Shown piece by piece: positions 1-64,000 of a stretch of 64,000 bases of DNA; positions within the stretch are counted from its first letter, which is position 1, and each line of letters begins with the position of its first letter. This DNA is from Deltaproteobacteria bacterium. GTDB taxonomy: Bacteria; Desulfobacterota; Deferrisomatia; Deferrisomatales; JACRMM01. The notes under the pieces are model-generated. The model ran no database searches. It saw only the letters and a list, made by a program, of their open reading frames with translations, and was not told the origin of the DNA. Both the position numbers and the translations under genes were made by a program. The stretch lies in assembly GCA_016214985.1 (NCBI GenBank), contig JACRMM010000026.1, positions 1 to 64,000 of the forward strand. Reading direction: 5' to 3'.

Positions 1-139
1 CCGCACCTCCTTATCGTGTAAGGATATGCGAAAATTCGCGCCCACCTACTAACGGCTATGTCAATGTTAAAATACACCGCAGGGCGAAATAGTTTGGCTT
101 TATCGGTGCACCATGCAACTACCTAACCGGACAACGCTG

Positions 140-507
140 ACCCAGAATAAGAATAACGTGTCAGCGCTCGAACTGAAACGCTTCGTCGGAATCAGTTATC
201 GCTCAGCTTGGCGCCTCAAGCACAAACTCATGCAGGTGATGTTCGAACGCGAGCAGTCCACGAAACTCTTCGGTCGGGTCGAAGTCGATGACGCCTACCT
301 TGGCGGAGAACTCGAAGGCGGCAAGAGGGGACGCGGTTCCCAGAACAAGGTCCCTTTCGTTGCTGCAGTCCAGACAGGCAAACAGCAGCACCCGCTGTAT
401 GCCGTCTTCTCCCCGATCTCGGGATTCACTTGCGAAGCGGTCAAGGACTGGGCCACCCGCAGACTTGCTCCCACGGCCGGGGTGGTTTCCGACGGCCTGT
501 CGGGCTG
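140..507 (+). pseudogene. IS1595-family (ISXO2-like) transposase fragment, truncated at both ends
   Basis: Peptide LTQNKNNVSALELKR..SYRSAWRLKHKLMQVM..VEVDDAYLGGE..KRGRGSQNKVPFVAAVQ..VVSDGLSG is typical of IS1595 transposases; homology ends abruptly at about 507 and the rest of the ORF is unrelated. Confidence 0.8.
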
Positions 508-645
508 CGTGCCCCCGGGTACTTCACGCCACCATTCTTCTTGGTCTCAGCAAGGTGCACGTCTCGTCAAAGGGAGTCTCAGGGGGATTGATCGTAAGGA
601 TATACCTCACACGGGCGCAGATTGGGGGCGGGCAGGCCCCCGCTT

Positions 646-674
646 TCGGGTCGCGCCAACTGCGCGCGACCCGA
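646..674. repeat. Perfect 11-bp inverted repeat (TCGGGTCGCGC / GCGCGACCCGA), preceded by a second GC-rich palindrome at 624-641
   Basis: Direct reading: tcgggtcgcgc-caactgc-gcgcgacccga; and gggggcgggcaggccccc immediately upstream. Confidence 0.8.
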
Positions 675-1011
675 TGCAACGTTTCGAAGTCTTTGGGGTT
701 GCCGTGCCGGGCTCCGCTGGTTTGACCCTCGCGCGGTCGAGCCAACAACCGAACCTAATCCCTGCACCTCCCAGAGCCGATACCAACGGCACGCGCCGAT
801 GCGAGTCGGCTGATGCAGTCTTTCGGCCTTCCGGCGATCGGGGGACTGGCGCTTCCCGCCCTTCAGCGACAGGAGGAGGTGCCGCGGCTGCCTCACCCCA
901 CGCGTCGCTGGCGACGCACGGTGCGCCGCTGCGCCCTGGACCGGGCCGCCGGACCCGTGGTACATCCGGCCCCTGATTTCTTCAACACCCCACTTCAAGG
1001 GAGGGAAGACG

Positions 1012-2649
1012 ATGGAGGAGTACTCGGTCAGCCCGTCGGGAGAGCGGTTCCCGCTGCCCCGGAAAGAAGACTACGCCGCGGAGTTCGCGCGGGTGAAGGC
1101 CCTGGCAGACGAGGCCAGGGCCAGGGGCCAGGAAGTCGTGGTGGTCATGGGCGTGGGCTTCGTGGGCGCCGTGATGGCGGCCATCGTGGCCGACACCGTG
1201 GACAAGGCCACCGGCAGGCCCTCGAAGTTCGTCATCGGCTGCCAGCGGCCGAGCCCTCGCAGTTACTGGAAGATCCCGCTCCTCTCCCGCGGCGAGTCGC
1301 CGGTGAAGGCCGAGGACCCCGAGGTCGACCCGATGATCGCCCGCACGGTCCTCGACAAGAAGACCCTCACGGCGACCTACAACAGCGAATGTCTGAGCCT
1401 GGCCGACGCGGTGGTCGTGGACGTCCAGTGCGACTACACCAAGCACGACCTGGGAAACCTGCGCACCGGCGAGGTGGAGATGGCCGCCCTGGAGGCGACC
1501 ATGCGCACGATCGGCGAGACGGTCCGCCCCGAGTGCCTGGTGCTGATCGAGACCACCGTGGCGCCGGGTACCACCGAGTTCGTCGCCTACCCGATCCTCA
1601 AGAAGGCCTTCCAGGCCCGGGGCATCGACGCGCCGCCGCTCCTGGCCCACAGCTTCGAGCGGGTCATGCCCGGCCGCGAGTACGTCTCCTCCATCCGCGA
1701 CTTCTGGCGGGTGTGCTCGGGCTGCAACCCGGAAGCGCGGGAGCGTGTGGTCACGTTCCTCACCGAGGTCCTCAACACCGAGCAGTACCCTCTCACGGTC
1801 ATGGACCGGCCGATCGAGAGCGAGACCACGAAGATCGTCGAGAACTCCTACCGGGCGACGATCCTCGCCTTCCTGAACGAGTGGAGTCTCTTCTCGGAGA
1901 GGAACGGAGTCGATCTGACCAAGGTGATTCAAGCCATCAAGACGCGGCCCACCCACTCCAACATCATCTTCCCCGGACCCGGTATCGGCGGCTACTGCCT
2001 GCCCAAGGACGGGGGGCTGGGCTTCTGGGCCTACAAGCACATCCTCGGCTTCGAGGACGACATCTTCAAGATCACGACCGCGGCGATCGACATCAACGAC
2101 ACCCGCGCGCTGCACGCTGCCGAGCTCACGCGCGATGCCCTTCGCAACCTGGGCCGCTACATCGCCGGCGCCCGGGTGGTGCTGTGCGGGGCCAGCTACC
2201 GGGAGGACGTCGGCGACACCCGCTACAGCGGCTCGGAACTGGTGGTGCGCAAGCTCACGGAGATGGGCGCCGAGACGCGCGTCCACGACCCGTACGTGGA
2301 GCACTGGTACGAGTTGGAGAGCCAGGACACCTACCCGGCGCCGGGGCACTCCTGGGGCCGGTTCTTCCGCAACCAGGGGGACCTCGCCCAGCTGCGCGTG
2401 GAGAAGGACCTCCCCGCCATGCTCCTGGGCGCCGAGGCGTTGGTGCTGGCCGTGCGCCACGCCCCCTACCTCGCCCTGGACCCGGACGACGTCGTGCGCT
2501 GGGCGGGCGGCCCGCTCGCCGTGGTGGACTGCTTCGGGATCCTCGCAGACGAGAAGATCCGCCGGTACTTCGAGCTGGGGTGCGAGGTGAAGGCGTTGGG
2601 TCGGGGTCACATCCAGAGGATCAAGGAAGAGGTCCGCCGGGGGCGGTAG
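1012..2649 (+). CDS. UDP-glucose/GDP-mannose dehydrogenase family nucleotide-sugar dehydrogenase
   Basis: 545 aa; VVVVMGVGFVGAVMA Rossmann motif, ETTVAPGTTE, SETTKIVENSYRA, GPGIGGYCLPKDGG (catalytic Cys context). Confidence 0.85.
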   Translation: MEEYSVSPSGERFPLPRKEDYAAEFARVKALADEARARGQEVVVVMGVGFVGAVMAAIVADTVDKATGRPSKFVIGCQRPSPRSYWKIPLLSRGESPVKAEDPEVDPMIARTVLDKKTLTATYNSECLSLADAVVVDVQCDYTKHDLGNLRTGEVEMAALEATMRTIGETVRPECLVLIETTVAPGTTEFVAYPILKKAFQARGIDAPPLLAHSFERVMPGREYVSSIRDFWRVCSGCNPEARERVVTFLTEVLNTEQYPLTVMDRPIESETTKIVENSYRATILAFLNEWSLFSERNGVDLTKVIQAIKTRPTHSNIIFPGPGIGGYCLPKDGGLGFWAYKHILGFEDDIFKITTAAIDINDTRALHAAELTRDALRNLGRYIAGARVVLCGASYREDVGDTRYSGSELVVRKLTEMGAETRVHDPYVEHWYELESQDTYPAPGHSWGRFFRNQGDLAQLRVEKDLPAMLLGAEALVLAVRHAPYLALDPDDVVRWAGGPLAVVDCFGILADEKIRRYFELGCEVKALGRGHIQRIKEEVRRGR

Positions 2650-2654
2650 CGGGT

Positions 2655-2686
2655 GCCCGGGCGGAAACGACCGTTTCCGTCCGGGC
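2655..2686 (+). terminator. Candidate transcription terminator hairpin downstream of the dehydrogenase
   Basis: gcccgggcggaaacga/ccgtttccgtccgggc forms a stem of about 15 bp just after the stop codon; no clear U-tract follows. Confidence 0.45.
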
Positions 2687-2827
2687 GCTCTCGGCACTCA
2701 GCAATCGGCGGTCAGCCACGTCACGAAGAAGAGTGCAGGCGCTGGTTGAAGGCTGATCGCTGAACGCTTCCTTCGGAATGGCACGTTTCGGATGAGCGCG
2801 GGCTCGGTCTCGGAGGATGCCCGAGCG

Positions 2828-4054
2828 TCAGGACCTCTTCTTCCGCTGCCGGGGCCGCGGGTCCCCATCGCCCTCCGGGAGCAGCGCCGCCCGGGTGATG
2901 GCGCGCGGCCCGAACTGGCGCCGGATCTCGTCGACCACGCGCGACACCTCGCCCAGGCGATCCGGTCGAGGCGGGGGGGCGAAGAGATCCAGCTGGGCCG
3001 CCCCCGCGGCCCGGGTGCCGCCGAGATGGGTCGCCGTGAGCCCCACGAGCCTCACCCGGCGGCCGCGGTGGGGCACCCGATCGAGGAGGACGAGCGCGGC
3101 GGCGTAGAGATCCTCGGTGAGGTCGGTGGGCCGGCTCAGGGCCTGGGACCGGGTGATCGTGTGAAAGGTCTCGTCGCGGTGCTTGAGCGTGACGCGCGCC
3201 GTCCGCAGCCCTTCTCCGCGGAGACGCGACCCCACGCGGTCGGCGAGCCCGAGCAGAGTGCGCCGCACCGCCTCCAGGTCGTCGGTGTCGCGCTCGAAGG
3301 TGGTCTCAGCCCCGAGGGACCGGGGCTCGGCGTCGGGCGCCACGGGCCGCGAATCCTCCCCTCTCGCCAGGGCGATCAGGTCGCCCGCGTGCTCACCCAG
3401 CGCCGGCTCCAGATCCTCGGGCCGCAGCCGCGCCACATCGCCGATCGTCCGAAGTCCCACCCGCCGGAGCCTCTCCTCGGTCTTCGGTCCCACGCCCCAG
3501 AGGCGACCGATCGGCAGCGGCTCCAGAAAGGACCGCTCCTCCCCCAGCCGCACGACCACGAACCCGTCGGGCTTCTCCAGGTCCGAGGCCACCTTGGCCA
3601 GGAACTTGTTCGGCGCCACGCCCACCGACGCCACCAGGCCCCACTCGCGCTGCACGCGCCCCTTGATCTCGCGCCCGATCCGCTCGGCATCGCCCCACAG
3701 CCGGCGGGAACCGGTCACGTCCAGGAACGCCTCGTCGATGGAGAGGGGCTCCACGAGATCGGTATACTCCCGCAGCAGAGCGAAGAGGCTCCGGGAGACC
3801 TCGGCATAGCGCGCCATCCGGGGGCGGACGAAGACGCCCTGGGGACACAACCGCCACGCGCGGCCGATGGGAAGGGCCGAGCGCACCCCGAACGCACGGG
3901 CCTCGTAGGAGCACGCTGCCACCACGCCACGGCCGCGCCCCTCGGCCGGGTCGGCCCCCACGACGACCGGCCGCCCGCGCCACGCCGGGTGGTCGCACTG
4001 CTCCACCGACGCGTAGAAGGCGTCCATGTCCAGGTGAAGGATGGCCCGGGTCAC
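2828..4054 (-). CDS. dinB: DNA polymerase IV (Y-family)
   Basis: 408 aa; ILHLDMDAFYASVEQCDHPAWRGRPVVVG..YEARAFGVRSAL..SIDEAFLDVT motifs. Confidence 0.95.
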   Translation of the reverse strand: MTRAILHLDMDAFYASVEQCDHPAWRGRPVVVGADPAEGRGRGVVAACSYEARAFGVRSALPIGRAWRLCPQGVFVRPRMARYAEVSRSLFALLREYTDLVEPLSIDEAFLDVTGSRRLWGDAERIGREIKGRVQREWGLVASVGVAPNKFLAKVASDLEKPDGFVVVRLGEERSFLEPLPIGRLWGVGPKTEERLRRVGLRTIGDVARLRPEDLEPALGEHAGDLIALARGEDSRPVAPDAEPRSLGAETTFERDTDDLEAVRRTLLGLADRVGSRLRGEGLRTARVTLKHRDETFHTITRSQALSRPTDLTEDLYAAALVLLDRVPHRGRRVRLVGLTATHLGGTRAAGAAQLDLFAPPPRPDRLGEVSRVVDEIRRQFGPRAITRAALLPEGDGDPRPRQRKKRS

Positions 4055-4090
4055 GGGCGGTTTCGAGAGGCTCGGAGGGGGGCGCCGGAG

Positions 4091-4408
4091 CTACCCGTGG
4101 TTGGGGTTCCGGCGCACCTTGGCGACAGACTCTTGGACCTTCTCGGCGACGAGGCGCTCGTCGATGAAGTTGACGCTCTCGCGGTAACTGCGCACGCTCG
4201 AGGCCTGGATGTACCGGGGCGGAAGGGAGTTGAGCGCGAGGGCGTAGATGTCCTCGGTGCACAGGTTGCACTGGCAAAAGGAGACGTCTTTGGCGAACAG
4301 CTTGCGCATCGCCCGCAGCACCTCGAACTCGTTGTAGTTGACGATGTCCCGCATGGAGTGCCCGGCGACGTCGTAGTCGATGGAGTCATGGGTGAGCAGC
4401 TCCGCCAT
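4091..4408 (-). CDS. Late competence development ComFB family protein
   Basis: 105 aa; CQCNLCTEDIYALALNSLPPRYIQ resembles the ComFB domain with its Cys pair. Confidence 0.7.
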   Translation of the reverse strand: MAELLTHDSIDYDVAGHSMRDIVNYNEFEVLRAMRKLFAKDVSFCQCNLCTEDIYALALNSLPPRYIQASSVRSYRESVNFIDERLVAEKVQESVAKVRRNPNHG

Positions 4409-4594
4409 GCCGTTTCTCCTCTTGGATTCTCTGGCCCTCGTGGCTCGCGTTCTCCACTACACCGGTCCGCCCCGCGCCGTCAAGAACGGGCCGCGCGACA
4501 TCGATCGGAATTGCGGGAAAAAGCCGTCTAGGATAGCCTGCCCCCCTGCTACCGTTCGCCCAGGGCCGCGCCCCACCTGATTCGAGGAGAAATC

Positions 4595-7249
4595 TTGGAC
4601 TCGCCCCGCCGCCCCGAAGGTCAGCGTCCGCCGGGGCCCACCCGGACGGCTCTCCGGATCTCGGCGCTGTATGCGCTCGTCGGCGGGCTGTGGATCCTCT
4701 TCTCCGACAGCGCCCTTCTATTTCTTGTTCGCGACCCCGAGACCATGGCCCGCGTCGCCATCGCCAAGGGATGGGTGTACGTGCTGGTGACCGCAGGGAT
4801 GCTCTTCGGGCTCGTCCAGGGCGCCATCCAAAAGCTCCACCGCTCCCAGGAGGCCCTGCGCCGAAGCGAGGAGGACTACCGGCTCCTCGTGGAGAACCAG
4901 ACCGACCTCATGGTGAAGACCGACGCCGACGGGCGCCTGCTCTTCGTCAGCCAGAGTTACTGCGAGCTCTTCGGACGGTCGCAGGACGAGCTCCTCGGCG
5001 CCACCTTCTGGCCCCTCGTCCACCCCGACGACGCGGCGGCGATGCAGGCGGCGATCCGGGACCTGAGCCGGCCGCCCCACACCGGGTATGTCGAGACCCG
5101 TGCCTTCACCGCCAAAGGGGCTCGCTGGATCGCCTGGGCGGGCCGCGGGGTTCTCGATTCCCACGGGAGCTTGACGTCCATCGCCGCCGTCGGACGGGAC
5201 ATCACGGAGAAGAGAGGTGCTGAAGAGGCTCTGGAGACGCACGTGCACCGCCTCGAGGCGCTTCGCGACATCGAGGACGCGATCCTGGCAACCCATTCCC
5301 CCAGCGACGTGGCCGACGCGGCGGTGGGCCACCTGCGACGCCTCGTGCCCTGCCGCCGCGTCAGCATCGCGCTCCTGGACCGGCCCCGCGGACGACTCAC
5401 GGTCACCGCGGACGATCTCTCTCAGACCTCACCCCGGCACGTCACCGTGCCCGACAGCTTCCTCGATGACCTTCCCGAGCCGCACGAGCGCGCCGTCCGA
5501 CGCATTGCCGACCTGACCGAGGACCGGTGGCGCGGCCCGCTCTACGACCACCTGAGGTCCCTGGGGCTTCGCAGCGTGATCGCAGCACCGCTCCAGGCCG
5601 AGGGCGAGCTTTTCGGGCTCCTCACGCTGGCTCGGGAGGAGCCGGGAACCTTTGCGCCGGAGCACGAAGCGATCGCGAGCGACGTCGCGAACCTCCTGTC
5701 GGTCGCGCTGTACGAAGCGCGGCTCCGTGACGCCCTGGCCACCGGCCGGGAGCGGCTGCACGCAGTGATCGAGCACCTGCCCGAGGGGGTCTTGGTCCTC
5801 GACGAGGACCAGCGAGTGGCCCTCGTCAACCCGGCGGCCGCCGTCTTGCTGGAGACGCTCCACCCCTCCGGCCCGGGCCAGCCGCTGAACGCCTTGGCGG
5901 GGGTACCCATCGCTGACCTTCTCCGCGCACCGGCGCCCGGGTCCGGCCCCTGGCAGGAATTGCACACGTCCGGCCCGCCCCGGCGCGTCTTCGAGGCCGC
6001 GGTGCAGGAGCTGCCGACGGAACGGGGCCGAATGGGTGCGCTGGTCGTGGTCCGAGAGGTCACCGCGGAGCGCGTGATGGAAGAACAGGTCCGGCATCAG
6101 GAGAACCTCGCCGTGGTGGGCCAGCTGGCCGCCGGAATCGCTCACGACTTCAACAACCTGCTCCAGGGGATCCTCATGTACGCCGAGCTGCTGCTGCGCA
6201 CGCAGCACCTCGAAGCACGCGATGCCGAGAGAGTGCAGGGGATCCTCACGCAGGGCCTCCGGGGGGCGGACCTGATTCGTCAGATCCTGGACTTCAGCCG
6301 ACGAAGCGTGGGACAGAGGGAGCCCCTGGAGCTCGAGCCCGTCCTCTCGTCCCTCCTGCGGCTGCTGCGCAGCACGATCCCGGAGAGCGTTCAGATCGAG
6401 CTGGAGATGCCCCCCGGATCGCACCGCATCTTGGGCGACGCGACACAGCTCCAGCGGGCCCTGACGAACCTGGCCGTCAACGCCCGAGACGCCATGCCCG
6501 AAGGCGGAACGCTCCGGATCGTTCTGTCCTCGCTCGAGGTCGATGCGGGGACCGCCCCACCCGTGGCCGGGATGGCGACCGGCCCGTGGTTGCGGCTCGA
6601 CGTCTCCGACACCGGAACCGGAATCTCGCCGGAGGCGCGACCGCACATCTTCCAGCCCTTCTTCACGACCAAGGCGGTGGGCCGCGGCACCGGGCTCGGC
6701 CTCGCCCAGGTGTACGGCATCGTCAAAGGGCACGGCGGGTTCGTCGACGTGGCCACCGCGGTCGGCAGCGGCTCGACGTTCTCGCTCTTCCTGCCGGAAG
6801 ACCGCGACGCCGCGACCGCGGCCCCCCTGCCCCGGCCCGCAGCACCGGGCGAGGGGCGGGGCGAGACGATTCTCCTCGCGGAAGACGACGACGCGGCGAG
6901 AGAGGTGTCCCGCGACGGCCTCGAGGCCCTGGGCTACCGCGTGCTCACCGCCACGGACGGTCTCGACGCCCTTCACCGTTGGGAAGCCCGGAGCGGCGAG
7001 ATCGCCCTGGTGCTCTCGGACGCGATCATGCCCGGCATGGGGGGCGTGGAGCTGGCGCGGGAGCTCCGGGCCCAGCAGCCCGGGTCGAAGGTCGTCCTGA
7101 TGAGCGGATATCCGCTGCCCGAGGCGAGCCGAGACGCCGTCCTGGACTGGATTCAGAAGCCCTTCTCCATGGACGAGCTCGGCCGCCGTGTCCGGTGGGC
7201 GCTGGATACGCAACAAGGTCATCCGGAAGCATCGCAGGAAGTCTCTTGA
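4595..7249 (+). CDS. Hybrid sensor histidine kinase (N-terminal TM region, PAS, GAF, second PAS, HisKA, HATPase, C-terminal receiver)
   Basis: 884 aa; hydrophobic N-terminus, LAAGIAHDFNNLLQGI H-box, DTGTGISPE and GTGLGLAQVYGIVKGHGG ATPase boxes, ILLAEDDDAAREV..VLSDAIMPGMGG..QKPF receiver. Confidence 0.93.
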   Translation: MDSPRRPEGQRPPGPTRTALRISALYALVGGLWILFSDSALLFLVRDPETMARVAIAKGWVYVLVTAGMLFGLVQGAIQKLHRSQEALRRSEEDYRLLVENQTDLMVKTDADGRLLFVSQSYCELFGRSQDELLGATFWPLVHPDDAAAMQAAIRDLSRPPHTGYVETRAFTAKGARWIAWAGRGVLDSHGSLTSIAAVGRDITEKRGAEEALETHVHRLEALRDIEDAILATHSPSDVADAAVGHLRRLVPCRRVSIALLDRPRGRLTVTADDLSQTSPRHVTVPDSFLDDLPEPHERAVRRIADLTEDRWRGPLYDHLRSLGLRSVIAAPLQAEGELFGLLTLAREEPGTFAPEHEAIASDVANLLSVALYEARLRDALATGRERLHAVIEHLPEGVLVLDEDQRVALVNPAAAVLLETLHPSGPGQPLNALAGVPIADLLRAPAPGSGPWQELHTSGPPRRVFEAAVQELPTERGRMGALVVVREVTAERVMEEQVRHQENLAVVGQLAAGIAHDFNNLLQGILMYAELLLRTQHLEARDAERVQGILTQGLRGADLIRQILDFSRRSVGQREPLELEPVLSSLLRLLRSTIPESVQIELEMPPGSHRILGDATQLQRALTNLAVNARDAMPEGGTLRIVLSSLEVDAGTAPPVAGMATGPWLRLDVSDTGTGISPEARPHIFQPFFTTKAVGRGTGLGLAQVYGIVKGHGGFVDVATAVGSGSTFSLFLPEDRDAATAAPLPRPAAPGEGRGETILLAEDDDAAREVSRDGLEALGYRVLTATDGLDALHRWEARSGEIALVLSDAIMPGMGGVELARELRAQQPGSKVVLMSGYPLPEASRDAVLDWIQKPFSMDELGRRVRWALDTQQGHPEASQEVS

Positions 7250-7423
7250 CACTGCCCCTTCCGGAAGGATAGCCTCCGGCCGCTGACGTGGGGCGGGAAC
7301 TTGAAGACCTGAAGTGGGTGCGACCGTGGGTCTCATGGGGCCCGGTTCCGCCGGACACCGTCCGGCAGGATGGGGCCTGTCTTGTGTTTCCCCCCAGCGG
7401 CGCGACCGGGCAGCGGCAGTCCG

Positions 7424-9439
7424 CTATGACTCCGGGTCTCCCGGCTCGGGGAAGAGCGCCATCTCCACTTCTTGGAGCTTCTTGATCTCGTCGCGGCACC
7501 GAGCCGCCTCCTCGAACTCGAGGCTTGCGGCCGCCTCGAGCATCTTCTTTCGCAACCGCTCCACTTCCCGCTCCACCTCCTCGGGGCTCCGGTAGGGTTG
7601 CACGTCCTCGGCTGCCAGGGGCACGGTGACGTAGTCCATCTCGTAGACCGACGAGAGCACGTCGTCGATCTTCTTCTTCACCGACTCGGGCGTGATGCCG
7701 TGCTCGGCGTTGTAGGCGAGCTGGCGCACCCGGCGGCGCCGGCACTCCTCCAGGGCGCGGTCGATCGAGCCGGTGTGCCGGTCGGCGTAGAGGAGCACTC
7801 TCCCCAGGACGTTTCGGGCCGCCCGGCCCGAGGTCTGGATGAGGCTCGTCTCGCTTCGCAGAAACCCCTCCTTGTCCGCATCGAGGACCGCGACGAGCTC
7901 GACCTCGGGGATGTCGAGGCCTTCGCGCAGGAGGTTGATCCCGATCAGGACGTCGTGCGTGCCCTGCCGCAGGTCTCGGATGATCTTCACCCGCTCCAGC
8001 GTGTCGATGTCCGAGTGGAGGTAGCAGGTCTTCACGCCGAGCTCGGCGTAGTACCGCGTCAGATCCTCCGCCATGCGCTTGGTTAGCGTGGTGACGAGCA
8101 CCCGTCCGCCCCGCCCGACCACGTCGCGGATCTCGCCCAGGAGGTCGTCCACCTGGGTTTGCGCTGGGCGGACCTCCATCGCAGGATCCACCAGACCGGT
8201 GGGCCGGATGATCTGCTCCGCCACGGCGCCGCCGGCCTTCTCGAGCTCGTAACGCGCCGGTGTGGCCGAGATGTAGAGGGCCTGCCGGACCCGCTTCTCG
8301 AACTCGTCGAAGCGCAGCGGCCGGTTGTCCAGGGCCGAGGGAAGCCGAAACCCGAACTCGACCAGGGTCTCCTTGCGGGAACGGTCACCCCGGTACATCC
8401 CCGCGACCTGGGGCACGGTCACGTGGCTCTCGTCCACGACCAGGACGAAGTCCTCCGGGAAGTAGTCGAGGAGCGTGGGCGGCGGCTCGCCTGGCGCCCG
8501 TCCGGTCAGGTGCCGGGAGTAGTTCTCGATGCCCGGGCAGAAGCCCATCTCCTCGAGCACCTCGAGGTCGAACATCGTGCGCTGCTCGAGGCGCTGGGCC
8601 TCCAGGAGCTGCCCGCGCGCCCGAAGCTCGGTCAGGCGCTCTCGCAGCTCGTCCCGGATCGTGCCGATCGCGCGCGCCAGCACCTCTTTGGGCGTCACAT
8701 AGTGGGAGGCCGGGGGAACGAGAATGCTCTTCATACGCGCCAGGCGCCGGCCGCGCAGAGGGTCGACGAGGGAGATCGCCTCCACCTCGTCGCCGTAGAA
8801 CTCGACCCGGATCGCGCGCTCGTCCTCGTAGGCCGGGAAGATCTCCACGACGTCGCCCCTCACCCGAAAAGTCCCCCGGTGGAAGTCCAGGTCGTTTCTC
8901 TGGTACTGGAGGTCGACGAGCTTGCGCAGGATCTTGTCGCGATCCGCCTCCACCCCCTCCTCCAGGTACAGGATCATCTGCTGGTAGGCCTCGGGGTCGC
9001 CCAGCCCGTAGATGCACGAGACGCTCGCCACGATGACGACGTCGCGGCGCGTGAGCAGCGCGTGGGTGGCCGCGTGCCGCAGCCGGTCGATCCGATCGTT
9101 GATCGACGAGTCTTTCTCGATATACAGGTCCTGCTGGGGGAGGTAGGCCTCGGGCTGGTAGTAGTCGTAGTAGCTGACGAAGTACTCGACCGCGTTGTCC
9201 GGGAACAGGGCCTTGAACTCCGCATAGAGCTGGGCAGCGAGGGTCTTGTTGGGGGCGAGGACCAGGGTCGGGCGGTCGACTTGCGCGACGACGTTGGCCA
9301 CGGTGAATGTCTTCCCCGAGCCCGTGACGCCGAGGAGCACCTGATGCCGAAGGCCTTCCTGAAGGCCCCGGCGCAGGGCCTCGATCGCCTGGGGCTGGTC
9401 GCCGGCCGGAGAGAAGTCGGAGACGAGTGAGAACGACAT
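7424..9439 (-). CDS. uvrB: Excinuclease ABC subunit B
   Basis: 671 aa; [62 protein letters not shown] and C-terminal UVR motif. Confidence 0.97.
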
Positions 9440-9516
9440 TCTTCGGTTTTCGCGCGTCGGGCTCCGGGTCTAGCTCTTCGACCCGGAACCGGGAACAGGG
9501 AGCTCTGAACCGGCTA

Positions 9517-10998
9517 TCACCCTTTGACCTTCCACGTCGTCCCGGCAGGCCCGTCCTCGAGCACGATCCCCCGGGCCAGGAGCTCATCACGAATGGCGTC
9601 GCCGCGCTTCCAGTCCTTGGCCTTCCGGGCCTCGGCCCGCTCGGCGATCTTGGCCTCGACGGCCGCGGGGTCGAGGTCCGAGCTCTCCAGGGCGCCCTCG
9701 CGCTTCGCCGCGAAGTAGGCCACCGGTTCCTCCTTCAGAACGCCCAGCACCGCTCCCAGCCGTCGCAGGCTCTCGGCCGCGTACCGCAGCACCGCGAGCG
9801 TGCCGGGCCTCGGGTCTACGCCCTCGTGGAGGAACGCGCCCACCTGCCGCACCAGCCGGTGCACGTGGCCGAGCGCCTCGGCGGTGTTGAAGTCGTCGTT
9901 CATGGCGTCCTCGAACTCGTTGAAGAGCGCGAGGACTCCCTCGTGCACCGCCCGCTCGGCGTCGCCGAGCTGCGCGGCCGGCACCTGCGCCGGCGCCGCG
10001 CGGCCCGCGAGCACCTCGTCCACGCGCCGCAGCAAACCGTAGAGCCGGTCGAGGCCGGCGGCTGCGTCCCGCAAGGACTCGTCGCTGTAGTCCACGGGGC
10101 TCCGGTAGTGGTGGGAGAGGAGGAAGGTCCGGAGCACCTCGGGGTGGACGGCCTTGAGCACCTCGCGGATGGTGAAGAAGTTGCCCAGGCTCTTCGACAT
10201 CTTCTCGTGATTGATGTTCACGAAGCCGTTGTGGAGCCAGTACCGGACGAAGGGCTCGTTGCCCGCGGCCTCCGCTTGGGCGACCTCGTTCTCGTGGTGG
10301 GGGAAGACGAGGTCCCTGCCGCCGCCGTGGATGTCCAGGGTGTTGCCCAGCAGCTTCTGGCTCATCACGGTGCACTCGATGTGCCATCCGGGGCGCCCCG
10401 GGCCCCAGGGGCTCGGCCACGAAGGCTCCCCGGGCTTCGACGCTTTCCACAGGGCGAAGTCGAGGGGACTGCGCTTGCGGGGATCGACCTCGACCCGCGC
10501 GCCCGAAACCAGTTCGTCCAGGGGCCGTTTGGAGAGCTTCCCATAGGGCGGGTAGGCGCCCACCGCGAAGTAGACGTCGCCCTCCACGGGGTACGCCCGG
10601 CCCCGGCGGACCAGCTTCTCCACGTGGGCGATCATGTCCTCCACGTGATCCGTGGCCCGGGGCTCGAGCGTCGGCCGCTCGACCCCCAGGGCGTCCATGT
10701 CCTCGTAGAACGCAGCGATGTAGCGCTCGGCAATCTCCCGGGCCGGGACGCCCTCCTCGTTGGCCCGCCGGATGATCTTGTCGTCGATGTCGGTGAAGTT
10801 GCGCACGTAGGTGACGTCATAGGAGGAGTAGCGAAGATAGCGCGCGATCACGTCGAACACCACGGCGGAGCGGGCGTGTCCGATGTGGCAGAGGTCGTAC
10901 ACGGTCACCCCGCACACGTACATGCCCACGCGCCCGGGCCGCAGGGGCTCGAAGGGCTCCTTCCGGTCGGTCTGGGTATTGAACACCTTCAGCACCAT
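9517..10998 (-). CDS. cysS: Cysteinyl-tRNA synthetase
   Basis: 493 aa; YVCGVTVYDLCHIGHARS, GRPGWHIECTVMSQKLLG, KMSKSLGNF. Confidence 0.97.
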   Translation of the reverse strand: MVLKVFNTQTDRKEPFEPLRPGRVGMYVCGVTVYDLCHIGHARSAVVFDVIARYLRYSSYDVTYVRNFTDIDDKIIRRANEEGVPAREIAERYIAAFYEDMDALGVERPTLEPRATDHVEDMIAHVEKLVRRGRAYPVEGDVYFAVGAYPPYGKLSKRPLDELVSGARVEVDPRKRSPLDFALWKASKPGEPSWPSPWGPGRPGWHIECTVMSQKLLGNTLDIHGGGRDLVFPHHENEVAQAEAAGNEPFVRYWLHNGFVNINHEKMSKSLGNFFTIREVLKAVHPEVLRTFLLSHHYRSPVDYSDESLRDAAAGLDRLYGLLRRVDEVLAGRAAPAQVPAAQLGDAERAVHEGVLALFNEFEDAMNDDFNTAEALGHVHRLVRQVGAFLHEGVDPRPGTLAVLRYAAESLRRLGAVLGVLKEEPVAYFAAKREGALESSDLDPAAVEAKIAERAEARKAKDWKRGDAIRDELLARGIVLEDGPAGTTWKVKG

Positions 10999-11112
10999 GG
11001 CCGTCCTTTCGGAAAGTTGCCGGTCCCGGGAGCGGGCCGGGGCCGGACGCTATCAAACACCCCCACGGATGTAAAGGGCGTGAACCCCCGTCCCGGCGCC
11101 GTCCCCCGAGCC

Positions 11113-12513
11113 CTAGCGCTCGTCGTCGAGCCTCTTGAGGTCGGTGGCGACGCGGTCGCGCAGGTCGCCCGGGGGCAGGAGGCGCACCGCCTCCTGGTAG
11201 TTGCGCCGAGCCTGCGCTCGATCCCCCTGGCCGACGTAGTAGTCGCCGAGCGCAGCCCTCGCCTCGCCGCTGCGGCCGACCTTGCCGAGAGCGAGGCCCC
11301 GCAGGTAGTCGATCCGCGCCCAATGCGGAGCATCGGCGGGCCGCCGGTCGAGGCCGGCGAGCGCACCGAGGGCCTTGTCGCCCTCATCCGCCTCGAGGTA
11401 GGACCAGGCGAGCTCCAGAAGCGCCGGACCCGTGGCCCGGCCGCTCTGCTTGAGTCCCTCCAGGAGCGCGATACCCTCTGCCTGACGTCCCTGGTGCAAC
11501 CGCACCGAAGCCCGTTCGTGGAGGATCTCGGGGTCGTCGGGCACCACGTTCCGGGCGGCATCCAGCGCCGCCCACGCCTCGTCGTAGCGCCCGGCGGCCT
11601 TCAGGACCAGCGCCAGGGCAAGCTGGGCATCCGCGCTCCTTGGCTGGGCCTCGGCCCGGTGGCGGACGACCCCGAGCCCCCAGGGCCTCGGGTCCTGGGC
11701 CAGCACACGGGCCTGGGCCCGCCACAGGGGCCCCAGCGCGGCGTCGTCGGGGGCCGGCGGCTTCTTCGCCGGGAGCGCGTCCGCCAGGTAGCGGGCACGG
11801 TTCTCGGGCAGCGGATGCGTGAAGAGGTACGCCGGCACTCCTTCGGGGGCCGGCGACTGGCGCTGGATCGTCTCCATGAAGCGCACCAGCCCCCATCCGT
11901 CGTAGCCGGCCGCGTTGAGCGTCCGCACCGCGCGCCGGTCCGCGTCCTCCTCGTCGGTGCGACTGTACTGGAGCATCTGCGTCTGGGCCGCGGCCAGGCC
12001 GAAGGTGGCGATCGCCGCGCCAGCCTGGGGGTTGCGCGTCAGAAACGCGCCGGCCAGCACCGCGGCCAGCGCCGCGAGGTTCGCGCGCGCGCCGGCCTTC
12101 ATCTGGTAGGCGATGTGTCGGCCCTCCACGTGGCCCATCTCGTGCGCCACCACGCCGGCCAACTCACTCTCGTCATTGGAGACGAGGATCGTCTGCGACG
12201 TCACAAAGATGTGCCCTCCCGGAACGGCGAAGGCATTGATTCGCGAGTCGCCCACCACGTGGAAATCGATCTCGAAGGGCTGGGGCCCGGCCACCGACTC
12301 GAGCCGACGGCCGATGCCGGTCAGGTAGTCGGCCAGGTACGGGTCGTCCAGCACCCGGAATTCTCGGCGGACCTCGTCGAGGACCTTGCGGCCGAGCTCC
12401 CGCTCGTCGGCCCGGCTGAGCAATCCCGACGAGCCTCCGGCAGAGCGCGGCACGCAGGCCGTGGAGAAGAGCAGCAGAGAGGCGAGGAAGCTCGCAGCCA
12501 GGGGTCGTCGCAT
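11113..12513 (-). CDS. M48 family metalloprotease with C-terminal TPR repeats (BepA/YfgC-like lipoprotein)
   Basis: Likely start MRRPLAASFLASLLLFSTACVP (lipobox); VVAHEMGHVEGRH HExxH motif, C-terminal TPR-like repeats. The ORF track start (12714) is probably too far upstream. Confidence 0.88.
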   Translation of the reverse strand: MRRPLAASFLASLLLFSTACVPRSAGGSSGLLSRADERELGRKVLDEVRREFRVLDDPYLADYLTGIGRRLESVAGPQPFEIDFHVVGDSRINAFAVPGGHIFVTSQTILVSNDESELAGVVAHEMGHVEGRHIAYQMKAGARANLAALAAVLAGAFLTRNPQAGAAIATFGLAAAQTQMLQYSRTDEEDADRRAVRTLNAAGYDGWGLVRFMETIQRQSPAPEGVPAYLFTHPLPENRARYLADALPAKKPPAPDDAALGPLWRAQARVLAQDPRPWGLGVVRHRAEAQPRSADAQLALALVLKAAGRYDEAWAALDAARNVVPDDPEILHERASVRLHQGRQAEGIALLEGLKQSGRATGPALLELAWSYLEADEGDKALGALAGLDRRPADAPHWARIDYLRGLALGKVGRSGEARAALGDYYVGQGDRAQARRNYQEAVRLLPPGDLRDRVATDLKRLDDER

Positions 12514-12735
12514 CCGCTCAAGGTAAACCATTTGGGGCAGACAGGAAAGCGTGGCGGGAACGACCGGCCGCGGGCTCGTCAAGGCCCGGTGGCATGGGGG
12601 CTCGCCCGGCCGCTTCGCTCCGGCCGACGTTCCCGCGTTGATCGGATCCCTTGCCACGGGCATCCTCTTTACCCTATCCCCTGCGCGGGCGCCCCCTTGA
12701 ACCGCGGTGGACACTCCGGGGATCAGGCGTTCGGC

Positions 12736-13011
12736 CTACTCGGCGAAGGGCGTCTCGGTCCTGTGGCTCTTGAGGTCGAGGCGCTCGGGCTCGGCCCCCA
12801 GGGCATAGGCTACGAGCTCGGCGATGTGGTTGACGGGAATGGAACGGCGCGACGTGTCCTTGCGGCGCGGGCGCGCTCGGCCCGTGTCGAACTGCGCGAA
12901 GCAGGTTGGGCAGGCGGTGGCGAGGGCGTCGAGGCACGCCTGTTTCATGGAGGCGGGCTTCTCGTCGGTGAGGCCGGCATCGATGCCGAGGAGCGCCCCG
13001 CAGCAACGGGG
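12736..13011 (-). pseudogene. 3'-terminal fragment of a heterodisulfide reductase subunit B (hdrB) paralogue
   Basis: Encodes CCGALLGIDAGLTDE..ALATACPTCFAQFDTGRARPRRKDTSRRSIPVNHIAELVAYALGAEPERLDLKSHRTETPFAE, nearly colinear with the C-terminus of the intact hdrB at 15404-16282; lacks the N-terminal two thirds. Confidence 0.9.
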
Positions 13012-13102
13012 CAACCGTCCTTGTCTTCTTGCTCCTGTGGGCTGACGACGGTTGCGGACCATGTCCCCGCCCGGAAGTCCGGGACTGTCTTCTCCCTCCT
13101 GG

Positions 13103-13438
13103 TCAAGCGTGGACCGCGCGCTTCAGGTGCTCAAGGGTCCAGGCATTCAGACTCTTGCCTTCGGCCGCGGCTGCCGCCACGAGGTCCCGGTGAAGCTCTT
13201 GGGGAAGGCGCAGATTGAACCGCCCGGAGAACTTCCGGCGGGGCTCCACGCCGTCTTCCCGGCACATGTCCAGAAATACCTTCAGCGATACCTGGCCCTC
13301 GCGCCGCAGTGACTCGATGTCGCCAGCGTAGAAGTCGGCACCTCCATTCAAGTCGATGAACTCGCCGCGGAACAGGTTGACGTCGGGATCGTAGCTGATG
13401 ACGGCATGAAAGCCTTCGATTTCCATCACGTTGATCAT
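13103..13438 (-). CDS. hicB: HicB family antitoxin
   Basis: 111 aa; YDPDVNLFRGEFIDLNGGADFYAGDIESLRREGQVSLKVFLDMCREDG..SGRFNLRLPQELHRDLVAAAAAEGKSLNAWTLEHLKRA. The ORF track start is extended; ATG at 13438. Confidence 0.9.
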   Translation of the reverse strand: MINVMEIEGFHAVISYDPDVNLFRGEFIDLNGGADFYAGDIESLRREGQVSLKVFLDMCREDGVEPRRKFSGRFNLRLPQELHRDLVAAAAAEGKSLNAWTLEHLKRAVHA

Positions 13439-13689
13439 GGGGTCACTCCGTGCTCGGCGAGCCAGTTTCGGATGCTGGCGACGGCACCTTTGTCGGTGTT
13501 TGGGCTCGGATGGGGGCGGTGGAAGACCCTGCGCTCTCCGAAGAGGCGCACGCCCACCCGTGAGCCTTCTCTCTCGCTCACCTCGGCGCCCAGCTCCACC
13601 ATAAGGCCCTCGATCTCCCGCCAGGGGATGTTGCCCGGTGTGGGATGGGCAAAGAGCAGAGAGAGTGTGCGGCGATGTTTGCGCTTCAC
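13435..13689 (-). CDS. hicA: HicA family mRNA interferase toxin
   Basis: 84 aa from a GTG start: VKRKHRRTLSLLFAHPTPGNIPWREIEGLMVELGAEVSEREGSRVGVRL..FHRPHPSPNTDKGAVASIRNWLAEHGV; overlaps the hicB start by 4 nt. Confidence 0.85.
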   Translation of the reverse strand: MKRKHRRTLSLLFAHPTPGNIPWREIEGLMVELGAEVSEREGSRVGVRLFGERRVFHRPHPSPNTDKGAVASIRNWLAEHGVTP

Positions 13690-13890
13690 GGGGCCATGGT
13701 ACCGAAAGGTGGTACCGCTGGCAAGGCCGCCGGGACGCGAGAAGGGCCCTGGACATCGGCGACCCCAGCCCCTAGGCCCCAGTCCCTGGCGCCTGACCTG
13801 GCTCTCCCTGCCGAAGCAAGTATGCCCGGCAACCGTCTCCTCGGGGGATGACGACGACGAGACGCGAAGTCCAAACGCTCGAGCCGAACC

Positions 13891-14122
13891 CTTCATTGGA
13901 CCAAGAGGAACGAACGAAACCATCGTTCTCGCCCGCTCGCTTCGCTTGATCCCTCCCGCTCATCCTGCGCTTCGGGATCCGGATCCTTCCTGGGTCCGAC
14001 TCGAGCACGCAGAGATCGAGGAGAAAGAAGGTCTCGCGGGTGTGACGTTCTCTGCGCCCTCTGCGGTTCTGCGAGAGATCCGCTTCATAGAAGCCCGCGA
14101 TCACCCCCTGCGTTTCCGGAAG
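13891..14122 (+). repeat. Dispersed intergenic repeat, copy 1 (about 232 bp)
   Basis: Near-identical to 29782-30012 in the same orientation (ggaacgaacgaaaccatcgttctcgcccgct..cttcgggatccggatccttcctgggtccgactcg..gagatccgcttcatagaagcccgcgatcacc). Confidence 0.92.
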
Positions 14123-14160
14123 GGCCCGCTCCATGGCATAGACCCGCCCCGCTGTCTTTG

Positions 14161-14571
14161 TTACAACGCAAAGAATTCCCTGGGCTCGAAGTTCGTGGCC
14201 ATGGTCCACACCGTCGCTACGGGATTTGCTACGCGAAAGACCTGGATGGCGCCGTATCCTTGAGCATCGACGAGGCGTTTTAGAAATGGCCGTGCCTCCA
14301 ATACGTCCTCTTTAAGACCCTGATCCTCTATGAACTCGGCCGTTCCGCTCACGCGCACCTGTTGACCGCTGCCGTTGAAGCAAAGCTCAACTCTTGGATT
14401 ATGTGTAAGCTCATTGTACATACCCTTGATTGTACTGATCTGGAAAAAGAGTCCGCTCTCGTCTGCCTTGTAAACACTAACGGCCCGGACATGGGGCACA
14501 TGACCTTCAGTCGTAGCTAGATAACAAACCGGATTTGCGTTCACAAAACCAATTAGCTCGTTCTTGTTCAT
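14161..14571 (-). CDS. Pyridoxamine 5'-phosphate oxidase (PPOX) family protein
   Basis: 136 aa from ATG at 14571: MNKNELIGFVNANPVCYLATTEGHVPHVRAVSVYKADESGLFFQIS..NPRVELCFNG..VRVSGTAEF. Confidence 0.8.
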   Translation of the reverse strand: MNKNELIGFVNANPVCYLATTEGHVPHVRAVSVYKADESGLFFQISTIKGMYNELTHNPRVELCFNGSGQQVRVSGTAEFIEDQGLKEDVLEARPFLKRLVDAQGYGAIQVFRVANPVATVWTMATNFEPREFFAL

Positions 14572-14823
14572 GGTTCCTCCTCCTGTAGCCCAATGCCCTG
14601 CCCACTTCTGGGGTCCATCGTAACGAAGAAATTGAGACTGGCCAGACACGAGCTGGTCCATGAAACACCCGCGACCTGGGGGCCAGTCATTCCGGACGTG
14701 CCAAGGCCACGGTCGGCAACCGAGGGGACATCCTGCTCTTCCTGTCTTCTTCCGGCTGGCGGTGGCTCGGATGGAAGGCCCCAGGCAAGACAACGGGCGT
14801 CTGGACGTGCGTCGCGGTCTGAT

Positions 14824-15090
14824 CTAGCGGTAGATCTCGCGTCGGTGGGCCACTTCGACGACCAGCACGAGGAGCTTCTGGTCCTGGATCTGGCAGATGA
14901 CTCGGTAGTCTCCGACTCGGTACTTCCAGAGCTCGCCTAAGGGGCCTCAAAGCGCCTCTCCCACCTTGCGGGGGCTGTCGCCTGCGACCACGCGTTCGGT
15001 GAGGTAGCGATGGAGTCGGCGGCGGACGGTAGAGTCGAAGCCGCGAAGATCGCGCACGGCCCCGTCGGTCCACTCAATCGCCCAGGCCAA
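14824..15090 (-). pseudogene. relE: RelE/ParE-superfamily toxin interrupted by one in-frame TGA
   Basis: Same frame reads LAWAIEWTDGAVRDLRGFDSTVRRRLHRYLTERVVAGDSPRKVGEAL[48 protein letters not shown]; typical RelE on both sides of a single TGA (about 14947-14949). Confidence 0.85.
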
Positions 15091-15277
15091 GCTCCTGCTC
15101 CACTTCTTCCATGGTCCAGATGCGGCCGGGGTTTGCCAGACGCTCGGCGGCGCGGACATAGTCGACGCGGTCTTCGGCCTCCTTCGCCGCCAGAAAAGCG
15201 ATAAAGTCGAGGACCTCGGCCTGATGTTCCTCGTTCAGAGCCTCCGCCCGCCGCCGGACCTCGTCGGCTGTATTCAT
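15074..15277 (-). CDS. relB: RelB-like/DUF2281-like antitoxin
   Basis: 67 aa acidic protein MNTADEVRRRAEALNEEHQAEVLDFIAFLAAKEAEDRVDYVRAAERLANPGRIWTMEEVEQELGLGD directly upstream of and overlapping the relE reading frame. Confidence 0.75.
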   Translation of the reverse strand: MNTADEVRRRAEALNEEHQAEVLDFIAFLAAKEAEDRVDYVRAAERLANPGRIWTMEEVEQELGLGD

Positions 15278-15403
15278 GTCATCTTCTCTCCTCGTCGACG
15301 CCCCTTCTCGAGACGAAGGTGTTGCCTTGCCTCGGTACCAAATTAGCAGGGCGTCTGAGAGAAAGGAAGCAGGCTTCCGCGGATGTTCGGACAGCCCCGC
15401 CGG

Positions 15404-16282
15404 CTACTCCGCGAAAGGCGTCTTGGTCTTGTGGCTCTTGAAGTCGAGGCGCTCGGGCTCGGCCCCCAGGGCGTAGGCCACGAGCTCGGCGATGTGGTAG
15501 ACGGGGATGGAGCGGCGGGACTTGTCCTTGCGGCGCAGGAGCGCCTGGCCCGTGTCGAACTGCGCGAAGCAGGTGGGGCAGGCGGTGGCGAGGGCGTCGA
15601 GGCCCGCCTGGTACATGGAGGCGAGCTTCTCGTCGGTGATCTGGAGCGCCTCGTCGGTGAGGCCCGTGTTGATACCCATGGCGGCCCCGCAGCACAGGTC
15701 CTGGCGCCCGTACTCGACGACCTGCGCGCCGAGGGTCTCGAGGATCTTCTCCATGACGTCGGGCAGGGGGTAGCGCGGGTCCGGAAGCTCGTCCCGCATG
15801 GTGTTCGACGGGCGGTAGTAGTGGCAGCCGTAGTGGGTGCCGACCTTCAGACCGGTCAGCGGCCGCACGAGCCTCTCCTCCAGGCGGTCGAGCATCTCGT
15901 CCGTGGCCAAGAAGTCGGCCAGGTGGTGCACGTTCATGGTGCCGCGGAAGGTCTTGCCGTGCCGCTTCAGGATGTCGTGGACGAAGAGGCGCTTCTTCTC
16001 GTCCTGGGCCAGGATGTGGTTGGTCTCTCGCAGCGTGTTCGTGCAGCCCGCGCACAGGGTCACGACGTCCAAGCCCTTCTCTTCGGCCAGGCACAGGTTG
16101 CGGGCCGCGAGCGCGAGCCAGGCGTCGAAGTGCACTTCCTTCAGCCCGGTGGGAGCGGGGCAGCAGCCGAACTTGACGTCCTCCAGCTCCACGTGGAGGC
16201 GTGCCGCGAGCTCGCGGGTGGCGACCTCCATGCCGGGGTAGCGGATGGGGATGACGCAGCCGGTGAAGAGCGCGGTCTTCAT
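15404..16282 (-). CDS. hdrB: CoB--CoM heterodisulfide reductase-like subunit B
   Basis: 292 aa; two Cys-rich CCG-type motifs (GCCPAPTGLKEV, CCGAAMGINTG) and TLCAGCTNTLRETN. Confidence 0.92.
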   Translation of the reverse strand: MKTALFTGCVIPIRYPGMEVATRELAARLHVELEDVKFGCCPAPTGLKEVHFDAWLALAARNLCLAEEKGLDVVTLCAGCTNTLRETNHILAQDEKKRLFVHDILKRHGKTFRGTMNVHHLADFLATDEMLDRLEERLVRPLTGLKVGTHYGCHYYRPSNTMRDELPDPRYPLPDVMEKILETLGAQVVEYGRQDLCCGAAMGINTGLTDEALQITDEKLASMYQAGLDALATACPTCFAQFDTGQALLRRKDKSRRSIPVYHIAELVAYALGAEPERLDFKSHKTKTPFAE

Positions 16283-16746
16283 GGGAGGTCCAGGATCTCG
16301 TCGAGGCCCGCCTCCCGGAAGATCGCGCGGATCTCCTCGGTGTCGGGGCGCTTGAGGGGCTTCAATCCAAGCTCTTCGCGCACCCGGTCCGCCCGCGGCG
16401 GGGCCGGTACGGACCAGCCGGTCTCGGCCATGAGGCGCACGCCGCTCTTCAGGGCCGACGGGAGGTTACCGCGCCGGGCGGCCAGGTTCATGATGTGCGT
16501 CAGGAGCCCGCTGATGCAGATCTCGTGGGGACAGCGCTCCTGGCAGGCGTGGCAGGTCGTGCACGTCCAGAGATCCGGGCTCTCCAGCACCTCGTCCTGC
16601 TCCCCGAAGAGGATGTAGCGCAGGATGATGTCCCGGGGGCTGAAGCCGGGCACGACCCGGGCGGTGGGGCAGCTCCCGGTGCACACGGCGCACTGGAGGC
16701 ACTGCAAGAACTCCTGACGGTCGTAGAGATCCAGGGCTTTAGACAA
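16279..16746 (-). CDS. hdrC: Heterodisulfide reductase-like subunit C (4Fe-4S)
   Basis: 155 aa; CLQCAVCTGSCPTAR and CTTCHACQERCPHE. Confidence 0.92.
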   Translation of the reverse strand: MSKALDLYDRQEFLQCLQCAVCTGSCPTARVVPGFSPRDIILRYILFGEQDEVLESPDLWTCTTCHACQERCPHEICISGLLTHIMNLAARRGNLPSALKSGVRLMAETGWSVPAPPRADRVREELGLKPLKRPDTEEIRAIFREAGLDEILDLP

Positions 16747-19198
16747 GGGCGGCTCCTTGGTCCTTGAGCCGGACCGTTCGCTTCTTCTCCCGCTCCCCGA
16801 AGAACCGCATGCTGCGCTTGAGCTCGTCGGCCGGGATCGTCTTGAGCTTCTTCACCATCTCGTTGACCTTGTCCTGGAACTTCTGCCCCTCGGCCGCGCT
16901 GACCCAGACCAACTGGAGGCGCTCGGGGTCCATGTCGTTCTTCTTCAGGGTGTTCCGGAGCTTCTGGTAGCGCTTCTCGGCGTGGGTGTTGGCGTCGATG
17001 TAGTGGCAGTCACCAATGTGGCAGCCGGACAGGAGCACCATCCCGACGCCCCGGGCCAGGGCGTGCTCCATGAAGCGCTGGCTCACGCGGCCCGAGCACA
17101 TGGTGCGCACGATGCGGACCTCGGGGGCGTACTGCATCCGGCCCACCCCGGCGAAGTCTGCGCCGGCGTACGAGCACCAGTTGCAGTTGAAGGCCAGGAT
17201 CTTCTTCTCGGGCTCGTGCTCGGTGAGCGCGTCGATCTGGGCCAGGATCTGCTGGTCGGTGAAGTGGCGCATCTCGACGGCTTCGAACCGGCACTCGGCG
17301 GCGCAGGTGCCGCAGCCTGCGCAAGCCGCCTCGATGACGACCGCCACGTCGTCGCCGTCGAGCTGGATGGCCTTGTAGGGGCAGACCTTGGTGCAGGCGC
17401 CGCACCCTGTGCACCGCTCCCGGTCCACGCGGGCCGTGATCGCTTCCACCGCGACGCTGCCGCTGTGCATCAGGATGTTGGCCCGGGCCGCCGCGGCGCT
17501 GGCCTGGGTGACGGCCTCCTTGATGTCCTTCGGGCCCTCGGAGCAGCCCGCCAGGAAGACGCCCCGGGTGGCCGTGTCCACGGGCCGAAGCTTCGGGTGG
17601 GCCACCATGAAGAAGCCGCCGTGGGTCAGGGACAGGGTGAGGAACTTCCTCGCCACCTCGCTCCCCACGCTGGGCTTGAGGCCCACCGAGAGGACGACCA
17701 TCTCCGACTCGACGTCGTAGAGCTTATTCAAGAGCGTGTTCTCGCCCAGGAGGCGCAGGTTCCCCTCCGGGGTCTCCACGACGTCGCCCGGCAGGCCCCG
17801 GATGTACTGGACCCCCTCCATCTTGGAGCGCTGGAAGAGGTCTTCGAAGCCTTTGCCGAAGGCTCGGATGTCGATGTAGAAGACGTTGATCTCGGTGTCG
17901 GGCCAGTGTTCCTTGATGAGGAGCGCGTCCTTGATGGTGTTCATGCAGCACACGTTGCTGCAGTAGGGGTTGGTCTTCGAGGACCGGGATCCCACGCACT
18001 GGATGAAGGAGACGCTCTTCGGGATGCGGTGGTCGGAGGGCCGCACCAGGTGGCCGTGGGTCGGCCCGCCCGCGTTGATCAGGCGCTCGAACTCGAGGCT
18101 CGTGATCACGTTGAGCGCCCGGCCGTAGAGGTACTGGGGCATCTCCGCAGCGTCGAAGACGTCCACCCCGGTGGCCACGATGATGGTGCCCACCTCCAGC
18201 GTCTCCTCCCGGTCCCGGTCGTTGAAGTCGATGCACCGGCGCTCGCAGGCCACGAGGCACTTCTCGCAGACCCGGACCCCCTGGTTGTTCAGGCACAGGT
18301 CCATGTCGACGAGGTACTTGGAGGGCACGGCCTGGGCAAAGGGCATGTAGATGCCCTTGCGGACGGCGAGGCCCACGTCGAACTCGTTGGGCGCGTATTG
18401 GGGGCAGACCGTGGCGCACTCGCCGCAGGCCGAGCACTCCTCTCCCACGTAGCGGGCTTTGTGCTTGACCGTCACCGAGAAGCTCCCCACGTAGCCGCTC
18501 ACGTTCGTGACCTCGGTCAGGGTCATGAGGCGGATGTTGGGGTGGCGCCCGGCCTCGGCCATCTTGGGCGCGAGGATGCAGATGGAGCAGTCCATGGTGG
18601 GGAAGGTCTTGTCGATCTGGGCCATCCGGCCGCCGATGGAGGGCTCCTTCTCGACGAGGACCACCTCGTAGCCGGAGTCGGCCAGGTCCAGAGCCGACTG
18701 GATCCCGGCCACACCGCCCCCGATCACGAGGGTCCTGCGGAGCACCGGGATGTCGATCTCCTCTTGGGCCTCCAAGAGCCGCGCCCGGGCCACGGCCATC
18801 CGCACCAGGTCCTTGGCCTTCTCGGTGGCGCCGTCCCTATCGCGCAGGTGCACCCAGGAGCAGTGCTCTCGGATGTTGGCCATCTCCAGGAGGTAGGGGT
18901 TCAGGCCCGCGTCCACCACGCACGAGCGGAAGGTGGGCTCGTGCATCCGGGGAGAACAGGCCGCCACCACCACGCGGTTCAAGCCCTGCTCGGCGATGTC
19001 CTTCTTGATCTTCTCCTGCCCGGGTTCGGAGCAGGTGTAAAGCTGGTGCTCGGAGAGCACGACGCCGTCGAGCTGCGCCGCGGACAACGACACCGCCTCG
19101 CAGTCCACCGACCCGCCGATGTTCAGCCCGCAATGGCACACGTAGACGCCGATGCGGGGCTCTTCGCGTCTCTGCTCGCCTGGTTCGGTCGTCGTCAT
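16739..19198 (-). CDS. hdrA: Heterodisulfide reductase-like subunit A with C-terminal MvhD-type domain
   Basis: 819 aa; VYVCHCGLNIGG, LVIGGGVAGIQSALDLADSGYEVVLVEKEPSIGGRMAQIDKTFP, several 4Fe-4S motifs, C-terminal FNCNWCSYAGADFAG..IRTMCSGRVSQRFM..VLLSGCHIGDCHY. Confidence 0.93.
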   Translation of the reverse strand: MTTTEPGEQRREEPRIGVYVCHCGLNIGGSVDCEAVSLSAAQLDGVVLSEHQLYTCSEPGQEKIKKDIAEQGLNRVVVAACSPRMHEPTFRSCVVDAGLNPYLLEMANIREHCSWVHLRDRDGATEKAKDLVRMAVARARLLEAQEEIDIPVLRRTLVIGGGVAGIQSALDLADSGYEVVLVEKEPSIGGRMAQIDKTFPTMDCSICILAPKMAEAGRHPNIRLMTLTEVTNVSGYVGSFSVTVKHKARYVGEECSACGECATVCPQYAPNEFDVGLAVRKGIYMPFAQAVPSKYLVDMDLCLNNQGVRVCEKCLVACERRCIDFNDRDREETLEVGTIIVATGVDVFDAAEMPQYLYGRALNVITSLEFERLINAGGPTHGHLVRPSDHRIPKSVSFIQCVGSRSSKTNPYCSNVCCMNTIKDALLIKEHWPDTEINVFYIDIRAFGKGFEDLFQRSKMEGVQYIRGLPGDVVETPEGNLRLLGENTLLNKLYDVESEMVVLSVGLKPSVGSEVARKFLTLSLTHGGFFMVAHPKLRPVDTATRGVFLAGCSEGPKDIKEAVTQASAAAARANILMHSGSVAVEAITARVDRERCTGCGACTKVCPYKAIQLDGDDVAVVIEAACAGCGTCAAECRFEAVEMRHFTDQQILAQIDALTEHEPEKKILAFNCNWCSYAGADFAGVGRMQYAPEVRIVRTMCSGRVSQRFMEHALARGVGMVLLSGCHIGDCHYIDANTHAEKRYQKLRNTLKKNDMDPERLQLVWVSAAEGQKFQDKVNEMVKKLKTIPADELKRSMRFFGEREKKRTVRLKDQGAALV

Positions 19199-19288
19199 GG
19201 TGTTCCTGGTTCGCTGTCAGTTGTCCTTAGTGCTACAACGACGTATCCGCAGATTTCGCAGATTTCACAGATTCTTGGCCAACAAGTT

Positions 19289-19358
19289 CGTAGGTCGAGG
19301 CTTGCCCCGACGCCGGGAACAGGCACCTGCGACGTGTCGGGGCAAGCCCCGACCTACG
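19289..19358. repeat. REP-like inverted-repeat element between hdrA and korC; right arm supplies the korC stop codon
   Basis: Arms 19289-19311 (cgtaggtcgaggcttgccccgac) and 19336-19358 (gtcggggcaagccccgacctacg), 23 bp with one mismatch, 24-nt spacer. Confidence 0.85.
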
Positions 19359-19926
19359 TCTGGTCCTTGGTCCCCAGCGTCCCAGCGTACTCATACCCCG
19401 CCGCAAAGGCCTTCCGGTTCAGCTCGTGGCTCGCCGGTGGCAGCGTGTCCAGGAGGGCCTTCTCCAGTGCTTCGCGGCCCACGGTCCCGCTCTCGGCCGC
19501 CAGGAAGCCGAGCATCACGATGTTGGCGGCCATCACCTGCCCGAGCCCTTCGGCGATGCGCGTGGCGGGGATGCCCCGGACTCGAATCCCGGGGCCTTTG
19601 GGCACAGTGCGCACCAGTTCCTCGTTCACCAGGACCAGCGAACCCTCTCCGGCGCCCGGCCCGTACGTCCGGGCCGCCTCCTCGCTCATGACCACGAGCA
19701 CGTCCGGCACGACCACGCGGGGATAGTGGATCCGGCCGTCCGAGAGCACGACGTCGGCGCTGCACGCGCCGCCCCGGGCCTCGGGCCCGAAGCTCTGGGT
19801 CATCACGGCGTTACGGCCCTCGAAGAGGGCCGCCGCCTTGCCCAGGATCTGGCCCGCGAGGATGATGCCCTGGCCGCCGAAGCCCGAGAGGCGGATCTGG
19901 GTCTTGGTCTCTGGGGTTTGCGACAT
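19354..19926 (-). CDS. korC: 2-oxoacid:ferredoxin oxidoreductase, gamma subunit
   Basis: 190 aa; IRLSGFGGQGIILAGQILGKAAAL..TQSFGPEARGGACSADVVLSD. Confidence 0.93.
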   Translation of the reverse strand: MSQTPETKTQIRLSGFGGQGIILAGQILGKAAALFEGRNAVMTQSFGPEARGGACSADVVLSDGRIHYPRVVVPDVLVVMSEEAARTYGPGAGEGSLVLVNEELVRTVPKGPGIRVRGIPATRIAEGLGQVMAANIVMLGFLAAESGTVGREALEKALLDTLPPASHELNRKAFAAGYEYAGTLGTKDQT

Positions 19927-19943
19927 CGTGTCATCCGCTCCGC

Positions 19944-20007
19944 GTAAGGCGGGGCTTGCCCCGCCGCGTAGGAGTCGAGCGCTTCGGCGGGGCGAGCCCC
20001 ACCCTAC
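19944..20007. repeat. Second REP-like inverted-repeat element between korC and korB; supplies the korB stop codon
   Basis: Arms 19944-19965 (gtaaggcggggcttgccccgcc) and 19986-20007 (ggcggggcgagccccaccctac), 22 bp with 3 mismatches, 20-nt spacer. Confidence 0.82.
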
Positions 20008-20906
20008 GTTCTCTTTTTCGGAGCCGCGCGGCTCACCACGCACTGCTCGTAGAGGTCGGAGAAGGTGGGCTTGTGTACGTCCACGAACTTGCCGACGGCG
20101 AACCGCCCGGTCAGCCCGATGGCCGTCTCCGCCGGGTCGAGCCGGTCGCTCAAGACGGCGTCGTCCCGGTAGTGGCGCATGAGGGCTAGGCCGTCACCCA
20201 GGCGGTTTCGCCGGGCGTGGGCCGTGGGACAAGGCGAGATGGCCTCGATGAACGAGAAGCCGGGCTTCCCCATGGCCTCGGCGATAGAGTCCCGGAGCTC
20301 GTAGGTGTGGAGCGCGGTCCACCGGGCGACATAGGAGGCTCCCGCCGCGGCCGCGAGGTACACGAGGTTGAAGGGAGGCTCCGGGCACCCGTAGGGCGTG
20401 GTAGTGGAGATGGCGTCCACGGGCGTCGTGGGACCGCCCTGGCCGCCGGTCATGCCGTAGTTGAAGTTGTTCACGCACACCACCGTGAGGTCCACGTTGC
20501 GCCGTGCGGCGTGGATCATGTGGTTGCCGCCGATGGCGAAGAGGTCGCCGTCGCCGCTGATGACCACCACGTTCAACTTGGGGTTGGCGAGCTTCACGCC
20601 GGTGGCGAAGGGGAGCGCCCGGCCGTGGGTGGTGTGGTAGGTGTCGAGGTTGAGATAGCCGGCCGCCCGGCCACAGCATCCGATCCCGGACACCACGACG
20701 GTCCGATCCGGGTCGGTGCCGGTCTTCTCCAGGGCCTTCACGAAGGCGTTCAGGACGATACCGTTGCCGCACCCCGAGCACCAGATATGCGGGATCCGAC
20801 CCTCCTTGAGGTAGGGATCCAGGGGGTGGTCTCCGTGTCCCTTCTGCCGGCCACGCCGCGCCGCCCGGGGCGCGAGCGAGGGCGCGTGAATGAGCCGCTC
20901 GATCAT
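20004..20906 (-). CDS. korB: 2-oxoglutarate:ferredoxin oxidoreductase, beta subunit (TPP-binding)
   Basis: Start MIERLIHAPSLAPRAARR at 20906; HIWCSGCGNGIVLNAFVKAL, VSGIGCCGRAAGYLNLDTYHTTHGRALPFATGVKLANPKLNVVVISGDGDLFAIGGNH. The ORF track start (21980) lies inside korA and is not real. Confidence 0.94.
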   Translation of the reverse strand: MIERLIHAPSLAPRAARRGRQKGHGDHPLDPYLKEGRIPHIWCSGCGNGIVLNAFVKALEKTGTDPDRTVVVSGIGCCGRAAGYLNLDTYHTTHGRALPFATGVKLANPKLNVVVISGDGDLFAIGGNHMIHAARRNVDLTVVCVNNFNYGMTGGQGGPTTPVDAISTTTPYGCPEPPFNLVYLAAAAGASYVARWTALHTYELRDSIAEAMGKPGFSFIEAISPCPTAHARRNRLGDGLALMRHYRDDAVLSDRLDPAETAIGLTGRFAVGKFVDVHKPTFSDLYEQCVVSRAAPKKRT

Positions 20907-22060
20907 CGGGCCACCTCCTCCACCACCCGGTAGAGCTCCTCCGGCGTGAAGAGCCGGCCGCCCATGAACCCGACCAGCACCGTGTCGGCCTGGCCGGCGG
21001 CGCAGCGCTCCACCTCGTAGGCGATCTGGCCGTGGTTGAGCTCCGCCACGACGAAGGCCTTTACCCCCGCCCGGGCGGCGAGCCGGCGGACCTTGTCCTC
21101 TGGGAAGGGCCACACCGTGACGAGCCGGAGCATCCCGACCTTGAGGCCGGCCTCCCGGGCCATCTGCACGACCTCGAGGCTCGTGCGGGCGGAGCAGCCG
21201 TAGGACACGACCACCACTTCGGCATCCTCCAGCCCGAGCTCCTCCACCCGGAGGATCCGGTCCGCGTTCTTCCGGATCTTCCCGACCAGGCGCTGGACCA
21301 GCCGCTCCTGGGCCTCGGGCGTGATCGTGGGGTAGCCGTACTCGTCGTGGGTCAGGCCGGTCATGTGGACCCGGTAGCCCTCGCCGGCGTTGGCCATGGG
21401 CGGAACCCCGTCGGCCTCGGGAAAGTAGGGCGCATAGTCCTTGGGCTTCACCCTGGGTCTGCGCCGCTGGGGCGGCCGGATCGTCTCCGCCCCGGGGATC
21501 ACCACCTTCTCGGTCATGTGGCCCACGACCTCGTCGGACAGGACGATCACGGGGGTGCGGTACTGCTCCGCCAGACGAAAGGCCTCGACGGTGAGCTCGA
21601 AGGCCTCCTGCGGCGAGTCCGGAGCCAGGGCGATGATCCCGTAGTCGCCGTGGGAGCCCCAGCGGGTCTGCATCACGTCCTGCTGGGCCACGAGCGTCGG
21701 CAGTCCCGTGGAGGGCCCGGCGCGCTGGATGTCCACCACCACGCAGGGCACCTCCAGCATGGCCGCGAGCCCCAGGTTCTCCATCATCAACGAGAACCCC
21801 GGCCCCGAGGTGGAGGTCATGGCCCGGGCGCCCGCGCAGGAGGCGCCCACGATGGCCGCCATGGAGGCGATCTCGTCCTCCATCTGGATGTATGTGCCCC
21901 CGACCTGGGGCAGCCGTTTGGACATGCGCTCGGCCACGGCCGTGGCCGGCGTGATGGGATAGCCGGCGAAAAACGTGCACCCCGCGGCGAGTCCGCCTTC
22001 GGCACAGGCTTGGTCCCCGTTGATGAAGTGGGTGCCCGTGAGAACCGCGCTACTTTTCAC
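20903..22060 (-). CDS. korA: 2-oxoglutarate:ferredoxin oxidoreductase, alpha subunit
   Basis: 385 aa; GDQACAEGGLAAGCTFFAGYPITPATAVAERMSKRLPQVGGTYIQMEDEIASMAAIVGASCAGARAMTSTSGPGFSLMMENLGLA. Confidence 0.95.
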   Translation of the reverse strand: MKSSAVLTGTHFINGDQACAEGGLAAGCTFFAGYPITPATAVAERMSKRLPQVGGTYIQMEDEIASMAAIVGASCAGARAMTSTSGPGFSLMMENLGLAAMLEVPCVVVDIQRAGPSTGLPTLVAQQDVMQTRWGSHGDYGIIALAPDSPQEAFELTVEAFRLAEQYRTPVIVLSDEVVGHMTEKVVIPGAETIRPPQRRRPRVKPKDYAPYFPEADGVPPMANAGEGYRVHMTGLTHDEYGYPTITPEAQERLVQRLVGKIRKNADRILRVEELGLEDAEVVVVSYGCSARTSLEVVQMAREAGLKVGMLRLVTVWPFPEDKVRRLAARAGVKAFVVAELNHGQIAYEVERCAAGQADTVLVGFMGGRLFTPEELYRVVEEVAR

Positions 22061-22379
22061 GACGGTGCCTCCACGTCCGGACGGTCGCCCTGGGCAGGAC
22101 GTCCTTGGTCCCGATCCCCGTGACGCCCTCGTCGGTGACGAAGATGGCGAACTCCGGGCACACGGACTCGCAGTACCGGCAGTCTTTGCAGTCGGCTCCC
22201 TGGGTGACGTAGGGAGGGTGGTAGCCCTTCTCGTTGAACTCCTGGGCCTCGGCCAGCACGTGCTTCGGGCAAAATTCGATGCAGTACCGGCAGCCCTTGC
22301 AGCGGTAGGCGAGGATGTTGACCTTGCTGACGGTCACCTCTTGTTGTGCCGCGTCGAGCGGCATGCGCCAGAAGTCCAT
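22050..22379 (-). CDS. korD: 2-oxoglutarate:ferredoxin oxidoreductase, delta subunit (2x4Fe-4S ferredoxin)
   Basis: 109 aa; CKGCRYCIEFCPKHVL and CKDCRYCESVCPEFAIF. Confidence 0.92.
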   Translation of the reverse strand: MDFWRMPLDAAQQEVTVSKVNILAYRCKGCRYCIEFCPKHVLAEAQEFNEKGYHPPYVTQGADCKDCRYCESVCPEFAIFVTDEGVTGIGTKDVLPRATVRTWRHRREK

Positions 22380-22876
22380 CTCGCCTCTCCGGGACAGTCG
22401 GGGCCTGAAATCGGCGTACGCCGCTTCGGGGCACCGACCTTACCGCGGCTAGGCGCGCAGGGTCAACGGTTGGAGGAGGAGGCCGCTGCAAAAGAGTCGA
22501 CTCGGACAACGACGGGGACCTCCTTGTGCTCCGCCGCATCCCCGGCACCCTGCCCGCCCGGCGGCCCTTGAAGGCGAGCTCCCGGTGCGCAGCCGCTTGA
22601 CGCGAAGGGGCCATCCGCGGTATCGGCCTACGCTCGGGAAGGCAGACCCGCCAGGGCGCAGGACGATTCCCGAGCGTTCGTCTCGTGCCGAGCTTCGGCG
22701 GGGGATGTTGGCGAAGACCGATGGCCGGCCGGCGTGGCGAAGCCGCGTCCGGCACCACCACGGATCTGCCTCCCCGCCTCTGCGTCTGCAGGGTTCCACG
22801 CACCCTTGCACGGCCACGCGGAACGCGGTGTACGCGAGCAAGGTTCCACGTCAGCCATCGCCCTTGAGGAGAAGCC

Positions 22877-23848
22877 ATGAAGTTGCGGGAAATTCCGGTC
22901 GACGAGGCCGTCGGGTACGTCCTGCTCCATCGATTCGTCGGCCCGGACGGCAAGACGGTCGCGGGCAAGGGAAAGCGGTTGGAGGCCTCGGACGTCGCGG
23001 CCTTGCGGTCGGCCGGGGCCGCCACCCTGCGGGTGGCGGAGTTGGAGGCCGACGACGTCCGCGAGGACGACGCAGCGCTCGAGCTGACAGAGCTTCTGGC
23101 CGGTCCCGGGTTGACGTCGTCGACTCCCACGGGCGGCCGGGTCGATCTCTCCGCCGCAACGCCGGGGCTGTTCACAGTCGACGTCGAGCTGCTGCTGGAA
23201 GTCAACAGCCTCCAGGGGCTCGCGGTGGCCGCGGCGCGCCACCGTTCGACGGCGCGCGCCGGCCAGCGGCTGGCGTCGGTCAAGATCGTGCCGTACGCGA
23301 TCCCCCGCGCGACCCTGGGCTCGGTTCGCGGCCTGTGCAGGGGGGGGCCGATCTTCTCCCTGAAAGACTTCTCGGTTCGCTCCGCCATGCTGCTGACCGT
23401 GGGCCCCGACGGGTCTCGCGAAGAGCTCGCGGCGGCCTTCGACGGGTCGCTCCGGGAGCGGTTGGGAGCCTTTGGCATCGAGATGGCGGAAGGGCCCCAC
23501 ACCGGCGAGAGCGAGCGCGAGATCGCAGATGCCCTGCGTCGGTCTCGAGTCACGAACCCCGAGATGATTCTGATCGCCGGCGCCGCGTCCGTCGCCGACA
23601 CCGACGACCTCACGCCCAGAGCCCTGCGGGCGGTGGGCGGGCAGATCGTGGAGTACGGCATCCCCACCGAGCCCGGCAGCCTGCTGCTCCTGGCGTACTG
23701 GGGAGACACGCCGGTCGTGGGCCTGCCGGGGTGCGTCCGGAGCACGAAGTTGAACGGCTTCGACCTGGTCCTCCCGAGGCTGGCCGCCGGGGAACGACTG
23801 AGTGCCGCGGATCTTGCCGAGATCGGGCACGGGGGGCTGCTCGACTAG
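22877..23848 (+). CDS. Molybdopterin-binding (MoeA/MogA-related) protein
   Basis: 323 aa; MKLREIPVDEAVGYVLLHRF..GKTVAGKGKRLEASDVAALRSAGAATLRVAEL.., C-terminal DTPVVGLPGCVRSTKLNGFDLVLPRLAAGE. Confidence 0.72.
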   Translation: MKLREIPVDEAVGYVLLHRFVGPDGKTVAGKGKRLEASDVAALRSAGAATLRVAELEADDVREDDAALELTELLAGPGLTSSTPTGGRVDLSAATPGLFTVDVELLLEVNSLQGLAVAAARHRSTARAGQRLASVKIVPYAIPRATLGSVRGLCRGGPIFSLKDFSVRSAMLLTVGPDGSREELAAAFDGSLRERLGAFGIEMAEGPHTGESEREIADALRRSRVTNPEMILIAGAASVADTDDLTPRALRAVGGQIVEYGIPTEPGSLLLLAYWGDTPVVGLPGCVRSTKLNGFDLVLPRLAAGERLSAADLAEIGHGGLLD

Positions 23849-23925
23849 GGGCGGAGGATGCTCCGTGGTTTCCAGGGCGGCCGCCCTCCCAAGCGGTCCG
23901 CCCCCACGGGCCGTCGATCCTCCGC

Positions 23926-24717
23926 TCAGCTCCCCGGCCCCACTTCCCTCTGACCCATCGGCACGAGACGGACCGGCGTCGTTGCCTGCCCCGCCCGCCC
24001 GTTGGTTCCCTCGTTCTGTGCCAGCATCGGAGCCTTGGTGTACTCCAGAATCGCCCGCAGGAGCGAAGCGCTGTGACTGAGTTGGCCATACGCCTCGTCC
24101 TTCGTGGGCAGGCGATCCTCGGCCTCCAGCCGTCGGCCCAAGGAGCAGGATAAGTTGGCGACCCTCGCGATCTCCCGAGCCAGGTCCTCCTCGGACCGGA
24201 TCGTGATCGGGTAGATCCGAATGCGCGCCAGGTTCTCCAAGACCTCGCTCTCGACGAGCCCATCGATCGCAGCGTGGTTCTTCTGGTTAAAGGCGTTGTA
24301 CTCGGTGTTGTGGAGCGGCATCGAGAGGTCGGCGACGTAGTGCGCGGCGTAGGCGAGATGGTACTCGCCGTACTTCCCCTTCGCCTTCTCGGCGACATAG
24401 TTCCGGACCGCGGCGATGATTGCCCCGTAGAGGTGGCCAGTCGGTTCGACCGTATTGTAGCGGCTGACCTGTTTCATCACGTCAGCCGCGGTGACCGCGG
24501 GGGCGTTCCCAGGGTTGTTCACGTAGTGGTTGTTCTGCTCGATGGCTCCGGCCTTGATCTTCGCGATGTCCGGCCCGACCGCGTTGTACCACTTGGCGTA
24601 CCCAGCTGCCTTGGCAACCGCCAGATGGGTCTCGTCGTGCCAGGCGAGCGCCGGATTCGCCAGGGTGGTCGCGAAGCACAGGAGAAACAGAGAGAGTCGC
24701 GCTGCCCAGGACTTCAT
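23926..24717 (-). CDS. Secreted zinc-dependent phospholipase C / S1-P1 nuclease-fold protein
   Basis: 263 aa; signal peptide, WHDETHLAVAKAAGY, HLAYAAHYVADLSMPLHNTEYN metal-ligand pattern. Confidence 0.6.
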   Translation of the reverse strand: MKSWAARLSLFLLCFATTLANPALAWHDETHLAVAKAAGYAKWYNAVGPDIAKIKAGAIEQNNHYVNNPGNAPAVTAADVMKQVSRYNTVEPTGHLYGAIIAAVRNYVAEKAKGKYGEYHLAYAAHYVADLSMPLHNTEYNAFNQKNHAAIDGLVESEVLENLARIRIYPITIRSEEDLAREIARVANLSCSLGRRLEAEDRLPTKDEAYGQLSHSASLLRAILEYTKAPMLAQNEGTNGRAGQATTPVRLVPMGQREVGPGS

Positions 24718-24792
24718 GAATCCCCCTGAATGGAGTCCCGTTCGGGCCTAGGGGCGGACGATCTCCGCACCCGGGCCCCCAACGTGCCCGCG

Positions 24793-24984
24793 TCAGATTC
24801 TCGACGGATCACAAAGGTTCTCCTTCTCTCGGGCCGCCCGGCCGCACCTCTTGCAAAAGTACTCCGCTTGCTTGACGATCTTCTTGACGCGCTCGATGTC
24901 CTGGCGGGCGGCGATGCAGCAGAGATGGTTCTCTTGGTGGTGCTTGTCGTCACTGCACTTGTGCACATCACCGTGGTGGCTCAT
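24793..24984 (-). CDS. Small Cys/His-rich (putative metal-binding) protein
   Basis: 63 aa from ATG at 24984: MSHHGDVHKCSDDKHHQENHLCCIAARQDIERVKKIVKQAEYFCKRCGRAAREKENLCDPSRI. Confidence 0.6.
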   Translation of the reverse strand: MSHHGDVHKCSDDKHHQENHLCCIAARQDIERVKKIVKQAEYFCKRCGRAAREKENLCDPSRI

Positions 24985-25342
24985 CGGAGTCCTCCTTCGC
25001 GGGGGTGGATTAGGTGACCGGAACGGTAACATTTTCGCCGTCGGGTGGGCAAGGAGCAAGCCCTCAGGACGAGGGGGTAGATCGAAATCCTGACCACGGC
25101 CTCTTTGGCCCCGAACCGCGCGCGGCCGCCGACGTGGGCGCGAAACCGGAGCGGCCTTCACCGTCAAGCCCCCCCTACGAGGACCGGGAGGCCGCAGTCT
25201 CCGTCCGATCGGTACCCCATCCGTAGGCTCACAGCGTTTAGGCTGACGCCGTCACCCGGCGCGATGGCTCCTCGGTGACCCCCGGGGTGCTCCCATTCAT
25301 CGCTGCCACCCCGCAACCGTCACAGCCGACAAGGAGGGGACG

Positions 25343-26515
25343 ATGAACAGATCTCGTGGCGTCTGGGCGTTGGTCGCCGTGCTGTTGTCCTGCTGGCTCT
25401 CGGCCTGCGGGGGCGGAGGCGGGGGGGGCGGAAAGGACGAACCCGCTTTCAAGGTGACCGACCTGAACCCCACGGACTCGGCCGCCGGCGCGCTGACGGA
25501 CGGGGACATGAAGAGTCCGGACGGAACCCGATTCGATCTCTACCGGGTCAGCCTCACCCAGCCCGGGCGGCTCACGGCTCGACTCGTGTCGAGCGACTTC
25601 GACGCCTACCTTTGGGTCTTCGACGGCAAAGCCCTCGAAGAGCGTGACCTGAACCTCTGGGATCCCCACTGGCTTGCGGACGACGATGACTCAGGGGGCG
25701 GGACGGACGGGACCGACGCCGAGATTTCGATCGACCTCCCGGCCGGCACCTACGTCCTCGCCGTAAACTCCCTGGACGTCGAGACCGGCAGTTACACCCT
25801 CGTCGTCGCGGTCTCCTCCCCCGCGTCTCCGCCCCAGGTGGGCACCTCGTACCTCCAGTATCGGACCTATGAGAGCGGCACCGGCAACCGGTATCAGGCG
25901 TGGGTGCAGGTGACCCGAGACGGGGCGCCCGTCGACGAGACCGAGGTGTCCGCCGTTCACCTGTTGGACTCGGTCGGGGCGCCGGTTGAAGCAATGAGCA
26001 CCGGGTTCTACTCAGGTGAGTACCTGTCGCTGAACTGCAGCGTGGACCCCTGCTCCGAGGCGGGTCCCTTGGCCGAGTCCGGTTTCTGGGCGACATACTC
26101 CGACCTGGACCCCGGCGTCTACGGCCTCGAGTTGATCAACATCGACCCGCCGAATTTCTTCAGTGTGATCGACTATCCCGGTCAACTCGCGCTCCCCGTC
26201 GTCGCGAGCGCTGGCCTGCAGGCCCAGCGGGTCGGCAGCGACCTGACCCTGAATTGGACCAACCCCGCCTCCGAAGCCAACTGGACGCAGGTGGAACGAC
26301 TCTACGTGGTCCTCCTCGACGGGGCCGGCAAGGACGTCCTCTACGTGCGCCTTCCCCCCACCGCGGCTCAGGTCACGATCTCCGGCACCCTCCTCAGCCG
26401 GGCGGCCGCGCTCGGAGACGGAACCCTCGCCCAGTGGGAGGTACAGACGCGTGCCTACGACTCCAACGCCATGAACTATGCGCGCGGGTACTCGGCACGG
26501 GAACCGATTCCCTAA
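25343..26515 (+). CDS. Secreted lipoprotein with pre-peptidase C-terminal (PPC)-like domain
   Basis: 390 aa; lipobox LSACGGGGGGGG, RFDLYRVSLTQPGRLTARLVSSDFDAYLWVFDG..LPAGTYVLAVNSLDVETGSYTLVV. Confidence 0.75.
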   Translation: MNRSRGVWALVAVLLSCWLSACGGGGGGGGKDEPAFKVTDLNPTDSAAGALTDGDMKSPDGTRFDLYRVSLTQPGRLTARLVSSDFDAYLWVFDGKALEERDLNLWDPHWLADDDDSGGGTDGTDAEISIDLPAGTYVLAVNSLDVETGSYTLVVAVSSPASPPQVGTSYLQYRTYESGTGNRYQAWVQVTRDGAPVDETEVSAVHLLDSVGAPVEAMSTGFYSGEYLSLNCSVDPCSEAGPLAESGFWATYSDLDPGVYGLELINIDPPNFFSVIDYPGQLALPVVASAGLQAQRVGSDLTLNWTNPASEANWTQVERLYVVLLDGAGKDVLYVRLPPTAAQVTISGTLLSRAAALGDGTLAQWEVQTRAYDSNAMNYARGYSAREPIP

Positions 26516-26653
26516 GTTCTTCGTTCCGCGGCGGGCACGAGCCGAGGCGCAGGCCCCGACTCGGGCATGACGCGTAGCGGGCTCTCTGGACGGCCGGCTC
26601 GGTACGCGGGGGCGCAACGCCTGCGCCCCCTCTTCGCCGGCGGCGGGGTGCGT

Positions 26654-26935
26654 CTGCGCTCCTTCTGAGTCGCCGAACGAGAGGGGGCCGCAGATAGCCA
26701 CCACGTCGGGGTAGGTATAGAGCCCGGTGGCGGACACCTTGACCCGGAGATCGGAGGAGAAGATGCGGCAGTCCCGGTTCTTGAACTGGGTCCCGAACTC
26801 TCTGACGACATTGGTAACGATGAGGACGTGCCGTGCGCTGGCGCCCGACATCGCGAAGACCTCTCCGTTGAGGTACTCGCTCTTGTGTCCGGTTCGACGC
26901 TCGGCGTTAAGATACTGCGCCGGGGTTAAGAATGG
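26654..26935 (-). pseudogene. Truncated Uma2-family (DUF820) endonuclease-like gene
   Basis: Minus strand reads FLTPAQYLNAERRTGHKSEYLNGEVFAMSGASARHVLIVTNVVREFGTQFKNRDCRIFSSDLRVKVSATGLYTYPDVVAICGPLSFGDSEG, a Uma2 N-terminal half, then loses homology; no clear upstream start codon. Confidence 0.75.
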
Positions 26936-27102
26936 CTCCGGTTGAACGGCCGTTGGACTCTCTGTCGACGCGCGGTTCGGCCCATCGATATCGGAGGGAC
27001 TCTAGCCTGAGGGCACAAGAGCCGCCAAGCGTCGCCCCGAGTGACCCGGAGTGACCTGAATGTCGGGCTTCGCGTGTTCAACCCAACGAACGGACTCCCG
27101 GT

Positions 27103-27519
27103 TTACGGACAGGCGCCGATTCGTCTGCCCTTGTACCGGGTGGTCATGGTCGTTCCTTCCGCCTGGACCTTCATGGTCCCTTCGTAGGAATCTCCCTTGA
27201 AGACCATTTCCCCTTCGCCGCTCCCCGCTTGCCCCCCCTTGCATTTCATCTTCCAGGTAACTTTGTTCCCGGACTGCTTCAGGTCAGTGATCCTGCAATC
27301 GCCGTCCCCTTTTGGAATCGTCTTGCCGGTATCTTTCACGTCCTCCTTGGTGTAGCAGTGTTTGATCGTGGTCTCCGGCATCTGGATAGGCATCCCCGGC
27401 ATCTCCATCTTAGTCGTAATCTCCCACATTCCTTCCTTTATGCCCGACTCTGCTGCGAGAAGCATAGTCGGCACGAGCAGTGCGGACATCAGGGTTGCGA
27501 TCTTCAGTCTTCTTCTCAT
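27103..27519 (-). CDS. DUF3617 family periplasmic protein
   Basis: 138 aa from ATG at 27519; signal peptide then GMWEITTKMEMPGMPIQMPETTIKHCYTKEDV..DCRITDLKQSGNKVTWKMKCKG..GEMVFKGDSYEGTM. Confidence 0.85.
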   Translation of the reverse strand: MRRRLKIATLMSALLVPTMLLAAESGIKEGMWEITTKMEMPGMPIQMPETTIKHCYTKEDVKDTGKTIPKGDGDCRITDLKQSGNKVTWKMKCKGGQAGSGEGEMVFKGDSYEGTMKVQAEGTTMTTRYKGRRIGACP

Positions 27520-27802
27520 TGTGCTCTCCTTGCCGTCTAATTTCGTAGTGAAGCGCGCGCCCAACGGCACGCGCCGGCATGCTGGTAATCACAGCAGGTT
27601 TCCGACCGGGTCAGACTCTTGTACCTCATCGGGGCCGGGGGCGGCAATCTGCAAGCCGCCAAGCTCCCAGTCTCACTCGGCCCTTTACCTGAAGAAGCAA
27701 ACCGCCGGAGACGATCACCGGGTCCAGTTTTCGCGACACGGCGTTCCCCGAGCATTCCCCTGCCTTGACGGTTAGCGTTCAGCGCTATCTCATCGCAGCA
27801 GG

Positions 27803-27925
27803 ATTCAGATCTTTCGGTGTGCGGACACGCAGGCACGGTTCGGCACCGCCCACTGCAGGCGCTTCGCCGCCCTTGCCGACGTGGCGGCGCGCAAGTTGGC
27901 CCAGCTCGATGCCGCGGAAACGTTG
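27803..27925 (+). pseudogene. Truncated HigB/RelE-like toxin N-terminal fragment
   Basis: Reads IQIFRCADTQARFGTAHCRRFAALADVAARKLAQLDAAETLKK, resembling the start of HigB-type toxins (SFRCKDTEALF..R..RKLxxLxAAxTLxDL); the C-terminal half is absent. Confidence 0.55.
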
Positions 27926-27986
27926 AAGAAACACATCGCACGTGCGCAAGAGCGCTGCAGGCACGGATTGCTCTTGCGCACGAGCG

Positions 27987-28022
27987 TCCACCTGGATTCG
28001 GCCGTCCCCCTGGATTCGGCCG
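27987..28022 (+). repeat. Tandem 18-bp duplication (GTCCMCCTGGATTCGGCC x2)
   Basis: gtccacctggattcggcc followed by gtccccctggattcggcc; 17/18 identical. Confidence 0.9.
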
Positions 28023-28096
28023 CCGGTCTTGACCGGCGCTTTCCCAGCGTCCCCAAGTCCCGAGTCCATTCCGGCGACCGGTTTCCCCCGCGGCCG

Positions 28097-28189
28097 CCCG
28101 CCCTCACGGGCCGTCGATCACGACCGAAATGACGCGCCCTTCCGCGACCTCTCCCTCCCCGAATCGCTCGTTGCCCTCGACGTCGGCGC
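28097..28189 (-). pseudogene. Remnant of the giant-gene 3' end (copy 2, includes the stop codon)
   Basis: About 93 bp almost identical to 36248-36340; encodes ..DVEGNERFGEGEVAEGRVISVVIDGP-stop on the minus strand. Confidence 0.9.
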
Positions 28190-28685
28190 CCGATCGCTTT
28201 TCGGATCCTCGCTCGTCAACCCCTACGTCCGTGCGTCATCCATCAGCCTCTCACTTCTGCACCCAGCCAGCCGTCATCTGTGCGCTGCCCTCCCCTGCGC
28301 GTCTGTCCAGCCCCCTTCTTGTTTCCTGAGGGAATGACTCCGCAAGGGGACGGGGCTTCGGGGAAGTAGAGGTCACGCCAGCCCGGGCCATGACCTCGGG
28401 CGGGGGATACGCACATGCCACTATTTGCCGCGCCATATACTAGTAAAATCGCTTCACGTGGTATTGCAATTTACTACTGTCCCAGTAGACTTCTCTCTTG
28501 GATGTGCCTCGGGAACTGCGCGCAGGCGAACCCCCCCGGCGGCTGGGCATGGATGGCACCGAGATACAACCCCACGATCGGCGTCCGCAGCGGATCTCCA
28601 CTCCCAAGTCCAACTGTCTGGTCTTTCGCAAGTTTCTCGTTGGACGAGCACGTCGGCTAACTGTACACGAAAGAGGCCTACGTAG

Positions 28686-29567
28686 ATGGGAAATAACGAT
28701 TGCCAATCTGTCTCGTTGTTAAGGGGCCCCGGCCCCTTGTGTCGAGAAACAAATTATCAGATACCGACGACGCCGGGATCTATTGGCATCAATGATATAG
28801 CGCAGCGCATCGCAGACCATCCTGACCCGCAACAGGGCCTAGGCCCAGACTGGAGGAACGTGGCCTTTTGGTTTGAGGGAAGACTCACCGAAGCCACAAT
28901 TGGAATTGGAGCATTGGTCGTCAACGGTAGACTCTACGCGCAGGTAGACTATCCGGACGCAACCATACACAGGTGGTCATACCGTTCCTCCCTTGTCGGA
29001 GCAACATACCTTCCGTTACCCATATCTTTGGAATCAATAAGGACAAATGCGGATCCCTGGCAATATCTTCCAGATCGTTTCGACATAGGAAGCAGATGGA
29101 GACGATTGTCCGCCGCGTGCAAAATAACGCCGGGTGTATTGGAGTTAACTCTTGAGGATGCAGTTCCGAAATCTTGGGATCCGCATGCACTGATAGCGCC
29201 AATGGTTTTTAGTAATCGCGTCGCAGAAGGAGATTGGTTGTATCATCAATCAAGGCAGCATATACACGGCGCAAGGTATGACGAGTGTGGTTTGCGTCCT
29301 TTCTACACGGGTCCATGCCGCAATACATACTTTAACGACCCATACAGGGGATACGGTAGTGACAGTGAACAGAGCTATATCACAATACATCAAGCAACCC
29401 CAGGTCGCGCTAATGTAATTCTGCGCTTCTCTCTATTCACAGTGATTGACAATGTCCCTCACTTAAGAAATTCACTATTTGACCTTGGTGCATTCGTTGG
29501 AGGTTCTCAACAAATGCATTACCACGGTATAGAGACTACCCCCATAGATAACCAAGGCATAACGTAG
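28686..29567 (+). CDS. Hypothetical protein in an AT-richer island
   Basis: 293 aa ORF in sequence visibly lower in GC than its surroundings; no family recognised. Confidence 0.6.
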   Translation: MGNNDCQSVSLLRGPGPLCRETNYQIPTTPGSIGINDIAQRIADHPDPQQGLGPDWRNVAFWFEGRLTEATIGIGALVVNGRLYAQVDYPDATIHRWSYRSSLVGATYLPLPISLESIRTNADPWQYLPDRFDIGSRWRRLSAACKITPGVLELTLEDAVPKSWDPHALIAPMVFSNRVAEGDWLYHQSRQHIHGARYDECGLRPFYTGPCRNTYFNDPYRGYGSDSEQSYITIHQATPGRANVILRFSLFTVIDNVPHLRNSLFDLGAFVGGSQQMHYHGIETTPIDNQGIT

Positions 29568-29781
29568 ATAATAAGCATTGTTGGGTCCATTTGTGCCATC
29601 GCAGTATTGGTGGCCTTGAAATTAGTTTACAGATAACTTCTGCGTCGCCAGGAAAGCAATCTTTCGGGAGGTATGGAGACGGTTACTCTCAGCCCGGGAC
29701 CTTCGACGGCCGCACCGTCGCTGTCACTTGGCACCTGGGGAGACCCAAGGGGCGCTTCCGGGTTCTTCGTGGGCGAGGCGC

Positions 29782-30012
29782 CTTCGTTGGATCAAGAGGA
29801 ACGAACGAAACCATCGTTCTCGCCCGCTTGCTTCGCTTGATCCCGCCCGGTCGTCCTGCGCTTCGGGATCCGGATCCTTCCTGGGTCCGACTCGTGAACG
29901 CAGAGATCGCGGAGAAAGAAGGTCTCGCGGGTGTGACGTTCTCTGCGCCCTCTGCGGCTCTGCGAGAGATCCGCTTCATAGAAGCCCGCGATCACCCACT
30001 GAGTTTCCGGAA
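29782..30012 (+). repeat. Dispersed intergenic repeat, copy 2 (about 231 bp)
   Basis: Near-identical to 13891-14122 (see copy 1). Confidence 0.92.
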
Positions 30013-30238
30013 GGAGGGAAGCTTGGGGACAGGTCCATAGTCCCGAGCGGCAACGTGGGCGGCCAGGGAACACCGACCGTGACGTCCGAGAGCGCCTCTT
30101 GGAGGCTTGCTCCCCTCCGCCTCCGACCACCTCCCCTTGGCCTCCTTGGCCTTCTGGTCAGCTCAGAGTGTCTGCCTTGACGAGGCCTGCGGATCCGAGT
30201 AAGAATCTTCCAGTAAGACTCTTACCGGAGGCTAAGCG

Positions 30239-30466
30239 ATGAGAATCACTGGCAAGGGCCAGGTCACCATCCCTCAGGAACTTCGCGACCAACTCGGCTT
30301 TGTGCCAGGATCAGAGGTGACGTTCATCCCCGAAGGAAACACCCTGCGGGTCGTAAGACAGGAAGGCCCCGGCGAAAGGGGCAGAAGCCTTGTGAGCAGA
30401 CTTCGGGGCAAAGCCACGGTCTCAATGACCACCGACGAAATCCTCGCCCTCACCCGAGGGGACTAA
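30239..30466 (+). CDS. AbrB/MazE/SpoVT-family antitoxin
   Basis: 75 aa; MRITGKGQVTIPQELRDQLGFVPGSEVTFIPEGNTLRVV. Confidence 0.92.
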   Translation: MRITGKGQVTIPQELRDQLGFVPGSEVTFIPEGNTLRVVRQEGPGERGRSLVSRLRGKATVSMTTDEILALTRGD

Positions 30467-30873
30467 TGGAGTTCCTGGTCGATAGCAACGTGTTCCTCGA
30501 CGTGCTGACCGACGACCCGACCTGGCTAGCCTGGTCCGGCGACCAGCTTGCCGACTGCGCGGAACGAGGCTCCCTCGTCATCAATCCCATCATCTACGCG
30601 GAGGTTTCGATCGGCTTCCGGCGCATCGAAGAGCTCGAAGAGGCGTTGCCCGTCCACACGTTCCGGCGCGCGCCCGTGCCCTGGGAGACGGGTTTTCTTG
30701 CAGGCAAGGCCTTCCTCTCCTATCGCACGAACCGAGGGACGCGGCGCACGCCTCTTCCCGATTTCTACATCGGAGCCCACGCCGCAGTGGCCGGCTTCAC
30801 CCTGGTCACCCGAGACGCCGCACGGTATCGCACCTACTTTCCTACCCTCCCGATCCTAGCCCCGCCGGGCTGA
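30466..30873 (+). CDS. PIN-domain toxin (VapC-like)
   Basis: 135 aa; FLVDSNVFLDVLTDDPTW..INPIIYAEVSIGF..LPDFYIGAHAAVAGFTLVTRDAARYRTYFP; start overlaps the antitoxin stop. Confidence 0.92.
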   Translation: MEFLVDSNVFLDVLTDDPTWLAWSGDQLADCAERGSLVINPIIYAEVSIGFRRIEELEEALPVHTFRRAPVPWETGFLAGKAFLSYRTNRGTRRTPLPDFYIGAHAAVAGFTLVTRDAARYRTYFPTLPILAPPG

Positions 30874-30908
30874 GCCGCCACTGCCGCGTTCCCTTGGCCC
30901 CGCCACTC

Positions 30909-31334
30909 CTAAGGCACGTCGGTGAAGGGGTTCAATACCCGAACTCCCGTCCGGGCGAAGTCCCTCTCCTCACGCGTCACCACGGTGAGGTCGTGTACCA
31001 GCGCCGTCGCAGCAATCTGCTTGTCCAGCTCATGTTCGGGATGGGGGACGCGGAGTCGGCCCCACACCTGTGCCGCTTCCTCTCCGAACTCCAAGATACA
31101 CTCCCGGTCGTCGACGAGAACCTGAGCCAACCAGACGTCCAGGATACCGGCCTGGGCGACGTCGCCCCGGTGTCGAATCCGTTCCGCCACCCGCCGTAGC
31201 TCGCCGATCGTCACGACGGATACATACGCCGGCACCCACTCTGACACCGCGGAGGCAAAAAAGCCCCGGACGCCGCCGTTGGCCCGCGGGCCCTTGCGCA
31301 TCTCACTGATGACGTTCGTGTCTATCAAGTGCAC
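30909..31334 (-). CDS. PIN-domain toxin, FitB/VapC-like
   Basis: 141 aa from GTG: VHLIDTNVISEMRKG..VSVVTIGELRRVAERIRHRGD..HELDKQIAATALVHDLTVVTREERDFARTGVRVLNPF. Confidence 0.9.
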   Translation of the reverse strand: MHLIDTNVISEMRKGPRANGGVRGFFASAVSEWVPAYVSVVTIGELRRVAERIRHRGDVAQAGILDVWLAQVLVDDRECILEFGEEAAQVWGRLRVPHPEHELDKQIAATALVHDLTVVTREERDFARTGVRVLNPFTDVP

Positions 31335-31557
31335 GGGGCGCGTCCTGCGAGTCTTCCACGCGGGCGAAGTCTTCGTCTCGTCCCACGTCGGGCATCGAAG
31401 CCAGCACCTCCACAAAGCTCCGCCTCGTGGGGCCCCGCAAGGCCTCCTCCAGAATGCGCCGGTGCTCGGCTTCGGCGCTGAGACCGTGAGGAGCGGCACG
31501 CTGCTTCAGGGCGTTCACGATGGTGTCGTCGAGGTTGCGCACGATCAGGTTCGCCAT
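31303..31557 (-). CDS. FitA-like ribbon-helix-helix antitoxin
   Basis: 84 aa: MANLIVRNLDDTIVNALKQRAAPHGLSAEAEHRRILEEALRGP; overlaps the toxin start. Confidence 0.9.
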   Translation of the reverse strand: MANLIVRNLDDTIVNALKQRAAPHGLSAEAEHRRILEEALRGPTRRSFVEVLASMPDVGRDEDFARVEDSQDAPRALDRHERHQ

Positions 31558-31740
31558 CGTGCCTCCCTTCTTTCTGTGTGTGCTATCAATGCCATCATGC
31601 TGTCGGCGAGCAGCCACTGGTGACCATTCCGTCTCCCGTTCGCCTCAGAGCAGCACCTCCACGACCGACCCGTGGCCGCTGGGGAGAACACGGCAGGTCC
31701 CGTCAGATGCTGCGAAGAAGAGAATAAGGCGTGAAAGGCA

Positions 31741-31780
31741 AGAACGTCCCTCCGGTGCTCAGAACGTCCCTCCGGTGCTC
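31741..31780 (+). repeat. Perfect tandem 20-bp duplication (AGAACGTCCCTCCGGTGCTC x2)
   Basis: Direct reading at 31741-31760 and 31761-31780. Confidence 0.97.
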
Positions 31781-31880
31781 CACTCCCCGAATCGCTCGTT
31801 GCCCTCGACGTCGGCGCGGAAGCGGTAGGTCCCGGCCAGAAACCAGCACGCCTCCCTGCCCTGCTCGTCGGTCGTCAACC
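31781..31880 (-). pseudogene. Remnant of the giant-gene 3' region (copy 3, more diverged, lacks the terminal codons)
   Basis: About 100 bp; minus strand encodes TTDEQGREACWFLAGTYRFRADVEGNERFGE, matching TTDPEGRAAFWLPAGPYRFRADVGGNERFGE of the last Cna-B repeat. Confidence 0.85.
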
Positions 31881-32595
31881 CTCACAGCAGCTGTCGGCCC
31901 GAGACTGAATAGGAAAGCCAGGTCCCCTTGGCGTTCCTGGCCAAGAAAGGGCCCCTGTTCGTCGGAGAGGCAACGTTCGTACCTTGGAGCCCGGCCGCGG
32001 AGAGGCTCGTTCGCCGCGAAGGAACGTTCCCCCACTCCCCCACCGCCTTCAACGTGGTCCATCAGATAGGGCGGTTCTGTCACATATGACGGATGTTTCC
32101 CGCGGTTTTCCCCTCGTCCCCGCGCTATTCTTCCATTTTCCCTCGTCCATCCGGACGCTTGCATCGTCAGTATCCGTAGCGCTTCTGCGGCACGTTCGTT
32201 GCGTTGGATCTTTGGAGATCGACGCGGGCGCCGCAACCGCATCTTCGCGGATGGACCGACCTGCGCGTCGCAGCGGTTTCTCGGAGCCGCCGATCCACGT
32301 GTGGGAGAGCCGCCCTCGGCGCGAATTGCCTCGCGAGCGGCAGGTCGACCTTCGGCCGAGGTCGCGGCGAGTCGCCGCTCCTACGAAAGCGGTCAAAACG
32401 GTGGGGGGGGCGGGAGAGCAGGAAGGAACATCACATGCTGTCAGGCCGGTCATGACCGCATCGCGACGGGCGTACGGCGACTCGATCGGGAGCGGCGACG
32501 CCAGCGCACGTCTGGGCCCAGGAAAGGCACCGAGCCTTCCGACCCGAACCGCCGGCACGGGACCGGTGAGGTCGTCCGACGCGGCTTGCGAGCGG

Positions 32596-34803
32596 ATGCG
32601 GGGCCGGCTTTCGCGTTTACGTTGGGCCCGACGCCTGGCCGCAGGGCGGAAAGCCACGCGAAGGCGCCTTGCCGTGCGCCTCGCCGTTTCGGTCCTTCCC
32701 CTGGCGCTGCTCCTGCTTCCAGCGGCCTGGCTGTCCCACCACGTGTACTTCGACCACGCCGGCGTGCCCGACCTCGAATCGTTTATCCGGTTCGAGCCAC
32801 CCACGACCGGCGTCGTTCGCGACGCCCACGGCAACGTGCTCATCGCACTAGCACGCGAGTACCGCGAGGTCGTGACCTACGACGAGGTGCCTCTCATCCT
32901 GCGGCAGGCCATCCTGGCCGCCGAGGACAAGCGCTTCTTCTCCCATTCCGGCGTGGACTACCGTGCGCTGCCGCGGGTGATCCAGAAGACGGCGGCACGG
33001 TCCCTCGGGGACTGGTGGAAGGGCGGCCAGGGATTTCGACTGCTCCTGCCGCAAGGGGGTTCAACGCTCACCCAGCAACTCGTCCGCGGCTACTTCCTGC
33101 AAAGCCTGACGCACCGCGCCGACGGGGATGCGCTGTTCCACGCCGGCCTGGCCCCGCCTCGACTCCTCTCGGTGGTGCTGGGAGCCTCCGTTACGAATAA
33201 GCTCCTTCGGAAGATGGAGGAGATGCGCCTGACGCTCTGGCTCGAGCGAGAAATGCGCAGGCGGTACGGATCCAAGGAGCAGGCCAAGCGCGAGATCTTC
33301 GCGCGGTACTCCAGCTTCATTTACCTGGGCAACGGCCGCTACGGCTTTGCCGCCGCGTCCGAGTACTATTTTGGCAAGACCTTGTCCAGTTACGCGCCGG
33401 ACGACGCGGGCACCGCAGCGCTCCTGGCCGCGATCGGCAAGGCGCCGCGGGACTACTCCCCCGTGCCCGGCGACCCGCGTCCCCTCCGTCGCCGCAACCA
33501 GATTCTCACCCTGATGGCGCGCAACGGCTACATCCCCGAGAGCCTCGCGAAGCGCTGCCAGGGCGAACCGATCCGCATCGTCTCCCGCGACCCGATAAAG
33601 ACCGACTCTCCCGCCGCGATCAAGCATGTCCTCGACGAATTAACCCGGCATGGTAAAGATCGCTTCGGCGTCGAAGACCTCTTCCAGGGGCGCATCGTCG
33701 TGGAGTCGACGGTCGACGCGCGCGTGCAAACGATCGTGAACGAAGCCCTGGAGCGCGGTCTGGCCCTGTACGAGAAGCGGCATCCCGGGCCAAAAGGGTT
33801 GATCCAGGGCGCGGTGGTCGTGCTCAGGAACGCGGACGCCGCCATCCTGGCCGAGGCCGGCGGGCGCCGGGTCTTCAGAGGCCGCGGCGCGCGCTACTCT
33901 GACTACAACCGTGTCACGGCGTCGCTGCGCCAACCGGGCTCCGCGATGAAGCCGCTGGTGTACCTGGCCGCCTTCGAATCGGGTCTGGACCTCGACACCA
34001 CGGTGCCCGATGAGCCCATCGCGGCGCCGCTGAAACGCGGTGGCGGCGTCAAGTGGGTCGCCAATTCCGACAACCAGTTCAAGGGCCCGATTCCGCTGCG
34101 CCAGGCCTTGGCCGAGTCGCGCAACGCTGTCGCCGTGTGGATTACCCGTGAGATCGGCGTGAACACCGTGATCCGCACCGCCCACCAGATGGGGATCCGG
34201 TCCCCCCTTCGACCCTACCTTTCCACGGCACTCGGCGCGTCGGAGGTGCGCCTGCTGGAATTGGCGAGCGCGTATCGCGCCATCGCCTCCGGCGTCCTGG
34301 CGGAACCGTACGTCATCGATCGCGTGACCGACGCCTCCGGCGCCGGGCTGTACGAGGCGCAGAGGGACAGGCGGGGGATCCATTCCCCGGCCCTGCGCCA
34401 GATCCAAGAAGGGCTGCGCGGTGTCGTCCGCATTCCGGGAGGTACCGCCAACGTCCTCGACACTCGCGATTTTCCGATTCCGGTGATGGGCAAGACCGGG
34501 ACGACGAACGGCTGCCGGGACGCGCTCTTTGTAGGGTCCACCTACGGGACACGGGGGATCACCGTGGCGGTCCGGATCGGTTTCGACGACCATCGCCCCC
34601 TGGGGACGAGAGAGACCGGCCAGCGCGCGGCGCTGCCGATCTTCCGCGAGATCATGTTGCGCATCTACCAGGACCAACTCGTCGAGCGGGCACCGCGCTT
34701 TCCCCGCCAGATCGAGGACGGAATCGACCGGTACCTGGCGATGCGGACCGTGCCGGAGATGGATCGCGCCGGGCGACAGGCGGCAGGCAGCCAACCGTTG
34801 TAA
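32596..34803 (+). CDS. Penicillin-binding protein (class A-like: transglycosylase plus transpeptidase)
   Basis: Start near MRGRLSRLRWARRLA; EDKRFFSHSGVDYRAL..GGSTLTQQLVR (GT51), RQPGSAMKPLVYLAAFESG (SxxK), KTGTTNG (KTG). The ORF track start (31984) is probably too long. Confidence 0.88.
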   Translation: MRGRLSRLRWARRLAAGRKATRRRLAVRLAVSVLPLALLLLPAAWLSHHVYFDHAGVPDLESFIRFEPPTTGVVRDAHGNVLIALAREYREVVTYDEVPLILRQAILAAEDKRFFSHSGVDYRALPRVIQKTAARSLGDWWKGGQGFRLLLPQGGSTLTQQLVRGYFLQSLTHRADGDALFHAGLAPPRLLSVVLGASVTNKLLRKMEEMRLTLWLEREMRRRYGSKEQAKREIFARYSSFIYLGNGRYGFAAASEYYFGKTLSSYAPDDAGTAALLAAIGKAPRDYSPVPGDPRPLRRRNQILTLMARNGYIPESLAKRCQGEPIRIVSRDPIKTDSPAAIKHVLDELTRHGKDRFGVEDLFQGRIVVESTVDARVQTIVNEALERGLALYEKRHPGPKGLIQGAVVVLRNADAAILAEAGGRRVFRGRGARYSDYNRVTASLRQPGSAMKPLVYLAAFESGLDLDTTVPDEPIAAPLKRGGGVKWVANSDNQFKGPIPLRQALAESRNAVAVWITREIGVNTVIRTAHQMGIRSPLRPYLSTALGASEVRLLELASAYRAIASGVLAEPYVIDRVTDASGAGLYEAQRDRRGIHSPALRQIQEGLRGVVRIPGGTANVLDTRDFPIPVMGKTGTTNGCRDALFVGSTYGTRGITVAVRIGFDDHRPLGTRETGQRAALPIFREIMLRIYQDQLVERAPRFPRQIEDGIDRYLAMRTVPEMDRAGRQAAGSQPL

Positions 34804-34887
34804 TCCGCCGTTGTGCCCCTCAGAGCCCTGGAATCGGAGACCCTTCTGTTCCCGTTGTTCAACCCGTCGTTCACGGAGGTGATCAAG

Positions 34888-35073
34888 ATGAAACCCGGGA
34901 AGATTCTCGCGACAGCGTTGACGATGGTGCCGTTGCTCCTTTTGGTGCCCGCCTGTCAGAAGAAGGAGGGCCCCGTCGAGCGCGCGGGCAAGGCGGTCGA
35001 CAGCGCGCTCGACAAAGCAGGCCAACAGGTGGAGAAGGCCGGAGACAAGATCGAGGACGCCTCCAAACGGTAG
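34888..35073 (+). CDS. Small lipoprotein
   Basis: 61 aa; MKPGKILATALTMVPLLLLVPACQKKEGPVERAGKAVDSALDKAGQQVEKAGDKIEDASKR with lipobox and amphipathic tail. Confidence 0.75.
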   Translation: MKPGKILATALTMVPLLLLVPACQKKEGPVERAGKAVDSALDKAGQQVEKAGDKIEDASKR

Positions 35074-35191
35074 ACCTGTCCTGGGAAGACCAGAGGCATG
35101 CCTTCTGATGACGTCCGGGACGTCTTCGTTGTTGTCAACGGAACGGAAACATCCGAAGCTGACGTAGAGGTTCGACCAGAGGAGAAGAGCC

Positions 35192-35281
35192 ATGACTACC
35201 ACAGAGCTCATCATTCTCATCGTCGTTTTGTTCTTGGTGTTCGGCGGGGGCGGCGGCTACTACTGGAGTAGACGACGGTAG
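35192..35281 (+). CDS. Glycine-rich membrane microprotein (DUF3309-like)
   Basis: MTTTELIILIVVLFLVFGGGGGYYWSRRR, 29 aa, purine-rich RBS (gaggagaagagcc) upstream; below the ORF-track size threshold. Confidence 0.7.
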   Translation: MTTTELIILIVVLFLVFGGGGGYYWSRRR

Positions 35282-35302
35282 GTGTCACAAGGAGAGACCA
35301 CC

Positions 35303-35938
35303 ATGGCAGAGAAAATCGCGGTGGTGGGCGTGTGCTCCGATTACGCCAGCGTGGAGAATGCCGTCGACGTCTTGAAGGCGGCCGGATTTCGGAACACGGA
35401 TATTTCCGCCCTGTTTCCGGACAGAGCCGGCTCCACACACTTCGCCCACGACAAAGGCACCCGGGCGCCGGCGGGCGCGGCCGTCGGTGCCGGAACGGGA
35501 GCGGTGCTGGGCGGGGCCTTGGGATGGCTGGTGGGCGTTGGCACGCTGGCCATCCCCGGGTTAGGTCCTGTCCTCGCCGCCGGTCCGATCGTGGCGGCCC
35601 TGGCGGGGTTCGGCGCGGGCGGGGCCGTCGGCGGGATCACGGGGGCGCTCATTGGCCTGGGGATTCCCGAACACGCGGCCAAGCGCTATGAGATTCGGGC
35701 CAAAGAGGGCGCCATCCTCCTCTCCGTGCATTCGGACAATGCGGAATGGACCAAGCGCGCGAAGGAGCTCCTGGAGCGGACCGGCGCGCAGGACATCTCC
35801 GTCACGGGCGAGGGCGGCGCCGACTACGTTCGAAGCGAGCGGCCGGCGACAGGCGGACCTACGGAGTCGGAGGTCGAGAAGGGCTCTGACATCGCGCGAG
35901 TCGGTGCCGTCGGAGATGAAGTAAACTCCTTGGAGTGA
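35303..35938 (+). CDS. General stress protein 17M/DUF3341-like protein with glycine-zipper membrane segment
   Basis: 211 aa; MAEKIAVVGVCSDYASVENAVDVLKAAGFRNTDISALFPD.. then glycine-rich hydrophobic segments and KRYEIRAKEGAILLSVHSDNAEWTKRAKELLERTGAQDIS. Confidence 0.75.
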   Translation: MAEKIAVVGVCSDYASVENAVDVLKAAGFRNTDISALFPDRAGSTHFAHDKGTRAPAGAAVGAGTGAVLGGALGWLVGVGTLAIPGLGPVLAAGPIVAALAGFGAGGAVGGITGALIGLGIPEHAAKRYEIRAKEGAILLSVHSDNAEWTKRAKELLERTGAQDISVTGEGGADYVRSERPATGGPTESEVEKGSDIARVGAVGDEVNSLE

Positions 35939-35946
35939 GGTGGACC

Positions 35947-36027
35947 ATGGATACCCTCTTGATCGTGCTGATCGTGTTGTTGGTGCTCGGTGGTGGAGGC
36001 TGGGGCTACTCGCGGTGGCGCCGGTAG
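35947..36027 (+). CDS. Second glycine-rich membrane microprotein (DUF3309-like)
   Basis: MDTLLIVLIVLLVLGGGGWGYSRWRR, 26 aa, immediately after the stress-protein gene; not in the ORF track. Confidence 0.68.
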   Translation: MDTLLIVLIVLLVLGGGGWGYSRWRR

Positions 36028-36254
36028 CGCGCGCTGCCGGCACCCGGAACCACCGGAAGAGCCCTGGCAACGTCGCATGGACGTTCCCCCGGGAACGGTC
36101 GGATTCACAATACGCCGGCGCGGTGGAACACGGCGGCGGAAGTACGTCCGAAACCGTTCGTTCCGCGTCGCCCCCGTCATAGCCGTGCGCTCCTTGGCGA
36201 GCGCGTTCCAAAGGGACCGGAGGGAGACGGATCTTGCCCCGCAGCCTCCCGCCC

Positions 36255-39200
36255 TCACGGGCCGTCGATCACGACCGAAATGACGCGCCCTTCCGCGACC
36301 TCTCCCTCCCCGAACCGCTCGTTGCCCCCAACGTCGGCGCGGAACCGGTAGGGCCCGGCCGGAAGCCAGAACGCCGCCCTGCCCTCCGGGTCGGTCGTCG
36401 AGGAGAGCCCGAGGTAGCTCCCGGAGCCGTTGAAGACGTGCACGGGCACCCCGGCCGCGGCCATCCCCGCCACGACGACGCTCACGCGGGCCTCGCCTTC
36501 GAGGATCGTCACGGCCGGGTCCGAGCCGGTGAACGGGAGGGACCAGAAGTGCGCCGAGAGGACGTCGGCCCGCACCCGGTAGGACCCGTCCGGCAGGAGG
36601 AACGACGCCTCCCCGCTCTCGTCGGTCCGCTCGGACTCGCCCACGTATGCCCCGGTCTCAGTGAAGAGGAAGACAGGAACGTCGGGCGCCGGGATGACGG
36701 AGCCCGACCGGTCGAGGCGGACCGTGGCGGTGATGCGGCGGTGTGGGATCGGGAACGTGCAGCTCCGGTGCGTAGGCACGTCCACCGGACCGGTCCAGAA
36801 GGAGTACCCCTTCCGGTCCACCCGGAACTCATAGGAGCCGGCCGAAAGGTCGAACCCCGCCTCCCCCGCGCTGCTCGTCGTGGCGCTCGAGCCCAGGTAG
36901 ACCCCCGTAGGCCCGAAAAGGTAAGCCCGCACCTTCTCGATCGGAGCACCGGCCCCGTCCTCCACCCGCAGCGTGAAGGAGCCGCCGCCGGTCGGGATCT
37001 CGACCGCGTTCGACTCATCGGCCGCGAGCGCAACCTCGCCGCTCCAATACCGATTCCCCTGGACGTCGGCCCGGACGTTGTAGCTCTCGGCCGGAAGGAG
37101 GAAGGACACGGCGCCCGACCCGTCCGTGGTGCCGGAGAGGCCGAGGTAGGTGCCCTGCGGGTTGAAGACGTAGACAGGGACCGCTTCTACCGGTGCGGAA
37201 CCCCGGGTCACGGAGACCTCGGCCTGTGCCTCCGGGACGACGATCTCCGGGCTGCCCCCTGTGAACGGCTCTGACCAGTATTGGAACGAGAGGGTATCGG
37301 CCCGGAGCGTATAGCTCCGCACCGGCAGACGAAAGCGCACCCGGCCCGACACGTCCGTCTCCTGCGCCAACCCCAGGTAGGTCCCCGCCTCCGTGAACAG
37401 ATACACGGGAACGCCCTCCAGGGGCTGCTTCGTGCCACGGTACTCCCCGGAGACGGTGGCGGCGACGTCCTGGTGGGGGATCGTCAGGGCGAGGACGGCG
37501 TCCGCGGTGACCGTGACGTCCTCGCTCCAGAACGAATACCCCAGGTAGTCGCAGCGAACCCGGTAGGTCCCCGAAGGCAGGAGAAAGGGTACCAACCCCG
37601 AAGCATCCGCGCTTCCCGAGCGCCCGAGATACGACCCGCCCGCGCCGAAGAGGTACGCCTTGGCCCCCGCGATCGCCGTTCCCTCTCCATCGTCCAGACG
37701 GACCGTGAGGGTGCCTCCCCCGGTGTCGACGACGCACTCGTTGAGGCCGTCCGAGACTTCGATCGGTCCGCTGAGGAACTGGCTTCCCAGGAGGTCGGCG
37801 CGAAAGCGGTAGCGCTGCCCCACGGGAAGCGAGAAGGCCGCGACTCCCTCGCCGTCCGTCACGGCGTTGAGCCCGAGGTAGGACCCGGCCGCGTCGAAGA
37901 GGTACACTGTCACCCCCGCCTGTGGCGCGCCCGCCTGGACCACCCGGATCGAGGCGGTTGCCCGGGGGATGTTGACGCTCGCGCTCGTCGGCCCCGGCAG
38001 GCGAACCAGGTCGCTCCAGAACGACATGCCCAGAACGTCGATGCGAAACCGGTAGGTACCGTCCGAGAGTTGGAAGACGGCACGGCCCGCCGTGTCGGTG
38101 GCGTGGCTGACGCCCAGGTACGTTCCGGTCTCGTTGAAGAGATACGACGAGAGACCGGCCAGCGGTTGCCCGGGCCCGGCCTGGACCTCCAGCGTGAACG
38201 GTCCGCCGCCGGTGGAGATCGCCACCGGATTCCGCTGGTCCGCCGCCAGGACGGCATCCTGAAAATACTGGTGTCCTTGGACATCGGCTCGGAACCGCAA
38301 GGACCGGGCCGGAAGCCGGAAGGTCGCCGTGCCGTCCACGCCGGTGGTCGCGGAGAGGCCGAGGTAGGCCCCCGCGGGAGTGAACAGATAGACCGGGACG
38401 CCGGCCACCGGGACTTCCCCGCGGGTGACGGTCACGTCGGCGAGTGCCTCCGGGATCGGGATCTCCCGGTCCTCACCCGTGGTCGGCGTGGACCAATAGG
38501 GGAAGGAGAGGCAGTCCGCCCGGACCTTGTAGCTCTTCCGGGGCAGGCGGAAGGTCACCTGTCCGCTCGCGTCCGTGGTCTTCGCCTGCCCGAGGTAGGT
38601 GCCGGACTCGGTGTAGAGATAGGCGGTCAGACCGGGCCGGGGCTCCACGGACGTCCCGTAGATCCCCTGCACCGAGACGGTGACGTCCAGATGTGGGATG
38701 GACAGGACGGCATTCCCGTCGGAGGACACCGGGACCGCCTCGGACCAGAACGAGTAGCCGAGGGTGTCGCACCGGACCTGGTAGCTCGCGGACGGCACGT
38801 CGAAGACGACCTGGCCCCGAGCGTCCGTCTTCGCCGTGAGGCTCAGGTACGCTCCGCCAGCGCTGAAGAGATAGCAGCTCACGCCGACGAGGGGAGCGCC
38901 ACCCCCCGGGTCCACGCCCAAGGTGAGCCGGCCGCCGCCGCTGTCCACCGGGACCTCGGTGGGGGCGCCGGAGCCCACGGTGACTGAGGTGCTCCAGTAC
39001 TGGCTTCCCAGGTTGTCCGCGCGGAACTTGAAATCCCTGCCCGCGGGCAACTCGAAGCTCGCCCGTCCCTGGGCGTCGGTCGTCGCCGAGAGGCCGAGGT
39101 AGGTCCCCGCAGCGGTGAAGAGATAGACCTTGATCCCTGCCTTCGGGACGCCCCCCTGGCGCACCGAGACAGAGGCTGTCTCCTCAGCGATGTCCACGCT

Positions 39201-39440
39201 TGCACCGTAGGTGCCCGGAAGCGCCAGTGGGGCGGACCAGAACTGTCCCCCCAGGTAGTCGGCCCGGAACCGGAGTGTGCCGGTGCCGAGCAGGGACGTC
39301 GGAAACCGCGCGAGCCCCTCCCCGTCGGTCGCGGCGCTCTTGCCGGTGTAGGAACCGGCAGCCGTAAAGGCGAATACCTTCACGCCGGGTAGCGCGCGAC
39401 CCTTCGAGGTGCTCACGCGCACCGTCACTTCGGTGGGCAC
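36255..39440 (-). repeat. Thirteen Cna-B/carboxypeptidase-regulatory-like repeats at the C-terminus of the giant protein
   Basis: Consensus VPVYLFTxAGxYLGLSxTTDxxGxAxFxLPxGxYxFRADxLGxxFWS, 13 copies counted. Confidence 0.92.
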
Positions 39441-42400
39441 CGCGGTCTGGACCGTAAAGGTCACCTCGTCCCAACCGACATTGCCCACCGCGTCAACGGC
39501 CTCGACCCGCACGGTGTGAGGTCCGTCGGTCAGGTCGTGGAGTGCCTCCCCGGACGGCAGGATGAGCGGGCTCCCGTCTAGGACGACCCGTACCGTCCCG
39601 TCGGTCGCCGCATAGAGGAGGGTCTGGGTCGACGTCTGCGTCACCCCGGCCGCGGGCGAGGTGATCGATACCACGGGCGGCGCCGTGTCGACCGTGAAGG
39701 TCACCTCCGCGGAGGCCGTCCTGCCCCCGGGGCCCGTCGCCTCTATGCGCACGAGGTGCGCGCCGTCGGCGAGGGGCCCCAGGATCTGCCCCGAGAGCAC
39801 AGGAACCAGCGCATCGTCCAGCGTGACGACGGCAACGCCGTCGGTAACGGTGTAGTCCAGAACGGGGGTCGCGTCCGGCGTCGCCCCTTGCCCCGGCGAA
39901 GTGATGGTGACCGTCGGCACGAGGGGGCACGAGGACTCGTAGGCCCCCATGTCCGGAGCACACACCCCGTCGCCGTCGCCGTCCTGCGGCCTCGGCGCTC
40001 CGTTCCTGTCCGAGGCCGGGCTCCCCAACGGCGAACCGGCGTCGATGCAGGGAGAGCCCTCCAAGAGCCGAAAATCGCCGGACGAAGGGTCCGCGAACCA
40101 GGGATCGGTCGCCAGGTTGCCGGCGCCCGGCTGACCGCCACGGATGTCCGAGTAGTTGATCGAAACCAACTGGGTGCCGGCGACGAAGATCTCCTCTCCC
40201 GCGTCGTCCCACAGGATGCTGCCGGTCACCTGGGTCTCGGAGGTGCCCTGGTCGACCGCAATTCCGCTTCCCTGCTGGGCCACGTTGGCGGCCAGGGAGC
40301 AGTGGGTCAGCTGTGTCACGCCCCCGAGCACGAGCACGCCTCCGCCGAGCGCCGGGGTCGTGTTGGCCGCGATGACCGAGTTCTCAAACGTGACGGTGCC
40401 GCCGTAGTTCGTGGCGCCTCCTCCCCCGGACGCCGCAGTATTTTGCACGACCGAGCAGCGGTCGAGGACCGCACTTCCTCCGAACGTGAACACGCCGCCG
40501 GCCCAGGAACTGGCCGCGTTGCCCTCGACGGTCGAGCGCCGGATCACGGTCGGCTGACTGGAAAACACGACGGTGACTCCGCCGCCGTAGCCTGCCCGGT
40601 TCGCCGTGATGAGGGTGTCGCTGATGCTCGGCGCCGCGCCCGTCGCGTAGATCCCCCCGCCGAAACCCGACGGCCCCGCGTCGTTCCCTGTGACGACACA
40701 GTGCTCGATCCGCGGCCTGCCGTTCGATCCGACATAGATTCCCGCGCCCGACCCCTTGCCGTTGCGCAGCGTAAGCCCGCGCAGCACCGTCGGCTCCCCC
40801 TCTCCGTGGTTGAACGTCACGACACTTCCGGCTCGTCCTCCGTCGATGATCGTAGCATCGACCTGGGCGGGGTCGTGGGGATCCCTTCCGGTGAGCGTCA
40901 CCGCCTTGCCGAGGAAGTTGATGTTCGCCCCGTGGACTCCCGGCTCCACCACGATGACGTCCCCGTCCCGCGCTGCCCCGAGAGCGTCTTGGATGCCTTC
41001 CCCGGGACAGACGTTCAGGGGGTGGGCGCACGAAGCGGACCGGATCAGGAAGCGCGACTCGGCGCTCCCCGCATTGCCGGCCCGATCGACAGCCTCCACG
41101 CGCACCACGTGGGTCCCCTCGGACAGGGGGTCCAGCGGCTCGCCCGAGGCTCGGACGACCGGCACCCCGTCGAGTTCGACGACCACCGAGCCATCGCTGG
41201 CCGTGTAGCGTAGAACCGGCGTCACCTCCCAGACCCCTCCGTCCTCCGGAGCGACGAGGGTGACCGAGGGCGGCAGGGTATCCACCTCGAAGGAGACCGA
41301 CGCCACCCCGAGGACTGAGCCCGCCTCGTCCCGGACCTCCACGCTCACGGTGTGGATGCCATCGGCCAGGGGACTCAGCTCACTCCCCGACGTCGTTGCT
41401 ACCTCGACGCCGTCAACGAGCGCAACCGCGGCACCGCCAGCGGCGGCATAGCTCAGGACCGGCGCATTATCCGAGGTGACACCGGCGTCCGGAGAGGTCA
41501 GAAGGACCAACCGACGCGAGTCGACGGAGAAGGTCACCTCGGCAGCGCCGACGTTTCCGGCCGCGTCCACCGCCTCCACGCGGACGGTGTGATCCCCGTC
41601 CCCCAGGGGCCCCAGCGTCTCCCCGGACCGCACAGCCACCGCCTCTCCGTCAACCCGGACCGACACGGCACCGTCGCTGGCGTGATAGGCGAGCAGGGGC
41701 GCCTTCTGGTTCGTCAGCCCGGCAACCGGAGAGCCCAGGGTGACCGTTGGAGCCACGGTGTCCACGGTGAACGCCACCTCCGCGGCCCCCACATTGCCCG
41801 CAGCGTCCACCGCCTCCACTCGGACTCTGTGCTCGCCGTCGGCGAGGGGTCCGAGAGCCTCCCCCGATCGGGTCGACACCGGGGTCCCATCGATCCGAAC
41901 CGTCACGGCACCCTCCTCCGCCGTGTGGAAGAGTGTGGGCGCGGCCTCGTGGATCGCGCCGGCGGCGGGTGCCTGCACGCTGACCCGCGGAGGCGCTGCG
42001 TCGACCGTGAAGGACGCCTGGGCAAGCCCGACGTTTCCCGCACCGTCGACTGCCTCCACTCGAACCGCGTGGTTTCCGTCCGCAAAGGGACCCAGCACCT
42101 GCCCGGACCGGGTGGCAACCGCGACTCCGTCGACCCGGACCGTCACGACCCCCTCGCTCGCCGTGTACAGGAGAGGAAGCGTAGTCTGGTTCGTGAGGGA
42201 AGCGCTGGGAGAGCTCAGGAGCACGACGGGCGACACCGTATCCACGACGAAGCTCACGACCGCGGCGCCCACGTTGCCGGCCCCGTCCACTGCCTCCACA
42301 CGAACGCTGTGGTTCCCGTCCGCCAGGGGGCCCAGCGCGTCCCCCGATCGCGCCGGCACGCTCGCCCCGTCCACCCGGACCTCGACGCTCCCCTCGGTCA

Positions 42401-45400
42401 CCGCGTACGTGAGCCGGGGGCTCCGATCGGCGGTGAACCCGGTCTTCGGCGACGTGAGCGCCACGACCGGCGACGTCGCATCTAGGAAGACCGACGCCGC
42501 CGCCGAGCCGCAGTTGCCCGCGGCATCGCGAAACTCAACTTCGACCGCCTTCTCCCCGTCACCCCCAGGGAACGTCCAGGCCCGGGTGGTCCCGTAGGGC
42601 TCCCAGGGCGTCCACGGCCCACCGGCGTTGCGCAGCCGCATCGCGACGACCGCCCCGCCCGCGTCCGCGGCCGATAGGGTGATTGAGACGGCCGGAGACG
42701 CCGTCTGCGCGGCCCCGCCGTTTACCGACACCGATCCCACGGGTGCCTCAATGTCGATCACGTACACCTGGGCGCGCACCTCGCCCCGCGTCCCGGCGGT
42801 GTCGACGGCATAGAACCAAAGCGTCTCGGACACCGCAACCTTCACCGGCCCCGCGTATACCCGCCAGTCGCCTTCGACCGCAGCGGCGTCGGTCGTGAAG
42901 CGGATGGTCGCCGCCTCGCTCGCCTCGAGCGTGACCCATTGCTCGGCGTTGAAGATTCCCCCCGAGGGCGTCGCCACGACGGCGGGCGGCTCCCGGTCGG
43001 CCACCACCACCAGGGCCCCAGAGGCGAGCCCCCAATGACCTTGACCGTCCCCGAGCCGCGCCGCGATCCGGTTCTCCCCTTCGGCGAGCCCCCCGAGCTC
43101 GACTTCGAAGCGGCCCTCGGAGCTGACGTCAACCTGCCCTGCCGCAGCGCCATTGAGCAAGAGGCCGATGGTCGTCCCACCGGTTCCAACCCCCGAGACC
43201 ACGACGGTCGAATCGGTCACCGGGGACGACAGCGGGTCGAGCACGGGCACGCCGAAGTTTCGCACGGTGACCGGCACCGACGCCGTCGAGCGGTTTCCGG
43301 CGGCGTCCCAGGTGTCCAGGACAATCAGCCAGTCGCCGTCGAACCCAAGCGTCTCCCACTCGGCCAGGACGCCGTTAGCCACGGGGCTGGTTCCCCGCCC
43401 CAGGTCGACCGCCGACCGGGGATCATCGGCGCGGACGGCCTGGAGCCGCCAGAACCCGCCGAAGGGTTCGCCGGCCGTCCCAACCACAGACACGCTTCCG
43501 CTCACCGGCCCGTCGCCGAGCTCCAGGCTCAAGGAGCCGACGGGTGGGCTCTGGTCGACCGAGTCGTCAAGCGCCCGGAATACTTCCAGCTCTCCTCTCT
43601 CGGGTTCCCACGCGAACCACGTACCGGCGGTTCCGGTCAGCACTGTGGGCACCGACGTCAGACGCCCGCCGAAGGGACCGAGGGCCCCCATGGACCAGAG
43701 CCGCCGGCCATCCTCACCGTACTTCTCCACGCGGTACCGCCAGGTGAAGACCGAGCCGCACACGTCCTCCTGGGTGTGCCAGAACCCATCCCGGGAGAGA
43801 AGATAGAGCGATCCGGCTCCGTCGGCCGCAATTTGCTCGTAGGCAGCCGAGCCCCACCCGGCCGGGGGTTCGATGACTCGAAGGGGTGCTCCCTTGTCGG
43901 TCGTCACCACCGCGCGCCGGGCGAACCCCTCCTGGGCGCCCGCTTCCCCGTAGAGGACGAGATAGCCCCCTGGCCACGCGGCGAGCTTCTGGGGGTAGGG
44001 GAGCAGGTCCGACGGGTACGGCAGCGGAGAGGATGAAGGCTCGTCGAAGGAGTACCGCCGGAGGTCACCCCCCGCGGCGCAGGCCAGCGCGGTTCGCGAC
44101 ACGGCTGCGAACCCGTCCTCACAGCTTGTGCCCGATCGGCCAGCATCGATTCCGTCGCGCGCCTCCAGGAGGAGCCCGTCGGCCGACCAGCGGGCCAGCC
44201 CTACGGACGTCGCACCGTCCGTGCTGGAGAGCCGGAACAGCCCCACGAGCTCACCCGTCTCGTCGAATCCCAGCGCGTCGGCCCGAACGTCGGACCAGGG
44301 GGCCGCAAACGGGATCGGTGCGGTGGCCAGGGGCTGGGCTCCTGCCGAGATCACGACGCTCGTTCCCTCCGGCGAGACGAGCGCGACCCTCCCGTATCGC
44401 GAAGCTGCTGCCACCGAGCACGATCGAGGTTCGAGGTATGAGGTCTCTTCGAACTGCACCGGGCTCACCGATACGTCGCGAGCAACCACCGCGAGATTTC
44501 CCGCCTCATCGAGGGCCCACGCGCGAACGCGGAACACGTCCGGTCCGACGACCCTCGTATCCCAGGTCCCAAGATCACTCCCCTCCGGGTACCAGCCGTC
44601 TCCTCCGACCCGTGCCTGCCACTGCGGCTCCGGCGCTGCCGTGTCGAAGTACTTGATCCGAAACGCGCCGGGGTGCGCGTCGGCCACCCGGCCGAGAACA
44701 GGGACCGGACCCAGGGGAACGGCTCCCCGATCCGGCAGGCTGTCCAGCACGAGCTCGGGCGGCGTGGCGTCGAGGACGATCCGGCGGAGCACCTCGCGGA
44801 CCGCTCCAGTTCCGTACCGAACCGACAGCCGAAGAGTATGCGGGCCATCGGCGCGCTCTTCGGCCCTCCAGCCCCCGAGGATGCCGAGGGGCACGGGTTG
44901 ATCCCCCTGGGCGATCCGCTCCCAGGAGTCCGGTTCTTCGCCCTCGCCCACGGCGAGCTCCCAGGAGAGTGGCTCCTCTCCCGCCGCCCGGCCCACGATC
45001 CACGCCTGGGCTCCGAGAAGGGACCTATCCGCAGGATTCACCAGGGAGACCTCCGGGAAATCGGCTGCCAGGGCGTTCCAGTCCAAGCGGAGGACGTGGA
45101 GTTGCCAACGGTTCTGAATCCAGAGGTTTCCCGCAGCATCGAAGGCGACGCTCCTGACGTCGCCGAACTCGACCCCAGAGGAGGAGTAGGAATCGAGGAC
45201 GGTCAGCAACCGGCCGTCGGGCCGGTACAGGCTCACACCCGCTTCGGTGGACACGGCGATGTTGCCGAGCCGGTCGACGTCGACCGACCCGACGAACGCG
45301 CAGGAGGCCGCCGGAGAACCGGCGAGCTCAATCCGCGCTCGAAACACTCCGTCGCTCGAGTACACGTGGAGCCACGAACCCCGGTCGAGAAGGAGAACCC

Positions 45401-48400
45401 GCCCGAAGCGGTCCAACGCCCCGGCTTTGAGGGAAGCGAACTCCCCCGGGTCGTCGCCCAACTCGCCCCAGGTTGTGCGGTGGTTCCCGTCGAGGTCGAA
45501 CACCTTGACCTGGCTCGCCTCCAGAACGAGGACCTCGTCGTCCCCCACCACGAGTGCCACCGGCCGCCGCACCCGCTGCGGGCCCGACCCCCAGGGGATC
45601 TCTACGGTCCTTGCGACGCTACCGTCGCCGGAGAGAAGCTGGACCCACCACCGCCGGTCTCCCTGCCACAGGACCGCGGCCCCTGACGGCGCTCTGGCGA
45701 GCATCGCCGCCGTCGCGCCGGCGGCCGGAGGCTGCCCCACTCGGCCGAGGGTGGCGCCGGTGGAGAGCTCCATCCGTACGAGGTCCGGGGGAGACCGCTC
45801 CCAGTTGTCGCGCATCCGGCACACGCCGGAGCCGTCCGGAAGCGCGACGAACCCGGCGGGATACCACGGGCTCGAACCCACGGGCAGAACGTTCCCCAGG
45901 GTGATCGGCCCCACACTCACGCTCACCTCGTGAGACGAGCTGTAGCCGGCCCGATCGCTGCCGGTAAGCCGCAGGACGTAGGCTCCCGGGCCGAGTTGGG
46001 CCGGATCGAGCCGGCCGAGCTCGCCGTCGACCACTCCCTGACCCGAGGCCAGCGTCTGCCACGAGGTTCCCCTCCCGATCGCGAGCACCCAATCGGCCGC
46101 GTTGGCGTCGAGGACCCTGCCGATCACAGGTGTGGGCGCCGTCACTCCGGTGAAGCCCACCGGTGAGGAGATCGCGACCGTGGGCAGCGACCGGTCGACG
46201 ACGAACTCTCGATGATCCTCGACCACGCCGGCGGTGTGGGCCACCGAGAGCCTCACCGTGTAGGCCCCTTCGTCCCACTCCGTCGCGTCGACCACCCCCA
46301 GCATCCCGTCGACGACGCTCGCCGGGCCTTGCGCCACGGTCAGGGCGCCCGCCGGCCCCTCGACCGTCAGGGTATAGACCCCGCCGCCCGCAGCGCTGCC
46401 GAAGATCACGATCGGCTTCGACAGGTCGGGCCGATCCGAAGGAAGCACCACTAAGGCAGAGGGAGCCCCGGAGTCAGGGTACAACTCTCGGGCGTCGAAG
46501 ATCAGGAGCCGGTTGTCGCTCGCCACCCCGACCAGCCCGTCCGGTCCCCAGGTCGCCGTGAACCCGGACGACAACCAGCCTTCCGCGGCGCCGTAGCCGG
46601 GGCCGCTCGTTCGGGCCAGGAAGGTGCCGTCGGGGGTCCAGAACGAAAGCCCAGCCCACGTCGCCGAGGCGAGGATGTGGCCCCAGGCGTCGACCGAAAG
46701 GTTACCCGCGCCCCCGTGGTGGCAGGACTCCCACCGGAGGAGCGATCTCCCGAGGGGGTCGCGGATCTCCACGTCCGCCGGCGTGTCGCCTCTCGAGACG
46801 AGGGAGTAGCCGTTCCCGTAACGGTCCGCACCGGTCGGCCCCTGGTAGGTGTATCGCCCATCGTAGCGGATCCCGATCCAGGGCAGCGGGTCGCCTCCTT
46901 CCGCGGGATACAGGGACGTCCCGTCCATGCCGGCCACCACGATCCGTCCGCCGGGGTCGAAGGCGAAGAAGACCGGGCGCTTCAGGCCCTTGAGCTCCAC
47001 GGAGCGGAGCCAGCGCCCCTCGCGGTCGTAGATCCGGAGCTGGGGGGCGGAGGTGAAGAGGAACGCCCTCCCTTCGGAACAGGCGCGCACGTTCACGAAG
47101 TCGGCGCGCTCCGCCGCCGTCATTCCGGGCAGCGCCTCCCTCACGACGTCTCCGGAGGGGCCGATCAGAAGCACGCGACGGTCGGTGATCCCGAGGAACC
47201 CTTCCGGATCGCTCTCGATCCGCTGCAGGATCTCCCCGGGGAGGAGCACGGGCGTCCGGATACCGGCGTACCGGACCCGGCCGGTGGACAGGACCTCGTC
47301 GGCACGAGTCCGGTTGCCCGCCGCGTCCTCGGCGTATACGACCAGCCGGTAGGGCCCCGGCGGGAAGTCCGAGGGGTTCCACCCCACGCTCAGATCCGTC
47401 CGGGGCCCCGCGCCCGAAGCGAGCACCTTCCGGACCCAGGGGAGATCGTCGCGCTCGAGGCTGACCGAGTAGAGGGTGTCCTCTCCCCCGGCCACCTGCA
47501 CGTGGGCCCGTTCTCCCTCCCGGAGCAGTCCATAGGGTGCCGGCGAGAGGATTGCCGCGGACGGCGCCTCCGCGTCCACTACGCAGTGCACCCGACTCTC
47601 GGCCGCCCCCTGGCCCCCCTGGGTCACGAGCCGCACCGTCACGTCGCCGCTCGAAATGCTGGAAAGATCCGCGATGCCCAGCACCGCGCCGGACGCGGCC
47701 CGGGTGCCCTGGATCACCACGGTCCAGGCCTCGGGATCGCGTCCCTCTCCAACCTCCACGCGGTATCCGGTCACACCGGGGCCGGCCGCCGTGCCCGACA
47801 CCGGGAAGCGGGCCGGGACGAGCTCTCCCTCAACCGGGTGGCGCACCTCAGCCGACCTCTCCGGCGTCTCCGGAATGACGCTCGACAGACCGAAGAGAAG
47901 AGGAACGCCCGCGCCCGCGTCGATCACGGCAGCCGCGCCACTTCCAAGCCAGACACCGAGCACCTGACCGGAGCCGAGGCCTCCCAGGGCCCCGCGCGTC
48001 GTCCACTCGGAGAGACGGGAGCCCTCGGGCGCGAGCAGCTCGACGCGGTCGTCGTAGGCGAGGAGCATCCTCCCGTCCTCGTCCACGGCCAGGGCGCGCG
48101 CAGGGCCTCCCGTGACGGGACGGATCTCCAGGAGTTGGCCCCACCGGTCGTAGACGCGAAGAGCCGATCCCCCTTCCACCAACAGGTAGACGTCGCCGAT
48201 GCCGTCCGCGGCCGCCCCAACAACCGCGCCGATCCCGCTGGGCTGGCTCCCTGCGGAACCCGCCGGGAAGAGGCTCTCGCCCGCCGTATCGAAGAGCCCG
48301 TAGCCCCGAGGGCCGCCGGCCAGCACAATTCGCCCCAGCGCGTCCACCGCCATGCCGCCGACGGCGATGCGCGGACCGCCCGGCGCCTGAAACCCTCCCA

Positions 48401-51400
48401 AGGCCAGGCCGTCCGCGTCGAAGAGGGAGATGCGGCCCGAGGATGTGGCCACGGCAAACCCGCCGTCCGGCAGGGCGGCCAGCGCGACGATCGCGCCGGA
48501 TCCGAAGAGAGCGCCGCGATCGTCAGCCGCCACTCGAGCAATCCACGCTCCCGAAGGATCAAGAATCGTGATGCGCGCGGCCTCCGGCTCGCCCGCGACC
48601 CACCGCCCGCCGGCCAGTCGGGCCACCATCCGCGCGCCGTCGATCGAACCCGCTCCCAGGGGGGCCTGAACGCTGACCGACCCGACAAACACCCGGACCA
48701 CGCTCTCCGTCCGATTCCCGGCCCGGTCGCCGACCTCCACGACGATCTCGTAAAACCCCGAGCCGACGCCGGCGGCATTCCAAGAGCACTCGATGGACAC
48801 CGGCGTCGGCCCCGTTCCGGCGGCGATCTCCGAGCCCTTGTCAGTGCCCGCTTGGCGGGCCGAAACCCGGTACCAGGCGAGGTCCGCGTCGGTGGCAACG
48901 GCTCGAACGGAGACCGCCCCGCTCACCGCCGCCATCTCCGAGGGCGCCAGGATCGAAATCGCGGGGGCGGTGTTGTCGAACCGGACCGCCACGCGAGACT
49001 CGGGGGCCATCGCGTCCGAGAGCCGCGACGTGAGCCGAAGCGTCCAGAGCCCGTCCCCAAATCGCCGCGTGTCCACAGACCCCAGGGCGCCGAAAGGAAC
49101 TCCCGTCTCGCCCTCCGCCACGCGAGTCCACGCGGCGGGGCTTTCGCCCTCCCCGAGATCCAGACTCCACCGGGACGGCGATTCCGCCGAAACGGTGCCC
49201 GTCACGACGAAACCGTTCCGAAGCGCCGCCCCCGAACTCGGGGACACGATCTCGGAGACCGCGGCCCCCACGGGAAGCCGCCCGGGATCGACAAGGAAGT
49301 CGTCGAGATGCGGCGGCCATCCTCCGATCGCGGCCAGACGCGTGCCCAGGAACGCCATTCCTCCCGCGCAATCGTCGAGCGGATGGGTCACGGACCCGTC
49401 GATCCGAGCGATCACGCCACCGCTCGGGTTCAAGAGCACGATGCGCGCGTCGACCCCGCGGCCGCCCGAAACGGCGATGAACCCGCGGTCGTCGACCGCC
49501 AGGAAGGCGCCCGGGGAAAAGCTCCAAGGGTCCGGGGGAGACACGAAGGGCGTCGGAACCTCGGCAAAGGGGCTCCCGTCCGAGTCGAAGACCGATACGC
49601 CTCCGGAGGCGTTGAGCACGAGGAAATGCCCCTGGCCGTCGACCGCGACGTCGAAGCCCGAGTCCAACCGGGGAAGCGTCCTCGTCACGGTTCCGGTCTC
49701 GTCCAGGCACAGCAGGCTCCGGTCCGTCCAGGCAGCTACCCCTCCCCCGGGCAGCGCGGCCACCCGCGTCCGGTAGGACGGGGGGATTGCGACCGCAGGC
49801 GTCAGGGGCGCGCCGAGGAAGGAGTAGGCTCGGAGGCGCGACGTCCCCGCCACCCAGATCCGGTCTCCGGACACCACCAGGTCCATCCCGTCGTCGAGCC
49901 GGTCCACCGCTGCGATGGACAGGGTCGCCGCGGCCGTGCCGTCCGCTCCCAGGCGCTGCACCTCGCCGCCGGTCCGAAGGACCCAGAGATTCGAGCCGTC
50001 GGACGACAGGGCCACGGGGTAGACCCGAAAGATTCCGTGATCGAGGAGAACGAGCGGCCCATCCCGGTCGAAGCGCACGGCCGGCGGGCTCTCCCTTCCC
50101 TCCCCGTCCACGGCCCTCACCTCGTAGAGACACCGGCCCGCCTCGACCCCGGACTTGAGGATCTCCACGGAAAGGACTCCCGGCGCAGTGTTGACGAACG
50201 ACACCTCGTCGACCCACCCGATGACCGGACCGCAGAGGTCCTGGACCGGTTGAGAGAGCTCGGTCCCCGCGGTTTCCGCCAGCACCTCTCCGTCGCGGTA
50301 GATCCGGTACGCCGCCGGCGGCGCACCGGGACCCGGGACCCAGGACAACACGGACACGAAGGGCCCCATCTCGCCCCTGAGCCCCCGCGGTGCGGTCAGA
50401 GCTGCGCGCTCGAGGCGCAGGGGCACCTCCACTCGGTTCACCTGCCCCGAGGTATCCTCGGCCGTCAGGCGCAGGAGCGCGGTCGCCGGGACGTCGACCG
50501 GTGGGTCCCACTCGGCCAGCCGCCCCTGCTGCGTTCCCGTCACCCCGGAGGCGAGCGACAACCACTGCCCCCCCGCAACGGACACTTCCAGCACCCAACG
50601 TCGAAGGAACCGGTCGCGGACCGTGCCGACCACCTCCACGCGGCCGCCGAGCGTGGATCCTTCGGAGGGGCTCCTGATCGCCACCAGGGGTGGAGATCGG
50701 TCGAGTGAGGTCTCGACCGAGGGAGCGCTCACGTTTCCCAGGCCGTCGACGGCCGCCACTTGGTAGCCGGCCTCCGGTCGGCACCAGCCCGCCACCTCCC
50801 CGTCCACCGTGTTCGACTGTGACGGAGCCAAGAACCGCGCCAGAAGGACCGTCACCTCCTCCAGCCTCACGTAGGCACCGGCCCAGCGGAGCCGAATCCC
50901 GGTTCCGAGCACCGGCGGTTCGAATCGCCGGCGCCCCCCGCCCCCGGGCGAGGCCGAGAGGCTCGGGGCCGCCACCCACTGCCCCGCCCTGCGCACCTCG
51001 ACGACCACTGGGGCTCCGAGTTTCTCCGGCCGGATCTCGAGCCCCGCGAAGGCTTGCTCAGTGTCGTACACGAAGCCCCACCAAGCGTCTTCTGCGGGGA
51101 GAACGAAGGCCGCGGTATCGAGGCGTCCGTCGCAGGCCTTGCCGGGGTCCACGACGCCGGAGGCCTCGATCGCCGCGCGGGGCGACCACTCCAGGAGGAG
51201 CGGCTCACCGTCCCGGTAGACGAAGTATCCGGCAAGGTCCGCCTCCGAAGCTCGGTTCCAGCTCAGGTCGACCCCTCCGGCCCGATCCTGGGCGGCGAGG
51301 CCCGAAGGCGACGAAGGCGCCAGCGTATCCACGCGAACCGTTCGGGTCGTCACCGTCGAGCTCCCGGATCGGTCCCACGCGGTCAAGGTGAGCTCTGCGG

Positions 51401-54400
51401 TTCCGACCCACTGCACGGGCGGATTCCACACGGTCAAGAGCCCGCGGGCGGGCGTCTCCCAACCCTGCGCCAGGCGCACGATCGACTGGGTCCCGAGGCG
51501 GACCTCGACCGTCCAGTGGTCGAGGAACCGGTCCTCGACCGTACCGACGACTCGGACCTCCCGGCCCACGGTCTCCTCCTCGGCTGGCTGCGCCAGACGA
51601 ACCCTCGGTGGCAAGGTATCTACCATGATCGGGGGCGAGTGGAACCCCTCGTTGCCCGCTCCATCGACCGCCGCAAGAGACCAGGCGTGCTCCGTGTGGG
51701 CCGGATCGCTCACAGCCGTGTCGAGGAAGGTAGGCTCCACGACCAGTCCCGTGGCCCAGTCCGGCCATACGGCCACGTCGGCCAATGCGACCGCCGCACC
51801 CAGGCCCTGCGACTGAGGAAATCGCAGGCGCAGCCGCGTGAGGGCCGTGGGCGAAAACGGCACGGACCGGACCGGCAGTCGGTTCTCATTCACGGTCGCC
51901 AGGACCACCCAGGAGGACCCTGTCCAGCCCTCGGCCACTACGGTCGGCGGGATCTCTCCCTGCCGCGACCTCGGTCCCGACAGAGGGTTCAGCGCCGGAT
52001 CGACGAAGGTGAGCGTGACACCCCTCACGCGCACCGGCTCGTCGAAGTCGAGCCCCCACACGAGGTCGCCGACGCCCCCTGCACCGTGCCACTCGCTTCG
52101 CGGGTCGTCGTCCACGGCCCGAGAAGCCTCGGTCGGCTCGATGGAGGCCCAGGCGCGCCCCAGGGAGGAGATGTCCGCGGTGTTCAGGCGTTTGCCGTCC
52201 CGGTAGATCGCGTAGCCGGCGACGTCGGCCTCCGCGCTCGGCGCCCAACGGAGCGCGACGCCCGCCGCGGTGACGAGCGGCTCAACGGACGAAACAGCCG
52301 CCGGCGGGGCGTCGTCGATCGAGAAGGTGACACGGGCCTCCGACTCGTTGCCGACCTCGTCGCGGGCCTGGAGCCGCAGGGTCACGGACCCCTGGAGCCC
52401 GGCCGTGCGCCAAATGGCCCGGTCCCAGCTTGGCGGGCTGCCGCTTACTGCTGCCGGCTGCCACTCGACGGGATCCGGCCCGTACCCCCAGGACCACTGG
52501 GCCCAGAGGAGGGTCCCATCCTGGACCGTGGCCGACACGGAGACGGTCCCCCGGCTGAGAGAGTCGGAGGCAGGCGACGAAATGGCCACTCGGGGCGGCA
52601 ACGCATCGATCGCGACGGTGACGGCCATCCCCTGGTTCCCCGCGCGGTCGACCGCGCGCACCTCGTAGACGGTCTCGGTCGCGTCCAGCGACGCGTCCAG
52701 AAACTCGGTGTCCGTGACGAGGCCCGTGCCGAGCACAGACACCTCCGCGACACCCAGCACAAATGCGCCGCCCCCGGGTGGGCGCGTCGCCCGGAGCCGA
52801 AGGCGGTCGCTGATCACAGCCCGGGGAAGGACGACCGAGAGGGCGTACCACGTACCGCCTCCGTTGGCACCGGGAAGCACCGCATGCCACGGTCCGCCGA
52901 CCGTCTCCGCGACCGTCTGCCAATCCTGTCCGTCCCACACGTCAAGCGTTCCCTCGGTGGGCGCCGGCAGCGCCAGCACGGTCATCGCCTGAAACCGGAC
53001 CGTGATCTCCCGGAGCTCCTTTCGAACCGGAAACACCACTTCCAGCACTTTGGGCCCTTCGTGAAGGTCCGACAGCCACGACGTGCTCTCGATCCCATCG
53101 ACCGCCGCCCAGGCCTGATGGCTCTCCGACTCGAGGTACACGCCCGACGCCGCGGCGACGGCCTCTTCCGCGAGGTTCCCCGAATTCAGAGCGTGCCCGC
53201 CCCGCGCCACGAGATACCCGGCAACGTCGGCCGACGGCGATGGCTCCCAGTGCAAGTGGGCCCCAGCGTTGCCGAGGAGGGTGGCGGTGAGGGCAGAGGG
53301 AGCCGCCGGCGGCGCGGCGTCGACGATCACGGGGACGATCTGCTCCGCGACGTTTCCGGCCTCGTCCCAAGCGCGCACCCGAAGCTCGACCGCGGCCTCC
53401 CGATCCGAGAGATCGTCAACGTACAGGGTTCCCAAGATCCCCTTCGCGCGGGGCTCGGCATACCGGCCGGCCGTGAGCCACTGGCCCCCTGCGTACCTCC
53501 AGGCCAGCTCATAGCCGCGCAGAGTCCCGTCCTCCACGCTCCCCCGGATCTCGAACCACGCGGGCACGCGATCGCCCGCAGACGGCGTCGTCACGTGCAG
53601 GCGAGGTGCCAGAGCGTCGACCAACGCCGTTGCGACGGCGCTCTCCCGACCATACGCGTCGACGGCAGTGACCGCGTAGAGGCCCTCGATCACCGTCAGG
53701 CCGGCGTCCAGAAAGGCCGTCCCGGTGACCGTGTCCTTCGGCTCTGCCGTCAGAATCCTGACCTCTCGGAGAACGCCGACCACGTCCTCGTCGCTTCCCG
53801 CCGTGACCAGGATGCGGATCCCGTCCGTCACCGTGCCCTCCAGGAGCCCGTCGTAGCGGTGCGCCGCCCCGTTGTTCTCAACGAAGACCACGGTGCGCCA
53901 GCCCGCCCCGTCTCGCGTCTGGATCTGGTAGTCCTTGCCGAAGAACCGTTTGCCCCAGGGGTCTTCCAACCAGTCGACCGCCACCGCCCCGAGCCGGAAC
54001 GGCTGGGGGAACTGGAACGCAATCCACGCCGGGCGGACGAACGGTGAAGGTACCCAGTAGGTCCCGAGGCTCTCGTCCGCGGCCTTGGACGCCGCATACC
54101 AACCCTGGGGGTCGACCCAATTGCTCGAGGCGGTGATCGTCGCCAGCGGGGCCACGTTCGTGCGGTTGAGCTTCTCGCCGTTTCGGTACACGTTGTACCC
54201 GACCACGTCCCCCTCGAGCGGCGCGCTCCACGTCAGCTCCACGTCTCCCCCCGCTCCCACGCGGGCCCCCAGGCCCATGGGCAGAGACGGGCAACGCGTC
54301 AGCACGTAGACCGTTACCGTGGTCTCGGTCCGCTTTCCCGAGAGGTCGGTCGCGGAGAGGCGGAGGGCGTAGAGCCGGTCGGTGTCGGCCGGAGGCGTCC

Positions 54401-57400
54401 AGCGCACGAGCTCTGCCGCGAGAGGGACCGAGCCCCGGCCGGCCGCGAGCTCCGTCCAGAGGGCCGACGCACCCTGGGGTGCGGCCTCCAGTCGCCACTG
54501 GAGCAGGTTCGTGTCGCGAATCGTTCCCCGGACAACGAGCGGGCCTGTGGCGACGATTCCGTCGAGCGGAGCGAGGAGCGACACCTCGGGCACGTGGTCG
54601 TCCACCAGGACGGAATCGGAGAGAGCGCTCTCGTTTCCCACCTGGTCTACCGCTGTCACCCGGTAGACACCTCCGATCTCCGGCAAACCGTCGTCCAGGT
54701 ACCGGTGATCCGCCAACAGCCCTCCCCTCCCCGTATCGGAGAGGCGCACGAGGTCGAGCCCGAAGGACCAGCCCTTCTTGACAGCCCGGGTGATCAGGAT
54801 CCGGAAGAGGTTGCTGCGGGCCGGCACGGGGATCGTGTGGATCCGGTGCCGGAACGCGTTGTCCCACACCGTGAGGACGGTCTTCCAGGACCCGTCCGCG
54901 TAGACCTGGAGCTCGTAGTCTCGCGGCGGCGCGGCCCCGGTCCCTGCGACCCAGAAGAGCTCCACGCGGTCGATGGCCGCGTCGAAGGGAAACTGCTCCT
55001 CCCAGAAAGCGGGAAGCGTCCCACACAGCCACGGGCTGGGCGGGTCGGTGATGGGCCCCCGAGCGGCCTCCGTGCTTCCAGCCGACGCGGTCGGCACGCC
55101 CTGACGAGACACCAGGGCGTCGTTGACGAGGACACCCTGTTTGAAGACGTTGTACCCGCCGAGGTCCGGAGCGGACGGGGCGTTCCAGAAGAGCTCCACG
55201 GACGAGGAACTCGCCGCCGAGGCGACCAATCCTTCGGGCTTCGGCGGTGGGGTCGTATCGACCCTAACGGTCCGCTCGACGGCCGTCTCCCGGCCCGCCA
55301 GGTCGCGGGCCACGAGGCGCAGCCGCCACGGCCCGTCTTCGCCGGCGGGCGGATCCCACACCGCTACGACGCCCTCGTCGATCGGTGTGTCCCACGTGTC
55401 CACCACCTGGTACGAGGCCGGGCGCTCGCCGGGCCCGACCTCGAGCCGGTAGTCGAGGAGACGCTGGTCCGCCACCGTGCCCTCGATCTCCAGGTGGCGC
55501 CCGACCCGGTCGCCCTCGGCCGGCGAGGTGATCGACACGCGCGGGGCAAGATTGTCCAGGTGAACCTCTTCCGAAGGAACGCTCTCGTTGCCGGCGCCGT
55601 CGAAGGCGGTCACCCGGTAGGAGTACTCCAGCGGGCCGACCGCGTCGTCAACGAACGACGGTTCGGTGGGCGTCTCGGCCCCCGGCCCCCGGTACACGTG
55701 CACCTCCCGGATCCCGAACCGCAGCGTCTCCCGGTCCACCGACCGGGTCATGTGCACCCGAAGCCGATCGGCGCGCACGGCCGTCGGCAGGTCGACCCTC
55801 CAGGGGTTTTCTTGGAGATCGGTGACCGTCACCAATTCGACCCAGTCTTCGACCCCGGCGTCCCAACGCTGTAGGCTGAAGTCCTGGGCCGGGACGAAGG
55901 GATCCCACTCGATCGCGGCGCCAGTCACCGGGTACACCCCGTCGAAGAGCAGCCGAACCCAAGCCGGCACCTGATGGAGCGTGCTGTGCCACGCGGTGAG
56001 GGAATCACCGTCGTTCGCGCGCCAGGCCGCGTTCGTATCGCCCCCGCACGGCCACGAGCTGGCCTTGGCGGTCGCGTTGGGGGCCACGTCGCGCACGTCG
56101 AGCCGCTTGCCGTTTCGGTATACGTGGTAACCCGCGACGCCGGGCTCGGGTACGACCTGCCAATCGAGACGCACCGAGCCTCCCTGGTCGAGGGCGGCCA
56201 ACCCGGAGGGCGCTGCCGGAGCCTTCGTGTCGATGCGGACCGTGACCGTCGATTCTCCCCTCCGGTCGCCCTCGTCGAGGGCCGAGAGCCGGAACGTGAC
56301 CGGGCCCTCGGCATCGTAGGGAACCTGCCAGAAAGCGAGCGCCGTCGGGGAGAGAATGGGCAGGAGCGCGCCTTCCCGGTGGGCGAGCGTCTGCCAGTAA
56401 GCCGGGGCGTCCCCGTCTCCGACCTCCACCCGGTACTCGCGCAAGAGCGGGTCGTCCACGGTCCCCGAGATCGCCACCCAGGTGCCGGCCGGGAGCCGGA
56501 GCGCCCCGGCCACGGGCGCCGTGAGCGCCACGCGCGGCGCAGACCGGTCGACCCGGACGCGGTTGCTCTTCGGACTCTCGTTGCCGAACCGGTCCACGGC
56601 CGTAACGCGGTAGGCCGCCTCCGAGGCCACCGACAGCGGCTCGCAGTACGTGGTCCCGGAGACGAGTGCGCTCTCTTCGGGCCTTCGGAGGTGCACCTCC
56701 GCGATGGCGCCCACCGAGTAGGCGGTCGGACCCTGTTCGAGGAGGATGCGGACGCGGTCGGTGGCCACGGGCGCAAAGGGGTGTTCGGCCCTCGGCCGGA
56801 AGCCGTCGCGCACCTGGGCCACGGTCGCCCAAGCGTCGGCCTCGTCATCCCACACGGACACGGTATAGTCCCGACCCCACAGCCAGTCGTCTGGCCACCA
56901 GTCGATTCCCACGGCCGAGAGGACGAAGGGCTGCGGCAGGTCGAGGACGACCTCCACGGGCTGCGCGAAGGGCTCGGGCCGCCATCCTGTCTCGGGAAAG
57001 CCGTCGTTCATGTAGGAGACCGGGCCACTCAGGTCGAGGAGATAGGGGTTGCCGCGCCCGTCCAGCTCCACCCGCGGCGTTGCCACGGGCACGGTGATCC
57101 GGGCCAAGAACGCCACGTCGGAGACCGTGAGGGGGATGCCGTCCCGATAGATGCGATACCCCGCCAGGTCCTCCGCCGGCCCCGAGCCGTTGGCCTCGGT
57201 CGAGGACGCGGTCCACCCGAGGGTCAACCCTGACTCTGCCTCGGTCGCGGAGAGCCCGGCCGGCGCCTCCGGCGGCATCGCGTCCAACAGGAACTCCGTG
57301 CGGGTCACCTGCGTCTGCTCGAACTGATCCCGCGCCGTGAGCCGAAGCGCGAAGCGCCCCGCGCGAAGGACGGGGTACCACACCGTCATCACCTGACCCC

Positions 57401-60400
57401 AGCTCACCGGCGCCATGGACCGATGGATCTCCTCCCAGGCGTCCGGCTCCTCGCCAGTCGCGGCGATGGCCCCTACCTCGATCGCGTAGTCCTTGAGGTA
57501 GCGGTCCTGAACAAAGCCCTTCACGACCACCGCTCGCCCCACCTGCGAACCCCACTGCGGGGACAGCAGAGCGACCCGCGGTCCCCGGAGATCCACCACC
57601 GCCGCCGGGGAAGGGGCGGACCGGTTGCCCACGTCGTCCTGGGCCTCGACCGTGAGCCCGTACTCCCGCTCCTCGGAGGCGGTTTCGAAGATCGGGGTCG
57701 TCAAGAGCGTCTCCGCCAACACCTGCACCTCTGCGAGGGCGGGGTACGGCGCCGGAGGTTCCTGCACCTCCATCGGGGTGCTCTGCCCTTGACCTCCCGG
57801 CATCACGCCCTCGTCGACCACGACGCGCACGGCCCAGACCGGCGCGGCCGAGGAGAGCTCCGCCGTGACCTCCTCGTCGCCATTCTCGTCGGTGGACCAG
57901 CGGGGCACCCACAGGCCATGCGCATCCTTCGTTTCGATCCGAAAACGGCGGGCCACCATGGGCGAACGCCAGATGGTGACCACACGCCGCACCGCCTGGG
58001 GCGCCGCAAACTCCAAAGCCCACCAGCAGGGATAGGCACCCTCCGGGGGTCGCCAGTAGGAGCCGCGGTCCCCGTCGACCGCGGCTCCGGCGGACCGGTC
58101 CACGAAGCCGTCGGCGTAGGACGCCGACGCCGACACCGCGCCGGCACGCGCTACGTCGGCGAGTCCCGGCTCCGCGCCGTTCAGTACGACCCGGTAGCCG
58201 GCCAGGTCGGGCTCGGCGTTGGGCCGCCACGTGAGCCTCACCGTATTGACCGCCACGCTGGCGTCGAGCCCCACGGGAGGGGCCGGAGCCACCGTGTCGA
58301 CCCAGACCCGGACCCGTTCCTCACGACGATTGCCGATACCCCCGCCGTCCACCGCGGACAGGCGCAGCGTGACCGGTCCGTCGAGCCCCGTGGGCGGATG
58401 CCAGGTGAAGAGCCCCCCCTCGACCACGGGCTCGGCCCGGTCGTCTGCCCGCCGCCACTCGGCCGGCTCGCTTTCCACGTAGTCTCCTTCGACCCAGTCC
58501 AGCGCGTAGCCTTGGAGAAAGTCGTCCGTCACGGTTCCCGTCACGGCCACCTCGGGCCCGACTCTCTGGCCGGGTTCCGGCGCCGTCAGCCGAACCACGG
58601 GCGGCTCCAGGTCCATCAAGGTGAACGCTTCGGAGGGCTCGCTTTCGTTGCCGGCCGCGTCGACGGCCGTGACCTCATACCGCGCCGGAATCGTCGCGAG
58701 GGTTGCGTCGGCGAAGCTCGTCCCCGGGATCAGGCGACCGGGACCCGCCTCCAGGAGGCTCACCTCGCGGATCCCCACGAATTCCCGCCAGAGCCCCTCG
58801 TCGATCCGGATCCGCATCCGATCCGTCACGACGGCGGCCGGAAGTACGATCACGGAGCGCTCCTGAAGGTTGTCCTTCACCACAGCCACGTCCGTCCACG
58901 CCGCCCCGTTCCAGACCTGGATCCGGAAGTCCCGGGCCGCCACGTCGAATTGATACCAGTCGATCACGGCGGCCCTCACGCTCCTTGGGGAACGGAGGTC
59001 GAACTGGACGGTGCACGCCTCCGGTTCCCACGCCTCGTAGGGCCGGCGGATCGACCACCACGAGGTGGCCGGGCTGCCGTCGATCAGATTGGGCGGGTCG
59101 AAGGCCGCCACGTCGCGGAGGTACTCCGGGAGGTACTCGCGCAGGTTGTAGGAGTCCGACGCGGAAGGCACGGAACCGGGGGCCAAGTCCACGGCGTTCA
59201 CCGGGAGGCCGTCGCGCCAGAGCCGGTAGCCGACCACATCCGGGGAGGGCGAGGGCTGCCAGGTGACATCCACGTGATCCCTCGCCACCAGGGCCGCGGC
59301 GAGCCCGGTGGGAGGCTCCGGGGCCACGGTATCTTCGGAGCCCACGGTCGCCGGGAGCTCCGACCGGGTGTTGCCCGGGCTCGTCTGCACGATCAGCCCC
59401 CTCGGGTCGACGACCGCGACGAGGCTTCCCGGGCCCGGCGCCACTCCGATGCGCCACGGCACCGCGATGTCGGCCAGCCCGCCGGGCTCGAGGGACGCCA
59501 CCGTGGCCGACCCCACCAGTGCCCCGTCGGCCGGATCGCCCCAGTAGAACCAGACCTCCAAGGCGCCCGTCCCGCGCGTGCCCTCGAGCCGAACCTGCCC
59601 CTTGATCAGGACCTCCGCGCCGGCCGAGAGGCTTTGGGGAGCGAGCTCGAGCAAACCGTCGGCCGTGAAGAGCTTCAAGGAGCCGGAGACCAGGGACACG
59701 GTGCGGGTCCCACCTACGTCGATCGTCCCGGAGGCCCCATTGTTCGCCTCATCGGCCTCGTGGATGAGGTCTGCCGGGTCGAGCTCCACCGACCAGGTGC
59801 AGACTCCGGCCAGGGCCGACGAATCCACCGAGAAGGTCACGGTCGTCTGCTCGCCCAGGCCGAGCCCCTCGAGCAACCGCTCCTCGGCAATCACCCCGGC
59901 GCTTCCCGCCCCCTCCAGCCGGAAGCGCACCGGCACGGCAAGGGCGGCGACCGAGCCGTGATTGGACAACGTCACCGCCACCTGCCACCGGTCGCCCGGC
60001 ACGGGATCCGGGCCCGCGACCACGCCCTGGACGGCGAAACACAGATCCGCCAGCCCTGCGGAAGAGAGGGCCGACACAGCCAGGGCCGTGGTCCAGGGAT
60101 CCTCTTCCCAGGAGCCGTCGGGCAACTGGGCCTCGGCGAGGTACACGCTTGCGCGCTGCTCCACCTCAGGCAACCATCCGCCGATCCCGCGAAGCGCCGC
60201 GAGCACTTGAGCCGTTGCCGCCGGGCTGCTTCCGCCGACACCCCAACCGCCGTCGGCGTTCTGGTGAGAGAGCAACCAGTCGCGGGCGTGACCGACGCCG
60301 GCCTTCGAAGGCGGCGTCCCCGAGACGAGCAAGGCCTCCAGTATGGTTGCCGTGACCGCCGCGACCTCCTGACCCCGCTCCCCAACGCCCCAGGACCCGT

Positions 60401-60920
60401 CGGAGCTCTGCGCGCCAAGGAGGTAGTCGCGGGCCGGCGCCGAATCGGACAGGGTGTCGAAACCCGCCTGGGTCAGGGCCAGGAGCGCCAAGGCCGTGTG
60501 GTAGGGAGACGCTGCGCTGCCTGCCACGCTGCCCCATCGGCCCGAGCGGATCTTCTGCGACGTGAGAGGCGTGAGCAGCGTGGGCGGCGTCTCGGCACCG
60601 AGAATCCGCGACGCTGAAGAACCCTCGGCCAACGTCTTCCCGGATTGGATTGAGAGCCACAGCCTCGATCGTGCCGAGGCCTGCGAGCCCAGCGCCCCCA
60701 AGACGCGTGACGTGGAGCGAACTCCGGAGGGGTCGCGGACCGATCGCCACGAGCCGTCGGACCGGACGTTCGCGAGCAGCCAGCTCCTGCCCCGATCCGC
60801 CTCCTCGTCGGCGGCGGCAGGATGAGCAGGCCCAACGAGAGAGGCGACCCAACTCGCCACGAAGAGGGCCGTGAGGATGCGATTTCGACCAAGCCAGGTA
60901 TCCCTTGAGAAACCGCTCAT
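36255..60920 (-). CDS. Giant secreted multidomain mosaic protein (8,221 aa)
   Basis: Single uninterrupted ORF; N-terminal signal peptide (ALFVASWVASLVGPAHPAAA-DEE), GGGAGG-like RBS (cctccc at 60927-60932 on +); recognisable repeats throughout in one frame, so the frame is real. Confidence 0.95.
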   Translation of the reverse strand: MSGFSRDTWLGRNRILTALFVASWVASLVGPAHPAAADEEADRGRSWLLANVRSDGSWRSVRDPSGVRSTSRVLGALGSQASARSRLWLSIQSGKTLAEGSSASRILGAETPPTLLTPLTSQKIRSGRWGSVAGSAASPYHTALALLALTQAGFDTLSDSAPARDYLLGAQSSDGSWGVGERGQEVAAVTATILEALLVSGTPPSKAGVGHARDWLLSHQNADGGWGVGGSSPAATAQVLAALRGIGGWLPEVEQRASVYLAEAQLPDGSWEEDPWTTALAVSALSSAGLADLCFAVQGVVAGPDPVPGDRWQVAVTLSNHGSVAALAVPVRFRLEGAGSAGVIAEERLLEGLGLGEQTTVTFSVDSSALAGVCTWSVELDPADLIHEADEANNGASGTIDVGGTRTVSLVSGSLKLFTADGLLELAPQSLSAGAEVLIKGQVRLEGTRGTGALEVWFYWGDPADGALVGSATVASLEPGGLADIAVPWRIGVAPGPGSLVAVVDPRGLIVQTSPGNTRSELPATVGSEDTVAPEPPTGLAAALVARDHVDVTWQPSPSPDVVGYRLWRDGLPVNAVDLAPGSVPSASDSYNLREYLPEYLRDVAAFDPPNLIDGSPATSWWSIRRPYEAWEPEACTVQFDLRSPRSVRAAVIDWYQFDVAARDFRIQVWNGAAWTDVAVVKDNLQERSVIVLPAAVVTDRMRIRIDEGLWREFVGIREVSLLEAGPGRLIPGTSFADATLATIPARYEVTAVDAAGNESEPSEAFTLMDLEPPVVRLTAPEPGQRVGPEVAVTGTVTDDFLQGYALDWVEGDYVESEPAEWRRADDRAEPVVEGGLFTWHPPTGLDGPVTLRLSAVDGGGIGNRREERVRVWVDTVAPAPPVGLDASVAVNTVRLTWRPNAEPDLAGYRVVLNGAEPGLADVARAGAVSASASYADGFVDRSAGAAVDGDRGSYWRPPEGAYPCWWALEFAAPQAVRRVVTIWRSPMVARRFRIETKDAHGLWVPRWSTDENGDEEVTAELSSAAPVWAVRVVVDEGVMPGGQGQSTPMEVQEPPAPYPALAEVQVLAETLLTTPIFETASEEREYGLTVEAQDDVGNRSAPSPAAVVDLRGPRVALLSPQWGSQVGRAVVVKGFVQDRYLKDYAIEVGAIAATGEEPDAWEEIHRSMAPVSWGQVMTVWYPVLRAGRFALRLTARDQFEQTQVTRTEFLLDAMPPEAPAGLSATEAESGLTLGWTASSTEANGSGPAEDLAGYRIYRDGIPLTVSDVAFLARITVPVATPRVELDGRGNPYLLDLSGPVSYMNDGFPETGWRPEPFAQPVEVVLDLPQPFVLSAVGIDWWPDDWLWGRDYTVSVWDDEADAWATVAQVRDGFRPRAEHPFAPVATDRVRILLEQGPTAYSVGAIAEVHLRRPEESALVSGTTYCEPLSVASEAAYRVTAVDRFGNESPKSNRVRVDRSAPRVALTAPVAGALRLPAGTWVAISGTVDDPLLREYRVEVGDGDAPAYWQTLAHREGALLPILSPTALAFWQVPYDAEGPVTFRLSALDEGDRRGESTVTVRIDTKAPAAPSGLAALDQGGSVRLDWQVVPEPGVAGYHVYRNGKRLDVRDVAPNATAKASSWPCGGDTNAAWRANDGDSLTAWHSTLHQVPAWVRLLFDGVYPVTGAAIEWDPFVPAQDFSLQRWDAGVEDWVELVTVTDLQENPWRVDLPTAVRADRLRVHMTRSVDRETLRFGIREVHVYRGPGAETPTEPSFVDDAVGPLEYSYRVTAFDGAGNESVPSEEVHLDNLAPRVSITSPAEGDRVGRHLEIEGTVADQRLLDYRLEVGPGERPASYQVVDTWDTPIDEGVVAVWDPPAGEDGPWRLRLVARDLAGRETAVERTVRVDTTPPPKPEGLVASAASSSSVELFWNAPSAPDLGGYNVFKQGVLVNDALVSRQGVPTASAGSTEAARGPITDPPSPWLCGTLPAFWEEQFPFDAAIDRVELFWVAGTGAAPPRDYELQVYADGSWKTVLTVWDNAFRHRIHTIPVPARSNLFRILITRAVKKGWSFGLDLVRLSDTGRGGLLADHRYLDDGLPEIGGVYRVTAVDQVGNESALSDSVLVDDHVPEVSLLAPLDGIVATGPLVVRGTIRDTNLLQWRLEAAPQGASALWTELAAGRGSVPLAAELVRWTPPADTDRLYALRLSATDLSGKRTETTVTVYVLTRCPSLPMGLGARVGAGGDVELTWSAPLEGDVVGYNVYRNGEKLNRTNVAPLATITASSNWVDPQGWYAASKAADESLGTYWVPSPFVRPAWIAFQFPQPFRLGAVAVDWLEDPWGKRFFGKDYQIQTRDGAGWRTVVFVENNGAAHRYDGLLEGTVTDGIRILVTAGSDEDVVGVLREVRILTAEPKDTVTGTAFLDAGLTVIEGLYAVTAVDAYGRESAVATALVDALAPRLHVTTPSAGDRVPAWFEIRGSVEDGTLRGYELAWRYAGGQWLTAGRYAEPRAKGILGTLYVDDLSDREAAVELRVRAWDEAGNVAEQIVPVIVDAAPPAAPSALTATLLGNAGAHLHWEPSPSADVAGYLVARGGHALNSGNLAEEAVAAASGVYLESESHQAWAAVDGIESTSWLSDLHEGPKVLEVVFPVRKELREITVRFQAMTVLALPAPTEGTLDVWDGQDWQTVAETVGGPWHAVLPGANGGGTWYALSVVLPRAVISDRLRLRATRPPGGGAFVLGVAEVSVLGTGLVTDTEFLDASLDATETVYEVRAVDRAGNQGMAVTVAIDALPPRVAISSPASDSLSRGTVSVSATVQDGTLLWAQWSWGYGPDPVEWQPAAVSGSPPSWDRAIWRTAGLQGSVTLRLQARDEVGNESEARVTFSIDDAPPAAVSSVEPLVTAAGVALRWAPSAEADVAGYAIYRDGKRLNTADISSLGRAWASIEPTEASRAVDDDPRSEWHGAGGVGDLVWGLDFDEPVRVRGVTLTFVDPALNPLSGPRSRQGEIPPTVVAEGWTGSSWVVLATVNENRLPVRSVPFSPTALTRLRLRFPQSQGLGAAVALADVAVWPDWATGLVVEPTFLDTAVSDPAHTEHAWSLAAVDGAGNEGFHSPPIMVDTLPPRVRLAQPAEEETVGREVRVVGTVEDRFLDHWTVEVRLGTQSIVRLAQGWETPARGLLTVWNPPVQWVGTAELTLTAWDRSGSSTVTTRTVRVDTLAPSSPSGLAAQDRAGGVDLSWNRASEADLAGYFVYRDGEPLLLEWSPRAAIEASGVVDPGKACDGRLDTAAFVLPAEDAWWGFVYDTEQAFAGLEIRPEKLGAPVVVEVRRAGQWVAAPSLSASPGGGGRRRFEPPVLGTGIRLRWAGAYVRLEEVTVLLARFLAPSQSNTVDGEVAGWCRPEAGYQVAAVDGLGNVSAPSVETSLDRSPPLVAIRSPSEGSTLGGRVEVVGTVRDRFLRRWVLEVSVAGGQWLSLASGVTGTQQGRLAEWDPPVDVPATALLRLTAEDTSGQVNRVEVPLRLERAALTAPRGLRGEMGPFVSVLSWVPGPGAPPAAYRIYRDGEVLAETAGTELSQPVQDLCGPVIGWVDEVSFVNTAPGVLSVEILKSGVEAGRCLYEVRAVDGEGRESPPAVRFDRDGPLVLLDHGIFRVYPVALSSDGSNLWVLRTGGEVQRLGADGTAAATLSIAAVDRLDDGMDLVVSGDRIWVAGTSRLRAYSFLGAPLTPAVAIPPSYRTRVAALPGGGVAAWTDRSLLCLDETGTVTRTLPRLDSGFDVAVDGQGHFLVLNASGGVSVFDSDGSPFAEVPTPFVSPPDPWSFSPGAFLAVDDRGFIAVSGGRGVDARIVLLNPSGGVIARIDGSVTHPLDDCAGGMAFLGTRLAAIGGWPPHLDDFLVDPGRLPVGAAVSEIVSPSSGAALRNGFVVTGTVSAESPSRWSLDLGEGESPAAWTRVAEGETGVPFGALGSVDTRRFGDGLWTLRLTSRLSDAMAPESRVAVRFDNTAPAISILAPSEMAAVSGAVSVRAVATDADLAWYRVSARQAGTDKGSEIAAGTGPTPVSIECSWNAAGVGSGFYEIVVEVGDRAGNRTESVVRVFVGSVSVQAPLGAGSIDGARMVARLAGGRWVAGEPEAARITILDPSGAWIARVAADDRGALFGSGAIVALAALPDGGFAVATSSGRISLFDADGLALGGFQAPGGPRIAVGGMAVDALGRIVLAGGPRGYGLFDTAGESLFPAGSAGSQPSGIGAVVGAAADGIGDVYLLVEGGSALRVYDRWGQLLEIRPVTGGPARALAVDEDGRMLLAYDDRVELLAPEGSRLSEWTTRGALGGLGSGQVLGVWLGSGAAAVIDAGAGVPLLFGLSSVIPETPERSAEVRHPVEGELVPARFPVSGTAAGPGVTGYRVEVGEGRDPEAWTVVIQGTRAASGAVLGIADLSSISSGDVTVRLVTQGGQGAAESRVHCVVDAEAPSAAILSPAPYGLLREGERAHVQVAGGEDTLYSVSLERDDLPWVRKVLASGAGPRTDLSVGWNPSDFPPGPYRLVVYAEDAAGNRTRADEVLSTGRVRYAGIRTPVLLPGEILQRIESDPEGFLGITDRRVLLIGPSGDVVREALPGMTAAERADFVNVRACSEGRAFLFTSAPQLRIYDREGRWLRSVELKGLKRPVFFAFDPGGRIVVAGMDGTSLYPAEGGDPLPWIGIRYDGRYTYQGPTGADRYGNGYSLVSRGDTPADVEIRDPLGRSLLRWESCHHGGAGNLSVDAWGHILASATWAGLSFWTPDGTFLARTSGPGYGAAEGWLSSGFTATWGPDGLVGVASDNRLLIFDARELYPDSGAPSALVVLPSDRPDLSKPIVIFGSAAGGGVYTLTVEGPAGALTVAQGPASVVDGMLGVVDATEWDEGAYTVRLSVAHTAGVVEDHREFVVDRSLPTVAISSPVGFTGVTAPTPVIGRVLDANAADWVLAIGRGTSWQTLASGQGVVDGELGRLDPAQLGPGAYVLRLTGSDRAGYSSSHEVSVSVGPITLGNVLPVGSSPWYPAGFVALPDGSGVCRMRDNWERSPPDLVRMELSTGATLGRVGQPPAAGATAAMLARAPSGAAVLWQGDRRWWVQLLSGDGSVARTVEIPWGSGPQRVRRPVALVVGDDEVLVLEASQVKVFDLDGNHRTTWGELGDDPGEFASLKAGALDRFGRVLLLDRGSWLHVYSSDGVFRARIELAGSPAASCAFVGSVDVDRLGNIAVSTEAGVSLYRPDGRLLTVLDSYSSSGVEFGDVRSVAFDAAGNLWIQNRWQLHVLRLDWNALAADFPEVSLVNPADRSLLGAQAWIVGRAAGEEPLSWELAVGEGEEPDSWERIAQGDQPVPLGILGGWRAEERADGPHTLRLSVRYGTGAVREVLRRIVLDATPPELVLDSLPDRGAVPLGPVPVLGRVADAHPGAFRIKYFDTAAPEPQWQARVGGDGWYPEGSDLGTWDTRVVGPDVFRVRAWALDEAGNLAVVARDVSVSPVQFEETSYLEPRSCSVAAASRYGRVALVSPEGTSVVISAGAQPLATAPIPFAAPWSDVRADALGFDETGELVGLFRLSSTDGATSVGLARWSADGLLLEARDGIDAGRSGTSCEDGFAAVSRTALACAAGGDLRRYSFDEPSSSPLPYPSDLLPYPQKLAAWPGGYLVLYGEAGAQEGFARRAVVTTDKGAPLRVIEPPAGWGSAAYEQIAADGAGSLYLLSRDGFWHTQEDVCGSVFTWRYRVEKYGEDGRRLWSMGALGPFGGRLTSVPTVLTGTAGTWFAWEPERGELEVFRALDDSVDQSPPVGSLSLELGDGPVSGSVSVVGTAGEPFGGFWRLQAVRADDPRSAVDLGRGTSPVANGVLAEWETLGFDGDWLIVLDTWDAAGNRSTASVPVTVRNFGVPVLDPLSSPVTDSTVVVSGVGTGGTTIGLLLNGAAAGQVDVSSEGRFEVELGGLAEGENRIAARLGDGQGHWGLASGALVVVADREPPAVVATPSGGIFNAEQWVTLEASEAATIRFTTDAAAVEGDWRVYAGPVKVAVSETLWFYAVDTAGTRGEVRAQVYVIDIEAPVGSVSVNGGAAQTASPAVSITLSAADAGGAVVAMRLRNAGGPWTPWEPYGTTRAWTFPGGDGEKAVEVEFRDAAGNCGSAAASVFLDATSPVVALTSPKTGFTADRSPRLTYAVTEGSVEVRVDGASVPARSGDALGPLADGNHSVRVEAVDGAGNVGAAVVSFVVDTVSPVVLLSSPSASLTNQTTLPLLYTASEGVVTVRVDGVAVATRSGQVLGPFADGNHAVRVEAVDGAGNVGLAQASFTVDAAPPRVSVQAPAAGAIHEAAPTLFHTAEEGAVTVRIDGTPVSTRSGEALGPLADGEHRVRVEAVDAAGNVGAAEVAFTVDTVAPTVTLGSPVAGLTNQKAPLLAYHASDGAVSVRVDGEAVAVRSGETLGPLGDGDHTVRVEAVDAAGNVGAAEVTFSVDSRRLVLLTSPDAGVTSDNAPVLSYAAAGGAAVALVDGVEVATTSGSELSPLADGIHTVSVEVRDEAGSVLGVASVSFEVDTLPPSVTLVAPEDGGVWEVTPVLRYTASDGSVVVELDGVPVVRASGEPLDPLSEGTHVVRVEAVDRAGNAGSAESRFLIRSASCAHPLNVCPGEGIQDALGAARDGDVIVVEPGVHGANINFLGKAVTLTGRDPHDPAQVDATIIDGGRAGSVVTFNHGEGEPTVLRGLTLRNGKGSGAGIYVGSNGRPRIEHCVVTGNDAGPSGFGGGIYATGAAPSISDTLITANRAGYGGGVTVVFSSQPTVIRRSTVEGNAASSWAGGVFTFGGSAVLDRCSVVQNTAASGGGGATNYGGTVTFENSVIAANTTPALGGGVLVLGGVTQLTHCSLAANVAQQGSGIAVDQGTSETQVTGSILWDDAGEEIFVAGTQLVSINYSDIRGGQPGAGNLATDPWFADPSSGDFRLLEGSPCIDAGSPLGSPASDRNGAPRPQDGDGDGVCAPDMGAYESSCPLVPTVTITSPGQGATPDATPVLDYTVTDGVAVVTLDDALVPVLSGQILGPLADGAHLVRIEATGPGGRTASAEVTFTVDTAPPVVSITSPAAGVTQTSTQTLLYAATDGTVRVVLDGSPLILPSGEALHDLTDGPHTVRVEAVDAVGNVGWDEVTFTVQTAVPTEVTVRVSTSKGRALPGVKVFAFTAAGSYTGKSAATDGEGLARFPTSLLGTGTLRFRADYLGGQFWSAPLALPGTYGASVDIAEETASVSVRQGGVPKAGIKVYLFTAAGTYLGLSATTDAQGRASFELPAGRDFKFRADNLGSQYWSTSVTVGSGAPTEVPVDSGGGRLTLGVDPGGGAPLVGVSCYLFSAGGAYLSLTAKTDARGQVVFDVPSASYQVRCDTLGYSFWSEAVPVSSDGNAVLSIPHLDVTVSVQGIYGTSVEPRPGLTAYLYTESGTYLGQAKTTDASGQVTFRLPRKSYKVRADCLSFPYWSTPTTGEDREIPIPEALADVTVTRGEVPVAGVPVYLFTPAGAYLGLSATTGVDGTATFRLPARSLRFRADVQGHQYFQDAVLAADQRNPVAISTGGGPFTLEVQAGPGQPLAGLSSYLFNETGTYLGVSHATDTAGRAVFQLSDGTYRFRIDVLGMSFWSDLVRLPGPTSASVNIPRATASIRVVQAGAPQAGVTVYLFDAAGSYLGLNAVTDGEGVAAFSLPVGQRYRFRADLLGSQFLSGPIEVSDGLNECVVDTGGGTLTVRLDDGEGTAIAGAKAYLFGAGGSYLGRSGSADASGLVPFLLPSGTYRVRCDYLGYSFWSEDVTVTADAVLALTIPHQDVAATVSGEYRGTKQPLEGVPVYLFTEAGTYLGLAQETDVSGRVRFRLPVRSYTLRADTLSFQYWSEPFTGGSPEIVVPEAQAEVSVTRGSAPVEAVPVYVFNPQGTYLGLSGTTDGSGAVSFLLPAESYNVRADVQGNRYWSGEVALAADESNAVEIPTGGGSFTLRVEDGAGAPIEKVRAYLFGPTGVYLGSSATTSSAGEAGFDLSAGSYEFRVDRKGYSFWTGPVDVPTHRSCTFPIPHRRITATVRLDRSGSVIPAPDVPVFLFTETGAYVGESERTDESGEASFLLPDGSYRVRADVLSAHFWSLPFTGSDPAVTILEGEARVSVVVAGMAAAGVPVHVFNGSGSYLGLSSTTDPEGRAAFWLPAGPYRFRADVGGNERFGEGEVAEGRVISVVIDGP
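39430..39910 (-). repeat. Two further Ig-like repeats between the beta-helix and the Cna-B array
   Basis: PTVTITSPGQGATPDATPVLDYTVTDG.. and PPVVSITSPAAGVTQTSTQTLLYAATDG..; equivalent positions 240 bp apart (39715 and 39475). Confidence 0.88.
39930..41040 (-). other. Right-handed parallel beta-helix (choice-of-anchor Q-like) domain within the giant protein
   Basis: GEGIQDALGAARDGDVIVVEPGVHGANINFLGKAVTLTGRD..GIYVGSNGRPRIEHCVVTGND..GGIYATGAAPSISDTLITANRAGYGGGV..LLEGSPCIDAGSP..DMGAYES. Confidence 0.85.
41040..42480 (-). repeat. Six tandem Ig-like repeats in exact 240-bp register
   Basis: Equivalent motif (ccgacgttt/cccacattg-like) falls at 42268, 42028, 41788, 41548, 41308 and 41068. Confidence 0.93.
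43550..50070 (-). repeat. Five superunits of about 1.4 kb: beta-propeller/NHL-like block plus two Ig-like domains
   Basis: Propeller-like blocks begin near 50060, 48690, 47290, 45930 and 44460; each is followed by a pair of Ig-like domains (e.g. VTGTVSAESPSRWSLDLGEGESPAAWTRVAEG). Confidence 0.78.
50700..59330 (-). repeat. About nine repeated units of FnIII with inserted discoidin-like domain plus an Ig-like domain
   Basis: Recurring order: VxLxWxPSxxxDVAGYxVYRDGxxLN - [ASSxxxx..AxDGxxxTxWxx..WxxxxFxxPxxVxxVxIxW..DYxxQxWDGxxWxTVxxVxxN..RxR] - xxFLDxxLxxxxxYxVTAVDxxGNES - PRVxxxSPxxGxxVGxxVxVxGTVxDxxLxxYxLEVG. Confidence 0.82.
60050..60830 (-). other. N-terminal alpha/alpha-toroid (prenyltransferase/squalene-oxidase repeat-like) domain of the giant protein
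   Basis: LLGAQSSDGSWGVGERGQEVAAVTATILEALL..WLLSHQNADGGWGVGGSSPAATAQVLAAL..LAEAQLPDGSWEEDPWTTALAVSAL. Confidence 0.8.
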
Positions 60921-61201
60921 GGGAAACCTCCCGCCGCCTGCCGAGCCGTATCACTCCTTGATGGTTAGATCCTGGAAGAAAGGGGGTGGCCTACCGTTTG
61001 CGTCCGTCCGGCGCCCGTGCGATTCCAGGGCGGTGCGGCCGACGGTTCGTCTCGTACTTGCTTGAGAAGGACGCGTTGGCCTCTCCGACGACGTTCGCCA
61101 TGAATCAGGCGCGTCGAGTCTGATCAATTTCGGACGCGCCCGCCTGCCGGGTTCGGCTGAGGGCCACTGGATCTCCGGCCAAATCCAACAGGTTCATCCC
61201 C

Positions 61202-62197
61202 CTAAGGTTCTCCGAGCCGATGTTTGCCTTCGTCTTCATAGGACCAGTGGAACAGGTTCCGGTTTGGATCGAACTCAAGATTCCGCGTGCCATCTGGATT
61301 GAAATAGGAAGAAAAACTTATCTTTCCTGTTGGGCTAAGGCTAAGTTCTCCGCGTATCTTTCCATATCGTGCGTCCACAATGTTTCCTCTTGCGTCATCC
61401 TTGCTCCTAACTCTAAAAATGTAGTTAACACCATCTTTCTCATTTGATACAAACGAGCTATGTGGCTTGGCGGCCATATGTCGTTCCAATGATGGTATGT
61501 AACCATCTACAGGGGCTTCAAACGGCCACTTATAATAGCTTGCCTCTTTCGGCGGAAAGTAATATTCCTGTATACCGTCATGCGCGTTAGAAAAAGTCAA
61601 AATGAAACTGCACTCGTAGTCGCTGAACGACCGCCGCTCAACGTGGAATTTGAATACAAAATCGCTCACGAGCCCCTTCCCATGAGGCGTAACCCAGTCA
61701 CCCTTTTCCAAATCGTATCCCACAGCCTGATCGAAAACGGGCACCAGTATATAGTCAGTGTATTGTGCATACATTGGTACAGGGTTGCGTCTTCTTCTTA
61801 GAACTAGGTTAATGGCGGGATTCCACGGTTCCCAGCGGTTCCTAGGAGAGCGTGCCTTAAACTCGAAGCCAGACCCGCCCGAGTAGAACCCGTCCTTACT
61901 CGCAGAGACGCTGACCATCGGCCCCCCGGCGCCTTCGACAATAAACAGGCCCTTGTCATCGCTCTTCCCGGTCTTGCGGATCGTTGTGTCACCCCACTCA
62001 TGCATCTTGGCCACTACGAAGTACGCCTCCGCGTCCGCCCCCGCTATGGCATTGCCCTCCTCGTCGACCACCCGAGCTGTCAATCTGGCCGTCGGGTAGT
62101 CGAGAGCCTCTACCGACGGCGCGGCAATGATCATCGCTGCCAGCGCGAGCATCCATCCCTTCCTGTTCGGTTTCATCTCTTCATCTCTCAGCAGCAA
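61202..62197 (-). CDS. Secreted protein with carboxypeptidase-regulatory-like N-terminal domain
   Basis: 331 aa; signal peptide MKPNRKGWMLALAAMIIAAPSVEA (likely start a few codons inside the ORF), YPTARLTARVVDEEGNAIAGADAEAYFVV..KTGKSDDKGLFIVEGAGGPMVSVSASKDGFYSG. Confidence 0.75.
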   Translation of the reverse strand: MLLRDEEMKPNRKGWMLALAAMIIAAPSVEALDYPTARLTARVVDEEGNAIAGADAEAYFVVAKMHEWGDTTIRKTGKSDDKGLFIVEGAGGPMVSVSASKDGFYSGGSGFEFKARSPRNRWEPWNPAINLVLRRRRNPVPMYAQYTDYILVPVFDQAVGYDLEKGDWVTPHGKGLVSDFVFKFHVERRSFSDYECSFILTFSNAHDGIQEYYFPPKEASYYKWPFEAPVDGYIPSLERHMAAKPHSSFVSNEKDGVNYIFRVRSKDDARGNIVDARYGKIRGELSLSPTGKISFSSYFNPDGTRNLEFDPNRNLFHWSYEDEGKHRLGEP

Positions 62198-63998
62198 TGA
62201 AGGTCGAGATCTTGTCGTAGAAAGCGCAAGTGTGTTGATAAGAGACGTCCTTGTAGTCGCTGTGCCACCAGACCGGTACGTTATTGCCCTCTTTGCGCGG
62301 CCATTTGCCCGGGTCTGTCATGCAGCCATTGGGCGCCTTCTGCGACATGTCGACGCTGTTCTCCGGAAACAACATCACATTTCGATTCGCCCCTGCCGGT
62401 AGCGTTGTTGCCGGAAACGCCTCGGCGAGTAGCCAGTCCTTCACGGAGACCAAAGCGTGTGCCGGTTGGTTATCCTTGTAGTAGTTCTTTAGCTCCGTCT
62501 CGCTGATCTTCTTAGCTACAAAATCGCTGGGCGATACGCCGTTCTGTGCCTTGACCAGATTGACCAGATGAGGCGCTTGAGGTATGACAGACCCGTCGCT
62601 TGCGTAGATTCGGTTGTCGAGTTCGAAGAAGGGCTGCTCCCGGAGATCGATCCCTCCAGGTTTGTCGATCTCCGCGGCTGCCTCGGCTGGTGTCGGCCAT
62701 CTGACGACGCCGTTTCCATCTTTTCGCCGCCACGCAAAGCTGAACCGCCAGCCACAGTAGTTGCTCGACGCTCCGCCCACGTCGACGGGTAGGCCCATGA
62801 TTCTGCGGCCTTTGAATTTCTCCTGTTTTACCCAAGCGTAAGCCTGCAAGGGACCAGAGCCATTGTGCAAAATGTCATCGTCCGTGTAACTCCTCAGCAC
62901 CTCTTCTGTGCTGGAGTAGAAGTTGTAGACCTTGGCCGAGGGGACTCGCCACAATCGATGCCTCCACGTCAGGTCCTTCCGATTGTCAGGCGCTGGAAAG
63001 AGCTTGTACCATTCACTCGGCAAGAGCCGAGACTGCCCTCCCGCGATATACGTCGTCCACTTCTCGTGGTTTGTCCACCCCTCTACGTTGACCATGCAGG
63101 CGGAGCGCTCGTTTGGATTGAGTGACCCGTCGTTCCTGATGAGGTTCTCCACAGCGGAGACTTGACCGTAGGCCTCCAGCGCCACGGACGCGTCGATCGC
63201 GAAGTAACTGGCGAAGTTGGTAAGATCGTTCTCCTGGATCGCCAAGCCTACGACCATGTTCCCGAGACTGTGTGCCGCTAGGTGGACTTCACCGACAAGG
63301 CTCTTCACGAAGTCTGCATATGGCTTCGCTGTGGCGGCGGCGTTGATGACCGCTTGGTGGTAATGCGTCGGAGGGAGAAGGGGGACCCCGTCCGGCGGGT
63401 CTCCAAACCAGCTGACCCCGTAGAATCTGCCCTGAAATCCAGAGTGGAACAACCTCTTAAACACTTCGGCATACGTCGCCGCGGCGTGGTCGCCGTCCAC
63501 GTTGTACCCATGCATCCACACCAGGGCCTTGTTCGTTCCCCCCATGCAGAAGGGCATCTTCGGGGGCGCCATATCTATGTGTTGGTCATCGACGTAGCGG
63601 TCGGATCGCCCTCCAGCCCCTCCTGCAACGGAACGCATGTTTCTGTGGCCGAACATCTCTTCCACCCCAGCAATTTCGAGCGGAAACGGGAACGTCTGAA
63701 CCGGCTTGATGGCTCCTTTCTTCAAGATGTCGAGAAGTAGGGGCTTACTGGACGCGTCGCGGCCTTCAATCAGGATGATCCCAGTTTCGGATCCAGTGTC
63801 TCTAATTCCTTGGAGGAAATTGCCAGAAATCTGAATCCCAAATCGTGACACTACACGTACTTCATGAAGTAACAATGAGGTACTAATATCCAAGTCTCGC
63901 AAGTATAGATAAGGCGCACTTCTGGAAAGAGTATGCAGACCATGAGCAGATTGTGCTATGGGCTCAAGAACTCCGATTGCGTCGTCTGCATGTCTCAA
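62181..63998 (-). CDS. Alpha/beta-hydrolase domain protein, probably partial at the window edge
   Basis: At least 605 aa; KALVWMHGYNVDGDHAAATYAEVFKRLFHSGFQGRFYGVSWFGDP..VHLAAHSLGNMVVGLAI (GxSxG-like nucleophile elbow AHSLG); frame reaches the window end. Confidence 0.72.
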   Translation of the reverse strand: MRHADDAIGVLEPIAQSAHGLHTLSRSAPYLYLRDLDISTSLLLHEVRVVSRFGIQISGNFLQGIRDTGSETGIILIEGRDASSKPLLLDILKKGAIKPVQTFPFPLEIAGVEEMFGHRNMRSVAGGAGGRSDRYVDDQHIDMAPPKMPFCMGGTNKALVWMHGYNVDGDHAAATYAEVFKRLFHSGFQGRFYGVSWFGDPPDGVPLLPPTHYHQAVINAAATAKPYADFVKSLVGEVHLAAHSLGNMVVGLAIQENDLTNFASYFAIDASVALEAYGQVSAVENLIRNDGSLNPNERSACMVNVEGWTNHEKWTTYIAGGQSRLLPSEWYKLFPAPDNRKDLTWRHRLWRVPSAKVYNFYSSTEEVLRSYTDDDILHNGSGPLQAYAWVKQEKFKGRRIMGLPVDVGGASSNYCGWRFSFAWRRKDGNGVVRWPTPAEAAAEIDKPGGIDLREQPFFELDNRIYASDGSVIPQAPHLVNLVKAQNGVSPSDFVAKKISETELKNYYKDNQPAHALVSVKDWLLAEAFPATTLPAGANRNVMLFPENSVDMSQKAPNGCMTDPGKWPRKEGNNVPVWWHSDYKDVSYQHTCAFYDKISTFIAAER

Positions 63999-64000
63999 TC

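Follow-up and report, generated by a model that had tools for sequence, protein, structure and literature searches.

The 64,000-nt stretch of DNA analysed here (hereafter, the window) carries a giant ORF encoding a secreted mosaic of domains, with the genes of a 331-aa secreted protein and of a 2008-aa transglutaminase-fold protein, its predicted partner, lying upstream on the same strand (Table 1). The giant protein has a calculated mass of 861 kDa, a pI of 4.7, 39 Cys and 62 Lys. Its gene starts with an ATG at 60920, contains no internal stop and no N, and is preceded at normal spacing by a strong Shine-Dalgarno sequence (coding strand GGCGGGAGGTTTCCC-ATG, containing GGGAGG). The order GC3>GC1>GC2 held in 80 of 80 sliding 900-nt windows along the ORF, indicating that there is no local frame change, and the chance of 8221 stop-free codons at the ORF's own base composition is ~10^-68. 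Repeat collapse during assembly is unlikely because no 20-mer occurs twice within the ORF and its closest internal repeats are merely 73-78% alike. The single uninterrupted 24.7-kb frame proposed by an earlier, sequence-only reading of this DNA hence stands, with a stop-free frame, a Shine-Dalgarno sequence and a coding signature over its full length, and on these signals we consider the ORF confirmed as real. It is extremely improbable that it represents an assembly artefact or a decaying gene: although the assembly is a draft of 72 contigs and fragments of the 3' end of the gene occur close by, the frame is unbroken, the coding signature runs throughout without a repeated 20-mer, a Shine-Dalgarno sequence and a signal peptide are present, and the C-terminus is under purifying selection (see below). 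The gene also lies well inside its contig (G000:C16, 74,810 bases).

Table 1 Coordinates of the giant ORF, its segments and its upstream neighbours in the window.
Feature	Residues (aa)	Position	Strand	Basis or remark
Giant ORF	1-8221	36255..60920	-	unbroken frame, coding signature, no repeated 20-mer
Sec-type signal peptide	1-38	60807..60920	-	sequence reading; no lipobox
Alpha/alpha-toroid, squalene-cyclase-like	39-293	60042..60806	-	Pfam SQHop_cyclase_C, PDB matches, motifs
Two CARDB domains	294-529	59334..60041	-	Pfam
Nine tandem units, each an FnIII with inserted CBM32/discoidin, plus Ig	530-3505	50406..59333	-	alignment, AlphaFold, PDB fold match
Tenth FnIII, short insert not recognised as discoidin	3506-3625	50046..50405	-	unit comparison
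Five superunits, each an NHL-like beta-propeller plus two Ig (bounds approximate)	3626-5960	43041..50045	-	profile match
Ig-type repeats of ~80 aa (Big_13, CHB_HEX_C_1)	5961-6640	41001..43040	-	Pfam, repeat comparison
Right-handed beta-helix, choice-of-anchor Q domain at end	6641-6998	39927..41000	-	Pfam Beta_helix
Two Ig repeats	6999-7164	39429..39926	-	windowed BLAST
13 CnaB-like repeats of ~82 aa, to the last residue	7165-8221	36258..39428	-	alignment, PDB match, sister-genus conservation
331-aa secreted protein, between partner and giant genes		61202..62197	-	no Pfam match
3' part of gene for 2008-aa secreted transglutaminase-fold protein		62184..64000	-	continues past the window to contig position 68207

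These scraps, all from the extreme 3' end of the giant gene, lie downstream of it on the same strand (28083-28189, 31778-31876 and 25109-25149, all -), with a further one on a separate contig (G000:C21:18691-18843; L072). The four show 94%, 87%, 83% and 85% DNA identity to the giant gene, and one takes in the stop codon and ~20 bases past it. They are probably remnants of lost paralogues. We rejected the idea that they are template repeats of a diversity-generating retroelement: their truncation points differ, mismatches in the 94% scrap are mixed in kind and not adenine-only, and no reverse transcriptase was seen among the scanned neighbouring ORFs. Nor do they resemble Rhs-like orphan C-terminal tips, as they bear the giant gene's own end without new tips. 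The lower-GC stretch that holds scraps also holds a PIN-domain toxin with a FitA-like antitoxin (30909-31617, -) and a second, lone PIN protein (30466-30873, +). Elsewhere in the window, heterodisulfide-reductase-like HdrA/FlpD, CCG and 4Fe-4S genes beside pyruvate:ferredoxin oxidoreductase subunits (15404-22060, -) form an anaerobic electron-transfer cluster.

The giant protein opens with the signal peptide MSGFSRDTWLGRNRILTALFVASWVASLVGPAHPAAA-D, as read from the sequence. In the toroid that follows, the SQHop_cyclase_C match covers aa 158-278, the PDB matches are to squalene-hopene cyclase and four QW-type motifs are found; the DxDD motif of class II terpene cyclases is absent from aa 1-300, as is the CGEQ thioester of the alpha-2-macroglobulin TED from the toroid. 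The nine units behind the CARDB domains, each ~330 aa long, are nested. The FnIII of each unit opens with strands A-B-C ('W.....DVAGYxVYRDG'), a whole CBM32/discoidin domain is interposed, and the FnIII then picks up again ('YxVTAVDxxGNES') before an Ig domain. AlphaFold modelling of segments, suggested as a check on the earlier reading, was run on the nine-unit alignment and returned the same nested strand order at a pLDDT of 89. The insert belongs to the CBM32/discoidin fold both by its Pfam F5/8 C match (1e-47, accompanied by FnIII and Big_7 matches) and by superposition on chitosan-binding CBM32 modules (4zxe, TM 0.88, rmsd 1.9 A). Since the discoidin-bearing units share only 23-33% identity, glycan binding may have been lost in some of the nine predicted CBM32-type units.

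The superunit profile matches NHL propeller structures (6d69 at 1.8e-12; TRIM2/3/71), and it is on this match that the propeller assignment rests, not on an AlphaFold model of one superunit that is weak in the propeller (pLDDT 57). Domain searches of the giant also returned bMG3/CarbopepD_reg-like matches; no glycosidase, cohesin or dockerin was found in the ORF by Pfam. The C-terminal array matches a collagen-adhesion protein (PDB 6fwv) at 1e-5, and there is no conserved column of isopeptide-forming Lys among its 13 repeats (62 Lys in 8221 aa). Overall, the domain order given by the sequence-only reading is borne out for the Sec-type signal peptide, the toroid and CARDB-like domains (now a toroid without the cyclase DxDD and two CARDBs), the propeller/Ig superunits (five, NHL-like), the Ig repeats, the beta-helix and the Cna-B-like repeats, which number 13 up to the stop. 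Its FnIII/discoidin units contain both domains as proposed, although these do not stand side by side, the discoidin sitting inside the FnIII.

How such a protein leaves the cell and is held there was said to be unexplained, given the lack of a sortase motif, C-terminal TM helix or lipobox. All three are indeed absent: Cys first appears at residue 294, no TM helix was found at the C-terminus, and the lone LPxTG-like sequence (LPFTG, 8128) falls within a repeat that no TM follows. The giant therefore lacks both the LPxTG, TM and basic tail and the isopeptide Lys of sortase-anchored MSCRAMM/CnaB proteins. RTX nonapeptides are likewise missing, GGxGxD occurring just once in the 8221 aa. A type II secretion operon, GspD-E-F-G, is encoded in the same genome (its secretin on C61; GspG prepilin 'GFTLIELMVVLVILGLLAAIVMPRLFG'), and a PilM-N-O-like cluster adds another secretin. 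These genes indicate that the cell is diderm and make type II secretion a candidate export route for the giant, which carries the Sec signal expected of a type II substrate, though a substrate of 860 kDa would be exceptional. Export of the giant now has this candidate; no known anchor was found.

No full-length homologue of the giant was recovered when four segments were run against 59 relatives and three profiles against 396 genomes of the phylum. The homologues with the same domain order that the sequence-only reading had proposed to look for are hence lacking at full length, but both ends of the protein are conserved. At the C-terminal end, a contig-truncated ORF of the sister genus (G001:C25) ends in the same CnaB-like array, likewise without an anchor. 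The repeat order is kept over ~890 aligned codons at 51% identity, with a few repeats missing, and dN/dS is about 0.5, which points to purifying selection on the giant's C-terminus. Across 85,462 genomes the array occurs at 43 loci, chiefly in Desulfobacterota (Desulfosarcina cetonica, Desulfatitalea, Olavius delta symbionts, Smithella and others), and also in Thiomargarita and one Nitrospirae MAG. Within the giant's own phylum, 10 of 396 genomes carry it. Complete array proteins are mostly about 2000-2500 aa with a different N-terminal domain; others fuse the array to RHS/YD segments. Those of Desulfobacterota (Desulfosarcina cetonica, Desulfatitalea) share with the giant the C-terminal repeat to the stop at ~37-46% identity, but no toroid and no nested FnIII[discoidin] was seen in them. 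Their neighbours differ as well, a transglutaminase-like gene with intact Cys standing beside them and one that has lost it beside the giant. At 15 of the 29 Desulfobacterota loci with enough upstream DNA to be testable (flanks drawn from L112-L129, L135, L136, L145, L191 and L192), this Cys-intact gene (~300 aa; GDCTE...HNWAEF...ADPQ) immediately precedes the gene of the ~2000-2500-aa array protein; it also stands upstream of an RHS giant (G003; L083). Genomes of the same order further hold 3000-4400-aa Ig/FnIII ORFs with RHS repeats, RCC1 propellers or pretoxin HINT domains (G001:C13, L080; G003:C5, L083; G010:C27, L082; G006:C135, L085). One of them, the 4373-aa ORF of G001:C13, was tried as the N-terminal half of an orthologue in the sister genus and rejected, being an RCC1/RHS protein.

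At the N-terminal end, we defined toroid-CARDB secreted giants by a signal peptide, then a toroid, then at least two CARDB domains, an arrangement that the giant shows with its two CARDBs. With a profile search (E<1e-20), this toroid-CARDB start was recovered from 21 of the phylum's 396 genomes. It is conserved end to end across other families at 27-31% identity, the giant's own head aligning with a 5920-aa ORF (G280; 27% over 510 aa), the longest toroid-CARDB ORF elsewhere in the phylum, and with a Nitrospirae MAG (30% over ~490 aa). The 5920-aa protein has fused propellers, many Ig/FnIII domains and one FnIII with a discoidin at the same insertion point. These relatives (G280; L190; G260, G080, G140, G112, G044) have the signal peptide, toroid and CARDBs of the giant and, in most cases, a transglutaminase-fold neighbour, but nine nested units, five NHL superunits and a CnaB-like tail are each absent from all of them, and every one is shorter than the giant to the extent that its contig covers it.

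The pairing of toroid-CARDB and transglutaminase-fold genes is new and had been overlooked by the sequence-only reading. In the window, the 2008-aa partner combines a transglutaminase core (PF01841; 3.7e-11), in which the catalytic Cys is replaced by Asp, with a C-terminal alpha/beta-hydrolase. The toroid-CARDB gene of the Nitrospirae MAG is likewise preceded by a transglutaminase-fold homologue (26.5% identity to the window partner over 675 aa, E ~1e-65) and by a 338-aa secreted protein. Having been seen in these two, the linkage was checked as a prediction in further toroid-CARDB loci, and a transglutaminase-fold gene was present at 8 of 10 testable loci (window included); several of these eight come from two families and are not independent. 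Upstream placement was seen in G260, in both copies of G318 and, at a distance of about 6 kb, in G306, whereas in G080, G140 and G112 the gene is found immediately downstream, by about 130-750 nt; none was found in the sequence covered at the G044 and G331 loci, and G280 and G213, cut by contig ends, fall outside the ten. No strong match (>100 bits) to the partner family was seen in roughly 95 loci other than those of the toroid. In G318:C154 (L214), the gene pair is tandemly duplicated, with one toroid copy cut short.

All nine linked transglutaminase cores have lost the catalytic Cys to Asp or Ala (GNDFDQ, GNAFDT) and keep the His. They should therefore be inactive as transglutaminases or cysteine proteases. 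The partner C-termini vary, from the alpha/beta-hydrolase of the window to NlpC/P60 (Nitrospirae, G318), RHS (G080) and RHS with a Tle3-like lipase (G112). In G260 and G318, small secreted propellers of PD40/YNCE type are encoded between the partner and toroid-CARDB genes, and the intermediate Nitrospirae gene reads as an NHL-type propeller, with no Pfam match. The giant chains of the window and of G280 themselves contain propellers, and this fusion is a hint that the parts work together.

Literature searches found no published account of the giant's architecture or of the gene pair. Extracellular surface proteins of >5000 aa are a recognised bacterial class (PMC11573180); in the available portion of that account no architecture combining a toroid, nested FnIII[CBM32] and NHL propellers is named. 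CARDB, Ig and fibronectin domains are known from putative aggregation proteins and adhesins of syntrophic sulfate reducers (PMC10553843), for which the portion available describes neither a giant mosaic nor a transglutaminase partner. A parallel in gene arrangement is the Lap/Dvh system, in which a giant repeat adhesin is under the control of, and genetically linked to, a transglutaminase-fold protease, LapG/DvhG (PMC13090378). Export there is by type I secretion, a retention module is present and the BTLCP protease is active, whereas the giant has a Sec signal and a partner with a PF01841 core and a lost Cys; neither the retention module and RTX repeats of a Lap-type adhesin nor a Cys-His-Asp protease next door was found.

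We propose that the giant is a multivalent extracellular adhesin or scaffold working with the transglutaminase-fold partner, a reading that in our judgement stands about an even chance. It draws on the domain content and folds, the toroid without DxDD, the conservation of both ends, the linkage at 8 of 10 loci and the presence of a type II system. The protein would be a Sec-exported extracellular fibre of roughly 860 kDa and about 70 domains, whose FnIII/Ig/CnaB chain would form a stalk of ~200-300 nm (about 55 beta-sandwich domains at ~4 nm, plus the larger modules). The stalk would hold nine sugar-binding-type domains sideways and five propellers as platforms for protein or glycan contacts. 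The protein would thus serve a diderm bacterium as a multivalent adhesin or matrix scaffold, its export going by way of Sec and perhaps the type II system. It would act with the upstream-encoded protein, which has lost its own active site and carries an alpha/beta-hydrolase, through contact with the conserved toroid-CARDB head; the separate small propellers of some relatives would here be fused into the chain. The giant surface adhesin, matrix or sheath protein of the sequence-only reading fits the Sec signal, the nine CBM32-like folds, the stalk repeats and the lack of a visible catalytic motif, while binding and location are still inferred.

Several other roles must be weighed against this. 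The giant might dock, display or restrain a hydrolase partner with a swappable tail at the surface, the pair serving antagonism or matrix remodelling and not adhesion as such. The gene linkage with its variable C-terminal domains, the Cys loss in all nine cores and the occurrence in the same order of RHS and PT-HINT giants that consist of related Ig/FnIII modules speak for it; however, no immunity-like gene was recognised, and the giant has no RHS, HINT (by Pfam) or variable tip, its C-terminus being conserved in the sister genus, so that we regard this role as possible but doubtful. Being built of modules related to the giant's own, those RHS or pretoxin proteins make a part in antagonism conceivable for it. 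We hold a broader idea with similar reserve, namely that the loci encode an undescribed extracellular system in which a pseudo-transglutaminase trunk with a swappable enzyme tail and small propellers would both be scaffolded by a toroid-CARDB giant, the propellers and nine FnIII[CBM32] arms being fused in the window.

A cellulosome-like scaffold for harvesting polysaccharides, with the CBM32 domains and propellers holding glycans for degradation and uptake, would suit nine CBM32-type domains whose closest structures include a chitosan-binding module, but it is unlikely, as neither the ORF (by Pfam) nor the window genes tested contain a glycosidase, cohesin or dockerin. A Lap-like cycle, in which the transglutaminase-fold neighbour cuts or cross-links the giant for release or fixing, is less likely still. 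The neighbour's position beside a giant surface protein and the Cys-intact gene just upstream of about half of the testable Desulfobacterota array genes are in its favour, yet Asp stands for the catalytic Cys in the window partner, and Asp or Ala in every linked copy, and the giant has no retention module or type I signal.

Although uncultured bacteria commonly encode giant extracellular proteins, for few of these is there a partner or a role that can be tested. That toroid-CARDB giants recur beside an inactivated transglutaminase-fold protein with changing enzyme tails is a first handle on them, offering two proteins, a predicted interaction and expressible fragments. The FnIII with a CBM32 insert, repeated nine times, represents a simple way, found in nature, of suspending binding domains from a stalk.

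Follow-up and report, generated by a model that had tools for sequence, protein, structure and literature searches.

A giant reading frame with nine repeated units

The window (the whole stretch of DNA analysed, 64 kb) carries on its minus strand an open reading frame of 8221 codons without a stop, the blocks of which are listed in Table 1. Inside this frame lies the stretch 50700-59330, where the original prediction had placed about nine repeats. We count exactly nine units there (U1 to U9), running from 59321 to 50694 on the minus strand and occupying residues 534-3409 of the one 8221-aa protein. The units are 208-244 aa long and are built in the same order in 9/9 cases: an N-terminal FnIII half of ~42 aa (strands A, B, C and C'), an insert of 122-155 aa, and a C-terminal half of ~41 aa (strands E, F and G). 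An Ig-like domain of ~100 aa, absent from the original prediction, follows every unit. The repeating element is thus FnIII[F5/8C]-Ig, 306-350 aa in length: from one unit start to the next there are 319-350 aa, and U9 with its Ig domain, the final repeat, spans 306 aa. Identity among the nine units is 22-35%, with a mean of 28%, and no DNA-level tandem repeat was found across the unit array. In the further unit U10, which has no discoidin domain, the FnIII halves are separated by ~37 aa, compared with the usual ~12, and this segment ends in WVDEVSFVNTAPG, which resembles the last discoidin strand. Suggestively, U10 may be a deletion remnant in which little of a former insert is left.

Table 1 Features of the giant reading frame. 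Positions are those of the window; U, unit.
Feature	Position	Insert	Strand	Remarks
Giant ORF	36255..60920		-	Signal-peptide-like start; SQHop/prenyltransferase-like toroid repeats; CARDB; nine FnIII[F5/8C]-Ig units
Giant ORF, other blocks	36255..60920		-	Further Ig and propeller-like; CHB_HEX and Big_13 repeats; beta helix; CarboxypepD_reg/MG-like repeats
Toroid (SQHop_cyclase-like) repeats and CARDB	59733..60803		-	N-terminal; common to relatives' giant proteins
U1, FnIII with F5/8C insert	58608..59321	59195-58731	-	Pfam F5/8C above curated cut-off
U2, FnIII with F5/8C insert	57585..58286	58163-57705	-	Pfam F5/8C above curated cut-off
U3, FnIII with F5/8C insert	56541..57272	57125-56664	-	Pfam F5/8C above curated cut-off
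U4, FnIII with F5/8C insert	55548..56222	56096-55671	-	Pfam F5/8C above curated cut-off; modelled with Ig
U5, FnIII with F5/8C insert	54594..55247	55121-54717	-	Weak Pfam F5/8C match
U6, FnIII with F5/8C insert	53610..54290	54164-53730	-	Pfam F5/8C above curated cut-off; modelled
U7, FnIII with F5/8C insert	52599..53309	53183-52719	-	Weak Pfam F5/8C match
U8, FnIII with F5/8C insert	51612..52304	52181-51744	-	Weak Pfam F5/8C match
U9, FnIII with degenerate F5/8C insert	50694..51317	51194-50829	-	Insert profile positive, Pfam negative
Ig-like domains of ~100 aa, one per unit	50400..58610		-	Big_7 among Pfam matches
U10, FnIII without discoidin, ~25 aa extra in same loop	50061..50399		-	

Profiles and models of the split FnIII domain

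Over the whole region, Pfam returns F5/8C at 3.7e-50 and fn3 as a truncated piece only (profile positions 13-38 of 84; summed score 41.9 bits). Taken singly, five units exceed the curated F5/8C cut-off, three match weakly and U9 gives no match (Table 1). No single unit reaches the fn3 gathering score of 25 bits, the best scoring 18 bits; closer FnIII homologues and structure models therefore carry the FnIII assignment. Once the insert is excised, several units match fn3 (2-81) and RGI_lyase (9-74 or 9-85) across the junction, at scores below the curated cut-offs.

We built an 86-position FnIII HMM whose only sources were uninterrupted FnIII domains in other genomes. Against intact units, it aligns as two separate pieces in 9/9 cases, covering approximately 1-44 and 46-85 of the 86 positions. 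Against excised units, it aligns without a break over positions 1-85 or nearly so, again in 9/9 cases, at 43.2-74.5 bits. A blind scan with the same HMM, trying 504-882 pairings of cut site and cut length in each unit, gave optima of 52.7-82.2 bits, compared with a median over all cuts of 22-38. The optimum fell at the C'-E loop in U1, U3, U4, U5 and U6, and from a few to some twenty residues off that loop in U2, U7, U8 and U9. Conversely, a profile of the ten excised FnIII parts matches relatives' uninterrupted FnIII domains end to end, with scores of up to 72 bits, and splits on nested domains into pieces of ~1-44 and 41-82. The insert profile, for its part, aligns over its full length with stand-alone F5/8C domains on contig C18 of the source genome. 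Within the FnIII parts, the Trp of strand B and the Tyr of strand C are invariant, and the F-strand motif YxVTAVD is retained. At the level of sequence, the two-part FnIII pattern is far above chance, and the interruption point is as constant as had been predicted, with the profile splitting at the same FnIII loop in every unit.

AlphaFold2, given the nine aligned units as input, yielded a model of U6 with a mean pLDDT of 89.5 and a pTM of 0.78, and a model of U4 with its Ig domain with a pLDDT of 91.2 and a pTM of 0.74. The latter covers the unit around 55560-56230, for which the original prediction had proposed structure modelling. In both models, strands A, B, C and a short C' lead into a discoidin jelly roll, after which strands E, F and G follow. 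Strand E lacks a local partner, and the sole local neighbour of strand C is the two-residue C'. Since DSSP nevertheless calls both C and E strands while local partners are scarce, we infer that each of them finds a partner on the far side of the insert. The FnIII sheets (A-B-E and C'-C-F-G in a seven-strand sandwich) would then close around it, a reading drawn from the strand pattern and homology.

A Foldseek search of the PDB placed the insert closest to the CBM32 chitosan-binding modules 4zy9 and 4zxe, with TM scores to the target of 0.86-0.89 and rmsd values of 1.6-1.7 for U6 and 2.4 for U4. As modelled in U6 and U4, the insert is a CBM32-like discoidin jelly roll. Neither model shows two sequential complete domains or an insert lacking the jelly roll, the outcomes that the original prediction had named as contrary to it. 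Across the sixteen nested inserts (those of U1-U9 and of the seven relatives described below), the conserved columns are fold determinants and the other loops vary. W79, W131 and R159 (U6 numbering) are conserved in 15/15, 16/16 and 16/16 of the inserts having a residue there, and by their spacing they appear to correspond to the W-W-R triad that holds the LamA discoidin domain together (PMC2789033).

No chain in the PDB matched the whole composite of both FnIII halves and the insert. We rejected 8pn5 and related entries (DUF3472 protein) as a solved nested unit, as their second-half match is an ordinary continuous FnIII domain, C' strand included, with no insert. We likewise rejected 8ayr, which matches the strand-C region and F5/8C by sequence; no FnIII second half comes after, and the three-dimensional rmsd exceeds 11.

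A sequential architecture, in which short Ig-like halves or linkers flank an independent discoidin domain, is highly improbable: single-unit Pfam fn3 matches are indeed weak and end in the first half, but this is expected from a split domain. Without their inserts, all nine units align to uninterrupted FnIII through the junction; homologous FnIII domains from proteins of this type are continuous at that point; and the models show complementary strand sets. Profiles, uninterrupted FnIII paralogues and two confident models thus uphold the nesting first proposed from the DNA, and each unit is very probably a single FnIII domain split by an F5/8C insert.

Putative lateral display and relation to known domains

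Discoidin domains have adjacent N and C termini, and the C'-E loop of FnIII, often called the DE loop, tolerates insertion and is among the loops diversified in engineered FnIII binders. In the arrangement that we propose, a complete discoidin/F5/8C (CBM32-like) domain sits in this loop, with the FnIII strands closing round its entry and exit. Because the discoidin ends adjoin, the path of the FnIII chain would stay un-lengthened and the discoidin domain would project sideways. Units in series with Ig domains would form a long secreted stalk bearing nine laterally displayed putative binding domains, and their predicted task would be multivalent attachment to glycans, be it on cell surfaces, in a biofilm matrix or on polysaccharide. 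The signal-peptide-like start and the CARDB, FnIII and Ig domains would all fit a secreted stalk.

The LamA discoidin domain binds several polysaccharides (PMC2789033); this and the nearest insert structures, which are carbohydrate-binding modules, favour a multivalent, lateral glycan binder. By this analogy, we lean modestly towards a glycan as the ligand of the displayed domains. Pfam sees the insert of U9, and in part those of U5, U7 and U8, as degenerate F5/8C domains; some of the nine may thus be non-functional.

The main alternative is that the discoidin domains bind no ligand and instead act structurally, by stiffening or spacing the stalk or by forming contacts from one unit to the next. 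Conservation of core-forming residues with a variable remainder is consistent with such a role, as are the several degenerate inserts and the capacity of discoidin domains to dimerise (PMC2789033). We nonetheless consider a purely structural role unlikely, as the closest folds are carbohydrate-binding modules, a likeness that does not itself imply binding here, and a laterally inserted domain would add no length to a stalk. Taken as a whole, nested FnIII[F5/8C] units that provide lateral, multivalent and probably glycan-directed display on a secreted adhesin-like stalk are the explanation that we regard as probable.

Both folds, and domain insertion itself, are already known; the recurrent nested arrangement has no name in the databases and papers searched. 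F5/8C domains (PF00754/PF22633) and CBM family 32 modules (Paenibacillus sp. IK-5; 4zxe, 4zy9 and 4zz5) have the same jelly roll and core W-W-R triad. The known cases are, however, ordinary sequential domains, whereas here one domain lies within another and its ligand is putative. The joined halves match FnIII profiles (PF00041 and the FnIII-like RGI_lyase, PF18370) and uninterrupted homologues end to end, differing from ordinary FnIII in that a domain of 122-155 aa replaces the C'-E loop. Modules are also inserted into glycoside hydrolases; domain insertion in a GH10 xylanase is reportedly discussed in one paper (PMC7848910). Those insertions follow the same principle, a folded domain in the loop of another, but the host in our case is a small beta-sandwich spacer rather than an enzyme, and the module forms a tandem series. 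RbmA, the tandem-FnIII biofilm scaffold of Vibrio cholerae (4kkp and 4be6), matched the U4-Ig model weakly in Foldseek over ~280 columns, with an rmsd near 19 Å that speaks against rigid similarity. It is likewise a secreted FnIII matrix protein but lacks a discoidin insert, which makes the comparison an analogy only.

The absence of a named domain of this type, also part of the original prediction, agrees with our searches: no curated Pfam or NCBIfam model spans FnIII[F5/8C], and the open-access literature searched held no relevant report of the nested form, although it may be mentioned elsewhere. Since neither half of the host FnIII scores by itself, annotation pipelines overlook the domain, and modules such as FnIII[F5/8C] may consequently be under-reported. 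If the composite-domain reading is true, the units are a natural counterpart to the grafting of binders into FnIII loops: the loop exploited by protein engineers also hosts a whole domain in nature, in tandem and at a conserved place. Giant uncharacterized bacterial surface-type proteins would thereby gain a testable hypothesis, that of multivalent glycan adhesion.

Distribution and history of the nested module

Our survey of relatives covered one phylum, as a sample of 395 genomes and then as classes of 277, 148 and 23 genomes. In the source genome, full units occur in this gene only, and contig C18 carries three stand-alone F5/8C domains. Genomes of the same family and order contain large FnIII proteins in which the nested unit is absent; since the giant FnIII proteins of the closest relatives do without the insert, it is not needed in such proteins in general. 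The profile search of other genomes that the original prediction had suggested revealed the module in seven, complete in six, in two other classes and once per protein. One of these genomes, G280, came from the 395-genome sample. The 277-genome class contributed full-length units in G599, G590, G579, G576 and G527 and a partial unit in G575, owing to a contig end and frame breaks. No further nested units were found in the 148-genome class or in the rest of G280's 23-genome class.

The relatives' module has a fixed place. The giant proteins of G280, G590, G599, G579 and G527 measure 3901 (on a short contig) to 5920 codons; each has six FnIII domains, of which the fourth is nested and the other five are uninterrupted. 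The gene in G576 is broken into shorter frames, and as far as it is readable its layout agrees; within the family of G576, we found no orthologous giant protein whose fourth FnIII is uninterrupted. The giant proteins of G280 and G599 resemble the 8221-aa protein in their N-terminal part, which contains toroid (SQHop/prenyltransferase-like) repeats and CARDB, and they also carry FlgD_ig and PD40 propellers.

We placed the sixteen nested inserts in a tree with 21 stand-alone F5/8C domains. Those of U1-U8 and of all seven relatives grouped apart from the stand-alone domains (support 92/81), and the unconstrained tree placed the U9 insert, on a very long branch, outside this group. A single clade of all sixteen inserts was not rejected (AU p 0.499). 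The tree of FnIII parts was poorly resolved, with no resolved clade of nested parts when left free, and one such clade was again not rejected (AU p 0.334). The simplest reading is one insertion followed by amplification of FnIII[F5/8C]-Ig. The original prediction that one nested module was amplified is thus compatible with both trees but unproven. The nine units are on average as far from one another as from the G280 unit of another class (28% in both comparisons), so the amplification, if real, would be old or fast.

Discoidin domains could alternatively have entered separate FnIII domains of the array repeatedly, each time at the same tolerant loop. The unresolved FnIII parts and the position of the U9 insert leave some room for independent insertions. 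Set against these are the common grouping of U1-U8 with all relatives' inserts, the single clades that were not rejected for either part, the very long branch of U9, and the identical flanks and following Ig domain in every unit, which point to duplication of the whole repeat; we judge repeated entry improbable. From a single insertion, a broader picture could be drawn in which FnIII[F5/8C] is a conserved, unnamed composite domain of this phylum's giant secreted proteins, a single DE-loop graft kept at a fixed position in proteins of ~5500 aa and multiplied to nine here for multivalent lateral display. We consider the chances of this picture evenly balanced.

A locus search with U6 alone returned a sole match, FnIII-only, in a Thermoplasmata archaeon, and U6 had no match among plasmids and phages. 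Prompted by a Geobacter paper (PMC2996986), we looked for a c-di-GMP riboswitch ahead of the giant gene. None was found in the 64-kb window; in G579, a c-di-GMP riboswitch lies downstream of the giant ORF.

Ends of the giant proteins

In the C-terminal part of the 8,221-aa window protein, the pattern VPVYLFTxxGTYLGLSxxTDxxGxxxFxLPxxSYxxRADxxGxxxWS recurs ten or more times, in an array of repeats that Pfam matches as CarboxypepD_reg/bMG3-like. Close to the N terminus of this giant secreted-type protein lie toroid repeats resembling those of squalene-hopene cyclases and prenyltransferases, and these N-terminal repeats are common to the window protein and the giant proteins of its relatives. The G280 giant protein (locus L046, a 5,920-aa ORF) additionally contains in its N-terminal region an HEFLH motif (approximately residues 165–175), an HExxH sequence as in zinc metallopeptidases, but the window protein lacks it.

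Coordinates of features in the window and in a related genome
Feature	Location	Strand
C-terminal repeat array	window 36258-39473	-
FnIII without discoidin (U10)	window 50061-50399	-
Toroid repeats	window 60036-60803	-
c-di-GMP-I riboswitch (G579)	L071:2246-2323	-

Genes of relatives

Two of the relatives' giant genes are split into several frames, with ORFs of 1,748 and 1,880 codons in G576 (L072/L078) and of 1,650, 449 and 311 codons in G575 (L073). These breaks reflect either real decay or sequencing errors. The c-di-GMP-I riboswitch of G579 has the same orientation as the giant ORF and follows it downstream at a distance of ~1.1 kb; FnIII genes under GEMM control have been reported in Geobacter (PMC2996986).

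Folds occurring singly

The tenth FnIII of the window protein has no discoidin, and its loop retains a stretch resembling the last discoidin strand. It is possibly an FnIII that lost its insert. Elsewhere, an FnIII N half in a Thermoplasmata archaeon (L045) is 51% identical to that of the sixth nested unit over 37 residues, and three stand-alone F5/8C domains occur in the same genome as the window, on contig C18 (locus L035; frames of 1,554 and 441 codons).
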